Positions 1 through 35,516 of a stretch of 35,516 nt of DNA are shown in pieces. How positions within the stretch are numbered: position 1 is the stretch's first letter; every line of letters starts with the position of its first letter. This DNA is from a virus: positions 75,201-110,716 of the IMG/VR virus record IMGVR_UViG_3300037504_000227. One strand, 5' to 3'. The notes under the pieces are model-generated. The model was not told the origin of the DNA and did not search any database. It worked only from the letters and a program-made list of their open reading frames with translations. The translations under genes and the position numbers were made by a program.

Positions 1-2
1 GG

Positions 3-314
3 GGAAGACCAACGGCTCGCCTAGAAGATCAAGTGACAACCTTGGAACTAACCAGAATGGCTCATAGCAATAATGTCCCATACAACTTCGGGAGTTGGGC
101 GCTTGCAAGAATGCGCAAGTGGATTCGTCAAAATATGCCAGAAATAGAGCGCATCATTAGTTATCAGGATGCAAGCGTGCATGATGGCACGATTTACAAA
201 GCAGACAACTGGAACATGGTCTATGAGAAGCACAGCGAGCATACCTGGACTAATAGACCAAATCGGCGTGGCACAGAAAGACAACATAAAATCAAGTGGG
301 AAAGAGAACCTTAA
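3..314 (+). CDS. GNAT/Mom-like protein, C-terminal fragment (gene cut by window edge)
   Basis: The reading frame is open to the window edge, so the GTG at 33 is probably internal and the true start lies upstream. The visible part reads like the C-terminal half of the phage acetyltransferase-fold proteins related to Mom (XF1762 type). It has an ELTRMA-type strand/helix, then ISYQDASVHDGTIYKA, which matches the family's SY-D...H-GTIY-A motif, and near the end W-x-NRPNRR...KIKWERE, which matches the family's basic W-x-RPGR...KxRWER tail. Family members are thought to bind an acyl-CoA-type donor, and Mom itself modifies adenine in phage DNA. A role in modifying phage DNA is inference. The tRNA array begins two bases after the stop codon, so the gene and the tRNAs are probably co-transcribed. 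Confidence 0.6.
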   Translation, partial: GRPTARLEDQVTTLELTRMAHSNNVPYNFGSWALARMRKWIRQNMPEIERIISYQDASVHDGTIYKADNWNMVYEKHSEHTWTNRPNRRGTERQHKIKWEREP

Positions 315-315
315 T

Positions 316-401
316 GGAGCGTGAACTTCCCGGTGGGGGAAGCCTCGGCTTGAAACCGAGTGGGTCCGCGATGGGCTGGGTTTCGATTACTCCGCGCTCC
401 T
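316..401 (+). tRNA. tRNA-Ser(TGA)
   Basis: Acceptor strands 316-322 and 394-400 pair over 7 bp with one G-T. Anticodon stem CTCGG/CCGAG encloses the loop CTTGAAA, giving anticodon TGA at 351-353. A long variable arm is present, as expected for serine. The T stem has one mismatch. No encoded CCA. Confidence 0.85.
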
Positions 402-406
402 CTCGT

Positions 407-480
407 GGTGGCTGTGGTGTAGCGGCAAACATTCGCGTCTGTGACACGCGAGATCGTCGGTTCGAATCCGACCAGTCACC
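407..480 (+). tRNA. tRNA-His(GTG)
   Basis: Acceptor strands 408-414 and 473-479 pair over 7 bp. G407 and C480 provide the extra G-1:C73 pair that marks histidine tRNAs. Anticodon loop CTGTGAC gives GTG. The T arm is canonical (GTCGG/CCGAC). No encoded CCA. Confidence 0.92.
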
Positions 481-487
481 CTTTCTT

Positions 488-570
488 TGGCGCGTGGCGA
501 AACTGGAAGCCGCGTTGGTCTTAGGAATCAATGGCCTAGAGCCGTGTGGGTTCGACTCCCACCGCGCCAA
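488..570 (+). tRNA. tRNA-Leu(TAG)
   Basis: Acceptor TGGCGCG/CGCGCCA pairs perfectly. Anticodon loop CTTAGGA gives TAG. There is a 14-base variable arm (class II) and discriminator A, both as expected for leucine. It is the only one of the three Leu tRNAs here with a long variable arm. Confidence 0.9.
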
Positions 571-582
571 CTGTTATCAATC

Positions 583-633
583 GGGGCGAAAAGGCGACGG
601 CCCTGCTTGGTGCCTATTCACCAAGATAGCCCC
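583..633 (+). ncRNA. folded RNA segment, possible tRNA relic or small RNA
   Basis: The gap between tRNA-Leu(TAG) and the next gene can fold as a three-way junction. An outer stem GGGGC/GCCCC (583-587 with 629-633) encloses hairpin GGC-GACG-GCC (593-602) and a perfect 6-bp hairpin TTGGTG/CACCAA (607-624). There is no T loop and no usable anticodon arm, so it is not a normal tRNA. It could be a decayed tRNA, a weak terminator (TTTAGTTT follows) or a leader element of the next small gene. Function unknown. Confidence 0.3.
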
Positions 634-657
634 TTTAGTTTCCTAATAGGGGGAAAA

Positions 658-861
658 GTGAGCAGAAGAAGCTGGACAGACGAGCAATTGATAGAGGAAT
701 GCAAAACATCTGTTTCTTACGCATCTGTAATGAGAAAGCTTGGGCTGAAACCAGGTGGAGGAAGCAACAGGCTTGTAAAAGACAGAGCGGTTAAAATTTA
801 TCTTTCTGGCCCCAGTAGCCCAACTGGAAAGAGGCAGTCCGGCTTAAACCCGGAAGGTTAG
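658..861 (+). CDS. remnant of HNH-type homing endonuclease DNA-binding domain
   Basis: GTG start at 658 follows the purine-rich AGGGGGAAAA. Residues about 4-40 (SWTDEQLIEECKTSVSYASV...MRKLGLKPGGGSNR) match the short helix-turn-helix module found next to the HNH core in phage endonucleases (consensus SYxxVLRxLGLKPGGGN). No HNH core follows. After about 50 codons the frame runs into tRNA-Leu(TAA) and stops inside it at 861, so the last 18 residues are read from tRNA sequence. The simplest reading is a truncated endonuclease gene, left after a homing or tRNA-insertion event. Whether the short product is made or binds DNA is unknown. Confidence 0.5.
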   Translation: MSRRSWTDEQLIEECKTSVSYASVMRKLGLKPGGGSNRLVKDRAVKIYLSGPSSPTGKRQSGLNPEG

Positions 862-887
862 AGTTTCGAATACTCTCTGGGGCACCA
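809..887 (+). tRNA. tRNA-Leu(TAA), short variable loop
   Basis: Acceptor GCCCCAG/CTGGGGC pairs perfectly and is followed by A and an encoded CCA (885-887), which most tRNAs of this array lack. Stem TCCGG/CCGGA encloses loop CTTAAAC, giving anticodon TAA. The variable region is only about 5 bases (AGGTT), so it is class I in shape although the anticodon is for leucine. The D stem is short (GCC/GGC). Its first 53 bases overlap the end of the upstream reading frame. Confidence 0.8.
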
Positions 888-888
888 T

Positions 889-963
889 GTCGGCGTGAAG
901 GGAATTGGTATACCTAGAAAATTCAAAATTTTCTGCCTGCTGGTCCGAATCCAGCCGCCGACA
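889..963 (+). tRNA. tRNA-Leu(CAA), short variable loop
   Basis: Acceptor GTCGGCG/CGCCGAC is perfect, with discriminator A. The anticodon arm GAAAA/TTTTC encloses TTCAAAA, giving CAA. T arm GCTGG/CCAGC has loop TCCGAAT. The variable loop is 5 bases (TGCCT) instead of the long arm of ordinary bacterial leucine tRNAs. The D stem is only about 3 bp. Confidence 0.8.
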
Positions 964-968
964 CTCAA

Positions 969-1054
969 GCATCGGTATGCAAATGGAGAAGCGGCTTGGC
1001 TGTAAACCAAGTGCCACAGGCTAAACATTGCAGGTTCAAATCCTGCCCGATGCA
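969..1054 (+). tRNA. tRNA-Tyr(GTA)
   Basis: Acceptor GCATCGG/CCGATGC is perfect, with discriminator A. Anticodon arm CTTGG/CCAAG has loop CTGTAAA, giving GTA. A long variable arm is present, as in bacterial Tyr tRNAs. T arm GCAGG/CCTGC has loop TTCAAAT. Confidence 0.93.
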
Positions 1055-1056
1055 CT

Positions 1057-1118
1057 AGACCGGTAGTTTCCAGAATGGAGCGAAGCCGATGGGCGCATGT
1101 GATAAGCATGGCCGGTCT
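1057..1118 (+). ncRNA. tRNA-like RNA with degenerate arms (62 bases)
   Basis: A perfect 7-bp acceptor-like stem AGACCGG/CCGGTCT (1057-1063 with 1112-1118) is followed by TAGTTT, as in a tRNA D arm. It contains hairpins TCCA-GAA-TGGA and GCC-GATG-GGC and a T-arm-sized hairpin CATG-TGATAAG-CATG that abuts the 3' acceptor strand, as a T arm would. There is no TTC T loop and no 7-base anticodon loop with T33. It is best read as a shrunken tRNA relic or a tRNA-mimicking RNA. Confidence 0.35.
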
Positions 1119-1147
1119 TGTTTCTAGCACGAACTAAGGAGGACGAG

Positions 1148-1354
1148 ATGAAGCTGAGAGGTAGTATCGTAGAGTGGAGTTACGGACTTAATATGCTTGA
1201 CCAAAGCTTCGAGGTTACTGCAAGGGTGTTATGCGACAGGTTTGGGAGGATCGGAATTACACTCCCGCGTGCAACCCCAAAGGAGATGGGTGAAATAGCA
1301 GAAGCTCTGTTCCACCACGGGGAGGTTATTATTACAATCGAGAAGGCGTCTTAG
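1148..1354 (+). CDS. small hypothetical protein (68 aa)
   Basis: ATG 1148 is chosen over an in-frame upstream codon because AAGGAGG lies 5 bases before it. The 68-residue product is acidic toward the end and predicted to be alpha/beta (MKLRGSIVEWSYG..., then ITLPRATPKEMGEIAEALFHHGEVIITIEKAS). I do not recognise a family. The gene sits between the tRNA-like RNA and tRNA-Lys(TTT), in the same direction as the array, and has a good ribosome binding site. It is therefore likely a genuine accessory gene carried within the tRNA cluster. Confidence 0.65.
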   Translation: MKLRGSIVEWSYGLNMLDQSFEVTARVLCDRFGRIGITLPRATPKEMGEIAEALFHHGEVIITIEKAS

Positions 1355-1363
1355 GAATAACAT

Positions 1364-1436
1364 GGCTCCGTAGCTCAATTGGCCGAGCAAGCGGCCTTTA
1401 ACCGCGAGGATGTGGGTTCGATTCCCGCCGGGGTCA
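1364..1436 (+). tRNA. tRNA-Lys(TTT) with C33
   Basis: Acceptor GGCTCCG/CGGGGTC pairs with two wobbles, D stem is GCTC/GAGC and T arm GTGGG/CCCGC has loop TTCGATT. Anticodon stem GCGG/CCGC encloses CCTTTAA, giving TTT at 34-36. Position 33 is C where U is nearly universal, which may weaken decoding. Confidence 0.75.
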
Positions 1437-1439
1437 CAG

Positions 1440-1513
1440 GCACACCAAGCTCAAAGCGGTAGAGCGCCTGCCTGAAGAGCAGGAGGTAGTCGGTTCAACT
1501 CCGACGGTGTGCA
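1440..1513 (+). tRNA. tRNA-Phe(GAA)
   Basis: Acceptor GCACACC/GGTGTGC is perfect, D stem GCTC/GAGC, and anticodon arm CCTGC/GCAGG has loop CTGAAGA, giving GAA. T arm GTCGG/CCGAC has loop TTCAACT. Discriminator A, no CCA. Confidence 0.93.
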
Positions 1514-1517
1514 CTAC

Positions 1518-1590
1518 GCCCCCATAGCTCAACAGGACAGAGCGGGAGTTTCCTAAACTCTAGATTCGGATTCGAGTTCCGATGGGGGTT
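1518..1590 (+). tRNA. tRNA-Arg(CCT)
   Basis: Acceptor GCCCCCA/TGGGGGT (one G-T), D stem GCTC/GAGC, and loop TTCCTAA in stem GGAGT/ACTCT, giving CCT. T arm TCGGA/TCCGA has loop TTCGAGT. Its 3' end (GGGGG) probably also serves as the ribosome binding site of the next gene. Confidence 0.9.
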
Positions 1591-1594
1591 CAAG

Positions 1595-1951
1595 ATGCTA
1601 ACTTTAGATAAGCTTAAGCAAACAGTTGAATATTTGAGGCGAAACAAGCCTCCCGATGTTTGGTATGCGCTAGACATTCATGTGCGCCCAGGAACCTGCG
1701 TCATCTGCAGAAGAAAATCAAGGTTCGTACCAGAGAAGTATTTTGTGTTGAATCCGATAGACTTCTACGCGATACCAGACAATAGAAGGGGATTGATAAA
1801 ACACATCAGTGAGTGGAAGCATGAAAGAGAAACTTGTGGAACAAAACACCCGCGACACGATTTCCGATGTGATTTGAAGAAGGGACACGATGGACCACAT
1901 CAATGTGGCGGGATTGATAACTATCTAGAGTGGGAAAACAAGGCGTCGTAG
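1595..1951 (+). CDS. hypothetical Cys/His-rich protein (118 aa)
   Basis: ATG 1595 lies 4 bases after tRNA-Arg(CCT), and the purine run GATGGGGG at the end of that tRNA is the only ribosome binding site candidate. The N-terminal part has a CVIC pair (about residues 35-38). The C-terminal half has C-GTKHPRHDFRC-DLKKGHDGPHQC, which resembles the C-x5-GHxGPH signature of small zinc-binding proteins in phages and actinobacteria. The stop codon overlaps the first bases of tRNA-Lys(CTT). The protein could bind zinc and nucleic acid, but I cannot assign a role. Confidence 0.6.
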   Translation: MLTLDKLKQTVEYLRRNKPPDVWYALDIHVRPGTCVICRRKSRFVPEKYFVLNPIDFYAIPDNRRGLIKHISEWKHERETCGTKHPRHDFRCDLKKGHDGPHQCGGIDNYLEWENKAS

Positions 1952-2016
1952 TTTAACCGGTCAAAACACCTGACTCTTAATCAGCGAGACTGGAGATTCG
2001 ACTTCTCCCGACGCCA
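1942..2016 (+). tRNA. tRNA-Lys(CTT)
   Basis: Acceptor GGCGTCG/CGACGCC is perfect. Anticodon stem CTGA/TCAG has loop CTCTTAA, giving CTT. T arm GGAGA/TCTCC has loop TTCGACT. Discriminator A, no CCA. It overlaps the end of the preceding CDS by 10 bases. Confidence 0.9.
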
Positions 2017-2021
2017 CCTAA

Positions 2022-2094
2022 GCCCTCGTCGTCTAAGAGGATAGGACATGACCCTTTCAAGGTCAAGATGCCGGATCGTTCCCGGTCGAGGGTA
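2022..2094 (+). tRNA. tRNA-Glu(TTC)
   Basis: Acceptor GCCCTCG/CGAGGGT, D stem GTC/GAC, and anticodon arm TGACC/GGTCA with loop CTTTCAA, giving TTC. The T stem GCCGG/CCGGT is intact, but the loop is ATCGTTC, lacking both T54 and A58. Confidence 0.88.
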
Positions 2095-2099
2095 CTCAA

Positions 2100-2173
2100 G
2101 CGCCCGTAATTTAATCGGATGAGAATCTGCCCCTACGAAGGGCAAGGTGCCTGTTCGAGTCAGGCCGGGCGTT
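2100..2173 (+). tRNA. tRNA-Arg(ACG)
   Basis: Acceptor GCGCCCG/CGGGCGT, and anticodon arm TGCCC/GGGCA with loop CTACGAA, giving ACG. T arm GCCTG/CAGGC has loop TTCGAGT. A34 would need TadA editing to inosine to read CGC. Confidence 0.9.
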
Positions 2174-2177
2174 CTGC

Positions 2178-2251
2178 GAGGGATTCGCCTAGACGGTATG
2201 GCATCTGGCTTCCAACCAGAAATGAGACGGGTTCGATTCCCGTATCCCTCT
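2178..2251 (+). tRNA. tRNA-Gly(TCC)
   Basis: Acceptor GAGGGAT/ATCCCTC is perfect, D stem GCC/GGC, and anticodon arm TCTGG/CCAGA with loop CTTCCAA, giving TCC. T arm ACGGG/CCCGT has loop TTCGATT. Confidence 0.92.
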
Positions 2252-2257
2252 TCTCAG

Positions 2258-2330
2258 GGAGGCCTAGCTTAATGGGTAGAGCGGCAGTCTCATAAACTGT
2301 TGTGTCAAGATTCGAGTTCTTGGGCCTCCA
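2258..2330 (+). tRNA. tRNA-Met(CAT)
   Basis: Acceptor GGAGGCC/GGCCTCC is perfect, D stem GCTT/GAGC, and anticodon arm GCAGT/ACTGT with loop CTCATAA, giving CAT. T arm CAAGA/TCTTG. The paired G1-C72 argues against an initiator. An Ile2 (lysidine) identity cannot be excluded from sequence alone. Confidence 0.85.
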
Positions 2331-2334
2331 CAAA

Positions 2335-2418
2335 TGTGGATATGTAAGAATTCTCACTCGCTCGTAGAATGACGAGCGTTCGGCTTGACCGATAGAAGCC
2401 CCTTGGGGAACATTCACA
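2335..2418 (+). ncRNA. folded RNA, cloverleaf-like but not a tRNA (84 bases)
   Basis: An interrupted outer stem (TGTG...ATGT pairing with ACAT...CACA at 2410-2418) encloses three hairpins in a row: CGCTCGT/ACGAGCG (7 bp perfect, 6-base loop), TCGG-CTTGA-CCGA, and CCCC-TT-GGGG. No anticodon loop or T loop is present. It lies between tRNA-Met and the VRR nuclease gene. It may be a diverged tRNA-derived RNA, a small regulatory RNA or a leader element. No known family is recognised. Confidence 0.35.
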
Positions 2419-2446
2419 AGGCGCAGGGCATGCAACAAGGATGACT

Positions 2447-2806
2447 ATGCTAAGAGCAAAGGTAGACAGGAATCACGGTCACATGCGCGACGGGCTAAGA
2501 GAGCTTGGCGCAACGGTGTCTGACACGTCTCGCCTCGGGAAAGGGTTTCCAGATCTTGTAGTAGGATGGCACGGAATCTCCCTCCCTGTAGAGGTTAAGT
2601 GCCCAGACAATCCCGGTCTGACCGACGACGAGAAGGCGTGGTGGAAAAAGTGGGAGGGAAGTGGCATTGTCGCATTCTACATAGACGATGTTTTGAAGTG
2701 GTTTCAGGGGCAGGTGGATGACAGGGGGGCGCAAGAGATCGAGGAATTGCGCGCCAATGTATTAGCAGATGAGGTTGTGAAGTACTCAAAAAACGGATGG
2801 TTGTAG
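2447..2806 (+). CDS. VRR-NUC-type PD-(D/E)XK nuclease
   Basis: ATG 2447 is preferred over ATG 2441 because AAGGA ends 5 bases before it and directly abuts 2441. The 119-residue protein matches small phage nucleases of the VRR/Holliday-resolvase-like group. It has a basic N-terminus, VDRNHGHMRDGLRELG, then the active-site signature GKGFPDL (D36) and VEVK (E49, K51), and a following LTDDEKAWWKKW helix. Such enzymes cut branched or damaged DNA during phage replication or packaging. The gene is inside the tRNA array, 18 bases upstream of the Dam-like gene, so the two are likely co-expressed. Confidence 0.82.
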   Translation: MLRAKVDRNHGHMRDGLRELGATVSDTSRLGKGFPDLVVGWHGISLPVEVKCPDNPGLTDDEKAWWKKWEGSGIVAFYIDDVLKWFQGQVDDRGAQEIEELRANVLADEVVKYSKNGWL

Positions 2807-2824
2807 CCGGATGGGGAGGTGCAC

Positions 2825-3427
2825 ATGAAACAGCCCATGCAAGTTCTTACATCGTCCGAGACGGAGGAGTGGTATACTCCTCCTAAGTACACAGACATGG
2901 CGCGAATTGCTCTGGGACACATCTACATGGACCCAGCCAGCAATGAAGTTGCGAACAGATGGATCGGCGCCCACGTCATCTTCACCAGGGAGGACGACGG
3001 TCTTGCGCAAGACTGGCAGGACACGGTTTTCCTTAATCCACCATACGGCAAGACACGGGGGTTATCAAACCAGGACATCTGGGCGACGAAGTTCGTGAGG
3101 GAGTATGCGTCCGCTAGGATACGAGCCGGCGTCATGCTTACCAAGACAGTTCCGGGGTACGCCTGGTGGGAGCGTCTGTTCAGAACGTTCCCCGTGTGCA
3201 TGGTGGAGAAGCGAATCTCGTTTCTCCAATTGGACGAAGCCGGCGAGGTTGTGGGCGAGGGTGTAGCCAAAGCCGGGTCGTCGTTTTGGTACGCAGGAGA
3301 CAACATCCGAGTGTTTGAGGGCGTGTTCCATGAAGTTGGTCGCGTGATTTACAAACCCAGCGACTGGCTTGCGCCGTCGATGTGGTGGGGGAGCAAGCGG
3401 GTGCGTAAGTTGCTGGACGAATATTGA
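2825..3427 (+). CDS. phage Dam-type DNA N6-adenine methyltransferase
   Basis: ATG 2825 follows GGGGAGG with a 5-base gap. The 200-residue protein matches the phage Dam family (PF05869). It has EWYTPPKYTDMAR (about 15-27), DPASNEVAN (36-44), the FTREDDGLAQDW block, and the catalytic NPPY motif at 71-74, followed by a methyl-acceptor-side region. It would transfer a methyl group from S-adenosylmethionine to adenine N6, probably to shield phage DNA from host restriction. With a C5-MTase (10075-11250) and a Mom-like protein (3-314), this is one of three DNA-modification genes in the window. Target sequence unknown. Confidence 0.88.
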   Translation: MKQPMQVLTSSETEEWYTPPKYTDMARIALGHIYMDPASNEVANRWIGAHVIFTREDDGLAQDWQDTVFLNPPYGKTRGLSNQDIWATKFVREYASARIRAGVMLTKTVPGYAWWERLFRTFPVCMVEKRISFLQLDEAGEVVGEGVAKAGSSFWYAGDNIRVFEGVFHEVGRVIYKPSDWLAPSMWWGSKRVRKLLDEY

Positions 3428-3435
3428 GAGTTAAT

Positions 3436-3521
3436 GGGGTCGTGTGGTAATTGGTAGCCGGCCTGATTGCTAATCAGGTGGTCACGAGAGTGGCTTGCGA
3501 GTTCGAGTCTCGCCGGCCCCG
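3436..3521 (+). tRNA. tRNA-Ser(GCT)
   Basis: Acceptor GGGGTCG/CGGCCCC (one T-G), and anticodon arm CCTGA/TCAGG with loop TTGCTAA, giving GCT. It has a long variable arm, T arm GCGAG/CTCGC and discriminator G, all typical of serine. Confidence 0.92.
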
Positions 3522-3526
3522 CCTGC

Positions 3527-3598
3527 GGCACTGTGGCCGAATGGATATGCATGCGCCTGCAAAGCGCACTTATGGGGATTCGAGTTCCCCCGGTGTCT
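3527..3598 (+). tRNA. tRNA-Cys(GCA)
   Basis: Acceptor GGCACTG/CGGTGTC with two wobbles, and anticodon arm TGCGC/GCGCA with loop CTGCAAA, giving GCA. T arm GGGGA/TCCCC has loop TTCGAGT. Confidence 0.9.
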
Positions 3599-3641
3599 CT
3601 GGATAGAAACGTATCAACATTTCAAAAAGTATATACAACTT

Positions 3642-3713
3642 GCTCCCTTGGTGTAATTGGCAGCACAATTCCCTTGTAAGGAATCAGTGTGGGATCGTTG
3701 CCCACAGGGAGCT
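3642..3713 (+). tRNA. tRNA-Thr(TGT)
   Basis: Acceptor GCTCCCT/AGGGAGC is perfect. Anticodon arm ATTCC/GGAAT has loop CTTGTAA, giving TGT. The T stem GTGGG/CCCAC is perfect, but the loop is ATCGTTG (no T54/A58), as in the Glu tRNA of this array. Confidence 0.88.
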
Positions 3714-3719
3714 TAACAT

Positions 3720-3793
3720 GGACCCGTAGCTCAGTTGGTTAGAGCGCCTCTCTTACACGGAGGAGGTCGCTGGATCGAAGCCAGCCGGGTTCA
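3720..3793 (+). tRNA. tRNA-Val(TAC)
   Basis: Acceptor GGACCCG/CGGGTTC, D stem GCTC/GAGC, and anticodon arm CCTCT/GGAGG with loop CTTACAC, giving TAC. T arm GCTGG/CCAGC has loop ATCGAAG. Confidence 0.9.
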
Positions 3794-3798
3794 CTAAT

Positions 3799-3870
3799 GC
3801 ACCAGTAGGCTAGTTGGCAAACCGAAACATTGGTATTGTTTAGTCCCCGGTTCGATTCCGGGCTGGTGCT
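3799..3870 (+). tRNA. tRNA-Thr(GGT)
   Basis: Acceptor GCACCAG/CTGGTGC is perfect. Anticodon arm AAACA/TGTTT has loop TTGGTAT, giving GGT. T arm CCCGG/CCGGG has loop TTCGATT. The D stem is short. Confidence 0.9.
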
Positions 3871-3887
3871 CTGGAGAGAAAAGACAA

Positions 3888-3960
3888 GCCTTGGTAGCTC
3901 AGTTGGCAGAGCGCCCGTTTCGTAAGCGGGAGGCCGAGAGTTCAAATCTCTCCCTTGGCT
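3888..3960 (+). tRNA. tRNA-Thr(CGT), mismatched acceptor stem
   Basis: D stem GCTC/GAGC, anticodon arm CCCGT/GCGGG with loop TTCGTAA (CGT) and T arm GAGAG/CTCTC are all sound. The acceptor strands GCCTTGG and CCTTGGC leave two adjacent T-T mismatches (4-69 and 5-68). Confidence 0.8.
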
Positions 3961-3965
3961 CTCAA

Positions 3966-4040
3966 GCCCCTGTATCGGCTTTGACTTCTAATCAAAGTAC
4001 CGTAAGTGGATGGATGTGGGTTCGAGTCCCACCAGGGGTG
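3966..4040 (+). tRNA. tRNA-Arg(TCT), apparently lacking a D arm
   Basis: Acceptor GCCCCTG/CAGGGGT and T arm GTGGG/CCCAC (loop TTCGAGT) are normal. Stem TTTGA/TCAAA encloses CTTCTAA, giving TCT. Only about 5 bases (TCGGC) lie between TA8-9 and the anticodon stem, so there is no D arm. The variable region is instead 19 bases long and contains a D-loop-like AAGTGGATGGAT. CGG/CCG may extend the anticodon stem. It could be a functional oddity or a rearranged pseudo-tRNA. Confidence 0.6.
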
Positions 4041-4056
4041 CTAGAAAGGAGAAACT

Positions 4057-4596
4057 ATGTCATCCGTTCTAATCTTGAACAAACACTATACACCAATCGG
4101 AACCACCACGCCAAAGAACGCTGTCTCTCTGATGCTCAGGGAGAGGGCAGAAAAGGCGTGGGGTGCTGGCGTGGCACGCAAGTTCAGGACTCCGTCTGGG
4201 CATTTCGAGGTTCCCAATGTGTTGCGTCTCAGATACTATGATAAGGTTCCCAAGCTGGATGCAATCTGGACTAGGTACAACGTGCTAAAAAGGGATGATT
4301 ATACCTGTGTCTACTGTGGCAGGCGTCCCGGAGGCATCATCATCGTGGATCACGAAAGAATCACTCTGAACAAAAGCGATTTTACCGTGGATCACTTAAT
4401 TCCACAGTCCAGAGGCGGCAAGGATACGTGGGGCAACACGGCTGCAAGTTGCTACTGGTGTAACCACAGGAAAGCTGACAGAACGCCAAACGAGGCTGGT
4501 ATGCCCTTGCGTTTCGAGCCAAAGATTCCAAGGACAAAGTATCTCATTGCTAGTGGGTCAATGCCGTCTGAGTGGAAGCTGTACATCAAGCTATGA
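4057..4596 (+). CDS. HNH endonuclease
   Basis: The ATG follows AAAGGAG with 5 bases between. The 179-residue protein has the complete zinc-containing HNH core: C84-VY-C87, D112-H113 in TVDHLIPQSRGGKDTWGN, N127, and C132-YW-C135 followed by NHRKADRTP. The N-terminal 80 residues (LILNKHYTPIG..., then a basic segment) are typical of the phage and bacterial HNH proteins with this core, in which they precede the nuclease. It would make nicks or breaks in DNA as a homing or free-standing phage endonuclease. It directly follows the tRNA array, and such clusters often gain endonuclease genes. Its stop overlaps the next start (ATGA). Confidence 0.88.
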   Translation: MSSVLILNKHYTPIGTTTPKNAVSLMLRERAEKAWGAGVARKFRTPSGHFEVPNVLRLRYYDKVPKLDAIWTRYNVLKRDDYTCVYCGRRPGGIIIVDHERITLNKSDFTVDHLIPQSRGGKDTWGNTAASCYWCNHRKADRTPNEAGMPLRFEPKIPRTKYLIASGSMPSEWKLYIKL

Positions 4597-4994
4597 AAAC
4601 AGTTCTAGCAGCTCTCTTGGTTGTTACAGGCATTGCCAGTCAATATGCCCCTGGTGTGATGCAGGAAGTGATCGGTGTCCGTCAACGCATGGGTGATCTT
4701 CCACAGGATCTTCCAGAGGCCGATTGCTACGTTGCACGTCCATATGACGAAGTGGGACAAGTCGTATACATTCGCCCCGTTGGACAATCAGAATGGAAGA
4801 AATGTCTGGTTGTTGACTGTGGCGGTGTAGCTGATGGGGGCAGACAGTGGATGCTCTCAGGGAATGTTCTTGTTGAGGTTGACTATCAACTTGCACAGAA
4901 GTGGGATACAGTTGGTCGCGCTATTGACATAGAGATGCTAACAGAACAACAGTGGAGGTTCCTGAATGCAGGACCAAGACACGAGACGCACTGA
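4593..4994 (+). CDS. secreted protein, possible double-psi beta-barrel fold
   Basis: ATG 4593 overlaps the HNH stop codon and begins a clear signal peptide (MKTVLAALLVVTGIASQYA). The ORF could also open further upstream, but this start gives the signal sequence its proper N-terminus. The mature part is about 110 residues, with two cysteines close to a VVDCGG strand and a segment EVDYQLAQKW...GRAIDIEM. This resembles RlpA/barwin-like double-psi barrels (VxDCG...). That assignment is tentative. An exported protein next to an HNH gene could act on the host envelope. Disulfide formation is possible. Confidence 0.55.
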   Translation: MKTVLAALLVVTGIASQYAPGVMQEVIGVRQRMGDLPQDLPEADCYVARPYDEVGQVVYIRPVGQSEWKKCLVVDCGGVADGGRQWMLSGNVLVEVDYQLAQKWDTVGRAIDIEMLTEQQWRFLNAGPRHETH

Positions 4995-5151
4995 CTGGCA
5001 TACAGTTGACGACGCACTTAGGAGATACAGAAACCTCGCCCTATCCTTTCGACGTGGTGGACTGGGCGAGGACTACGAATTAGCCAAGGAAGCCTTGGAA
5101 GCCCTAGAACGAATTAGGAATCCGAAGCTTGGAATTCTTCAAAAGTCTTAA
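4966..5151 (+). CDS. small hypothetical protein (61 aa)
   Basis: ATG 4966 lies inside the end of the secreted-protein gene, with GGAGG 7 bases upstream, so translation is probably coupled. The product is mostly helical and charged, with a pattern (DDALRRYRNLALSFRRGG...AKEALEALERI) suited to a short helical hairpin. No family recognised. The 3' end overlaps the end of the leftward gene at 5114-5503 by 38 bases, so the two convergent operons meet here without a visible terminator. Confidence 0.6.
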   Translation: MQDQDTRRTDWHTVDDALRRYRNLALSFRRGGLGEDYELAKEALEALERIRNPKLGILQKS

Positions 5152-5503
5152 TTCTGTGTCTGTTATTCACCCACTCTTTACGTTGCGCTTGAAACTCCTC
5201 TTCTGAAAACTCATTGGAATACATTCGTGCTTGAGCAATTGTCCCCCTGTCTATCCCAAGCCATCCCCAAGTTGACATAAGCCACTCTCTTAGATCTTCT
5301 TCATTGTTGAAGCTGGGCGCTGGAATGTGTGGTTTGTCTGGATACAAGTACGGAGTAATAACTGCTCCAGAAACCCCTTTTGCATAGTATATTTTTCTGT
5401 TTGGGTGTGGTGGGCGGCGCGAGATAACCATTACAGCAATGAACTTGATTGGCTTGCCTTTGAAAATCTTTCTGCGAGCCTCACGATACCAGTTTTTCTC
5501 CAT
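5114..5503 (-). CDS. hypothetical protein (129 aa)
   Basis: The start at 5503 is preceded by GGGGAGAG with a short spacer. It is the last gene of the leftward metabolism operon and lies 11 bases downstream of the dUTPase gene. The sequence is basic at the N-terminus (NWYREARRKIFKGKP), then a strand-rich segment FIAVMVISRRPPHPNRKIYYAKG and a charged helical C-terminus. No motif allows a functional call. Position suggests a DNA or nucleotide role, but this is only context. Confidence 0.65.
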   Translation of the reverse strand: MEKNWYREARRKIFKGKPIKFIAVMVISRRPPHPNRKIYYAKGVSGAVITPYLYPDKPHIPAPSFNNEEDLREWLMSTWGWLGIDRGTIAQARMYSNEFSEEEFQAQRKEWVNNRHRIKTFEEFQASDS

Positions 5504-5514
5504 ATCTCTCTCCC

Positions 5515-5946
5515 CTATCTAGCCCCAGTTGAGCCAAATCCTCCCTGACCTCTCTCAGACTTATCGAGATCGTCAACCTCAACGATCTCAGGCCGATACA
5601 CACGCCTGATTGCCATCTGAGCAATCCGATCCCCTTTCTTAACCTCGAAGCACGCAGGCCCAAGATTGCAAAGCACTACACAGATCTCACCCCTGTACCC
5701 AGCATCTATTGTGCCCGGAGAATTCAAGACTGTAATCCCGTGCTTTGCTGCCAAACCACTACGCGGGCGAATTTGAGCCTCATAATCAGGGGGAAGCTGA
5801 ATCGCAATTCCAGTTCTGACAAGTTCTGCATCATCTTTCCAGACAGATACATCCTCTACGCTTCTCAGATCCATACAGGCATCCAGCGGATTCTGAAACT
5901 CTGGCAGTTGAGCGTCTGGATGTAGCTTCTTAACGTAGATTCTCAT
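5515..5946 (-). CDS. dut: dUTP diphosphatase
   Basis: All five trimeric dUTPase motifs are present: ACMDLRS (I), RPRSGLAAKHG (II), NSPGTIDAGYRGEI (III), GDRIAQMAI (IV) and RGQGGFGSTG (V). The 143-residue length is normal. The enzyme hydrolyses dUTP to dUMP and pyrophosphate, keeping uracil out of DNA and feeding thymidylate synthesis. ATG at 5946 overlaps the reductase stop by 4 bases (ATGA) and has GGAGGGG 10 bases upstream, so the two are translationally coupled. An upstream in-frame extension is possible but lacks a better ribosome binding site. Confidence 0.95.
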   Translation of the reverse strand: MRIYVKKLHPDAQLPEFQNPLDACMDLRSVEDVSVWKDDAELVRTGIAIQLPPDYEAQIRPRSGLAAKHGITVLNSPGTIDAGYRGEICVVLCNLGPACFEVKKGDRIAQMAIRRVYRPEIVEVDDLDKSERGQGGFGSTGAR

Positions 5947-7850
5947 AGCTTGCAAGCCCCTCCTGCACACGCAACAACTTGAGACGCCTTTGTCCAGTCT
6001 CCTTTTTCATAAGCGTACAACTTGGAGAAGTCAATCTCAGGGAATGCAGCAATGGCTTCCTCGTATTCTTCCTCAGTGATTTCCTCGTAGGGCATAATGT
6101 CGTAAGACGCATCGGACGCCGGCAAGAAAGCCATTCCCCCAATCTCGTTTTGATGCTCCCAAACCCACTCGATTAAGTCCAAGAGTTCATCTTGCTTGTA
6201 CGTGATTGTCACAGATGGATTGTGCTCTGTCCAGTTGCGCTTGACCTGTAACCAGTATTCGCACTGTTCAATTGCAGATTTGTCTTCTTTGAGAATTGCA
6301 CCATCTGGAGCCTTGACAGGGAAATGAACCCACCAATCTGTTCCATTATCCCTTGTCATTGGCACACCGGCATCTTTAAGTACTTTGAACATCGGAGTGG
6401 AAGAATTAACTTTAATGTTGCGCATATAGTATTGGGAGTGCCAAGGGTGAATGCCACTAGAGCACCCCAACAGAACACTTGAGTTTCCGCTTGGCTTAAC
6501 GACAGTTGTTGCTGTTGATTGCTTAATCCCTAACCTTTCGGCATACTCCTTGTTAACTTTAACTGCGTGCTTGCGAAGCTCCCTCTGGACATTCGGATCA
6601 CGGGAGACAAGTGAGTCCATTTGCCCAGCAAGGTCTACGCCTAACAATCTCTCTTTCTCACAACTGCGCTTCCACTCTGGCCTCAAGCCAGGGAAGTGCG
6701 TTGCCATAGATTGAATTGTGCCTATAATGGTAGCAAGCTCAACTTTCCGCTTCAGGGAGTGGAATGTGTCATCTGGGCGCGCCACAGCCATTGTTAAATT
6801 GCATAATCCGACCGGCTCTGAAATTACACTCTCGCCACAGGGATTTATGCCATAAACACCAAACTTTCTCCGTGCTGGCTTTGTGTTGTTCGCAGCGAAA
6901 CGCGAGAAGATCCCTGGCTCTCCATTCCCGCCTTTGTCCATATCCAGCATAAATCTGGCAATCTCTGCCTGACTCTGGTAAGGTGGTAGCACAACAGAAT
7001 TGTTGGCGTTGTAGCGGTATTTCTTCTTTCTGAGATCGCCGTTTTTGGCGTGGCGCATTACATCGTCGTCGTGGTCGAACAGGGAGATCATTGCGGTTCT
7101 GCGTACACCACCACACACAGATGCTTGCCCGATGGCACACATAATGTCGTGGGCGTCGATGGGGCGCAGACACTTCCCCTGACGCTCTAGGATCGTTTCT
7201 CTGACGAAATCCAGCATCCAACGTAGTGGATCAGGACCAGAGGCTCTACCGCCCTTAGTCATCAGCGGCGCGCCGGCAGGACGTATCTCAGAGTAGTCAA
7301 ATGACAAATCCTGCCCATTCATCCAGGCGATTAACCCCTGAGTCAACGCCTCCGCCCATCCCTCAGAAGAATCAGGGATAGTAAACGTGCCAAGATACAC
7401 ACCTGTTTGTCGCTTAACCCTAGGCAACCGTTCGACGTATCGCTTCTCGACAGAGAATCCAACGCCACATCCTGACATTGAAATGATTAGGGCCTCTATG
7501 AATGCGGCTAAGCAATCCACGACAAGATACGCACAGTTGTAAATACACAGGTTGTTTCGGCGTGCTGCCGGACCTGCCATTGCCAGTAAACGCAAAGAAG
7601 GCATCACTTCCATATTCAGGATGGCATCGTGGATCTCTCTGTAAACATTGCCATCCAACTTGCTCGCGGAGAGTTCTACCAGATACGCAACAGCGCGATC
7701 CACAGTCTCAGGCCACGTCTCGCGTCTCCCCTTGCCCCAGTCGTACCGACTGTACTTGTCGAAGAATTGGAATTGCTGGATAGCTGTTGGAAAGTATAAT
7801 GCTGATTTATCAAATGCTCGTCTAACGGGTTGGGGAACGCTAGAAGTCAA
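5943..7850 (-). CDS. adenosylcobalamin-dependent (class II) ribonucleotide reductase
   Basis: The 635-residue protein matches the monomeric class II ribonucleoside-triphosphate reductases. Visible features are NNLCIYNC (C102/C106, one the reductive cysteine), SGCGVGFS (126-133), NPCGES (N336, C338 the thiyl cysteine, E340), GLCNLT (C350 the partner) and STATTVVKPSGNSS. A C-terminal cysteine pair CAGGAC (C628/C633) would shuttle electrons. It converts ribonucleotides to deoxyribonucleotides using B12, independently of oxygen. No separate small subunit is present, as expected for class II. The start is TTG 7850, because a stop lies seven codons upstream and no ATG is available. It is shorter than the Lactobacillus enzyme (about 740 aa). 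Confidence 0.92.
   Translation of the reverse strand: MTSSVPQPVRRAFDKSALYFPTAIQQFQFFDKYSRYDWGKGRRETWPETVDRAVAYLVELSASKLDGNVYREIHDAILNMEVMPSLRLLAMAGPAARRNNLCIYNCAYLVVDCLAAFIEALIISMSGCGVGFSVEKRYVERLPRVKRQTGVYLGTFTIPDSSEGWAEALTQGLIAWMNGQDLSFDYSEIRPAGAPLMTKGGRASGPDPLRWMLDFVRETILERQGKCLRPIDAHDIMCAIGQASVCGGVRRTAMISLFDHDDDVMRHAKNGDLRKKKYRYNANNSVVLPPYQSQAEIARFMLDMDKGGNGEPGIFSRFAANNTKPARRKFGVYGINPCGESVISEPVGLCNLTMAVARPDDTFHSLKRKVELATIIGTIQSMATHFPGLRPEWKRSCEKERLLGVDLAGQMDSLVSRDPNVQRELRKHAVKVNKEYAERLGIKQSTATTVVKPSGNSSVLLGCSSGIHPWHSQYYMRNIKVNSSTPMFKVLKDAGVPMTRDNGTDWWVHFPVKAPDGAILKEDKSAIEQCEYWLQVKRNWTEHNPSVTITYKQDELLDLIEWVWEHQNEIGGMAFLPASDASYDIMPYEEITEEEYEEAIAAFPEIDFSKLYAYEKGDWTKASQVVACAGGACKL
6406..6415 (+). 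repeat. TTAACTTTAA motif copy
   Basis: Exact 10-mer inside the reductase gene, coding in a frame that gives Ile-Lys-Val-Asn. One of nine exact copies in the window (see findings). Confidence 0.7.
6553..6562 (+). repeat. TTAACTTTAA motif copy
   Basis: Second copy, 147 bases from the first, also inside the reductase gene. Confidence 0.7.
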
Positions 7851-8034
7851 CTCGCACGCCCCTTTCGTTTACCTTGATAATATCGTATCCTACAACCCGT
7901 TCACCGTCATAAATCCACCTAACTTCTTCGCCCTCTTCCAACACAACAGAAATCGGACCGCTTGAAGCCCGATCTTCCCACCTTGCAGACTGTGGGGCGA
8001 ACACTTCTCTTTGTCCATCACTCAATTTGGCCAT
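7840..8034 (-). CDS. small hypothetical protein (64 aa)
   Basis: ATG 8034 with GAGGATGATAAACG upstream, so the ribosome binding site is somewhat distant. The acidic, strand-rich product (ISVVLEEGEEVRWIYDGERVVGYDIIKVNERG) is of no known family. Its 3' end overlaps the TTG start of the reductase by 11 bases, which suggests the reductase is translated by coupling from this gene. Its own start overlaps the gene at 8018-8209. Confidence 0.6.
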   Translation of the reverse strand: MAKLSDGQREVFAPQSARWEDRASSGPISVVLEEGEEVRWIYDGERVVGYDIIKVNERGVRVDF

Positions 8035-8209
8035 CGTTTATCATCCTCATAGTCCATTTCTCAGGTAGGGGAAGCTTCTCTGCACTCGACACACGCTTCA
8101 CCTTAACAGGCTGCTTGCCGTGGAGTATGACAACGTATTCCCCATACCCACTTGTTCTTTCAAAGAATCGAATCAACTCCATATACCGTTCGACAGTCTC
8201 CTTGTCCAT
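8018..8209 (-). CDS. small hypothetical protein (63 aa)
   Basis: ATG 8209 forms TAATG with the stop of the metallophosphoesterase gene and is preceded by GGGGGGGATA, a usable ribosome binding site within the upstream gene's last codons. The protein is short and charged (MDKETVERYMELIRFFERTSG..., then KVKRVSSAEKLPLPEKW). No recognisable domain. The close head-to-tail arrangement makes it part of the nucleotide metabolism operon. Confidence 0.6.
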   Translation of the reverse strand: MDKETVERYMELIRFFERTSGYGEYVVILHGKQPVKVKRVSSAEKLPLPEKWTMRMINDGQIE

Positions 8210-9588
8210 TATCCCCCCCAATTCCACTCAGGCATATCATTCCTGAGCGCATCAACGTAACTTTCACCGACCATCATCTTGCCATCATAAATCGCCGTTG
8301 CGCTGTCGTAGTCAATATGAATGCAGAACACCTGTTCTCTCTCATCTGTGTATTGAATCTCGCCAAATGACTGACGCCACTGACGCTCTCCGTTGTTTCC
8401 AGGCACTCTGTCATCCAGGTGACACAAACACCCTATCGTATATGAATAGACTGTCACTGTGCTATCTCGATAGTGCAGGGTCTTTGGCGTTTTCTCATCA
8501 CGGTGAACATGCCCATTTACCTCAGAGACACAAGCATCCTTCACAACAGCCTTGGCTGTATTGCCTGGAACACGAGCAGTATTGCCGTGCCGTATCCTGA
8601 ATCCATCCGTGAGCCAGTAGGTAGATTTACCATCGTCGTATCCACCAATCCACCTGATCCCTAATGACTCCAGATCCAACAGGTGGGGGATTGACATCGA
8701 CGGGAATACATCGCCAATGGCCGTGATCTCATACGCCGCCTCGAAGTTGTCCAGGATTAGACGCATCAGGCGGGACTCGTGGTTACCCTCAAGGAATATA
8801 ATCTCTGCCTCTGGTTGCAACATCCTGATCTTGGCAAGAATCCAGTGCATTTCTTGCAGGGCAGGCTGCGTCGTTCCTCTAAACTCAGGCGTCTTGCGGA
8901 AGTGATTTGTCCACTCTGTCCCGTCCAGTAAATCACCGTTCAAAACAATCACGTCGAACGTTTGTTCTTGCAAAACCTGGAAGATAATGTCAATCGCACG
9001 CCGGTCGTGGAACGGAGTTAGCATCGCATCCCTAGATCGCTTCAGGAACCCAACGTGTAAGTCGTTAATAACAAGGCATCGTTTGACACCACTGGTTACA
9101 TCACGCTTTGGATACCCAAATGTTACACTAGACCGTATAGGTTGAACTGTTGGGAAAATCGCCTCTGGCTCTCTGCGCACGAAGCGACACTTCACCTGAT
9201 AGTTCTGGATCTGCATCCACCCGTCATTGGTCTTGTTCTTCGCAGGCGTGGTCCAGGCATTGTACAGAGGCTTCATCGCAACCCAAACGTCTGTGTCGAT
9301 CTCGCACGCCTCGATCAGTTGCGGAAGTCTTTTGATGGCAGTTGACTTGCTCGTAACCACCATCTCATTTTGGCTAAGCTCCCTGACTGTGACTTGTTCC
9401 TGTTCTGCAAACTCTCCGCTTGCCTTGGCTGCTGCGTAGTATGCCCTACAGTTTCTCTCGCTGCGATTCACTTCATCGGAGATTTGTTCCCAAGTGAGGT
9501 CCAGATCCTCATTGTCCCTAAGAATCACCACTTGACGGGCGATCTCTTTGGTTTCGTACTGCATCGTGTCCCAGTTGTACTTAGCCAA
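8209..9588 (-). CDS. calcineurin-like metallophosphoesterase
   Basis: The 459-residue protein has the metallophosphoesterase signature in order: NDLHVG (D176, H178), LNGDLLDG (D219), EGNHESR (N269, H270), H334 in RIRHGN, and NGHVHR (H360, H362). These residues bind two metal ions. The first ~60 residues (LTWEQISDEVNRSERNCRAYYAAAK) look like a helix-turn-helix segment, so the enzyme is probably tethered to DNA. Phage members are often annotated as DNA repair nuclease-like, but the substrate here is unknown. Start TTG 9588 has AGGAGG 5 bases upstream. The next gene upstream ends inside this start (8-base overlap). Confidence 0.85.
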   Translation of the reverse strand: MAKYNWDTMQYETKEIARQVVILRDNEDLDLTWEQISDEVNRSERNCRAYYAAAKASGEFAEQEQVTVRELSQNEMVVTSKSTAIKRLPQLIEACEIDTDVWVAMKPLYNAWTTPAKNKTNDGWMQIQNYQVKCRFVRREPEAIFPTVQPIRSSVTFGYPKRDVTSGVKRCLVINDLHVGFLKRSRDAMLTPFHDRRAIDIIFQVLQEQTFDVIVLNGDLLDGTEWTNHFRKTPEFRGTTQPALQEMHWILAKIRMLQPEAEIIFLEGNHESRLMRLILDNFEAAYEITAIGDVFPSMSIPHLLDLESLGIRWIGGYDDGKSTYWLTDGFRIRHGNTARVPGNTAKAVVKDACVSEVNGHVHRDEKTPKTLHYRDSTVTVYSYTIGCLCHLDDRVPGNNGERQWRQSFGEIQYTDEREQVFCIHIDYDSATAIYDGKMMVGESYVDALRNDMPEWNWGG

Positions 9589-10078
9589 AATAGCCTCCTA
9601 TTTCAGACCAGTCGTTGACTCTAGGTGAATAGTCGCCTTGATTATATGTCCAGTTAAAAAGAATGCAAGGCATGTGGCGAGCCAAGCGCCTTGCAGTCCA
9701 GAGGTTATCTTCGATAAACAATTCTAGCCCAAGAAGCAATGCTACAGCAACCTTGTCGTTACTGTGGATTACGTCAACTTCGGGGAACCTGTTCCTGCGA
9801 AGCCACTGGATCGTGTTTGGTGCTGTGTGCTTTGGGCGTGCCGTGATGAATACAAGATCGTGCTCCGAGCTTAACTTTAGTGTCGTCTCAGCAGCTCCAG
9901 GGAGAGGCAGAAGATTGTCGTAGGTGCCCGGCGAGTCCACGAAGTCCCATACCTCTCGCTTCCTGTCGGGGAACATTTGTTCTAGGGAGTAAGCATTGGA
10001 TACAGGTGTGCCAAACCGTTCTATGACTGCGGGGAAAAACGACGCGCAAACGCCGTCGATGTCTATTCCAACTTTCAT
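9581..10078 (-). CDS. HAD-family 5'(3')-deoxyribonucleotidase-like protein
   Basis: MKVGIDIDGVCASF carries the HAD nucleophile motif (D6, D8). FITARPKH holds motif II (T in ITARP), and LFIEDN near residue 118 supplies the acidic motif IV, as in the 5'(3')-deoxyribonucleotidase (NT5C) family. It would dephosphorylate deoxyribonucleoside monophosphates and so help regulate pools in concert with the reductase and dUTPase. The 165-residue length fits small phage members. Start ATG 10078 overlaps the methyltransferase stop (10075-10077) in the ATGA style. Confidence 0.8.
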   Translation of the reverse strand: MKVGIDIDGVCASFFPAVIERFGTPVSNAYSLEQMFPDRKREVWDFVDSPGTYDNLLPLPGAAETTLKLSSEHDLVFITARPKHTAPNTIQWLRRNRFPEVDVIHSNDKVAVALLLGLELFIEDNLWTARRLARHMPCILFNWTYNQGDYSPRVNDWSEIGGYFG

Positions 10079-11250
10079 TTGACAGACTCTATAATTTTTT
10101 GATACATCAATGGAGGAACAGCATTGCCTATTATTTTACAAGCCAAAGTCTTTGTTTCTGGCAACATATAGCTATCTGTGAAGCTCTGGAAGCGTGCGAG
10201 TGCGCGGGGCGTCATTTTGACGACGCGGCCTAGCATTACAGACCGATAAACATTACCACCAGAACTGGTCGTGACCGTCATGCTCGGAGCATGACTGTGA
10301 CGGCACTGAAGATCCCTGTTGCCTCCAGCACGCCCCTCTGCCAAAAATGCCCTCGGAGCATTGCCAGCTCGTTTGGTGTCTCCCACAGTACGCATCGGCA
10401 TCCCATCCTTTCGGATACCAAAGCCAGAAGCGTTCCCATCGGGGACAATGAAGCCGCGAAAGTCACTTGTGCTTACCTGTGATTGTATTGTCCACACTGG
10501 CTCTTTTGCCTGGCGTTGGGTTATAGGCTGTGGTTTGTATTCACCATCGAAAAAACGTCGGCTGTTTTTGGCGTCAAACAGTGAGGTTTTCAATTCATCC
10601 GGCAACCGCTCCAACTGCCACGGTGCAAACTCAGAATCTGGCAGCGTCGGTATCAAGCCCTCAATCGCCTCGTACCAGCCAACCCACGGCTCGCGCTCGT
10701 CAAACATTGGAGCGATCTCGCCCCTCGGTCCGTGAGTGGGCATTGGTCGCTCTGGAAACTCTCCATCCTTTCTCGCAATCACGATCATTCTTTTGCGGGT
10801 TTGTGGCACACCATAATCTGCTGAATTCAAATGCCAATACTCAAACTTGTACCCCAGATCCAGCAAAGCACTCCCTATCGCATGCCAACTTTGGGATTTC
10901 CTGTACAAATAAACATTCTCAAGAGTGAACACCTTCGGCTTTAGTGCTCTCAAGAACTTGGCAGTTGCCAATGCTAAAGCAACATCCTCATCTGTTTCTT
11001 TCCCGTTTGCCTTTGCTACAGAGAAGTTTGGACACGGAGGACTAGCATGAAGAACGTCAGGAGGTTCAAAGTCGTGAGGGTTTACTTTGGTGACATCTGC
11101 TGTGATGACATTAAACCCATTGATTCTTGCCCAATTTGCAATGTCATCTTCCCACTCAATGCCCCACAGGTGCTTGAGGCCAGCAGCCCGTGCGCCACAG
11201 CCAACACCTTCACCACCAGAGAACAACGTGGATATAGTCTCTAATCTCAT
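10075..11250 (-). CDS. DNA (cytosine-5)-methyltransferase
   Basis: The 391-residue protein carries the C5-MTase motifs: FSGGEGVGCGARAAG (I, SAM binding), HASPPCPNFS (IV, catalytic C73), LENVYLYRK (VI, E111), SADYGVPQTRKR (VIII, 143-154) and a C-terminal motif X region (KIIGNAVPPLM). It methylates cytosine C5 in a specific sequence, probably for protection from restriction. ATG 11250 is chosen because a -10 hexamer TATAAT ends 7 bases before it and no ribosome binding site is present, consistent with a leaderless message. An upstream in-frame TTG at 11268 would put the hexamer inside the coding sequence. Confidence 0.93.
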   Translation of the reverse strand: MRLETISTLFSGGEGVGCGARAAGLKHLWGIEWEDDIANWARINGFNVITADVTKVNPHDFEPPDVLHASPPCPNFSVAKANGKETDEDVALALATAKFLRALKPKVFTLENVYLYRKSQSWHAIGSALLDLGYKFEYWHLNSADYGVPQTRKRMIVIARKDGEFPERPMPTHGPRGEIAPMFDEREPWVGWYEAIEGLIPTLPDSEFAPWQLERLPDELKTSLFDAKNSRRFFDGEYKPQPITQRQAKEPVWTIQSQVSTSDFRGFIVPDGNASGFGIRKDGMPMRTVGDTKRAGNAPRAFLAEGRAGGNRDLQCRHSHAPSMTVTTSSGGNVYRSVMLGRVVKMTPRALARFQSFTDSYMLPETKTLACKIIGNAVPPLMYQKIIESVK

Positions 11251-11256
11251 AGAGGC

Positions 11257-11268
11257 ATTATACCACAA
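11257..11268 (-). promoter_or_regulatory. extended -10 promoter, leaderless start of the methyltransferase operon
   Basis: On the minus strand TTGTGGTATAAT ends six bases before the ATG at 11250 and includes the TGn extended -10 element. No good -35 is visible at 17 bp. With the usual 6-8 bp from the -10 to the start point, transcription would begin at or within 1-2 bases of the ATG. Confidence 0.6.
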
Positions 11269-11296
11269 AAATCAAAAAAGCGAACTTAAAACTATC

Positions 11297-11440
11297 TTAG
11301 GAAGCTACCACCAGTGCCACAGTCAAAACCAGCCAAATCACGAATATCCCAAGTGCGTGATTTATCCAGTGTATGGACCTCGGAGGATCCTCCCGTTGCT
11401 TCTCTTCCTCACCTTGTTGCACCTGCACGCACTCAGACAT
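11297..11440 (-). CDS. nested small membrane protein (47 aa)
   Basis: A short ORF read in a different frame from the portal C-terminus. ATG 11440 has AGGAG 7 bases upstream and the stop is at 11297, so the first 79 bases are shared with the portal gene and the rest extends beyond it. The product is polar for about 22 residues (MSECVQVQQGEEEKQRE), followed by one hydrophobic segment HALGIFVIWLVLTVALVVAS. That is a C-tail-anchored, holin- or spanin-sized protein. The strong ribosome binding site and the coding region past the portal stop argue it is real. Role unknown. Confidence 0.6.
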   Translation of the reverse strand: MSECVQVQQGEEEKQREDPPRSIHWINHALGIFVIWLVLTVALVVAS

Positions 11441-14400
11441 ATACGCTCTCCTATTGGCTTCAACACACCGACTGGCACCCAGCCCATCTCTGCATCGCCC
11501 TCACACTCATCACACACTCTACCATCGCCTTGTGTGACAAGCTTTTCCTGAACAACGTCGTTCGGCAACGTTGCTGGGATTGCATCGTTCTGATACAGCT
11601 TGTAAATCTCACCTGAGTACATCGACACGCGATATTTCAGGGAGCGAAGCGACGCACCCACAACATCCTTGAGAACATCTAGTGGGGCTTGTGTATTCTC
11701 ATTCATAGCAACGCCAATCTTGCGTCGAATATCTGGCACAAGCTTTTCTTCGATGTACATATAGGCTCGGTTCAGATTGCGCGAGATCTTATCTAATGCC
11801 TGACGATCTGGCTCTCTACCTGTGGTCAAGGTCCAAACAAGGAATGCCGCCTCTCTCAATCGCATCCTCATTCTCTCAGAGAGCATCATCAGCATTTCTT
11901 CTACAAGTTCAGCATTGTCCTCAAGCAACCCCTGCTTTAGCTGTTCTAGCAAGAATTGAATAGATTGGTCATAATCTGCCATCAACGCTTGACCAAGTTT
12001 ATCCACCAATTCAATCGCTTGATCGTATGTTAGAGGGAACTCATACGGAACGTCTGCAAAGTTAACTTCCTCTGAGTCCTCAGATGGATTAGCCCAATCA
12101 TAACATGACCAGAAGCCTGCTGCAAATGGATCTTTCTTCGTGCTACAACTGTGGCGCGACAGGAAGTTCTTGCGAGCCTCTTTGTTGGTCCTGCGCATTG
12201 GCATATCTGGATCGGCGTAGTGAACCAGCCTTTCCTTATCCTTGTACTTGACTGTGCGCATCCACGCTTTGTCGTCTCGGCTTGAGGATCTGCGACGTGT
12301 GGCACGGCACGTCACACCGTTGTAGGTATACCTGTAGAATTTAGCGTCGCCAAACTCCTCTTCTTTGGGAGGCTCAATCGGCTCTTTGTCAGATTCGACA
12401 GGCTGATTTGCTTTCAGCAGAAGCCCAGGCTCTTGAATCTCAGGAAGCCCAATGCGACGGCGTGTTGCCTGCTCTGTCTCTAGGTCGTATGTGATCCCAC
12501 CAGCGTCCAACAAGCGCGCCACGATGTTTGCATACCCCTCAACGTCCAGCTTCGCAATCGGAACGAAGTGAATCTCAGGCATTGCTCCCTCGTGCCCGTT
12601 CAGCTTCATTAACCTTGGTATGCCGTGACGATTGATAACCGAAGCAACTTGCTGTAAGAATCCGTTAACTGCCTTAATGAACAAGGCTGACTTGTCCGCG
12701 TGCATCGCCCAAGATCCCTGATCCCCACCACCAAGCATCAGGAAGTCAGCCATAATTGTGCGCGCCATGTCGCGCTGGTGACGTGTGATCGTTTCTCCTG
12801 GACTGATTGGCGGTGAACCCTTTGGCATTTCGTAGCGGAAGCTCCAACCAAACGGCTCAGTTAGCCCCATGTCGTCGCCCAGCTTGATGTTACGCACAAT
12901 CTTCTTTGCGCGAGACAGATCAGATGTGGAATCACTGTCTGTAGTCGCCCCATCAGGCATACCCATCACAGGCGTTCCGGACATGCGCTCAATAACGATT
13001 GCCTCTTCAATCTTTAGGTTTTTAGCAAAGAACCAAGAGGTGTACGCGCCTTCGAAAATCGAGTTGTGCGTCGGTATCATTCCCTCTCCAGCAAGGAACA
13101 AATGACTTGGCCCATCTGTTTGTATACACACCGTTCTGCGTGGAGGAACCCTTTCTACTTTTGTAATATAATGATTTGTTCTTGCCCGCACGTCTTTGCA
13201 CCGCTCTATCTTTCTTGACAGTTTGAATGGAACAAAGTTGTGCGGAGTAAACTTGACTTTATATGTTATTTGACATCCGTCTCGCTCTTTTGTTGTTATT
13301 CTGGCATCGCCGCCGAGAGAGCGTATTAGTTCTGCGGCACCATATGCAAGATTCCTGTTTGTATTTGTGAATTCGCATCTGCCCCATCTGTCAACTGTTC
13401 CATCGCTGTCCATTAAGCCCTGTAGCAATTCGAGTCTTTGTTTGCGAGACGACATCAAGTATCGTCTTGGAATATGCTTGTTGTTTAACACGCCGATTGC
13501 ATTTAATTTCCAGGACACCTTGTATATTCTTATCATCCTGCCCTTGCCGCCCCGCAGGCCGTTTCTTGACACCCTTGTATCATACCCGTATGATTCAAAT
13601 ATAGCAACTGTCTCTGGAACATCTTGAACGTGAGATGTAACTATCCCACCATTGGAATGCCCGTCGCCAAGCCATTGGCCAAGCAGATATGGCTCAACTA
13701 CAAGTTCCATGTGAGGATAGTCAAGCGACTCTGCCCACGGTATGGCGTGGTTGTTTATGTAATATTGCTTGCCATTCTTTTTGCCGTGTGGCTTCTTGAC
13801 CGTCTTGGCGATTTGCTTTGTTGTTCTAACCCTGCCCCTTTTGTGATATGCTCTTTCGCGAGCATTCTCGGTATACCACTTGTGGCTTTCGTCAGCAATT
13901 ATTTCTACGCCAGTGTCAAAGGTTACTTTGTAGCAAGGTCTGTTTTCCCAATCCTTGCGACCAATAACATATCTTATTCTGCCCTTCTCATCAAACACTT
14001 TATTTCCCGGACGCAGATCGTCTATTTTTCTCCATCCATCTGGCGTAACGATGGGCGTGTTTGGGTCAAGAGCCCTTCCTTCAGGAGAATTCTTGCCGGC
14101 ACCAGTTGTGGTGAAGTGCAACATCTTCTCGATTGGGATATACGGCGGTCCCATTTTACGAGAGGAGTTGCTGATCTGAACCATTCCCTGAAGCCCACCA
14201 TTTTCGTCCAGATCCCAATGGAGTAGTGTGGTTGGGTGACGGGGTGCCCACTTGCGCCAGTAGATTCGTCCGTCGTCCCGGCGCTCATAGACCAACTCAA
14301 CATCGAAGAACCCATAGGCAAGGAAGTACACAATGTCACTCATTGTCTCAGAGAACGATTTAGTCATTGTCGTCAGATTCTCTTTGACAAACTGCGCCTG

Positions 14401-14649
14401 CTCTACATCAGCGTCATCATCTGAGGCAGGCAGAATATCCCACTCAGCCTCTCGCATGAACATGGTCGAAACCATCATCATCGCAGACCCGGTAGGGTCA
14501 AGCCTTGAGATCTCGTCCCAGATCTTAATGCGCTTCTCGTTGGTCAGTAGATCTGTAACCCACTGCTCTTTGACATAGCCTGAATACTCGTCAAGACCAG
14601 TGACGCCGATCTCACTCATCAGACGTGATTCTATCTTGTTATCTGCCAT
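11362..14649 (-). CDS. portal protein with intein, fused to SSSRDDK and MuF-like domains
   Basis: ATG 14649 follows GGGGGTTGT. Numbering is from this Met. Residues 1-192 and 530-755 form a phage portal (DUF935/gp29-like style; SPEGR|SIFEGAY spliced together). An intein occupies 193-529 and is described separately. After splicing the C-terminal half holds a domain about 770-865 with TCRATRRRSSSRDDK...HYADPDMPMRR...RHSCSTKKDPFAAGFWSCYDW. Next is a helical region, then a MuF-like tail (about 995-1080) with VCDECEGD and CLSACRCN Cys motifs. The product is the portal at the capsid vertex plus a MuF head-morphogenesis module. The precursor is 1095 residues and the spliced protein would be about 758. 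The 3' end contains the nested small membrane gene. Confidence 0.85.
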   Translation of the reverse strand: MADNKIESRLMSEIGVTGLDEYSGYVKEQWVTDLLTNEKRIKIWDEISRLDPTGSAMMMVSTMFMREAEWDILPASDDDADVEQAQFVKENLTTMTKSFSETMSDIVYFLAYGFFDVELVYERRDDGRIYWRKWAPRHPTTLLHWDLDENGGLQGMVQISNSSRKMGPPYIPIEKMLHFTTTGAGKNSPEGRALDPNTPIVTPDGWRKIDDLRPGNKVFDEKGRIRYVIGRKDWENRPCYKVTFDTGVEIIADESHKWYTENARERAYHKRGRVRTTKQIAKTVKKPHGKKNGKQYYINNHAIPWAESLDYPHMELVVEPYLLGQWLGDGHSNGGIVTSHVQDVPETVAIFESYGYDTRVSRNGLRGGKGRMIRIYKVSWKLNAIGVLNNKHIPRRYLMSSRKQRLELLQGLMDSDGTVDRWGRCEFTNTNRNLAYGAAELIRSLGGDARITTKERDGCQITYKVKFTPHNFVPFKLSRKIERCKDVRARTNHYITKVERVPPRRTVCIQTDGPSHLFLAGEGMIPTHNSIFEGAYTSWFFAKNLKIEEAIVIERMSGTPVMGMPDGATTDSDSTSDLSRAKKIVRNIKLGDDMGLTEPFGWSFRYEMPKGSPPISPGETITRHQRDMARTIMADFLMLGGGDQGSWAMHADKSALFIKAVNGFLQQVASVINRHGIPRLMKLNGHEGAMPEIHFVPIAKLDVEGYANIVARLLDAGGITYDLETEQATRRRIGLPEIQEPGLLLKANQPVESDKEPIEPPKEEEFGDAKFYRYTYNGVTCRATRRRSSSRDDKAWMRTVKYKDKERLVHYADPDMPMRRTNKEARKNFLSRHSCSTKKDPFAAGFWSCYDWANPSEDSEEVNFADVPYEFPLTYDQAIELVDKLGQALMADYDQSIQFLLEQLKQGLLEDNAELVEEMLMMLSERMRMRLREAAFLVWTLTTGREPDRQALDKISRNLNRAYMYIEEKLVPDIRRKIGVAMNENTQAPLDVLKDVVGASLRSLKYRVSMYSGEIYKLYQNDAIPATLPNDVVQEKLVTQGDGRVCDECEGDAEMGWVPVGVLKPIGERICLSACRCNKVRKRSNGRILRGPYTG
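13063..14073 (-). mobile_element. intein with LAGLIDADG endonuclease inserted in the portal gene
   Basis: The insert starts at Ala (ALDPNTPIVTPDGW, block A) and ends at ...GMIPTHN followed by Ser. It is thus an Ala1-type intein (337 aa), with Asn as the last residue and Ser as the +1 extein residue. Block B (IIADESHKWYT) and the two LAGLIDADG helices LLGQWLGDG and LLQGLMDSDG are present, so it may still home. The exteins SPEGR and SIFEGAY rejoin into a standard portal motif. Splicing needs no gene-level feature beyond this frame. Confidence 0.88.
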
Positions 14650-14673
14650 ACAACCCCCAGATAGGCGCAAATA

Positions 14674-14693
14674 CCCCTTGCGTCAGCAAGAGG
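14674..14693 (-). other. hairpin upstream of the portal gene
   Basis: The 67-base gap between the small membrane gene and the portal gene contains CCTCTTGC-TGAC-GCAAGGGG, an 8-bp hairpin with one U-G pair and a 4-base loop. No U-run follows, so it is a weak terminator at best. It could slow transcription or stabilise the message. Confidence 0.3.
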
Positions 14694-14704
14694 CACTTGC
14701 GAGG

Positions 14705-14714
14705 TTAAAGTTAA
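14705..14714 (-). repeat. TTAACTTTAA motif copy (intergenic, between small membrane gene and portal)
   Basis: Reverse orientation copy in the 67-base gap upstream of the portal gene. Confidence 0.7.
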
Positions 14715-14716
14715 TG

Positions 14717-15058
14717 CTACTCTTCGAGCGTGAATAGATGTGCGGCATGCGAGCTTGAGAACGAAATACCCAATAGCCAAACGCCAAGGTTAAGCCATTG
14801 TTCAAGCCCAGCAGGGAACGTCGCCCAGCCCAGTCCAACGCCAACGCTATACATCGCAAAGCTGGCAATCAAGCCAATTACATAGGCCAAAATCCGCATC
14901 ACCTGACGTGAGTTGAAGGCAAAGATCTGTGCCTGAACGTTGGTCAGCCAAGCAGCAATATTCTTGCCAATTGGCTTCTCAAGCAACCAGAACGCCACCA
15001 ATCCACCGCCGCCGCTCGTTAGAAACGGCCAAAGCAATCCCTTGAACAGTCCTTCCAT
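14717..15058 (-). CDS. small membrane protein, possible holin-like or head-region protein (113 aa)
   Basis: ATG 15058 lies 5 bases after AGGAGG. The 113-residue protein has three hydrophobic stretches: residues about 8-26 (LWPFLTSGGGGLVAFWLL), about 55-75 (ILAYVIGLIASFAMYSVGV) and about 85-102 (LEQWLNLGVWLLGISFS). It sits between TerL and the portal gene. Genes for membrane proteins in this place are often called holin-like, but no functional motif is visible, and the label is inference. Confidence 0.55.
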   Translation of the reverse strand: MEGLFKGLLWPFLTSGGGGLVAFWLLEKPIGKNIAAWLTNVQAQIFAFNSRQVMRILAYVIGLIASFAMYSVGVGLGWATFPAGLEQWLNLGVWLLGISFSSSHAAHLFTLEE

Positions 15059-15067
15059 TATAGCCTC

Positions 15068-16729
15068 CTAATATGGACTCCATTTGTGCTTGCGTCCATC
15101 ACTTGTTGATCCACTTGCTCTAATCGCCTCTGGCGCACCGTGAATCCCTACAGGACCACCAACCATCCCGTACCGCCACGCATCTGCAAAGTCGTCATTC
15201 TCTTTCTCTGGCGTGTCACGGTCATACTCAAATGCACCATCAGCACTTTTCCTTCTCTTACAATGATACAGGTCAGACAAAGCTGTGATAAGGTTCTCAC
15301 AAGACGGATCGAAGTACACTGATACTGTCTCTGTCACATCCAATAAATAATCCCTGCAATACCCGATCCCATAAGCCACGTTGGAAACCTCAGTTGGGAT
15401 CGTTCGTCCATTCAACCCTTCGCGCTTCCAATCCCTTGCCTCATCCGATGCTGTGCGCTCCATCCAGAACACAGAGATGTACAGCCCGTACTTCTGCTGA
15501 ATATTCTCCCGCATCTCGCGTGCAGCCTTTCGAATTGTGGATGGAGTGGCACTGTCATCCTTCCACTCTGCAATGACGTGCCGCATCCTTTTGCCATTAG
15601 GCATAACGCCTGGGGCTTGAGCAATAACAACAATGCGCCCTCTACTTCTCAGGTCTACACCAGCGCAACAGTGCCACCTGGATATGTCGGCGTCTGGCAA
15701 TGGGAAATCCTTTACGTGCTCAACGCGGCTAAACTGAGAGTATACCATCCCCTGAGACGTTCCGCGCATCAACAAGTTCTGTAATGCGAACGTCTCTGCA
15801 TCTGTGGTCAGGAATTTAGAGACAACATCCCTGTATCTATAGTGCCCGTCTGCTCTAGCGCCTCGGCCTTGGCACAACTCCTCTCGAACATTAGTATAAG
15901 GATTGCGCCACATATACAACGGGCACTCTTTGCAATCAATCGGGTACTCTCGACCACAACTCTCCATCACGTCCAGGATGTCAAACTGATAAACTTCAAT
16001 CCTGCGCTTGCTTGCCTCAGAAACCAACGCCTGCATCGTGCCATAGCTGTGATACTGTGAAGAGGCGAGGAGCGTCATCGCGTTGTACTTACTGTCCGAC
16101 ATTGGCATCTGCAACGCTGTGTTGAGAATGTCCCACGGAATATGGTCAATCTCGTCTGCTGCCAGAATGTGAGGGTGAGGACCAGACACAGAGCGTTCAG
16201 ACCCGCCTGTTCTGATCTCTACCTTGCTCCCGCTCTTCAGGACCGTTTTCGTGACTCTTGGCTCAGAAGCCAAAGCCTTGTCAAACGGAGGTCTACGGAT
16301 CACCCCCCTTTTGCCGTCTTTCTCTGGATCGCCTGCATAGTAAGCGTACCCATCTCTGCTCTGCTCTTGTGTGCCGCCAATGTGAACGATCTCGATCCCA
16401 TCTTTGAATATGGTTTGTGCGACGTGGTGAATACCGCACAGAGTCAACGTCTTGCCGCCACCACGACAAGCCCTCATCAACATCGTCGGGTGTTTCTCGA
16501 AATAGGCGTCAGCCAAGAACTCGAATGGACTGCGATGTCCCTCCTTGGTCGTTGTTCTGGCAAGCTTGTAGCCCAAAACATCACGTGTCCACTCATACAG
16601 CTCTTTCCTGGTTCTAGGCTTCTTGAACGCCTTCTTGATACGACGGCGCTCTTTCTCTGCCTTTAGATCTTCAAGAGCTTGTAAGAGCAGGTGGGGCGGT
16701 ATCTGACTCTTCTTCAAATTCTCCGTCAA
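15068..16729 (-). CDS. terminase large subunit
   Basis: The 553-residue protein has the ATPase-nuclease layout of TerL. The Walker A-like motif ACRGGGKT is at 87-94, Walker B ILAADE at 188-193, and the coupling motif LLASS at about 220-224. The RNase H-like nuclease residues are D359 (GVDLR), E424 (FWMER) and the DDFADAW cluster at 512-517. It pumps DNA into the procapsid through the portal and cuts the concatemer. TTG 16729 is the chosen start because GGAG lies 6 bases upstream and no ATG is nearer. The ORF overlaps the 3' end of the TerS gene by 59 bases. Confidence 0.93.
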   Translation of the reverse strand: MTENLKKSQIPPHLLLQALEDLKAEKERRRIKKAFKKPRTRKELYEWTRDVLGYKLARTTTKEGHRSPFEFLADAYFEKHPTMLMRACRGGGKTLTLCGIHHVAQTIFKDGIEIVHIGGTQEQSRDGYAYYAGDPEKDGKRGVIRRPPFDKALASEPRVTKTVLKSGSKVEIRTGGSERSVSGPHPHILAADEIDHIPWDILNTALQMPMSDSKYNAMTLLASSQYHSYGTMQALVSEASKRRIEVYQFDILDVMESCGREYPIDCKECPLYMWRNPYTNVREELCQGRGARADGHYRYRDVVSKFLTTDAETFALQNLLMRGTSQGMVYSQFSRVEHVKDFPLPDADISRWHCCAGVDLRSRGRIVVIAQAPGVMPNGKRMRHVIAEWKDDSATPSTIRKAAREMRENIQQKYGLYISVFWMERTASDEARDWKREGLNGRTIPTEVSNVAYGIGYCRDYLLDVTETVSVYFDPSCENLITALSDLYHCKRRKSADGAFEYDRDTPEKENDDFADAWRYGMVGGPVGIHGAPEAIRASGSTSDGRKHKWSPY

Positions 16730-17228
16730 TTACGTCTCCAATTTTACCCGATTTCACAGCAGCCTCTATCGTCCTGATTGCATTGTTGATTTCGTCATCC
16801 GATAGTTCTGAAGTGTCATAAACCTTTGGCTCCGGCATCTTCTCAGCTTGCATCTCAAGAATCTTCAGGTAGCTCTCGCCGTGAGTAATACGACGTGCAA
16901 TGTCAATCAAGTCAGCCGGGTCCTTGTTGGTCATCGGCTTGCCAGCAGCCTCGCGCCTTCTCATCTGATCCCTAAGCATATTCTGCAATACAGCCAACTG
17001 CTTTCTCGGATCACCAAGCGGAATCGCCTCAAGCCGTTTCTCAATCTCGGCCTGGACACGCTGGCACCCTGGCTCGCCATCGCCGTTGATGATTCGACCA
17101 ACGTATGCCTTGGATGCACCAGTCTCTTCTGCGATAGCCGTAATGTCGCCGTGCTGGATAATCCCACCACGCGCAACCACAGCCTCCACTACCTTTTGCT
17201 GGATCTCTGTAAGCGGAACAATTCTCAT
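16671..17228 (-). CDS. terminase small subunit (putative)
   Basis: The 185-residue protein starts MRIVPLTEIQQKVVEAVV. Residues 28-47 (DITAIAEETGASKAYVGRIINGD) form a helix-turn-helix. A helical middle region and an acidic tail follow (SELSDDEINNAIRTIE, EFEEESDT). A DNA-binding N-terminus directly upstream of TerL is typical of TerS, which recognises the packaging site and loads TerL. I chose ATG 17228 because a TTGAAA/TACAAT promoter places the transcription start at about this codon and no ribosome binding site exists. The in-frame TTG at 17264 overlaps the -35 element. Confidence 0.75.
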   Translation of the reverse strand: MRIVPLTEIQQKVVEAVVARGGIIQHGDITAIAEETGASKAYVGRIINGDGEPGCQRVQAEIEKRLEAIPLGDPRKQLAVLQNMLRDQMRRREAAGKPMTNKDPADLIDIARRITHGESYLKILEMQAEKMPEPKVYDTSELSDDEINNAIRTIEAAVKSGKIGDVIDGEFEEESDTAPPALTSS

Positions 17229-17235
17229 ATCACTC

Positions 17236-17264
17236 ATTGTACCCAACCATTCAACCACTTTCAA
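17236..17264 (-). promoter_or_regulatory. leftward promoter for the packaging operon
   Basis: On the minus strand the -35 TTGAAA (17264-17259) and -10 TACAAT (17241-17236) are separated by exactly 17 bp. The terS ATG (17228) comes 7 bases after the -10 hexamer, so the mRNA should be leaderless or nearly so. No ribosome binding site precedes the ATG. Confidence 0.72.
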
Positions 17265-17292
17265 GGTTTAAGCTAGATAGCCATATTCCTAT

Positions 17293-17321
17293 TTGACTTA
17301 TTTGGCTTTTTGTGATACAAT
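17293..17321 (+). promoter_or_regulatory. rightward promoter for the recombination/lysin operon
   Basis: The -35 TTGACT (17293-17298) and -10 TACAAT (17316-17321) are 17 bp apart, and ATG 17329 lies 7 bases after the hexamer. The geometry is identical to the divergent leftward promoter, and again there is no ribosome binding site. A leaderless transcript is inferred. Confidence 0.75.
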
Positions 17322-17328
17322 GCATCAT

Positions 17329-17727
17329 ATGGATAAGAAATATGAGCGGATTGTTTTGGAGAAGTTCAAGCTACGAGCACGACAGATTTCCACTTACGAG
17401 TTCATCAAGAGTGCAGGTGTAGAAGTCTGGGCTGACTTTGTAGCTTGCAGTTTGATTTCGCAGATGGACGCATTTGTGTCTGGTCAACAAGTCAAGTATA
17501 TCGAGATTGACTATCCGTTGACTTGGTGGCAGGCGCTCAAGAAAGAGTTGTACGAAAAGCGCTGGTTCCCTGAGCGGATCAAGAGGCGATGGCCCGTCAA
17601 GAGTAGGACACGCACGATTGACATCAAGCTGCTGTACCCAGACCTCGTAATTCCAGACCAGAGGATAATGTTTCCAGTGATTTTTCATCGCGGACCAGAA
17701 AAAGGATATAGAGAGCATGGGCCTTAG
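17329..17727 (+). CDS. hypothetical phage protein, first gene of the rightward operon (132 aa)
   Basis: ATG 17329 fits the leaderless promoter just upstream. The protein is basic and rich in aromatic residues (IEIDYPLTWWQALKKELYEKRWFPERIKRRW). It is a compact alpha/beta protein with no motif I can tie to an enzyme. Similar small proteins recur in tailed phages. It starts a run of overlapping rightward genes including an HNH protein and a RecA-like protein, so a DNA-related role is plausible, but this is context only. Confidence 0.65.
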   Translation: MDKKYERIVLEKFKLRARQISTYEFIKSAGVEVWADFVACSLISQMDAFVSGQQVKYIEIDYPLTWWQALKKELYEKRWFPERIKRRWPVKSRTRTIDIKLLYPDLVIPDQRIMFPVIFHRGPEKGYREHGP

Positions 17728-18022
17728 ACAAGACGCAATAGAAGAACTAGATGAAGCCACACGCTACATTGTCATCGAACGCGATCAGGGAAAGTGTGTA
17801 GACTGCAGCAAGCCATACCACGACATTCACGAAATTGTCTCAAGGTCACACTTCGGCACCCGCCACCTAGACAAATGCTTCAAGGTCAAGAATCGGTGCT
17901 GTGTATGTCGCAGATGCCACGACTATTACCAGGGCGATCACATCAAGGAGTTGCTTGAGCTGATGCAAGAGAAGTATAGATACGATTACTCAGAGCGTCC
18001 CTGGAGTCTTCACCTTGGCTAA
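17717..18022 (+). CDS. HNH endonuclease-like protein (101 aa)
   Basis: The protein reads ERDQGKCVDCSKPYHDIHEIVSRSHFG...CCVCRRCHDYYQG. This has the zinc pair CVDC, the HNH-type dyad in DIHEIVSRS, and the second CVCRRCH cluster, in a 101-residue form. HNH proteins beside terminase genes often help packaging nicking, as in HK97 gp74. Here the gene lies 500 bases from the divergent terS gene, so such a role is inference. It overlaps the preceding gene by 11 bases and the following gene by 8. Confidence 0.8.
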   Translation: MGLRQDAIEELDEATRYIVIERDQGKCVDCSKPYHDIHEIVSRSHFGTRHLDKCFKVKNRCCVCRRCHDYYQGDHIKELLELMQEKYRYDYSERPWSLHLG

Positions 18023-18551
18023 AGAACGAGGCGAAGCCGGTCCTGAAGCTGGAATCTCTATGCGGTCGTGGGGATGGTTTGCCTACGCCGTCAGGGACGC
18101 CACGCGATGCCCATACTGCGGCAAGCTTATCTTCCCTGGGGCAACTGGCGGAACGTGGGATTACAAGAAGGTCGGTGTCCCTATTTGGCCCAGTAGAAAA
18201 GTCGCGTTTATAGATGTCGAGGTCAAGGCCGGGCACACAAGCATCCCATTCTCATCTATAGACGAGAGGAAGCGTGAGTGGGCAGAGCAAGAGAGAGATC
18301 GACAGAAGTGGCTTTGGTTCTGTATCGGGAAGAACGCTGTGAATGCGAGGGAACATCCCAGACGAACGTGGCTTTTCCCCTACAGGCTGTTCCTGAGACT
18401 AGAACAAAAGTTCGATAGAAAGTCTATTCCATATGATTGTGAGGAATTGAGGGAGTATGAACTTGAGTGGGACGGAGATAGAACGTGGGTGATTCCCAAT
18501 GGACACCCGCTTCAAAAATGGATTGGAGGCACTAATGGACAGCTCAATTAA
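18015..18551 (+). CDS. putative PD-(D/E)XK nuclease with Zn-ribbon (178 aa)
   Basis: TTG 18015 is the apparent start (GGAG 8 bases upstream) and overlaps the HNH stop. Residues about 32-38 (CPYCGKLI) form a zinc-ribbon knuckle. VAFIDVEVKAGHTSIPFSS near residue 65-80 has an E-x-K core after a D, as in PD-(D/E)XK enzymes, with basic residues after it. The C-terminal part is aromatic and acidic. It is probably a structure-specific or RecB-like nuclease that works beside the RecA-like gene two genes on. Full catalytic layout cannot be proved by eye. Confidence 0.5.
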   Translation: MAKERGEAGPEAGISMRSWGWFAYAVRDATRCPYCGKLIFPGATGGTWDYKKVGVPIWPSRKVAFIDVEVKAGHTSIPFSSIDERKREWAEQERDRQKWLWFCIGKNAVNAREHPRRTWLFPYRLFLRLEQKFDRKSIPYDCEELREYELEWDGDRTWVIPNGHPLQKWIGGTNGQLN

Positions 18552-18723
18552 CTTTAAGATCGAGGCGCACAAGAAAGAGCAACTGGAAGAGCTTGCTGGT
18601 GGCGGACTCTCAAATCTGATGCGCAGAATCATTGATGAGTATCTGGCAGGCTTCGAGAATAAAGAAAACGTCGTTCTGACTAATTCTGGCAGGCGGGTTA
18701 AAGTTACAGTGGAGGAGATGTGA
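18535..18723 (+). CDS. ribbon-helix-helix DNA-binding regulator (62 aa)
   Basis: ATG 18535 has GGAGG 5 bases upstream. The 62-residue protein reads MDSSINFKIEAHKKEQLEE...GLSNLMRRIIDEYL, a beta-strand followed by two helices, the RHH pattern of Arc/CopG repressors. A C-terminal tail is strand-like (NVVLTNSGRRVKVTV). Notably, a TTAACTTTAA motif lies at 18548-18557, within the gene's first codons, and a near copy (18698-18707) lies at its 3' end, so the regulator may bind these sites. Its stop overlaps the RecA-like start (GTGA). Confidence 0.65.
   Translation: MDSSINFKIEAHKKEQLEELAGGGLSNLMRRIIDEYLAGFENKENVVLTNSGRRVKVTVEEM
18548..18557 (+). repeat. TTAACTTTAA motif copy within RHH gene start
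   Basis: Exact copy 13 bases after the RHH start codon. A 9-of-10 match lies at 18698-18707 near the end of the same gene. Confidence 0.7.
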
Positions 18724-19790
18724 AACGAAAAGACAGTTACCACGGCAGCCTGGATGATGCATTGGCATATATTGAGAAGATGTATGGTCAATATGCTGTG
18801 TCGAAGCCAGGCGAGGCACAGTTTCAGAAGGGGCAGGTTGTTTCAACAGGGTCTTTGGCGCTTGACATTGCGATTGGTGGTGGCAAGCGAGTTTCTGGGA
18901 TTGAGTTGGGCGCGATCACGATGTACTGGGGTCCGCCTGGGAGCGGGAAGTCAACTGCAATCCTACACGCTATTGCGACTGTTCAGGAGTTGGGGCGCAA
19001 GGCTGTTCTGTGCGAGACAGAACCGAAGTTGGACAGGGAATATGCAGAAGCTATTGGCGTGGATGTAGACGCCTTGTACATTATGAATATGGTGCCCAAC
19101 CCAGAGAAGTTACCCTTGGCTGCAGAGGACATTCTGACAGAGATTGAGATCCTTGCTTCTACAGGAGAGTTTGGGTTAATTGCACTGGACTCTGTAACAG
19201 GGCTTTCGCCGCGTAGAGAATTGGAGTCTGAACTAGAAGAGGAAAACCCTGGACTTCAGGCTCGCGTGGTGACGAAAGCTTGCCGAAGATTGGCTCCTAT
19301 CCTAAAATCAAATGAGTGCGGACTGTTGGTTGCAGACCAGCAACGCGCAAACTTCAAAGCCCGTGGATGGGGTGCATCTCCAACAAAGGCAGCGATGGCA
19401 AACGCCATCAAACACTATGCCAAGTTGATCGTTCGTATTAGCCGTGGCGGTGTCGAGAAAGATAGCGGAACGCCTATTGGAATCAAGTCTTATGGGTACT
19501 GCATGAAGAATCAGGGTGGCATCCCGTATCACACTGCAGAGTTTTACATTACACACGGGCTTGGGATTGATCTTGCACGGGAACTAATCGACTTCGGACA
19601 AGAGTGTGGCGCTGTCGAGAAGCGCGGGAGTTGGTACTATTTGATGAGTATTGACCCTGATACTGGTGAGGTGTCAGAAGAGCAAATAGCACAAGGACAA
19701 GAAAACTCTGCCAAGGTGCTAAGAGAAAACAGAGAAATGATGGACGATCTAAAACAGAAGGTTGTTGAAAGGATATTGGACAGTGATTGA
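18720..19790 (+). CDS. RecA-like recombinase
   Basis: The GTG start at 18720 overlaps the RHH stop and has GGAGGAGAT upstream. The 356-residue protein has Walker A GPPGSGKST (71-79), the E of the CETEPKLD region (near 99-106), the Walker B-like LIALDSV, a loop L2 region GASPTKAAMANAIKHYAKL, and a C-terminal GAVEKRGSWYYL, typical of RecA. It would form filaments on single-stranded DNA for recombination, repair and phage replication restart. A coiled C-terminal tail (EEQIAQGQENSAKVLREN) ends it. Confidence 0.93.
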   Translation: MKRKDSYHGSLDDALAYIEKMYGQYAVSKPGEAQFQKGQVVSTGSLALDIAIGGGKRVSGIELGAITMYWGPPGSGKSTAILHAIATVQELGRKAVLCETEPKLDREYAEAIGVDVDALYIMNMVPNPEKLPLAAEDILTEIEILASTGEFGLIALDSVTGLSPRRELESELEEENPGLQARVVTKACRRLAPILKSNECGLLVADQQRANFKARGWGASPTKAAMANAIKHYAKLIVRISRGGVEKDSGTPIGIKSYGYCMKNQGGIPYHTAEFYITHGLGIDLARELIDFGQECGAVEKRGSWYYLMSIDPDTGEVSEEQIAQGQENSAKVLRENREMMDDLKQKVVERILDSD

Positions 19791-22700
19791 AAACGGAGGA
19801 TTTGAACAAGAGTGGGTAGATAATCACACAGTTACAATCTACCCTGTGGACGGTGCGCCATACGAGGCAGAGCGGGGGAACATCTTCGTGTTGCCCGGAT
19901 GGGAGGTATGGTTTAAGCATAAGGCAGGAACGTGGGACCAACCAGAGGTCACAGACATTTGGGCGTCTGCATACGATTATCGTGTAAGGTCTGGGCAAAA
20001 GGCGCAAAAGTTTTTCACCACTGGCAGGCGACACGACGGTGGATACAGACAGCAAATTAACGTTAATGCTGGGCAAAAGATTAGAGTGACAGCTTGGGGG
20101 CACGCCTGGAGTAACCACCACGACCCAGACTTATTCTATTGCTACGAGTGCTGGGAGCCAGTTCGCTTCAACCCAGACCAAGAGTTTACAGCTTGCCCCA
20201 ATTGCGACACGCCTCTGAGCAGGCAGGTTCTACACGACGCCAACCGATATGTCTTTCCACATCCCAACGACGGCAAGTGGAGCGAGGGGACAGGGATTGG
20301 GTATAACATCGTGGCCCTAAATCCAAGCGAGATTCCAGAAATGAGTGGCGATCCACAGAACGACGCCATTGGGAACATTATGCTTTCTGTTGGCATCGAC
20401 CCTACAGGCAACACAAATCCGTTTGCGTCAACAGTTGTCTGGAACTCCAAGGCTATCTACAATGGATACAAAGAGTCTATCACAGTTGAAGCTGTTGCAC
20501 AGAGCGAAACGATTACAATATTCCTGAGAAGCACAACGCTGTATGCGTTTAAGCACAATGATGTGTATTGGGACGATGTTAGCGCAGAGGTTGTGGATGA
20601 GTCTCCACTACCACCAACAGAATGGGATTATGACGTGGTAGAAACAGGGAGCAAACTGTCGGTGCACACCATCAATACAGATGGGGTTCCTGGATTTGCT
20701 CAGACCTTAAAGGACAATGGTATAGGGTTTGCCGTCATCAAGGGCGTGGACAATCTTGGGTGGCTAGTGGATGCAAAGCAAAACTATCCAGACTCAACCA
20801 TTGTCGCCAGACTGGTACACGACTACGAAAGGTGCCCAGACGTTCACTTCCCTGAGACTGACCTAGACAATCTGGCAGACAATATTTTCAGTGCGATCAC
20901 AGACGCATGCGACGCGACCAATGGACTAAAAGAGGCTGTGGATTACTGGGAGCCAATCAATGAGCCAGATCCACCTGGAACAGATGGCTATCGACGCCTG
21001 TCCGAACTGCAGTTCAAGCTTATGGATCGGGCAGAGGATTACGGTGTCAAGATTGCCATCTTCACCCTCAACGCAGGCACGCCAGAGTGGGATGAAGCAC
21101 AAGCTATGGTGGAAACAGGCGTGTTCGGCAGGGCAAAGCAGGGAGGACATATCCTAGCCCTTCACGAAGGCGTCTTTAGCCCATACGATCCTGTGGACAC
21201 GTGGTGGGGCGATGACATCCCTGGCGTGCCAGATGGGCTTGGCGAAGAGATCGGCGCGGGAGCACTGTGCTTCCGCTATCGGTATCTGTACCACCTGCTA
21301 CAAGAAAGAAACGAGGTCATTCCCCTTGTTGTCTCTGAGTGGTGCGGTTATGACCAAGGGCCACTGACGCCAGACGATGTTTTGCAACGGGTTGAGTGGT
21401 ACGATACGAAAATGCGAGAGGATTACTGGGCCTGGGGATTCTGCCCATTCACACTAGGACCAACGTCTGGATGGACAAGCCACGACTACGAGTTTGCCTA
21501 TCAGACCATCGTAGACTATATGATCTCCATTAAGGATGAACAAAATGGACTTCCAACAGAAGATCCAGCGCCGCCAGAGGAGTACTGGGGATTTCCAAGA
21601 GAGCAGTATTCACGAACATATGTTCTAATGCCACCTGGGCTTGGAGTTGACTGGTACATTCAAGCACAGATCGGAGGATTCGAGAAAAGGCTAACAGTTG
21701 GGTCCAGCGCCGACGATGCAGGCATTGGCTATCTAGATGACAAGACTGTTTTGGCAATCAACCCAGACCTATGGACAGATGACTTGCAGGCTTTCTTCAC
21801 GAAACACTACCCACACACGACGTATCGTGTTGTAAACGCTAGTACGCCAGAAGAGCTGGCATTAAAGTTAATGCCGTCTTCCGATGGCGACTTGACCGTT
21901 TCGCAAAACAACCCACTATGGGCAAACGACGATCTGGGCGAAGAGCCTGGAGGGGAAACCATTGGAGAGGCTGGGTGTTTGCTGTCGGTCGCGTGTATGA
22001 TTCTAAGAAAGGTGTACAATCGCAACATCATCCCGCCAATTCTGAACAAGTCACTTGAGCAAAGCGGGAATGCCTTCTTCGAGGACGACCTGCTTTCCTG
22101 GAACGACGCAATCAGCAAGTACCCCGCGTTTGATAATTCGGCCAAGATCAATAGCAGTTTCGCGATCTCTGATCTGGCTCAGATGCAGGACGATGGATGG
22201 GAGATCGGACTTAGAGTGAGTGGCGGATCTCACTTCGTCTACCTAGAATATGCAACAGATCAATTGCACGTCATCGACCCTTGGGATGGAGAACGCAAGA
22301 CCTGGGACATCAACGATGTGTCTGGAATCAGAGCAGCACACGTAGCAGGGGGAGAGCCAAAGCCACCAAGCGACTTAAATGTAATAGGCGTACATGGCTC
22401 GCCCATCTTGTCACCGCCTCCACGAGAAGATTGGGGTTTCTGGATCTCAGAGATGAAGGTCATGGGCGTCAAGCTCTACAAGGTGCTGGATAGCGGAGGT
22501 GCTGATAACATCGACTGGGTAAATAGACTAATGGAAAATGGGATCGAGCCAATCGTCAGAGTGTTCTGCGCACAACAATTCCCATCCAGGTTGCCACGCG
22601 GCCTGATGGACAGGGCAAAGCAACTAATTGATGCCGGCGTTAAGAAACTAGAGATCGGGAACGAACCAAACCTTCCTGGAGAATGGCAAAGCAAATTCCG

Positions 22701-23328
22701 AGATAGAGTAGATTGGCACAACTCAGATCTTGTTGCGTTGGTTGCTGAGAACTGGTGGATGGACGCCAAGGAAATAACAGACCACGGCGGGCAAATAGCA
22801 TTTATGGCTATGGCACCCACAGACCGAGGCGGAACAAACTCAAAATACTCAAGCGTGAAGTGGTACAAAGGCATTGCACAACACATAGCAAACAACCATC
22901 GCAACGAAGCACAAACACTTATCGGAAGTGGGAAGCTGTGGGTAGCGGTTCATATTTCCCCATTCAATAGAACACTGGACTTTAGCCCGTTCAGAGATGG
23001 ATACATTGACGATATGTGCCTCAGAGCATATGAAGCATACAACAAAATCTATCATGAAACGCTTGGAATCCAACCAATCGTTATTAGCACCGAAGGAGGG
23101 GCATACAGCCCCGAACACCTAGACGATCTTGGTTGGGATGCATATACAGAGGAGTATTGGGCGCAGCTGGCAGTCAGCATGTACCAATATCTAGCAGAAC
23201 ACAACGGGCCTCCTGTATGCTCTTGGGTTCTCACTGATCAGGGCGTCGATGATCCAAGGTGGAGAGATAATGGATGGTATCGTGGCAAAAGTCCGAGGCT
23301 GATTGTTCAAACGATGAAAGAGGCTTGA
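19783..23328 (+). CDS. giant multidomain glycosidase/peptidase-like protein (putative lysin or cell-wall/polysaccharide enzyme)
   Basis: GTG 19783 (AAAGGA 9 bases upstream) gives 1181 residues and overlaps the recombinase stop. In order: residues 1-90, a CBM-like domain starting ENGGFE. At 120-141 there is a Cys4 zinc ribbon CYEC...CPNC. About 280-590 is a glycosidase-type TIM barrel with acid/base E394 (EPINEP) and candidate nucleophile E519 (VVSEW). About 720-840 is a papain/C39-type peptidase-like segment with C732 (GEAGCLLS), H817 (GGSHFVYLEY) and D832 (VIDPWDGE). About 860-1180 is a second GH-type barrel with E961 (EIGNEPN) and E1104 (ISTEGG). The combination suggests an enzyme that degrades host surface or cell wall polymers. 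No signal peptide is visible. Confidence 0.75.
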   Translation: MIENGGFEQEWVDNHTVTIYPVDGAPYEAERGNIFVLPGWEVWFKHKAGTWDQPEVTDIWASAYDYRVRSGQKAQKFFTTGRRHDGGYRQQINVNAGQKIRVTAWGHAWSNHHDPDLFYCYECWEPVRFNPDQEFTACPNCDTPLSRQVLHDANRYVFPHPNDGKWSEGTGIGYNIVALNPSEIPEMSGDPQNDAIGNIMLSVGIDPTGNTNPFASTVVWNSKAIYNGYKESITVEAVAQSETITIFLRSTTLYAFKHNDVYWDDVSAEVVDESPLPPTEWDYDVVETGSKLSVHTINTDGVPGFAQTLKDNGIGFAVIKGVDNLGWLVDAKQNYPDSTIVARLVHDYERCPDVHFPETDLDNLADNIFSAITDACDATNGLKEAVDYWEPINEPDPPGTDGYRRLSELQFKLMDRAEDYGVKIAIFTLNAGTPEWDEAQAMVETGVFGRAKQGGHILALHEGVFSPYDPVDTWWGDDIPGVPDGLGEEIGAGALCFRYRYLYHLLQERNEVIPLVVSEWCGYDQGPLTPDDVLQRVEWYDTKMREDYWAWGFCPFTLGPTSGWTSHDYEFAYQTIVDYMISIKDEQNGLPTEDPAPPEEYWGFPREQYSRTYVLMPPGLGVDWYIQAQIGGFEKRLTVGSSADDAGIGYLDDKTVLAINPDLWTDDLQAFFTKHYPHTTYRVVNASTPEELALKLMPSSDGDLTVSQNNPLWANDDLGEEPGGETIGEAGCLLSVACMILRKVYNRNIIPPILNKSLEQSGNAFFEDDLLSWNDAISKYPAFDNSAKINSSFAISDLAQMQDDGWEIGLRVSGGSHFVYLEYATDQLHVIDPWDGERKTWDINDVSGIRAAHVAGGEPKPPSDLNVIGVHGSPILSPPPREDWGFWISEMKVMGVKLYKVLDSGGADNIDWVNRLMENGIEPIVRVFCAQQFPSRLPRGLMDRAKQLIDAGVKKLEIGNEPNLPGEWQSKFRDRVDWHNSDLVALVAENWWMDAKEITDHGGQIAFMAMAPTDRGGTNSKYSSVKWYKGIAQHIANNHRNEAQTLIGSGKLWVAVHISPFNRTLDFSPFRDGYIDDMCLRAYEAYNKIYHETLGIQPIVISTEGGAYSPEHLDDLGWDAYTEEYWAQLAVSMYQYLAEHNGPPVCSWVLTDQGVDDPRWRDNGWYRGKSPRLIVQTMKEA
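21862..21871 (-). repeat. TTAACTTTAA motif copy in the giant protein gene
   Basis: Here the flanks extend the palindrome: GGCATTAA-AG-TTAATGCC. Confidence 0.7.
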
Positions 23329-23513
23329 TGGAAGAATCAATTGAGCAACTGGTCAAGGCTGGCTATCTCAAGAAACAAGGATATAGATGCAGGCTGACCA
23401 ACAAAGGTTTGAAAGTGGCAATGGAGATCCTTGAGGAAGAGGGCGAAGAGATTCCTGAAGGCGAAGATATGTACGAGTATCTGATTGGAGTCATAATGGG
23501 AGACAAGACATGA
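23328..23513 (+). CDS. small winged-helix-like protein (61 aa)
   Basis: ATG 23328 overlaps the stop of the giant gene by one base (TGATG), and AAAGAGG lies 4 bases upstream. The 61-residue product reads MEESIEQLVKAGYLKKQGYRCRLTNKGLKVAMEILEE, a winged-helix-like pattern of the sort seen in small transcription factors (helix, helix, wing). The tail is acidic (EEGEEIPEGEDMYEYL). No closer family. It is likely a regulator or a DNA-associated helper of the following membrane gene cluster, but that is inference. Confidence 0.6.
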   Translation: MEESIEQLVKAGYLKKQGYRCRLTNKGLKVAMEILEEEGEEIPEGEDMYEYLIGVIMGDKT

Positions 23514-23692
23514 GACTAATTCTGAGAGATGTTGTGTGGACACTCGTGGCGCTTGGATTTTGGGGATTCACATTCCTCAGTATCTACAATGCACGAAGCA
23601 ATCCGTGGGAAGTTTTGATCGCAGTCGTGATGTTTGCGCTCGCGCTGTTTACAACCGTTCAAATTGGACAAGGAGGCAACGATGCTAACTGA
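23510..23692 (+). CDS. small membrane protein (60 aa)
   Basis: The ATG overlaps the preceding TGA (ATGA) and GGGAGA lies 6 bases upstream. The 60-residue product has two hydrophobic segments (VVWTLVALGFWGFTFLSIY and VLIAVVMFALALFTTVQIG) joined by a short polar loop NARSNPWE. Nothing more specific can be said. It is part of a run of small membrane proteins in the operon that includes the FtsK-like ATPase, so it may belong to a membrane complex. Confidence 0.6.
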   Translation: MRLILRDVVWTLVALGFWGFTFLSIYNARSNPWEVLIAVVMFALALFTTVQIGQGGNDAN

Positions 23693-24155
23693 TCTATGGA
23701 AGGAACGGCTTGAGCTGTGCCGTCAAAGCAGCAAGGACAAGTTCTACTACGATGACTTGGCAGAGTTGTGGAATATGCCATACGAATCTGTCTCGCCATC
23801 CCTGAACACGCTAGACGCCAAGTGGTACGACAAGGACATGGACGGGCGCAAAGCTGTTGTGACGTTCTCTTACGAAGGGCTTGCCCCGGAGGACGAGTCT
23901 GTATACTCCCTGGTCACAAAGAAAACCTACAAGAATATCGTCAATAGAATGAAGAACACTGGCGCGATGCCAGAGGAGTTCCGCGTAGAGTTTGAGCCTC
24001 TGATTGAGGCGCAGCGCAGGGGATGGGATGAAGAGAAACAGCGTGGCGGGTTGATTGCTCACGTTTACGAGAAAGGTCAAAAATCCCCCTGCCTTAAGTT
24101 CACTATCCGCATTGATAACGAATACGTGGTAGGAGCACAAATCGAGGTGCTGTAG
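23682..24155 (+). CDS. hypothetical protein (157 aa)
   Basis: ATG 23682 has AAGGAGG 5 bases upstream, and the larger in-frame extension is not needed. The 157-residue product begins MLTDLWKERLELCRQSSKD and has a mixed helix/strand pattern with a possible helix-turn-helix early on (YDDLAELWNMPYESVSPSLNTL). The rest is strand-rich (AVVTFSYEGLAPEDESVYSLV, LIAHVYEKGQKSPCLKFTI). No enzyme motif is visible. It may be a DNA-binding or regulatory protein linked to the following membrane gene cluster. Stop overlaps the next start. Confidence 0.6.
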   Translation: MLTDLWKERLELCRQSSKDKFYYDDLAELWNMPYESVSPSLNTLDAKWYDKDMDGRKAVVTFSYEGLAPEDESVYSLVTKKTYKNIVNRMKNTGAMPEEFRVEFEPLIEAQRRGWDEEKQRGGLIAHVYEKGQKSPCLKFTIRIDNEYVVGAQIEVL

Positions 24156-24832
24156 TGCCTGGACACAAGACCCACACAAAGATCGCATTCATAAGCGCAC
24201 CGGTTGTGGGATGGGGAGCATGGGCATTCCAGAACGGAATGTCAAGAGTCCTGGAAGAAATAGGGCAACGCCCTGAATCCTACAGGATGGACAATGCCCC
24301 TGCGATCATTGGGCGCTCTTTGCTGATCGCTGCTGGGTCTGTGTTCGGTGGAACGATGGGTAGCCCTGACCTGGACATTCCTTCTGCCCCGTACAACTCT
24401 TGGGGTCCGCTAAGGATACTGTGGCTTCCCTGGCAGGTGATGGTCAGACACAGATCGCCTGCCTCACACTGGCCTATGCTGGCTACGATGCTTAAGGCAA
24501 TCTACATCAACTTGGTGTTAATCCTGCTCGCCTTGCTAGTATCGCTGTTTTGGGATGTATCAGTGTGGACGTTCTTTCACTTGATGGGATGGGAGCATAC
24601 ACATGGCCTGTTAGTGTTGTGGATGGCAAAGCTGGTGTGGACTGTCGTGAAGTCGCCGCTATACTGGTTGTTTTTGACAGGGGACATCATCGGAATGGCA
24701 TTGCACGACGCGACAGACTTTCTTGACGGTCAACGTCGTAGACACCACCAAAAAGAGATGCCGCCTCTAGAAGATCCAGACGACGAACGCGAGAAGTCAT
24801 ACCGGGATAGACACAGGAGATACTATGACTAA
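24155..24832 (+). CDS. DUF2227-like metal-binding membrane protein
   Basis: GTG 24155 overlaps the preceding stop. The 225-residue protein matches DUF2227 members: PGHKTHTKIAF (H4, H7) at the N-terminus, a SPDLDIPS motif (70-77) and RHRSPASHWPML (98-109). Together they provide a set of His/Asp residues for metal. Three hydrophobic stretches follow (about 112-135, 138-150 and 160-180) and a charged tail (RHHQKEMPPLEDPDDEREKSYRDRHRRYYD). The family is found in bacteria and phages and is thought to be a membrane-linked metal-dependent hydrolase-like protein. Reaction unknown. Confidence 0.7.
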   Translation: MPGHKTHTKIAFISAPVVGWGAWAFQNGMSRVLEEIGQRPESYRMDNAPAIIGRSLLIAAGSVFGGTMGSPDLDIPSAPYNSWGPLRILWLPWQVMVRHRSPASHWPMLATMLKAIYINLVLILLALLVSLFWDVSVWTFFHLMGWEHTHGLLVLWMAKLVWTVVKSPLYWLFLTGDIIGMALHDATDFLDGQRRRHHQKEMPPLEDPDDEREKSYRDRHRRYYD

Positions 24833-26237
24833 CAGGCACGACGCCCTGGAAAGAAGAATAAACATCATCGCTGGTGTGATCGAGGCTGTGTGTTTTAGTG
24901 AAGAGATTCCACTAATGATCCCAGAAGATGGTGCTGCCGTTCTGGGAGATCAGTGTCGCTTCTATGCCAAGAAGGCACGCGGGAAAGACCTGGATGCACT
25001 CAAAGCCCGTCTCAAGAAAACACAGTCAAACACATACCTGAAAGGGCACATTGCCAGTGACAGCAACCTAAAAAGACTGCGCAAGGACGTGTCAACCATC
25101 CTTGAGTGTGAGCTTGGGTGCCAGGTAGGAATCGGAGTCGGTAAGCAGAGCATTACCTTTGACTTCCGATTGTCAGACATTATGCACGGGGATTACTTCA
25201 TCCCTCTGAGCATTGCTGATCTACATATGGCGCCAAGGAAAAACAAGATCCCCATCGGTAAAACCTTGGAGGGAGACGTGATTGTGTGGTGTCCAGATGA
25301 TGGATACCATCACCACGTCCTGATTGCAGGGATGACAAGAAGCGGCAAGTCTACTCTGTGGAATACAATGATGTGGGGACTGGCGAACTCATACAGTCGT
25401 AGCGAGATGCAAATGATGCTGATGTCAGGGAAACCGGAGGATGTTGTGCTGTGGTCTGGGCTACCCCACCTAATCGCGCCTGTGACTACAACGCCTAAAG
25501 AGGCTCTGGCGATGATCTCCTGGGCTGAGGAAGAACGCAGGCGCAGAGCGGAGATCCCACACAAGGATAAAAACTTCTCGCGTCTCTTGATCTTTGTGGG
25601 CGAGATCCCATACTTTGCTGACAACTGTCCTCCTGAGTTCACGACAAATCTAGAGCGCCTTATGAAGCTGGGCGCATCAGAGAAGATTCATGTCGTGGTA
25701 ACAACCCAGTACCCGCGCTCTGACAGAGTAGGAAGCATCGACATCAAGACACAGTTCCCTCTAAGGATGTGCGGGATGGTCAACGATCCACAATCTGCCT
25801 ATGTGGCCCTCGGCGTCGGGGGCACCGGGGCAGAGCTTCTTCCCGGACGCGGCTCGTTTGTCACATCCAATGACGTTCGGTTCCAGGCTGCTTACTTCTG
25901 CGACGCCAAAGAACCAGCGCCAGCTATAAATTTAGTGAAACAGCTTCAGGCCCAGATGGGAACACCACAATATCAAGACGACATTCAAGAATACAACCAC
26001 GACGTTCAGGGGCAAACAATGACAGACGATGCCTGGGACGCAATGCAGAAGCTCATCTCAGTTGGGCGAGAAAAAACGTCGAAGAACGATCTCCAGGCAT
26101 TGATGGGATGGGGGTTCCCAAGGGCATCGCGGTGCTTCGAGACTCTGATTAAGAAGGGCGTAATCTCAGAGGACAGAGACGAGACAAGGAAGGCAGAAGT
26201 GTATCTAGATAAAGCGAAGGAGGAAGTCAATGCTTGA
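24825..26237 (+). CDS. FtsK/HerA-type DNA-translocating ATPase with altered Walker B
   Basis: ATG 24825 has AGGAG 5 bases upstream. The 470-residue protein has Walker A AGMTRSGKST (168-177), and the expected Walker B position reads LLIFVGEIPYF (254-263), with Gly at 259 where Asp normally sits and Glu 260 kept. Other FtsK features are VVTTQYPRSD (291-300) and RMCGMVND. A C-terminal winged-helix-like region (LQALMGWGFPRASRCFETLIKKGVI) resembles the gamma domain. It probably moves DNA or plugs a membrane pore with the small membrane proteins around it. No transmembrane segment is visible. Confidence 0.75.
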   Translation: MTNRHDALERRINIIAGVIEAVCFSEEIPLMIPEDGAAVLGDQCRFYAKKARGKDLDALKARLKKTQSNTYLKGHIASDSNLKRLRKDVSTILECELGCQVGIGVGKQSITFDFRLSDIMHGDYFIPLSIADLHMAPRKNKIPIGKTLEGDVIVWCPDDGYHHHVLIAGMTRSGKSTLWNTMMWGLANSYSRSEMQMMLMSGKPEDVVLWSGLPHLIAPVTTTPKEALAMISWAEEERRRRAEIPHKDKNFSRLLIFVGEIPYFADNCPPEFTTNLERLMKLGASEKIHVVVTTQYPRSDRVGSIDIKTQFPLRMCGMVNDPQSAYVALGVGGTGAELLPGRGSFVTSNDVRFQAAYFCDAKEPAPAINLVKQLQAQMGTPQYQDDIQEYNHDVQGQTMTDDAWDAMQKLISVGREKTSKNDLQALMGWGFPRASRCFETLIKKGVISEDRDETRKAEVYLDKAKEEVNA

Positions 26238-26421
26238 AATCAACGGGATCTACATCATCGTCGTAGCAATCTTGTGGGCGCTGTCTCTAATTGGAGCGTT
26301 TGTTCTAGGGTTCCGCATTGGATTGTGGGGCAAGGTGCGCCAAAAAAGCGATGACATCATAGAGCAAGCGTCCAATGGTAATGGCAAGAAGTCTCGCAGG
26401 GTGAAGTTGAAGACGGCATGA
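26230..26421 (+). CDS. small single-TM membrane protein (63 aa)
   Basis: The ATG has AGGAGG upstream. The 63-residue product has one hydrophobic stretch (IYIIVVAILWALSLIGAFVLGFRIG), then a basic C-terminal tail (KKSRRVKLKT). The positive-inside rule predicts the basic tail lies in the cytoplasm. It overlaps both neighbours by a few bases. With the PH-domain protein and FtsK-like ATPase it makes a likely membrane set. Confidence 0.6.
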   Translation: MLEINGIYIIVVAILWALSLIGAFVLGFRIGLWGKVRQKSDDIIEQASNGNGKKSRRVKLKTA

Positions 26422-26960
26422 TCGAGCCGCTTGTGATCCATCGTTCGGCTTGGGCAGCCGCCAAAGCCCTCAAGTACCCCACGCTTGCATTTATCGTCGT
26501 TTTGATATATACTGCATTCATGGCGCTCACAAGCGCTGTGGAGAAAGGGCTTTTGCTAGTTTGTGCTGGGCCTTGGTTCATCATATATGCTGTGGTGTTT
26601 TTCCTGGCAATTCTAGACTGGAGGGACGAGAAATATGAAGTAACTGAAGATGGGAAGTTCAAGGTGCACTATCGGAAATTGCTCCGAGTGCGCACCGAGG
26701 CTGAGGGAAACGTGAAGAACATCGAAAACATTAGAATCGTTCATCGTGGAGCAATGCAAAATGTGTTTCCCTATGGTGATATGTACGTGCAGGTGGGATG
26801 GGAAAAGAAAAAGTTTGTCCTTCGTGATGTCCCTCGCCCATCTAAAGCTAGAGAAGAGCTGCTCAAGCGGGTAGACCAAGCCAAGTCTGTCACGGAAGAG
26901 CAGGAACAAAGCACAGAGGTTTTGGATGAACTGTTACAAATGTTAGAGGAGACAGAATAG
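26418..26960 (+). CDS. membrane protein with PH-like domain (180 aa)
   Basis: ATG 26418 overlaps the preceding TGA. Two hydrophobic stretches (about 22-39 and 44-65) are followed by DWRDEKYEVTEDGKFKVHYRKLLRVRTEAEGNVKNIENIRIVHRGAMQNVFPYGDMYVQVGWE, a beta-strand pattern that matches bacterial PH (bPH2/DUF304) domains, and then an acidic helical tail. Such proteins are anchored in the membrane with the PH-like part in the cytoplasm. A role in a membrane complex with the FtsK-like ATPase is inference. Confidence 0.7.
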   Translation: MIEPLVIHRSAWAAAKALKYPTLAFIVVLIYTAFMALTSAVEKGLLLVCAGPWFIIYAVVFFLAILDWRDEKYEVTEDGKFKVHYRKLLRVRTEAEGNVKNIENIRIVHRGAMQNVFPYGDMYVQVGWEKKKFVLRDVPRPSKAREELLKRVDQAKSVTEEQEQSTEVLDELLQMLEETE

Positions 26961-27145
26961 TGAAAATCACAATTGAGGATCAGTATGAATTCCACCTGAC
27001 GAAAGACGAAATGGTAGAGCTGGCAGACAGATACGGACTCCTGCGCGACCATCGACTTAGGGCCTTGTTGCTTGACGACCCAGAGGGCGACACTTGGCCT
27101 GGAAGGCCGGTGACCCTGACATTCACTGGACAGTATGTGGAATAG
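26960..27145 (+). CDS. small hypothetical protein, last gene of the rightward operon (61 aa)
   Basis: GTG 26960 overlaps the TAG stop of the PH-domain gene. The 61-residue product is acidic and strand-rich (MKITIEDQYEFHLTKDEMVELADRYG..., then VTLTFTGQYVE). No family recognised. It is immediately followed by a strong hairpin terminator. It may form a small helper or chaperone-like protein, but this is not supported by any motif. Confidence 0.55.
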   Translation: MKITIEDQYEFHLTKDEMVELADRYGLLRDHRLRALLLDDPEGDTWPGRPVTLTFTGQYVE

Positions 27146-27148
27146 AAA

Positions 27149-27168
27149 AAGCCCCCGAAAGGGGGCTT
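27149..27168. terminator. bidirectional rho-independent terminator
   Basis: AAGCCCCC-GAAA-GGGGGCTT is an 8-bp perfect stem with a tetraloop, flanked by AAAAA on the left and CTTCGTTTT on the right. It gives a usable U-rich tail in both directions. It sits between the convergent ends of the rightward operon (27145) and the clamp gene (27190). Confidence 0.88.
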
Positions 27169-27189
27169 CTTCGTTTTACAGCAGGCTTG

Positions 27190-28257
27190 CTACAGATGCA
27201 TTGGCATTATGATATGCCACAGGGCAGGGAACTCAGAGCACCTAACCTGAAGTGGTGTATTCTCCCCATTGCATCCCAGATAGACCTCCCCCTTCATTAC
27301 CTTGAGAGCGTCAACCAAATACTCTCCATTTAGCCCGACACGTACATCCTCGCCCTCTACTTCAGCCGGGACAAACGACACACCCTCCCCTGTGTCTGCC
27401 CACCCGCGCACAGATAGGCCGTCCTGAGTCACATTAATGATAACTACATTCTGGTAATCTGAGGCAAACAGCATCGCCGCCTCTACAGCGCTAGCAAAGG
27501 TTTCACGCTCCTGCACAGTGATGTTGATGTTGCTATCTCCACGCGCCTTGCTAACATTCGGATAATTGCCTGCCAGTAGATTGCTGAACATCCAACATTC
27601 ATCGCCCACAAACAAGAGCGAGTTTCCAACTGCCTGCAGTTCAATATCATCTGTCCTGGCATACTTCCAATTCACCAACGCCGCAGATGGAATGTTGGCT
27701 TCACCATCGCCGTAGTCGGCGAACGTTTCGTCCATCGAGGCACGAGTGCCATCCGCGCCACTAATCGTAACACGTCCCCCTTCTACCTTAACATTAATTG
27801 ATTCTAGGATAGGCATTGGGTTTTCCTTGTCGATAGTAGACAGGATATGCCGAACTCTCCTCTGAAACTCGTCATTGCTCATACGCAAGATTGTCTCGCC
27901 CCCCTCGATGTCTGGGAGAGGGAAATCACCGCCAGAGATTGGCAGCGCCATTTCAAAACTGCCACACGAAAACTTCAACTCGCTATCCGTGCTAACGATC
28001 TCGACCTCTCCATCAACTAGATTTACCCAATCGCGCAACTTCTTTGCACTAACTGCCGCTTCGCCTTCCTCTACAACATCACAATCAGAAATCGACTGCG
28101 CCCAAGTGTGACCATTTGTGCCAATGATCTGTAACGCACCATCTGCCGCAGAGAGAAAGAGTGCCTTGTAGATAGGCAAAGTGGAACGTGAAGGCGAAGT
28201 CCGATACGGGCATGCGATTGTGTCAGCCAAAACGTCAGCATTAACTTTAACTCTCAT
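27190..28257 (-). CDS. dnaN: DNA polymerase III beta subunit-like sliding clamp
   Basis: The 355-residue protein has the three-repeat beta-clamp layout. SSLF-type strands and a DGTRASMD region are recognisable. LLAGNYPNVSKA and the C-terminal LNGEYLVDALKVMKGEVYLGCNG...FPALWHIIMPMHL match the FNxxYLxdaL...yyIMPM signature of bacterial clamps. It would ring DNA and tether polymerase and repair enzymes. ATG 28257 has AAAGGAGG 9 bases upstream. The second start codon region carries a TTAACTTTAA copy (28241-28250). No polymerase or clamp loader is in this window, so host or elsewhere-encoded partners are required. Confidence 0.85.
   Translation of the reverse strand: MRVKVNADVLADTIACPYRTSPSRSTLPIYKALFLSAADGALQIIGTNGHTWAQSISDCDVVEEGEAAVSAKKLRDWVNLVDGEVEIVSTDSELKFSCGSFEMALPISGGDFPLPDIEGGETILRMSNDEFQRRVRHILSTIDKENPMPILESINVKVEGGRVTISGADGTRASMDETFADYGDGEANIPSAALVNWKYARTDDIELQAVGNSLLFVGDECWMFSNLLAGNYPNVSKARGDSNINITVQERETFASAVEAAMLFASDYQNVVIINVTQDGLSVRGWADTGEGVSFVPAEVEGEDVRVGLNGEYLVDALKVMKGEVYLGCNGENTPLQVRCSEFPALWHIIMPMHL
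28241..28250 (+). repeat. TTAACTTTAA motif copy at clamp gene start
   Basis: Exact copy in the first codons of the clamp gene. Shares the 17-base stretch CATTAACTTTAACTCTC with the copy at 33011. Confidence 0.7.
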
Positions 28258-28423
28258 TTGAAAATGCCTCCTTTAGCAAACCAGCAGCAGTGCCTTTCCC
28301 TGTACTGCGCCAGATACGTGCAATCCTCTCGATTAGGTATACAATTAACCCTATGACATCAATTGCTGTTAACCGAGCTAGTCCATCAGCCAACTCATCC
28401 ATCTTATTGTACCACTCAATCAT
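28247..28423 (-). CDS. small hypothetical protein (58 aa)
   Basis: ATG 28423 overlaps the preceding TGA and has GGAGG 6 bases upstream. The much longer in-frame ORF has no better start. The product reads MIEWYNKMDELADGLARLTAIDVIGLIVYLIERIARIW, with one hydrophobic helix, so it may be a small membrane-associated protein. It lies just upstream of the clamp gene and overlaps its start by 11 bases, suggesting translational coupling. No family recognised. Confidence 0.55.
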   Translation of the reverse strand: MIEWYNKMDELADGLARLTAIDVIGLIVYLIERIARIWRSTGKGTAAGLLKEAFSNES

Positions 28424-28674
28424 CTCAAGCCTCCCTTCCACTGATTGTACGCATTCACTAACTCCTGTGCCGGGATAATCTGTCCCAGCCTGCGATTTGC
28501 CATCCCGTCCAAGGAAGACGACAGAGCCTCTGCATACTGAACGAGATCCACAACCCAAGGATAGCAAACTGTCCCCACGACTGTTTGTTTGCCTGTTTTG
28601 TCACAAATGCCCGTCTTGAGCAGAGGGCAATTCCGTGAGCAAAAGGCAATCCCGCCATTGATCTTAGGCTTCAC
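28420..28674 (-). CDS. Cys-rich hypothetical protein (84 aa)
   Basis: GTG 28674 has GGAGG 6 bases upstream, inside the end of the preceding gene. Four cysteines (C12, C16, C24, C37) lie in FCSRNCPLLKTGICDKTGKQTVVGTVC, spacing that could bind zinc or an Fe-S cluster. The C-terminal half is helical. It is probably a small metal-binding protein linked to replication or repair by position beside the clamp gene, but no family match is visible. Confidence 0.6.
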   Translation of the reverse strand: MKPKINGGIAFCSRNCPLLKTGICDKTGKQTVVGTVCYPWVVDLVQYAEALSSSLDGMANRRLGQIIPAQELVNAYNQWKGGLR

Positions 28675-29395
28675 CTTCTTCCTCCATTCTTGACAACGTT
28701 CTACTTACGTGACTCTCGGAACAACCAACCTCAAGTGCAATCTTGGCTTGCGTCCACTTAGGATGCTTGGACGCAAGATAAACAATTGCCTCTTGCTTAC
28801 TCATCTTGTCTAAGTCAACTTTTGATTCCTCTTTCTTGTCTGGCTTAGGTTTTTCTTCATCGCCGCTCTTGATTTCTGCAAGAAGCTGTTGTTTCCTGGG
28901 CAAGTATTTCTTGCGGCTGTAAGGTGAAATTCCTGACAGAATCATCTCGTCAACCCGCTCCCTGTGAACCTTGCGCATCGACAATACAAACACGCCTGTC
29001 GCGCTCAGGGCAGGGAAGATCAGCAAAGCCCAATCCTGAAACTCATTGGGCGGCTCAAGGAAGACTGTAATTAAGATCACAGCAATGAAATACACCACGA
29101 CCATCCATCGCGCTGCCTTCTCTGGCGCTTTTCTCGGCTCATCCTCTGCAATGGTTCTGTTATGTTCTGAGAACTCCATAGCTGTACTGATCGCGCTGAA
29201 TCCCAACAACTCAACGACCGCCGCTGCGATCCAGGCTATCCAGGACTTAAAGTTAAGGCTGGACACAAGCGATCTCTGGACAACGTATGCTGTGGGCATA
29301 GGTGCAATCCAAGGCGAGAACCTGGCCGCGATGTCGGCGGCGAATGTCTCTAGCGCCTCTAGTGCCCTAACGAATCTTTGTAGCAACCGAATCAC
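28664..29395 (-). CDS. membrane protein with C-terminal HTH (243 aa)
   Basis: GTG 29395 has AAGGAG 6 bases upstream. The N-terminal half contains three hydrophobic stretches (about 51-69, 97-114 and 122-141). A basic, lysine-rich linker follows (KPKPDKKEESK), then at 204-240 a helix-turn-helix WTQAKIALEVGCSESHVSRTLSRMEEEG. A membrane-tethered DNA-binding protein is suggested, for example one that senses or anchors DNA at the membrane. This arrangement is inference from hydrophobicity and motif. Confidence 0.65.
   Translation of the reverse strand: MIRLLQRFVRALEALETFAADIAARFSPWIAPMPTAYVVQRSLVSSLNFKSWIAWIAAAVVELLGFSAISTAMEFSEHNRTIAEDEPRKAPEKAARWMVVVYFIAVILITVFLEPPNEFQDWALLIFPALSATGVFVLSMRKVHRERVDEMILSGISPYSRKKYLPRKQQLLAEIKSGDEEKPKPDKKEESKVDLDKMSKQEAIVYLASKHPKWTQAKIALEVGCSESHVSRTLSRMEEEGEA
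29247..29256 (-). repeat. TTAACTTTAA motif copy
   Basis: Exact copy inside the membrane-HTH gene, coding SLNFKS, a different frame from the reductase copies. Confidence 0.7.
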
Positions 29396-30270
29396 TTGTA
29401 TCTCCTTAGCACTTTCTCGATGTCACTCACAAGATCATCGACCTCCCTTGGCCTGCGCACAGCACTTGAGAGATCCCCATAATGACACTCAAGACAGTCA
29501 ATCAACAGATCCTTAAGCGCAAGCTCGTCAGGCTCGTATCGCAAGTCGCTTGTGTGATATAACTCCTCAAGGGCAGACTCCTTTTGTGCGAACCAGTCTC
29601 TAACCCTCTGCTCTGTCCATTCTCCACGCCGGATCGCCTTGAGCATATCTGAATGCTGACGCAGATCTATATCCTTCTCTGCGAGAATCTGCTCTGCCTC
29701 AAGGACCAAGCGAACTGTATGATAGGCAAACTTGATGTCATATCCGTATTCCTGTACCATCTCGTATCGCTTGCTTTTCTTGGTTTTACCCTTCAGCCTA
29801 GACAACTGGCTATAAGCATACCCGCGAAAGCGATGGAAAGCCCCCTTGTGCAAGAACAGACTTCGGTTGTCGCGCACCATTTGCCCCACCTGTGTACTAT
29901 GCAGAACGCAATCGTGTGGGACAAAAAGACTGTCGATCATGTTGGGATTGTTATCCATGCAAAGCTGGAAATACTTGACGATAGAGTAGATTGACAGATC
30001 ATACTCACGCTCCCCGTCTACGATGTGATGTTGCTGGTATTGCTCGAAGCGCTTTTTCTGCTTGCCAAACCCAAGGATGTCGCCTGCCAGATGAGGGAAA
30101 ACAACCTCTTTGGGCGGAATGGCGAAGCCGTACACATCGAAGTCGCTGTCATCTGTTGCTACACCATAAGCCACACTCCCCATCCACACTTCGTACATCG
30201 TGTTGTCAGGGAGCCAGTCAGGGGGAGAGGCAAGCCCTTTTCCAGTCAGCTTTTTGGTTACACTAGCCAT
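29392..30270 (-). CDS. pol-beta-type nucleotidyltransferase (COG3541-like)
   Basis: The start ATG 30270 has GGAGAG 5 bases upstream. The 292-residue protein has the nucleotidyltransferase signature GSVAYGVATDDSDFDVYGF at 31-49, with GS 31-32 and metal-binding D43 and D45, matching the COG3541/YcgL predicted nucleotidyltransferases. A third acidic residue probably lies in REYDLSIYS (D91). The rest is helical. The substrate could be a tRNA, a protein or a nucleotide. The phage carries a large tRNA array, so a tRNA-linked role is possible but not shown. Confidence 0.75.
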   Translation of the reverse strand: MASVTKKLTGKGLASPPDWLPDNTMYEVWMGSVAYGVATDDSDFDVYGFAIPPKEVVFPHLAGDILGFGKQKKRFEQYQQHHIVDGEREYDLSIYSIVKYFQLCMDNNPNMIDSLFVPHDCVLHSTQVGQMVRDNRSLFLHKGAFHRFRGYAYSQLSRLKGKTKKSKRYEMVQEYGYDIKFAYHTVRLVLEAEQILAEKDIDLRQHSDMLKAIRRGEWTEQRVRDWFAQKESALEELYHTSDLRYEPDELALKDLLIDCLECHYGDLSSAVRRPREVDDLVSDIEKVLRRYK

Positions 30271-30481
30271 TCTTCTCTCCTACCCACAGGTGCTTAGGGG
30301 TGATCGACTTGTTCTCCACAACCTCTATCTTTACATCTAGATCGTCAAAGTCAGGATGGTTGATGTGCGCCACCTCTGGATCTTCACCGTGCTTCTGCTT
30401 GTAATGAAGGATTGCACGTTCAACGTTCTGTTTCAGCGTCCCGCTTTGGCAAAACCACATCAGCCCTTCTCTATCGAGCAT
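30263..30481 (-). CDS. hypothetical protein (72 aa)
   Basis: ATG 30481 has GAGG 6 bases upstream, giving 72 residues. An in-frame TTG at 30487 is less likely. The product begins MLDREGLMWFCQSGTLKQNVERAILHYKQKHG, then a strand-rich half (DVKIEVVENKSITPKHLWVG). No family recognised. It overlaps the nucleotidyltransferase gene by 8 bases, so it is probably co-translated with it. Confidence 0.6.
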   Translation of the reverse strand: MLDREGLMWFCQSGTLKQNVERAILHYKQKHGEDPEVAHINHPDFDDLDVKIEVVENKSITPKHLWVGEKNG

Positions 30482-30680
30482 TGACAACCTCGACTAGAGG
30501 AACAAGCACTTGACCGTCATCGCTGTAGCAATATCCCACATCAAGAACCTCTGTGGACCCATCAAACCCTGCCATTTTACAAACCTTATTGTATGTGAAC
30601 CCTTCGCCCATATACCAGAACATTACGGCAACCATAACGCACAGAACCAACAAGCCGATCCGCTCACTCCAATTATCCAT
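30471..30680 (-). CDS. small membrane protein, copy A of a duplicated family (69 aa)
   Basis: ATG 30680 with AGGAGG 6 bases upstream. One hydrophobic segment IGLLVLCVMVAVMFWYMG (9-26) is followed by a cysteine-bearing outer part: NKVCKMAGFDGSTEVLDVGYCYSDDGQ. The same order (TM segment, C...AGFDG...YCY) is seen in the 78-residue protein at 31336-31572, so the two are paralogues. Two cysteines (C34, C51) could form a disulfide outside. No known family. Confidence 0.6.
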   Translation of the reverse strand: MDNWSERIGLLVLCVMVAVMFWYMGEGFTYNKVCKMAGFDGSTEVLDVGYCYSDDGQVLVPLVEVVNAR

Positions 30681-30682
30681 GT

Positions 30683-30862
30683 CTAACCTCCTCTATACTC
30701 TACGCCTAACTCTCTAGCAAGCCTCTTCAAAACATATTCGTGATTCCTAGACTCAATCTGCCGTCGCCCGTGCGTATTGTGGTGGCGACGGAGTTGCTTT
30801 TCTCCGATCTCTTTACAGCTACAAGTTTCGATTTCCCCTCCGCACGCTAGGCATTTCGTCAC
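30683..30862 (-). CDS. small zinc-finger-like protein (59 aa)
   Basis: I chose GTG 30862 because GGAGG lies 5 bases upstream. An ATG 12 bases earlier lacks a ribosome binding site and overlaps a -10-like hexamer. The 59-residue product has CLACGGEIETCSC (a C-x2-C...C-x-C knuckle) at its start, then a basic, histidine-rich tail RRHHNTHGRRQIESRNHEY. A small DNA- or RNA-binding protein is possible. It is between the duplicated module copies. Confidence 0.6.
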   Translation of the reverse strand: MTKCLACGGEIETCSCKEIGEKQLRRHHNTHGRRQIESRNHEYVLKRLARELGVEYRGG

Positions 30863-30872
30863 TGTGGCCTCC

Positions 30873-30884
30873 ATTATACCATAT
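30873..30884 (-). promoter_or_regulatory. candidate extended -10 promoter
   Basis: On the minus strand TATGGTATAAT includes a TGn extended -10 hexamer. The GTG start at 30862 is 10 bases on. No -35 is visible at 17 bp. Transcription from here would start just before the GTG and would lose the GGAGG site, so the evidence is weaker than for the other promoters. Confidence 0.3.
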
Positions 30885-30901
30885 AATCATCGTCGCCGAC
30901 C

Positions 30902-30911
30902 TTAAAGTTAA
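30902..30911 (-). repeat. TTAACTTTAA motif copy (near intergenic promoter)
   Basis: Exact copy overlapping the stop of the 142-residue gene and lying upstream of the candidate -10 at 30873-30878. Confidence 0.7.
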
Positions 30912-31336
30912 CCCGACTCAAGCTCCCTGTATGCTTCCAAGGCGCTTCCGTATCCACCATCATTCCTGTATGCAATCTCATTGGCAATTGCTAGCAGCAG
31001 CGCAGCCTCACATCGGTGCTCTTCATAGCAGTAGTAAATAGCAGACAACGCATTAATAATATGGTGCAAGTAATGGACGCCAACGCGCTTTCTTATTTCA
31101 CTTCCAGTCATGCCCGCAATCATGAAAGTGTCATCTTTGTTTTCTTTAACCCATGGACCAAGTTCGCTTTTTTGGCCAACCATCGCCCGAATGCGCGCAG
31201 TGAAGAACCACTTAATTCTACAAACTTCTGTGTCGAGATGGTCAATGTCAGGCCCCCTAATGGCAGACAGAATATGGTAGAACTCTTCATCATTGACCAA
31301 AACAGCCAGCGCCCTTTTCTTCTCTTCGTTATTCAT
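30908..31336 (-). CDS. helical protein, copy A of a duplicated family (142 aa)
   Basis: ATG 31336 (TGATG overlap with the upstream stop; AAGGAGG 7 bases before). The 142-residue product is almost all helical. Residues about 23-52 (SAIRGPDIDHLDTEVCRIKWFFTARIRAMVG) and 83-140 (IRKRVGVHYLHHIINALSAIYYC...EIAYRNDGGYGSALEAYRELE) align with ALRGPD...LFTARLRSMIG and VGVHYFDHVGSALHKI...IAHRRNNEYVKVLDKYME of the protein at 31562-31987. Function unknown. Each copy is followed by a small TM gene. Confidence 0.65.
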   Translation of the reverse strand: MNNEEKKRALAVLVNDEEFYHILSAIRGPDIDHLDTEVCRIKWFFTARIRAMVGQKSELGPWVKENKDDTFMIAGMTGSEIRKRVGVHYLHHIINALSAIYYCYEEHRCEAALLLAIANEIAYRNDGGYGSALEAYRELESG

Positions 31337-31572
31337 CACTCCGCCTCCTTGATAAGCAATCCCAGAGAGAACATTTCCCTATCAACGCCATCGCCTTGGT
31401 AGCAGAACATCACGCCATCAGAGCGAATCGCGCCATCGTATCCAGCACTCTCGCACGCACGCCACACAGCATCGTTAGATTCACTGGTGCCCCAACTATG
31501 CCCCACGCCAAAAGAAAAAATCATCATGGCGAGCACCGCGATGAAGATCAACACAATCTTGCTATCGTCCAC
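31336..31572 (-). CDS. small membrane protein, copy B of a duplicated family (78 aa)
   Basis: GTG 31572 has GGGAGG 6 bases upstream and overlaps the preceding stop. The 78-residue product has one hydrophobic segment IVLIFIAVLAMMIFSFGVGHSWG and then ...WRACESAGYDGAIRSDGVMFCYQGD, the same order as the paralogue at 30471-30680 (CKMAGFDG...GYCYSDDG). The N-terminus is slightly longer than in copy A. No family known. Confidence 0.6.
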   Translation of the reverse strand: MDDSKIVLIFIAVLAMMIFSFGVGHSWGTSESNDAVWRACESAGYDGAIRSDGVMFCYQGDGVDREMFSLGLLIKEAE

Positions 31573-31987
31573 TTTGTTCCTCCCATTCCATATATTTGTC
31601 CAAAACCTTAACATACTCATTGTTGCGTCGATGGGCAATGGCCCAAGCGATCCTGTACAAACACATCGCCTCTTCATCGTGCTCAGGGAAAATGTTGCCA
31701 ATCTTATGCAGCGCACTGCCAACGTGATCAAAGTAGTGCACCCCCACAATCTCGCAGATTCGATTCGCTGGGACATTCGGGATGCTGTTGTGCCACTTGA
31801 CATCACGAGTCAACACAAGAACCTCTGCGTCCATCCCGATCATCGACCGAAGGCGCGCAGTGAACAAATTCTTCACGGCATACACAACATCAGGTGGTTC
31901 AGAGGCATCTGGACCTCTGAGGGCCGTAGCGATGACGTATGCCTGCCAGCTATCCGCGACGGCTTGAATCAACTCTTTTTCATCCAT
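31562..31987 (-). CDS. helical protein, copy B of a duplicated family (141 aa)
   Basis: ATG 31987 with AAAGGAGA 6 bases upstream. The 141-residue protein shares RGPD, F-TAR-R-M-G, and VGVHY-H...AL-I, A-A-A with the protein at 30908-31336, and both are followed at once by a small TM-protein gene. The two copies differ clearly, so the duplication is not recent. It could be a phage-specific helical adaptor, but no function can be inferred from motifs. Confidence 0.65.
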   Translation of the reverse strand: MDEKELIQAVADSWQAYVIATALRGPDASEPPDVVYAVKNLFTARLRSMIGMDAEVLVLTRDVKWHNSIPNVPANRICEIVGVHYFDHVGSALHKIGNIFPEHDEEAMCLYRIAWAIAHRRNNEYVKVLDKYMEWEEQSGR

Positions 31988-32243
31988 TGTTGCTCTCCTT
32001 TAGGGGATGATCTTGCACTATTGGATATTCATCCCCCACGCCAATTTTTGCCTGTTCTAGTTCATCAGCGCAGATAAGGTAAGCCACTCCACAATTTGAG
32101 CATGAAAACACAGTCGTTCCGAACCCGGAAATCAAGGTGCGCCCCTGTCTCTCTCCTGTTTTGCACACAGGGCATCCATATGCCTCGTAGTCCGAGAAAC
32201 TAATAGCCATTTTGCTTGTAGGTTGCGGCCCCCATTTACCCAT
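31980..32243 (-). CDS. Zn-ribbon protein (87 aa)
   Basis: ATG 32243 has AAGGGG 6 bases upstream and overlaps the glycosylase gene end. The 87-residue product has a zinc ribbon, CPVC...FSCSNCG (two C-x2-C pairs separated by about 20 residues), flanked by strands. The tail is acidic. It may be a small zinc-binding protein for nucleic-acid processing. No closer family. Confidence 0.65.
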   Translation of the reverse strand: MGKWGPQPTSKMAISFSDYEAYGCPVCKTGERQGRTLISGFGTTVFSCSNCGVAYLICADELEQAKIGVGDEYPIVQDHPLKESNNG

Positions 32244-32682
32244 TTTGCACCCCTTTCTCCCATTCAGCAATCGAGCCAGGAACCATCACAAACAGCGGAT
32301 GCACCAAGGGCTCAGACCAGTCAATCTGACCCAGCCATTCAGGATCACGCTCTTTCAGCTTGTCGATTAGATGCCCAAGCTCAAAGTAAAACTGCCCAGA
32401 AGTCACTGTCATTCTGTGAGCCGGGTCAGCTTCGTACTGGATCAAATCACGATTATAGTTGTATCCGCGACGGACGGCCTCTACCCAAATCCAATGTAGA
32501 TATGTCCCAATCATTTCAGGACGATCCTTGAAGCGAATGAGTTGGGGATGATTGGAATATCCAACATTTTCTTCATCGCTCTCTAGCCTTTTAAGAATGG
32601 CCTGTGCTCCAAGCCCCTCACGCCATACGGCGTTCAGTCCCAGGTAATCCAGCAGCGACGGATGCAGACTCCAAAGTCTCAC
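32236..32682 (-). CDS. pyrimidine dimer DNA glycosylase (PF03013-like)
   Basis: GTG 32682 has GGAGG 7 bases upstream and overlaps the preceding stop. The 148-residue protein closely fits the family in bacteria and phages: MRLWSLHP at the N-terminus, AVWREGLGAQAIL with E22 (equivalent in place to the T4 DenV catalytic glutamate), NHPQLIRFK, YLHWIWVEAVRRGYNYNRD, TSGQFYFELGHLIDKLKERDPEWL and HPLFVMVPGSIAEWEK. It would excise UV dimers and cut at the resulting abasic site, giving the phage UV repair. Confidence 0.85.
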   Translation of the reverse strand: MRLWSLHPSLLDYLGLNAVWREGLGAQAILKRLESDEENVGYSNHPQLIRFKDRPEMIGTYLHWIWVEAVRRGYNYNRDLIQYEADPAHRMTVTSGQFYFELGHLIDKLKERDPEWLGQIDWSEPLVHPLFVMVPGSIAEWEKGVQNG

Positions 32683-33011
32683 TCTTGCACCTCCTCAATA
32701 CGCCCACACAGTTCATCGAATGGCAAGTTCCTCTCTAGTGCTTCCTTCACTATATCATGCACGCACCGATCTGCAAGTGACATCTGTCCTGTTTCTGAGG
32801 TGACACCTCTCCACCCATCTTGGCCGCTATCGAAGAAGTCCTTGCGCACGCTCAGGTAATGCTCTGTATCCTCAAGCTCAAGAACCTCCAAGAGTGTAGA
32901 GATTGCTGCTGTGACCGCAACCCTATCCGGTGAATTCTCGAATGGAGCGCAATCATCCAGCGCCTCAAGATATTTGTCCATCAACTCGCAGATCTCTCCA
33001 GGTGACAACAT
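32679..33011 (-). CDS. hypothetical acidic protein (110 aa)
   Basis: ATG 33011 has GGAGAG upstream with a TTAAAGTTA spacer, so a copy of the repeated 10-bp motif (33011-33020) sits in the translation start region. The 110-residue product is acidic and helical (MLSPGEICELMDKYLEALDD...DRVAVTAAISTLLEVLEL...). Its tail gives the ribosome binding site of the glycosylase. No family recognised. The motif could let a DNA-binding protein affect expression of this gene. Confidence 0.6.
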   Translation of the reverse strand: MLSPGEICELMDKYLEALDDCAPFENSPDRVAVTAAISTLLEVLELEDTEHYLSVRKDFFDSGQDGWRGVTSETGQMSLADRCVHDIVKEALERNLPFDELCGRIEEVQE

Positions 33012-33020
33012 TAACTTTAA
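33011..33020 (+). repeat. TTAACTTTAA motif copy in translation start region
   Basis: Exact copy between the ribosome binding site and ATG of the 110-residue gene. Shares CATTAACTTTAACTCTC with the copy at 28241. Confidence 0.7.
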
Positions 33021-33796
33021 CTCTCCTTGATCTCTTGCAACTTTCTCTTGGCCTTTTCCAGATCGCGCTCTAGGCCAGAAACTTCCTCCTCTGCATTCTT
33101 CACTGCTCGTTCTTTTAGCCTTTCTCTATAACCATCAGGAAGTTCAAGCCCATGCTTGTTGGCTAAGTCAGCCAAGTCCTGAGACAGTCTATCCTCAGCC
33201 ATTTCACTCAACACTCTCTGCGCTACCTCTAGCGCAACGTCGTACCCGCTACAAGGAACAACTTGATACCAAGTCTTACTACTGCCATCCTTGTATTTGT
33301 TTAGTCTCCATTGTAGATCACCGCCTGAGGCTCCAAACAGGACTAAAAGCTTCATGCCTGTTTTCTTGCGTTCCCAACTGTGACCATACTCAATCCCCTC
33401 GCCGAACTCTCGAATTTCTAAGCGCCCGTAATCATTGTAGATGACAAAGTGTGTAATCTCTCCATTCAGAAAGCTGTCAACTTGACGCAACGCCCTATGC
33501 TCTGCTTTAAGCTTTTGAACGATCTTGTCCCTTTCGTCCTGTGCCTTACGCACATCTCCCTCAACAAGGCGCAATTCTGCTCTCTTGTTCTTAATTTGTT
33601 TTTGCAAACTGACAACGCGCTGGTCCAGAACCTCTGTCGGCGCTTTGTTATACACCTTGTTAACAATGATCAAGCGTCCACTTGGTTCGCAGTATGGGCA
33701 TCCCTCATAGTTATAATATTCCATCATTGGCTCTACAAGGATGCCATTCTCAACCTCTTGATGCACAACCACTTCACGCCCGTCAGATAGATACAT
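33017..33796 (-). CDS. coiled-coil protein with CxxC (259 aa)
   Basis: ATG 33796 has GGAGG 5 bases upstream. The N-terminal region has CPYC (33-36) in a GCPYCEPSGRL context like a zinc or redox knuckle. Residues about 58-108 form a clear coiled coil (LDQRVVSLQKQIKNKRAELRL...), then a beta-rich middle (HFVIYNDYGRLEIREFGEG) and a second coiled coil at 210-255. The architecture suggests a scaffold or DNA/structural protein. No family match is visible. Confidence 0.65.
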   Translation of the reverse strand: MYLSDGREVVVHQEVENGILVEPMMEYYNYEGCPYCEPSGRLIIVNKVYNKAPTEVLDQRVVSLQKQIKNKRAELRLVEGDVRKAQDERDKIVQKLKAEHRALRQVDSFLNGEITHFVIYNDYGRLEIREFGEGIEYGHSWERKKTGMKLLVLFGASGGDLQWRLNKYKDGSSKTWYQVVPCSGYDVALEVAQRVLSEMAEDRLSQDLADLANKHGLELPDGYRERLKERAVKNAEEEVSGLERDLEKAKRKLQEIKES

Positions 33797-33797
33797 T

Positions 33798-33872
33798 TCA
33801 GCCTCCCATTCTCTCTTTGCACTCCTCGCAATACGGTCCCCTCTTCGCCTTTTTGCAAATTGCGTTATTCAT
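33798..33872 (-). CDS. 24-residue Cys-rich microprotein
   Basis: A tiny ORF, MNNAICKKAKRGPYCEECKERMGG, fits between the 155-residue gene and the coiled-coil gene. ATG 33872 lies 6 bases after GAGG and overlaps the upstream stop by 8 bases. Its stop is one base before the next ATG and its last codons (ATGGGAGGC) form that gene's ribosome binding site. Three cysteines (C6, C15, C18) and basic residues suggest a zinc knuckle. Tight coupling on both sides and a good RBS make it credible. Confidence 0.55.
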   Translation of the reverse strand: MNNAICKKAKRGPYCEECKERMGG

Positions 33873-34332
33873 TTTTCACCTCGATGGCGTGTGTAACCTT
33901 CCATGTTCCATCCGACTCCGGCTCGGCCTCTGCCAGCAACCACGGCACCAGTGTGACTCGCCAGAACTCGAACGGCATCCACTGCACAGCGTTCGAGTCA
34001 TACACAAACAGCTTTTCATCTCTCCAACACGATCCTATCCAATGCGTGTGTCGCTCAGCCGCCACGCCAGACCACGGACCGCCCCACATCACTCGAACTA
34101 ATCCCCAATCGGGAAACTTGCCCGTAACTAGCTTGTAATCAACCCCAACCATGTCTAGGGTAGCAAGCATCATTTTAGGGCTTACGTACCCTTTACTCTC
34201 AAAGTCCCCGAGAAAGGGGCGAATCTCATCAGGCGTCATGTCCAGAACAGCAGTCAAAGCGCCAGGACCACAGTTAAATCCCCATTCATCCATTGCATTT
34301 CGAGCATCTGCTTTCGTGTATCTAAGCATCAT
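33865..34332 (-). CDS. papain-fold/peptidase C39-like protein (155 aa)
   Basis: ATG 34332 has GAGG 5 bases upstream, and an ATG one codon on is also possible. The 155-residue product has NCGPGALTAVL (C21 with the surrounding helix start typical of C39 and transglutaminase-like cysteine folds), HTHWIGSC (H95/H97) and VYDSN (D110), a plausible Cys-His-Asp triad order. It begins MMLRYTKADARNAMDEWGF. It could be a cysteine peptidase or amidase, but activity is unproved. Confidence 0.6.
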   Translation of the reverse strand: MMLRYTKADARNAMDEWGFNCGPGALTAVLDMTPDEIRPFLGDFESKGYVSPKMMLATLDMVGVDYKLVTGKFPDWGLVRVMWGGPWSGVAAERHTHWIGSCWRDEKLFVYDSNAVQWMPFEFWRVTLVPWLLAEAEPESDGTWKVTHAIEVKNE

Positions 34333-34556
34333 GTGTCCCTCAACGCCTTCTCAGCAGCCTTGGCCTGTTCGTAGCTGACATACACCCCTCGATACGTCAA
34401 GTGCTGTCCAGGCCACATTACATGCCCCAGAGCAGCAAATGGCTCTAGCGCCTCTCGCAATGCCTTCAGTTCATCATATGCATCTTCTACTTCAGCGGCG
34501 TGCTCGTCACACAAATGCACCGTTGCCTTGTTGCTGCACAGATCACAATTGCTCAT
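34329..34556 (-). CDS. Zn-knuckle protein (75 aa)
   Basis: ATG 34556 has GGAGG 4 bases upstream and overlaps the preceding stop (ATGA). MSNCDLCSNKATVHLCDEHAAE places CDLC and LCDEH as one zinc-binding knuckle at the N-terminus. A helical tail follows (EDAYDELKALREALEPFAALG), ending in a tyrosine-rich region. A small phage DNA-binding or adaptor protein is likely, but no assigned family fits. Confidence 0.6.
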   Translation of the reverse strand: MSNCDLCSNKATVHLCDEHAAEVEDAYDELKALREALEPFAALGHVMWPGQHLTYRGVYVSYEQAKAAEKALRDT

Positions 34557-34984
34557 TTGGCCTCCTTCGGGATCTCGTATGCAAGAACCCCAATCCTGTC
34601 CACTCTGTACTCATCATTCTCGGCTAACAACTTGCCCAACCTAATCGCAGACGGCGATCCTTCTTTTAACTGATACCTGCTCGTGACATACGACCCGCGA
34701 TTACGCTTGATCGCAACGTGGACAATCCTATTCTCGTAGTCGCAATCAATCTCAACAACGCGAGTCTGATCCTGTGGAACAGAGCGATGGTATGAGCGTT
34801 CGTAGTAGTCGAGATCTAGATCAATCATGCGCTTCGCGCTTTCAATTGCTACCCCCATTCTCTTGCGCACAATCGTCCGCGACTCTTCACCAACATCAAA
34901 AGTGGCTTGCCACTCGCCACTACACAGATTTTCTATCTCTATTTCCACGCCACGATGTTCAAATGCTTTTCGCCTTCTATTCAT
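34553..34984 (-). CDS. hypothetical protein (143 aa)
   Basis: ATG 34984 has no strong ribosome binding site and lies just after the stop of the upstream gene, so coupling is likely. The 143-residue product is basic at the start (MNRRRKAFEHRGVEIEIENL), strand-rich in the middle (RTIVRKRMGVAIESAKRMID, VVEIDCDYENRIVHVAIKRNRG), and helical near the end. No enzyme motif or known family. It belongs to the leftward run of small phage genes. Confidence 0.55.
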   Translation of the reverse strand: MNRRRKAFEHRGVEIEIENLCSGEWQATFDVGEESRTIVRKRMGVAIESAKRMIDLDLDYYERSYHRSVPQDQTRVVEIDCDYENRIVHVAIKRNRGSYVTSRYQLKEGSPSAIRLGKLLAENDEYRVDRIGVLAYEIPKEAK

Positions 34985-34988
34985 TTGC

Positions 34989-35249
34989 TTAGTAGCTCGC
35001 CGCGTCGGCTAGGTCCGCGCACTCATCCAGAACGCGGTTCGCCTCGTCAACCATTTCTCTAAGCCACGGAGTGGCACGCATGGCGTCAATCGCGCCACGT
35101 AGTTCTGCGGCTTGGTCGCGCAACTCTGCCATCTCCTTCCACTCGCTCTCGTCGCAGGGCAAGAGATGTTTGCAGTCGCGCTCGACACACTCTAAATAAT
35201 ACGATGCGTCTTCGATTCCGCCATCAATCCTGAGAATTTCTTCGTGCAT
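34989..35249 (-). CDS. hypothetical helical protein (86 aa)
   Basis: ATG 35249 has GGAGG 6 bases upstream. The 86-residue product is helical and acidic (EDASYYLECVERDCKHLLPCDESEWKEMAELRDQAAELRGAIDAMRA), with three cysteines (C21, C26, C32) near a leucine-rich helix, so a coiled-coil protein with a metal-binding or disulfide element is possible. No family recognised. Confidence 0.6.
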   Translation of the reverse strand: MHEEILRIDGGIEDASYYLECVERDCKHLLPCDESEWKEMAELRDQAAELRGAIDAMRATPWLREMVDEANRVLDECADLADAASY

Positions 35250-35262
35250 GATTTACCTCCAT

Positions 35263-35514
35263 TTACTCGCCTGTGTTTATACACTTCTTTACGCTACGCA
35301 GAATGCATTCCCCACGCCCGCTAACCATCTCAGCATCCCCCGTTTCAAAGCAAGACACCAACGCCTGAGTGTGCTCCTTCAATTCGTTATACAACAAAAC
35401 CAACTGATCGTGCCTGCTCATCTGGCTGTCGCTTGCGTACACAGGGATGGGGATAGCAAGCACAACATCCTTGTTCAGCGGATCTGGGACATGCTTGTAT
35501 TCAGGCATCATCAA
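35263..35514 (-). CDS. hypothetical protein, 5' end at or beyond window edge
   Basis: The ORF runs to the edge of the window. Possible starts are the ATGs at 35511 and 35508, a TTG at 35514, or one beyond the window. The product has MMPEYKHVPDPLNKDVVLAIPIPVY, a proline-rich N-terminus, then a helical region (HDQLVLLYNELKEHTQALVSCFETGD). No family match. The stop lies just ahead of the ribosome binding site of the next leftward gene. Confidence 0.5.
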   Translation of the reverse strand: MMMPEYKHVPDPLNKDVVLAIPIPVYASDSQMSRHDQLVLLYNELKEHTQALVSCFETGDAEMVSGRGECILRSVKKCINTGE

Positions 35515-35516
35515 CC

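Follow-up and report, generated by a model that had tools for sequence, protein, structure and literature searches.

Why does a ten-base word, TTAACTTTAA, recur across a phage genome, and what might read it? The window in which this question arises, meaning the whole 35,516-nucleotide stretch of DNA analysed here, runs from position 75201 to 110716 of a virus record 110,716 bp long, that of a tailed phage with a genomic G+C of 50%. The records used are metagenomic and possibly incomplete, and genes were called with a simple in-house caller. No close relative of this phage was found in the phage collection searched. The landmark genes of the window, in window coordinates, are as follows.

5943..7478, - strand: B12-type ribonucleotide reductase gene
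11362..14649, - strand: Mu-type portal gene with an intein-like LAGLIDADG insert, flanked on both sides by portal matches
15068..16576, - strand: terminase-like gene
27190..28257, - strand: sliding-clamp (DNA polymerase III beta) gene

The phage also encodes RecA, DnaB, a C5 DNA methylase, two FtsK/SpoIIIE-like translocases and a tyrosine integrase. Among its further features are 20 tRNA genes within 3.6 kb (window 408-4039), several serving one amino acid, a Ro60/TROVE RNA-binding protein (record 18487-20106), and three short proteins (record 5331, 45733 and 66261) that resemble Flp-type pilins (GQGLVEYVLI...) on a by-eye reading and could thereby point to the host group.

Enrichment and shape of the motif

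An earlier note, made from the window alone, had listed nine exact copies of TTAACTTTAA in both orientations and in different coding frames and gaps, and every coordinate and strand that it gave is exact. Nine copies compare with 0.04 expected in the window, and none of 100 shuffles reached that number. Extending the count to the full record yielded 20 copies, 10 on each strand and both genic and intergenic, against an expectation of about 0.05-0.11, Markov expectation included. TTAACTTTAA is the commonest 10-mer in the genome; the runner-up among unrelated 10-mers, GTGGTATAAT, is an extended promoter -10 present in nine copies. The motif thus stands far above both other AT-rich 10-mers and codon-shuffled controls, the background comparison that the earlier note had proposed. 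Twelve copies lie wholly within genes, compared with 0.6 in codon-shuffled genes (maximum 3 in 300 shuffles); selection therefore acts on the DNA and not on the codons, as had been suggested from the differing frames. With 20 copies found where about 0.1 would be expected, and with a single occurrence of the reversed control pattern, the idea that the motif is a by-product of AT-richness or of codon usage is already refuted and retains practically no probability. The copies are unevenly spaced and unclustered, spread over the whole record, with the two strands interleaved and no replichore or strand polarity.

The sites of the window, together with near copies, are listed below in window coordinates.

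6406..6415, + strand: TTAACTTTAA, within the ribonucleotide reductase gene 5943..7478 (-)
6553..6562, + strand: TTAACTTTAA, within the same gene, 147 bp from the copy at 6406
14705..14714, - strand: TTAACTTTAA, intergenic, 3 bp beyond the end of 14717..15058 (-)
18548..18557, + strand: TTAACTTTAA, 13 nt into the RHH-like ORF 18535..18723 and including the TAA that ends ORF 18015..18551
18535..18723, + strand: 62-aa RHH-like ORF (RHH according to the earlier note), candidate binder
18698..18707, - strand: GTAACTTTAA, one-mismatch copy near the end of the RHH-like ORF (record 93898)
20057..20066, no strand: TTAACGTTAA, perfect palindromic variant, within ORF 19783..23328
21862..21871, - strand: TTAACTTTAA, within ORF 19783..23328, arms extending to 8 bases
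27788..27797, + strand: TTAACATTAA, variant, within the sliding-clamp gene
28241..28250, + strand: TTAACTTTAA, where the clamp gene 27190..28257 (-) begins, sharing bases with the stop of 28247..28423 (-)
29247..29256, - strand: TTAACTTTAA, within ORF 28664..29395 (-)
30902..30911, - strand: TTAACTTTAA, overlapping the stop codon of 30908..31336 (-), followed after 23 nt by a TATAAT (record 106102, -)
33011..33020, + strand: TTAACTTTAA, covering both the stop of 33017..33796 (-) and the start codon of 32679..33011 (-)

The proposed core, TTAA-N2-TTAA, was borne out by the full record, which contains 26 such sites (N2 is CT in 10, AG in 10, CG in 3, and three others once each). Any other spacing of the two TTAA half-sites occurs at most once, and spacings of 0, 1, 3, 4, 6, 7, 8 and 11 do not occur. 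The two related forms reported earlier, at 20057 and 27788, are both present, and the record holds three TTAACGTTAA sites beside the 20 exact copies. The perfect palindrome with 8-base arms was located at 21862 (GGCATTAA-CT-TTAATGCC), and the 17 bases common to two copies were found at 28241 and 33011 (CATTAACTTTAACTCTC).

Once the 20 copies were oriented, their flanks showed C at -5 in 12 of 20 and R at -4 on the left, and Y at +4 and S at +5 in 18 of 20 each (G at +5 in 12) on the right; immediately outside the core, T is never seen on the left or A on the right. The left flank resembles the reverse complement of the right one, and more so than at comparable 10-mers (p 0.008), a conservative value because the control set includes the TTAACTTTAA sites themselves, although the dyad symmetry of the flanks is weak. 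These features suggest that TTAACTTTAA is the core of a dyad of about 20 bp, C-R-N3-TTAA-CT-TTAA-N3-Y-G, with a two-fold contact zone, and such symmetric flanks point to a site of that length for a protein that would bind as a dimer.

Placement at gene boundaries and promoters

Twelve of the 20 sites are intergenic or no more than 15 bp from the end of a gene. Random positions would put 26% there, and 10-mers containing a single G or C 36% (p 0.025); the remaining eight sites lie well inside genes. A called gene is touched by 15 sites, five of which overlap its stop codon (six counting the ORF ending at 18551). Relative to transcription, 10 sites run in the same direction and 10 are opposed.

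The earlier note had seen the motif and missed its link to promoters. The genome carries a class of nine promoters in which a box, [TC]TTTAAG followed by G, T or A, stands exactly 23 nt before TATAAT; at neighbouring spacings, at most two box-TATAAT pairs occur. All nine lack a TTGACA -35, although ordinary TTGACA promoters exist elsewhere in the genome, for example at record 49293 (-). In two of the nine, those at record 20558 (+) and 106102 (-), TTAACTTTAA itself is the box. At record 71905 (-) a further copy precedes, by 22 nt, a perfect TATAAT whose transcript would run antisense to a PAPS-reductase-like gene, and another at record 20213 (+) sits just past the -10 of another class promoter, ahead of the ribosome-binding site. 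Altogether, three of the 20 sites stand 22-23 nt upstream of a TATAAT and one just downstream of one; with just 44 TATAAT hexamers on both strands, chance is an unlikely explanation for this placement. Most copies have no TATAAT nearby, and most class promoters have no TTAACTTTAA; their boxes mostly match the right half of the dyad only, so that a second protein could read them. Elements of this class in the window include the following.

11257..11291, - strand: same-class promoter with box TTTTAAGTTC, 23 nt and TATAAT, before the C5-methylase gene (record 86462)
30873..30878, - strand: -10 hexamer TATGGTATAAT of the promoter that has the copy at 30902 as its -40 box

A scan of the viral collection for the promoter class returned eight contigs, apparently by chance and with no enrichment of TTAACTTTAA, and a scan for TTAACTTTAA-N23-TATAAT was uninformative, with many single hits among the matches listed.

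Candidate binders and dyads of related phages

The earlier note had named a ribbon-helix-helix (RHH) protein, encoded by the 62-aa ORF, as a candidate binder. The motif copies that it described there are real, an exact one at the start of the gene and a one-mismatch one at its end; the RHH identity was not confirmed. No RHH model among the Pfam, PHROG and NCBIfam profiles matched the ORF, its single-sequence AlphaFold model (pLDDT 66, low confidence) comprises a strand, a long helix and further strands and has no Foldseek match, and hhalign against the RHH ORFs of relatives did not confirm the fold. The location of the gene is what speaks for this protein, which stays a candidate binder only. 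An equally good candidate would be a 77-aa winged-helix protein (record 62779..63012; Trans_reg_C, E 8e-5, below the curated cut-off), whose gene is predicted to sit behind a promoter of the same class. Profile searches of this phage recovered neither an S24 peptidase domain nor RHH_1, and HTH_3 gave only a sub-threshold match inside a small-terminase-like ORF; RHH_1 was weakly matched in three related contigs (G035, G041 and G027). The ParB N-terminal domain (PF02195) had no match at E 0.1 in this phage and the relatives tested, and the Mor domain (PF08765) had none. The ORF 18015..18551, which runs into the 62-aa ORF, is nuclease-like, and its homologues lie upstream of RecA in relatives.

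Exact-peptide searches with the RecA-like, terminase and capsid proteins yielded no useful close relatives, and capsid alignments recovered related contigs whose capsid proteins are 76-34% identical. TTAACTTTAA is not enriched in any of these contigs, and the conservation of sites in relatives that the earlier note had proposed as a test is not seen. Two of the contigs have dispersed dyads of their own. In G035 (113 kb, capsid 56% identical), CTACTCA-N4-TGAGTAG is found at 16 sites spread along 92 kb, with both orientations represented and about half of the sites in genes; in G041 (63.7 kb, capsid 48%), GTCATT-N4-AATGAC occurs at 16 sites over the 60 kb analysed, nearly all at or between genes. 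Their dyad scores (-log10 P) are 29 and 37, respectively, whereas shuffled versions of these two genomes do not exceed 4.5. The dyads are private: counts in the own phage are 24 (this phage), 16 and 16, and in the other phages 0-1. In some relatives, then, the arrangement is repeated with a different dyad sequence.

Most other contigs examined have no dispersed dyad. In the nearest relative, the incomplete contig G026, the dyad AGTCTA-N4-TAGACT is suggestive but not significant against shuffled controls and was rejected; it is present in three exact copies and one with a single mismatch (record 3867, 13540, 21938 and 55172). Separately, 27 copies of a 15-bp palindrome, TTCTAGTCACTAGAA, occupy a 13-kb small-gene block of G035 (record 74591-87397), mostly just upstream of the ribosome-binding site, as a leader element distinct from that phage's dispersed dyad. 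Another contig, G043, has about 15-22 near-identical copies of CATAGGAATAACGCCTGCCACAGTGGATCTGTGACAGGCGT, an element that combines a long hairpin and a conserved lead-in, clustered in its last 20 kb (record 50-70 kb).

Interpretation and relation to known systems

We lean towards reading the TTAACTTTAA sites as operators scattered across the genome, or as sites akin to stoperators, for a dimeric regulator that the phage would encode and whose specificity would shift from lineage to lineage; we regard this as somewhat more probable than not. Such a binder is supported indirectly, by the symmetric flanks, the promoter placement and the analogous dyads in relatives. The regulator would bind the dyad of about 20 bp at some 20-25 copies scattered over the genome. 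At the few promoter sites, which occupy roughly -45 to -36 or fall immediately beyond the -10, the bound dimer would directly control initiation; at copies away from promoters it would act as a road-block or silencer, like mycobacteriophage stoperators. The tyrosine integrase makes a prophage role possible in this phage, where we infer that the sites may help to keep the prophage quiet; the G035 and G041 contigs gave no PF00589 integrase match, so a role in lysogeny would not be general. Against the operator reading stand the negative profile searches of this phage for a repressor domain (S24, HTH_3 above threshold, RHH_1), the eight sites deep in genes and the random orientation, both unlike stoperators, and the promoter boxes that mostly match the right half only and may be read by another protein. 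Of the earlier interpretation, selection at the DNA level stands and a dimeric regulator gains indirect backing; the RHH-like protein stays a candidate binder, favoured by the location of its gene.

Among the other readings, an unlikely one gives the sites a role in organising or segregating phage DNA in the manner of parS, Noc or matS, with a phage protein that coats or tethers the genome and with the promoter overlap incidental. The genome-wide spread over genic and intergenic DNA without strand polarity would suit it, as would the two translocases and the comparable spread of dyads in G035 and G041; the exact register of the promoter copies, the bias to gene boundaries and the lack of a ParB N-terminal domain match in this phage and the relatives tested speak against it. 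Less likely again is that TTAACTTTAA is the strong form of a -40 box for a Mor/MotA-like phage activator, its genic copies being cryptic promoters or decoys. This would account for nine promoters with a fixed 23-nt spacing and no TTGACA, two of them with TTAACTTTAA as the box, but most promoters of the class lack the motif and most copies lack a nearby TATAAT, and no Mor domain was found in the profile search.

A host protein, such as a nucleoid protein or global regulator, could instead read sites that the phage has collected to exploit or evade it. The lack of the motif in the nearest relatives would fit different hosts; the strict 10-bp conservation and the promoter register better fit a dedicated regulator, and the relatives' dyads are equally strict yet unrelated in sequence, which leaves this account improbable, slightly more so than the activator box. 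The replication or packaging element raised in the earlier note, a signal recognised by primase, translocase or terminase, draws on the whole-genome spread and on the translocase and RecA genes. It is disfavoured because strand polarity and clustering are absent, the site moreover being near-palindromic, and we consider it very unlikely.

The preferred reading, dispersed operators, has several partial counterparts. In phiC31, the conserved inverted repeats (CIBs) are repressor operators with many inverted-repeat copies across a temperate genome, some at early promoters, and they are intergenic. The present site likewise is an inverted repeat in many copies, and G041 looks closest to this arrangement; the phage studied here differs in having 12 of its 20 sites wholly in coding sequence. 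With -35-less, activator-dependent promoters of the Mor/MotA type the promoter class shares a box at a fixed 23 nt and the lack of a -35 hexamer. In the Mu middle promoter Pm, the -35 gives way to a dimer site for Mor whose centre lies near -43.5 (PMC4390567); judged from the spacing to the -10, the dyad centre here is near -40.5, and most copies, unlike Mor sites, lie away from promoters. On the single replicon RK2, the KorB operators (OB) similarly include both promoter-proximal and distant sites (PMC11790492). KorB differs in being a clamp of the ParB type, and the present phage gave no match to the ParB N-terminal domain.

Cluster A mycobacteriophages (L5, Bxb1) carry 20-30 genome-wide repressor sites, few of them in promoters (PMC6550527, PMC9283540), and the stoperator consensus changes between their subclusters (PMC6550527). 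The 20 exact and three TTAACGTTAA sites across 110.7 kb resemble this pattern in number, in lying partly at promoters and mostly away from them, and in differing between related phages, here far more drastically. Stoperators are 13-bp, asymmetric, bound by a monomer, oriented with transcription and placed mostly in short intergenic gaps; the site described here is dyad-symmetric and unoriented and, with 12 of 20 copies at gene boundaries and eight deep in genes, often genic. It is possible, and we put it forward tentatively, that phages sharing this capsid type have fast-evolving dispersed operators, each lineage with its own dyad in 16-25 genic and intergenic copies and a dimer that switches specificity between related phages. 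Operator sets that span a whole genome are known in detail chiefly from actinobacteriophages, and a palindromic, unoriented, partly genic set with private versions in environmental relatives would extend known phage regulation. If this is true, enriched dyads would offer a simple sequence handle to cognate regulators and immunity groups in uncultured phages, and the sites would represent a second way, palindromic and indifferent to strand, of silencing a whole genome as stoperators do, in phages other than those of mycobacteria.

Follow-up and report, generated by a model that had tools for sequence, protein, structure and literature searches.

The window analysed here is a stretch of 35,516 nucleotides and forms the end of a virus record of 110.7 kb, which may itself be a fragment. 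It contains an open reading frame for 1181 aa starting with GTG and preceded by AAAGGA, the product of which is referred to below as the putative lysin (Table 1). A sequence-only reading had placed this gene right after RecA and far from recognised tail genes. The two reading frames overlap, and the gene does not lie among tail genes in the window phage. It is part of a probable transcription unit with genes for an HNH protein, a resolvase-like protein, RecA, the putative lysin, small ORFs, a wHTH-like protein, a DUF2227 protein, FtsK and orf180. A divergent promoter-like pair (17236-17321) and a strong hairpin (27149-27168) bracket this unit; overall, the numbers of promoters and terminators were not above those in shuffled sequence. 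Relative L016 keeps the HNH, resolvase-like, RecA, lysin, wHTH-like, DUF2227, FtsK and orf180 genes at 31-48% identity, and relative L033 keeps HNH-resolvase-RecA-lysin at 37-46% identity. Both share the overlap between the RecA ORF and the start of the lysin gene. Two ORFs 3' of the putative lysin, a 60-aa protein without family match carries two predicted membrane segments; L033 encodes one of 62 aa immediately after the lysin.

Table 1. Features of the putative lysin gene and its surroundings; positions are those of the window.
Feature	Residues	Position	Strand	Basis or remark
RecA		18720..19790	+	8-nt overlap of ORF end with start of lysin gene; order kept in L016 and L033
Putative lysin gene, multi-module	1-1181	19783..23328	+	GTG start at 19783, stop ends 23328; ORF analysis and relatives
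CBM-like beta-sandwich	1-275	19783..20607	+	AlphaFold, Foldseek, alignment
Zinc-ribbon-like insertion in CBM, CxxC..CxxC	~118-145	20134..20217	+	Motif, weak Pfam match
Barrel 1, GHA, clan GH-A type (beta/alpha)8	282-598	20626..21576	+	AlphaFold, fold comparison, alignment
Barrel 1 codon	E394	20962-20964	+	
Barrel 1 codon	E519	21337-21339	+	
REQY module, unnamed domain	603-695	21589..21867	+	Conserved T...G.SADDAG...YP, alignment
C39-type cysteine peptidase	696-860	21868..22362	+	Profile-profile comparison, alignment, secondary structure
C39 codon	C732	21976-21978	+	
C39 codon	H817	22231-22233	+	
C39 codon	D832	22276-22278	+	
Barrel 2, GHB, clan GH-A type, PslG/GH39-like	866-1181	22378..23325	+	Model, fold comparison, alignment
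Barrel 2 codon	E961	22663-22665	+	
Barrel 2 codon	E1104	23092-23094	+	
60-aa protein, two predicted membrane segments, candidate holin	1-60	23510..23692	+	Positional analogue in L033
Probable transcription unit		17293..27168	+	Promoter-like site 17293-17321, terminator-like hairpin 27149-27168

Some other features of this phage were also observed. A cluster of 20 tRNA genes for many amino acids occupies positions 408-4039. On the minus strand, a 1102-aa ORF (11362-14670) combines portal-like (phrog_113), terminase-like and LAGLIDADG/Hint signals, which suggests a head-gene ORF interrupted by at least one intein. The same phage also has, close to tail-like genes, a group of glycosyltransferase genes and genes resembling those of nucleotide-sugar epimerases (L218:7381-19982, record bases 47381-59982); in relative L001 an array related to it stands immediately before the lysin gene.

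The whole protein had no match above cut-off in Pfam, where only a zinc ribbon appeared below threshold, and searches of PHROGs, NCBIfam and PDB sequences gave weak zinc-ribbon matches or nothing. No match was found by tblastn in 50,697 phage records either, and a signal peptide is absent. In the rest of the 110.7-kb record, neither Amidase_2 nor M23 domains were found. AlphaFold models were obtained for aa 1-605 (pLDDT 87.0) and aa 600-1181 (pLDDT 88.3), the pTM of ~0.6 making the placement of the modules relative to each other unreliable. Relatives were collected from IMG/VR, first with the complete sequence as query and next with the CBM and linker segments; about 100 loci and 89 distinct proteins resulted.

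Both glycosidase-like barrels of the sequence-only reading were recovered as clan GH-A folds in the predicted structures. Barrel 1 matched GH39, GH2 and GH5 enzymes with Z 16-17.7, and barrel 2 matched PslG and other GH39 enzymes with Z 20.5-21.0. Barrel 2 superposed on PslG with Z 21.0 and an rmsd of 3.1 over 278 residues, with the two catalytic glutamates in common. It shares, however, only 15% identity with PslG/GH39 endoglycosidases and, unlike these, sits in a peptidase-bearing phage protein. No Pfam match to GH39 was obtained for it, and neighbouring GH families scored within 1-2 Z units of the best one. By models and alignments, both barrels show the hallmarks of the clan, namely a (beta/alpha)8 fold, an acid/base glutamate in an N-E pair and a second glutamate as nucleophile. 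In the alignments E394 and E519 were kept in all GHA barrels with residues at those positions (41/41), and E961 and E1104 in all GHB barrels (5/5). The other barrel types kept glutamate pairs of their own (13/13 for GHC, 28/28 for GHF). This conservation is the pattern predicted by selection for catalysis. GH-A barrels are rare in endolysins.

The Cys-His-Asp segment, previously suspected to be a C39-like peptidase, aligned by hhalign to ten Chloroflexota C39_2 domains exceeding the Pfam cut-off, with a probability of 97.7% and E 2.4e-12. In this alignment C732, H817 and D832 were in register with the C, H and D residues that never vary in the reference set. These residues were kept in 13/13, 13/13 and 12/13 of the C39 relatives, respectively. 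Direct matches to Peptidase_C39_2 (PF13529, clan CA) were obtained for 3 of the 13 family members, the best at 2.3e-5; PF13529 found no match in the window's own genome at E 1, a gap that the sequences of relatives overcame. Unlike typical members of PF13529, the module stays below the Pfam cut-off and is fused inside a larger protein, not secreted alone. In the secondary structure of the model, C732 lies at the start of a helix and H817 and D832 at adjacent strands, the papain-like order of a C39-type peptidase. The protein thus contains an intact active site of peptidoglycan-hydrolase type, and peptidoglycan would be a plausible target of the C39 module itself; C39 peptidases have other roles too. 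The TIM barrels were seen in the AlphaFold models and the C39-type cysteine peptidase by profile-profile comparison, and the seven residues singled out beforehand were numbered exactly and are all conserved in relatives.

For the CBM-like start, AlphaFold predicted the expected beta-sandwich, and its Foldseek matches included CBM61, CBM4-2, CBM16 and a porphyran-binding CBM (TMt 0.62-0.75). The model thus has the fold of CBM61/CBM4/CBM16 modules, and glycan binding is putative; the identity to these is, however, ~10%, and they lack the zinc-ribbon-like insertion. A match of the CBM profile to snake-venom CRISPs (E 2e-4) was attributed to chance, given the beta-sandwich obtained with AlphaFold and Foldseek. 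As to the zinc ribbon, its cysteines are present (C120-x2-C123-x14-C138-x2-C141), but the Pfam score was weak (18.3 bits against a cut-off of 30.8) and pLDDT in this region low. No other family member has it, which makes it a private insertion.

Domain models derived from the relatives revealed free shuffling of CBM, REQY, barrels of types GHA, GHB, GHC, GHD and GHF, and a lytic module. The C39 slot is taken in relatives by Peptidase_M23 (4.9e-16) or Amidase_2 (1.1e-12) domains of Pfam, and one large branch of ~510-aa relatives has a Phage_lysozyme GH24 domain (Pfam 1.7e-25; PHROG endolysin 1.5e-31). Where the lytic module is exchanged, REQY, the barrels and often the CBM are retained. The branch in question (L084, L078-L097, L100-L110), whose contigs we take to be marine from their sample numbers, combines GH24 with REQY and a GHF barrel where scanned, and many of its members have a hemolysin-family-like small membrane protein downstream. 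It connects the family to GH24 phage lysozyme endolysins, although the putative lysin itself has no GH24. In L005 the modules are ordered CBM-REQY-C39-GHA-GHC. Some relatives consist only of barrel and REQY or of CBM and REQY, without a wall-lytic enzyme, and two CBM-only relatives on viral contigs (L004, L006) have secretion or lipoprotein-type N-termini. We agree that this is no standard phage architecture; the combination of modules is nevertheless no one-off and represents one arrangement of a widespread shuffled family.

Among precedents, the LysA set of mycobacteriophages comes nearest. These lysins are extensively modular with several activities per chain, relatives exchange C39-like peptidase (N5), M23 and amidase domains, and muramidase, transglycosylase or amidase centres are combined with C-terminal wall-binding domains (PMC3314691). 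The exchange principle is the same, whereas the putative lysin differs by its two GH-A barrels, its CBM, its REQY module, its length and another host group. For this family the principle is known and the architecture is new.

Between barrel 1 and C39 we found a separate conserved module of ~90 aa, REQY, which the sequence-only reading had missed. Its consensus is PR.QY.RTYVLLPP...T.G.SADDAGIGDLD.R.V.A.NP..W...L..F...YPGV. REQY profiles had no match in Pfam, NCBIfam or PHROGs and nothing significant in PDB sequences. In IMG/VR the REQY family comprises ~77 distinct phage proteins, all within the 89 mentioned above, and in the 110.7-kb record the putative lysin has the sole copy. When 84,980 species of bacteria and archaea were scanned (GTDB), 97 loci were confirmed, and all 80 that were listed belong to Chloroflexota (Anaerolineae, Thermoflexia/Thermoflexales, Ardenticatenaceae and unplaced Chloroflexi). 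Apart from this phylum, the matches listed came only from uncultivated phage contigs. The distribution is patchy, with REQY in 2 of 301 genomes from the phylum to which G001 belongs.

In host proteins with complete N-termini, REQY ends at most 30 aa from the C-terminus in 74 of 77 cases, and in phage proteins it is C-terminal in 11 of 72. None of the 77 host proteins has a signal peptide, two N-termini flagged as hydrophobic being barrel sequence. REQY partners in hosts are subtilase, M23 peptidases, barrels and CBMs. The host loci (L120-L199, for example L177:4339-6666, L181:4330-6279 and L146:5038-6306) have housekeeping-like surroundings; the idea that they are prophages was dropped since the neighbours at six loci on long contigs, identified by eye, looked like housekeeping genes. 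In the REQY tree, host and phage copies are largely separate, and the ~18 switches between them (shuffled mean 55) indicate repeated exchange. One clear REQY behind a secretion signal was seen, in a CBM-REQY protein with a lipoprotein-like N-terminus on a viral contig (L046:7632-8948), and suggests that the module works outside the membrane. Because the host partners are of extracytoplasmic type and yet have no signal peptides, we tentatively propose that REQY might be a targeting module common to Chloroflexota and phages, marking proteins for export via an undescribed route or fixing them in the envelope. Nothing relevant was found in the literature on injection systems in Anaerolineae.

Taken together, we read the protein as the enzyme with which the phage lyses its host, a very large modular endolysin suited to Chloroflexota envelopes of the Anaerolineae type, with a probability of about 0.68. 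This reading draws on a slot that takes C39, M23 or amidase, on GH24 in sister architectures, on the absence of a signal peptide and on modules of wall-targeting type. Also in its favour are the nearly invariant catalytic residues, the lack of Amidase_2, M23 and a second REQY elsewhere in the record, the Chloroflexota link and the secretion or lipoprotein-type N-termini of L004 and L006. A Chloroflexota host of the window phage is suggested by the distribution of the modules. Late in infection the protein would be synthesised in the cytoplasm, gaining access to the wall once a holin, possibly the 60-aa protein, has opened the membrane. The Cys732-His817-Asp832 peptidase would then cut peptide stems or cross-links, and the GH-A barrels (E394/E519, E961/E1104) would cut glycan chains by a two-glutamate retaining mechanism, with CBM and REQY holding the enzyme on the host envelope. 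The target of the barrels may be the wall backbone or, more likely, a wall-attached or surface polysaccharide. The presence of barrels and a CBM suggests a glycan beyond or besides the peptidoglycan backbone that the enzyme must bind and cut.

The surroundings of the relatives recall lysis cassettes in several cases. A small membrane protein lies at most two genes from the lysin in 27 of 72 relatives, compared to 12% of other genes (P 2e-8, a value that is not phylogenetically independent, one large branch being closely related). Downstream of the GH24 form lies the gene of a coiled-coil membrane protein with a match to a PHROG 'hemolysin' family (5e-6), and an Rz-spanin-like ORF (3e-4) precedes another relative. 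Counting against an endolysin are the location in a recA/FtsK unit, the lack of a recognised holin in adjacent position, a candidate holin that fits no family, the other roles of C39 peptidases, the rarity of GH-A barrels in endolysins and the relatives without wall-lytic enzyme. REQY is furthermore not specific to lysis, since it also occurs in host chromosomes among housekeeping-like genes.

Of the three roles considered in the sequence-only reading, lysin, tail-associated depolymerase or secreted enzyme, the first is best supported because relatives swap C39 for peptidoglycan hydrolases (M23, Amidase_2, GH24), and classical secretion is improbable given the absence of a signal peptide. A virion-associated enzyme would sit on the tail and at entry cut surface polysaccharide and then, by C39, peptidoglycan. 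The likeness of the barrels to polysaccharide endoglycosidases such as PslG and of the CBM to polysaccharide-binding modules would suit such a depolymerase, as would the position of L007 and L084 directly after tail-like genes, that of L001 after tail-like and glycosyltransferase genes, and the occurrence of M23 domains in phage tape-measure proteins. We nevertheless consider this role unlikely: a recA unit, not a structural one, holds the gene here and in two relatives, neither a beta-helix nor an oligomerisation region of tail type was seen, and some relatives join these very modules to a GH24 lysozyme whose neighbours are holin-like. The recA-linked gene order and the lysis-cassette-like neighbours disfavour it weakly.

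Somewhat more doubtful still is a host-derived protein that is exported via REQY and remodels the surface of the infected cell, for instance by stripping surface glycans or excluding other phages, and does not serve final lysis. Chloroflexota indeed carry the same modules in surroundings that do not look like prophages, with REQY mostly C-terminal and without signal peptides, and some phage versions have no wall-lytic enzyme; yet most long phage versions possess a dedicated peptidoglycan hydrolase, and we know of no export route for REQY proteins. That the domains came together by chance or are degenerate and inactive, as the failure to pass any Pfam cut-off might hint, is very improbable, being contradicted by catalytic residues kept in up to 41 divergent copies, by confident models and by a family of tens of members.

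In the literature we found no described lysin of phages infecting Anaerolineae or related Chloroflexota. If the endolysin reading is right, the family would provide dozens of candidate Chloroflexota-phage lysins with freely exchanged lytic modules, and two glycosidase-type barrels beside a peptidase would imply a glycan layer that needs cutting for lysis. Should REQY act as a targeting module, phages would have adopted it as a lysin anchor. REQY may serve as a sequence marker tying uncultivated phages to Chloroflexota and as a handle on the targeting of envelope enzymes.
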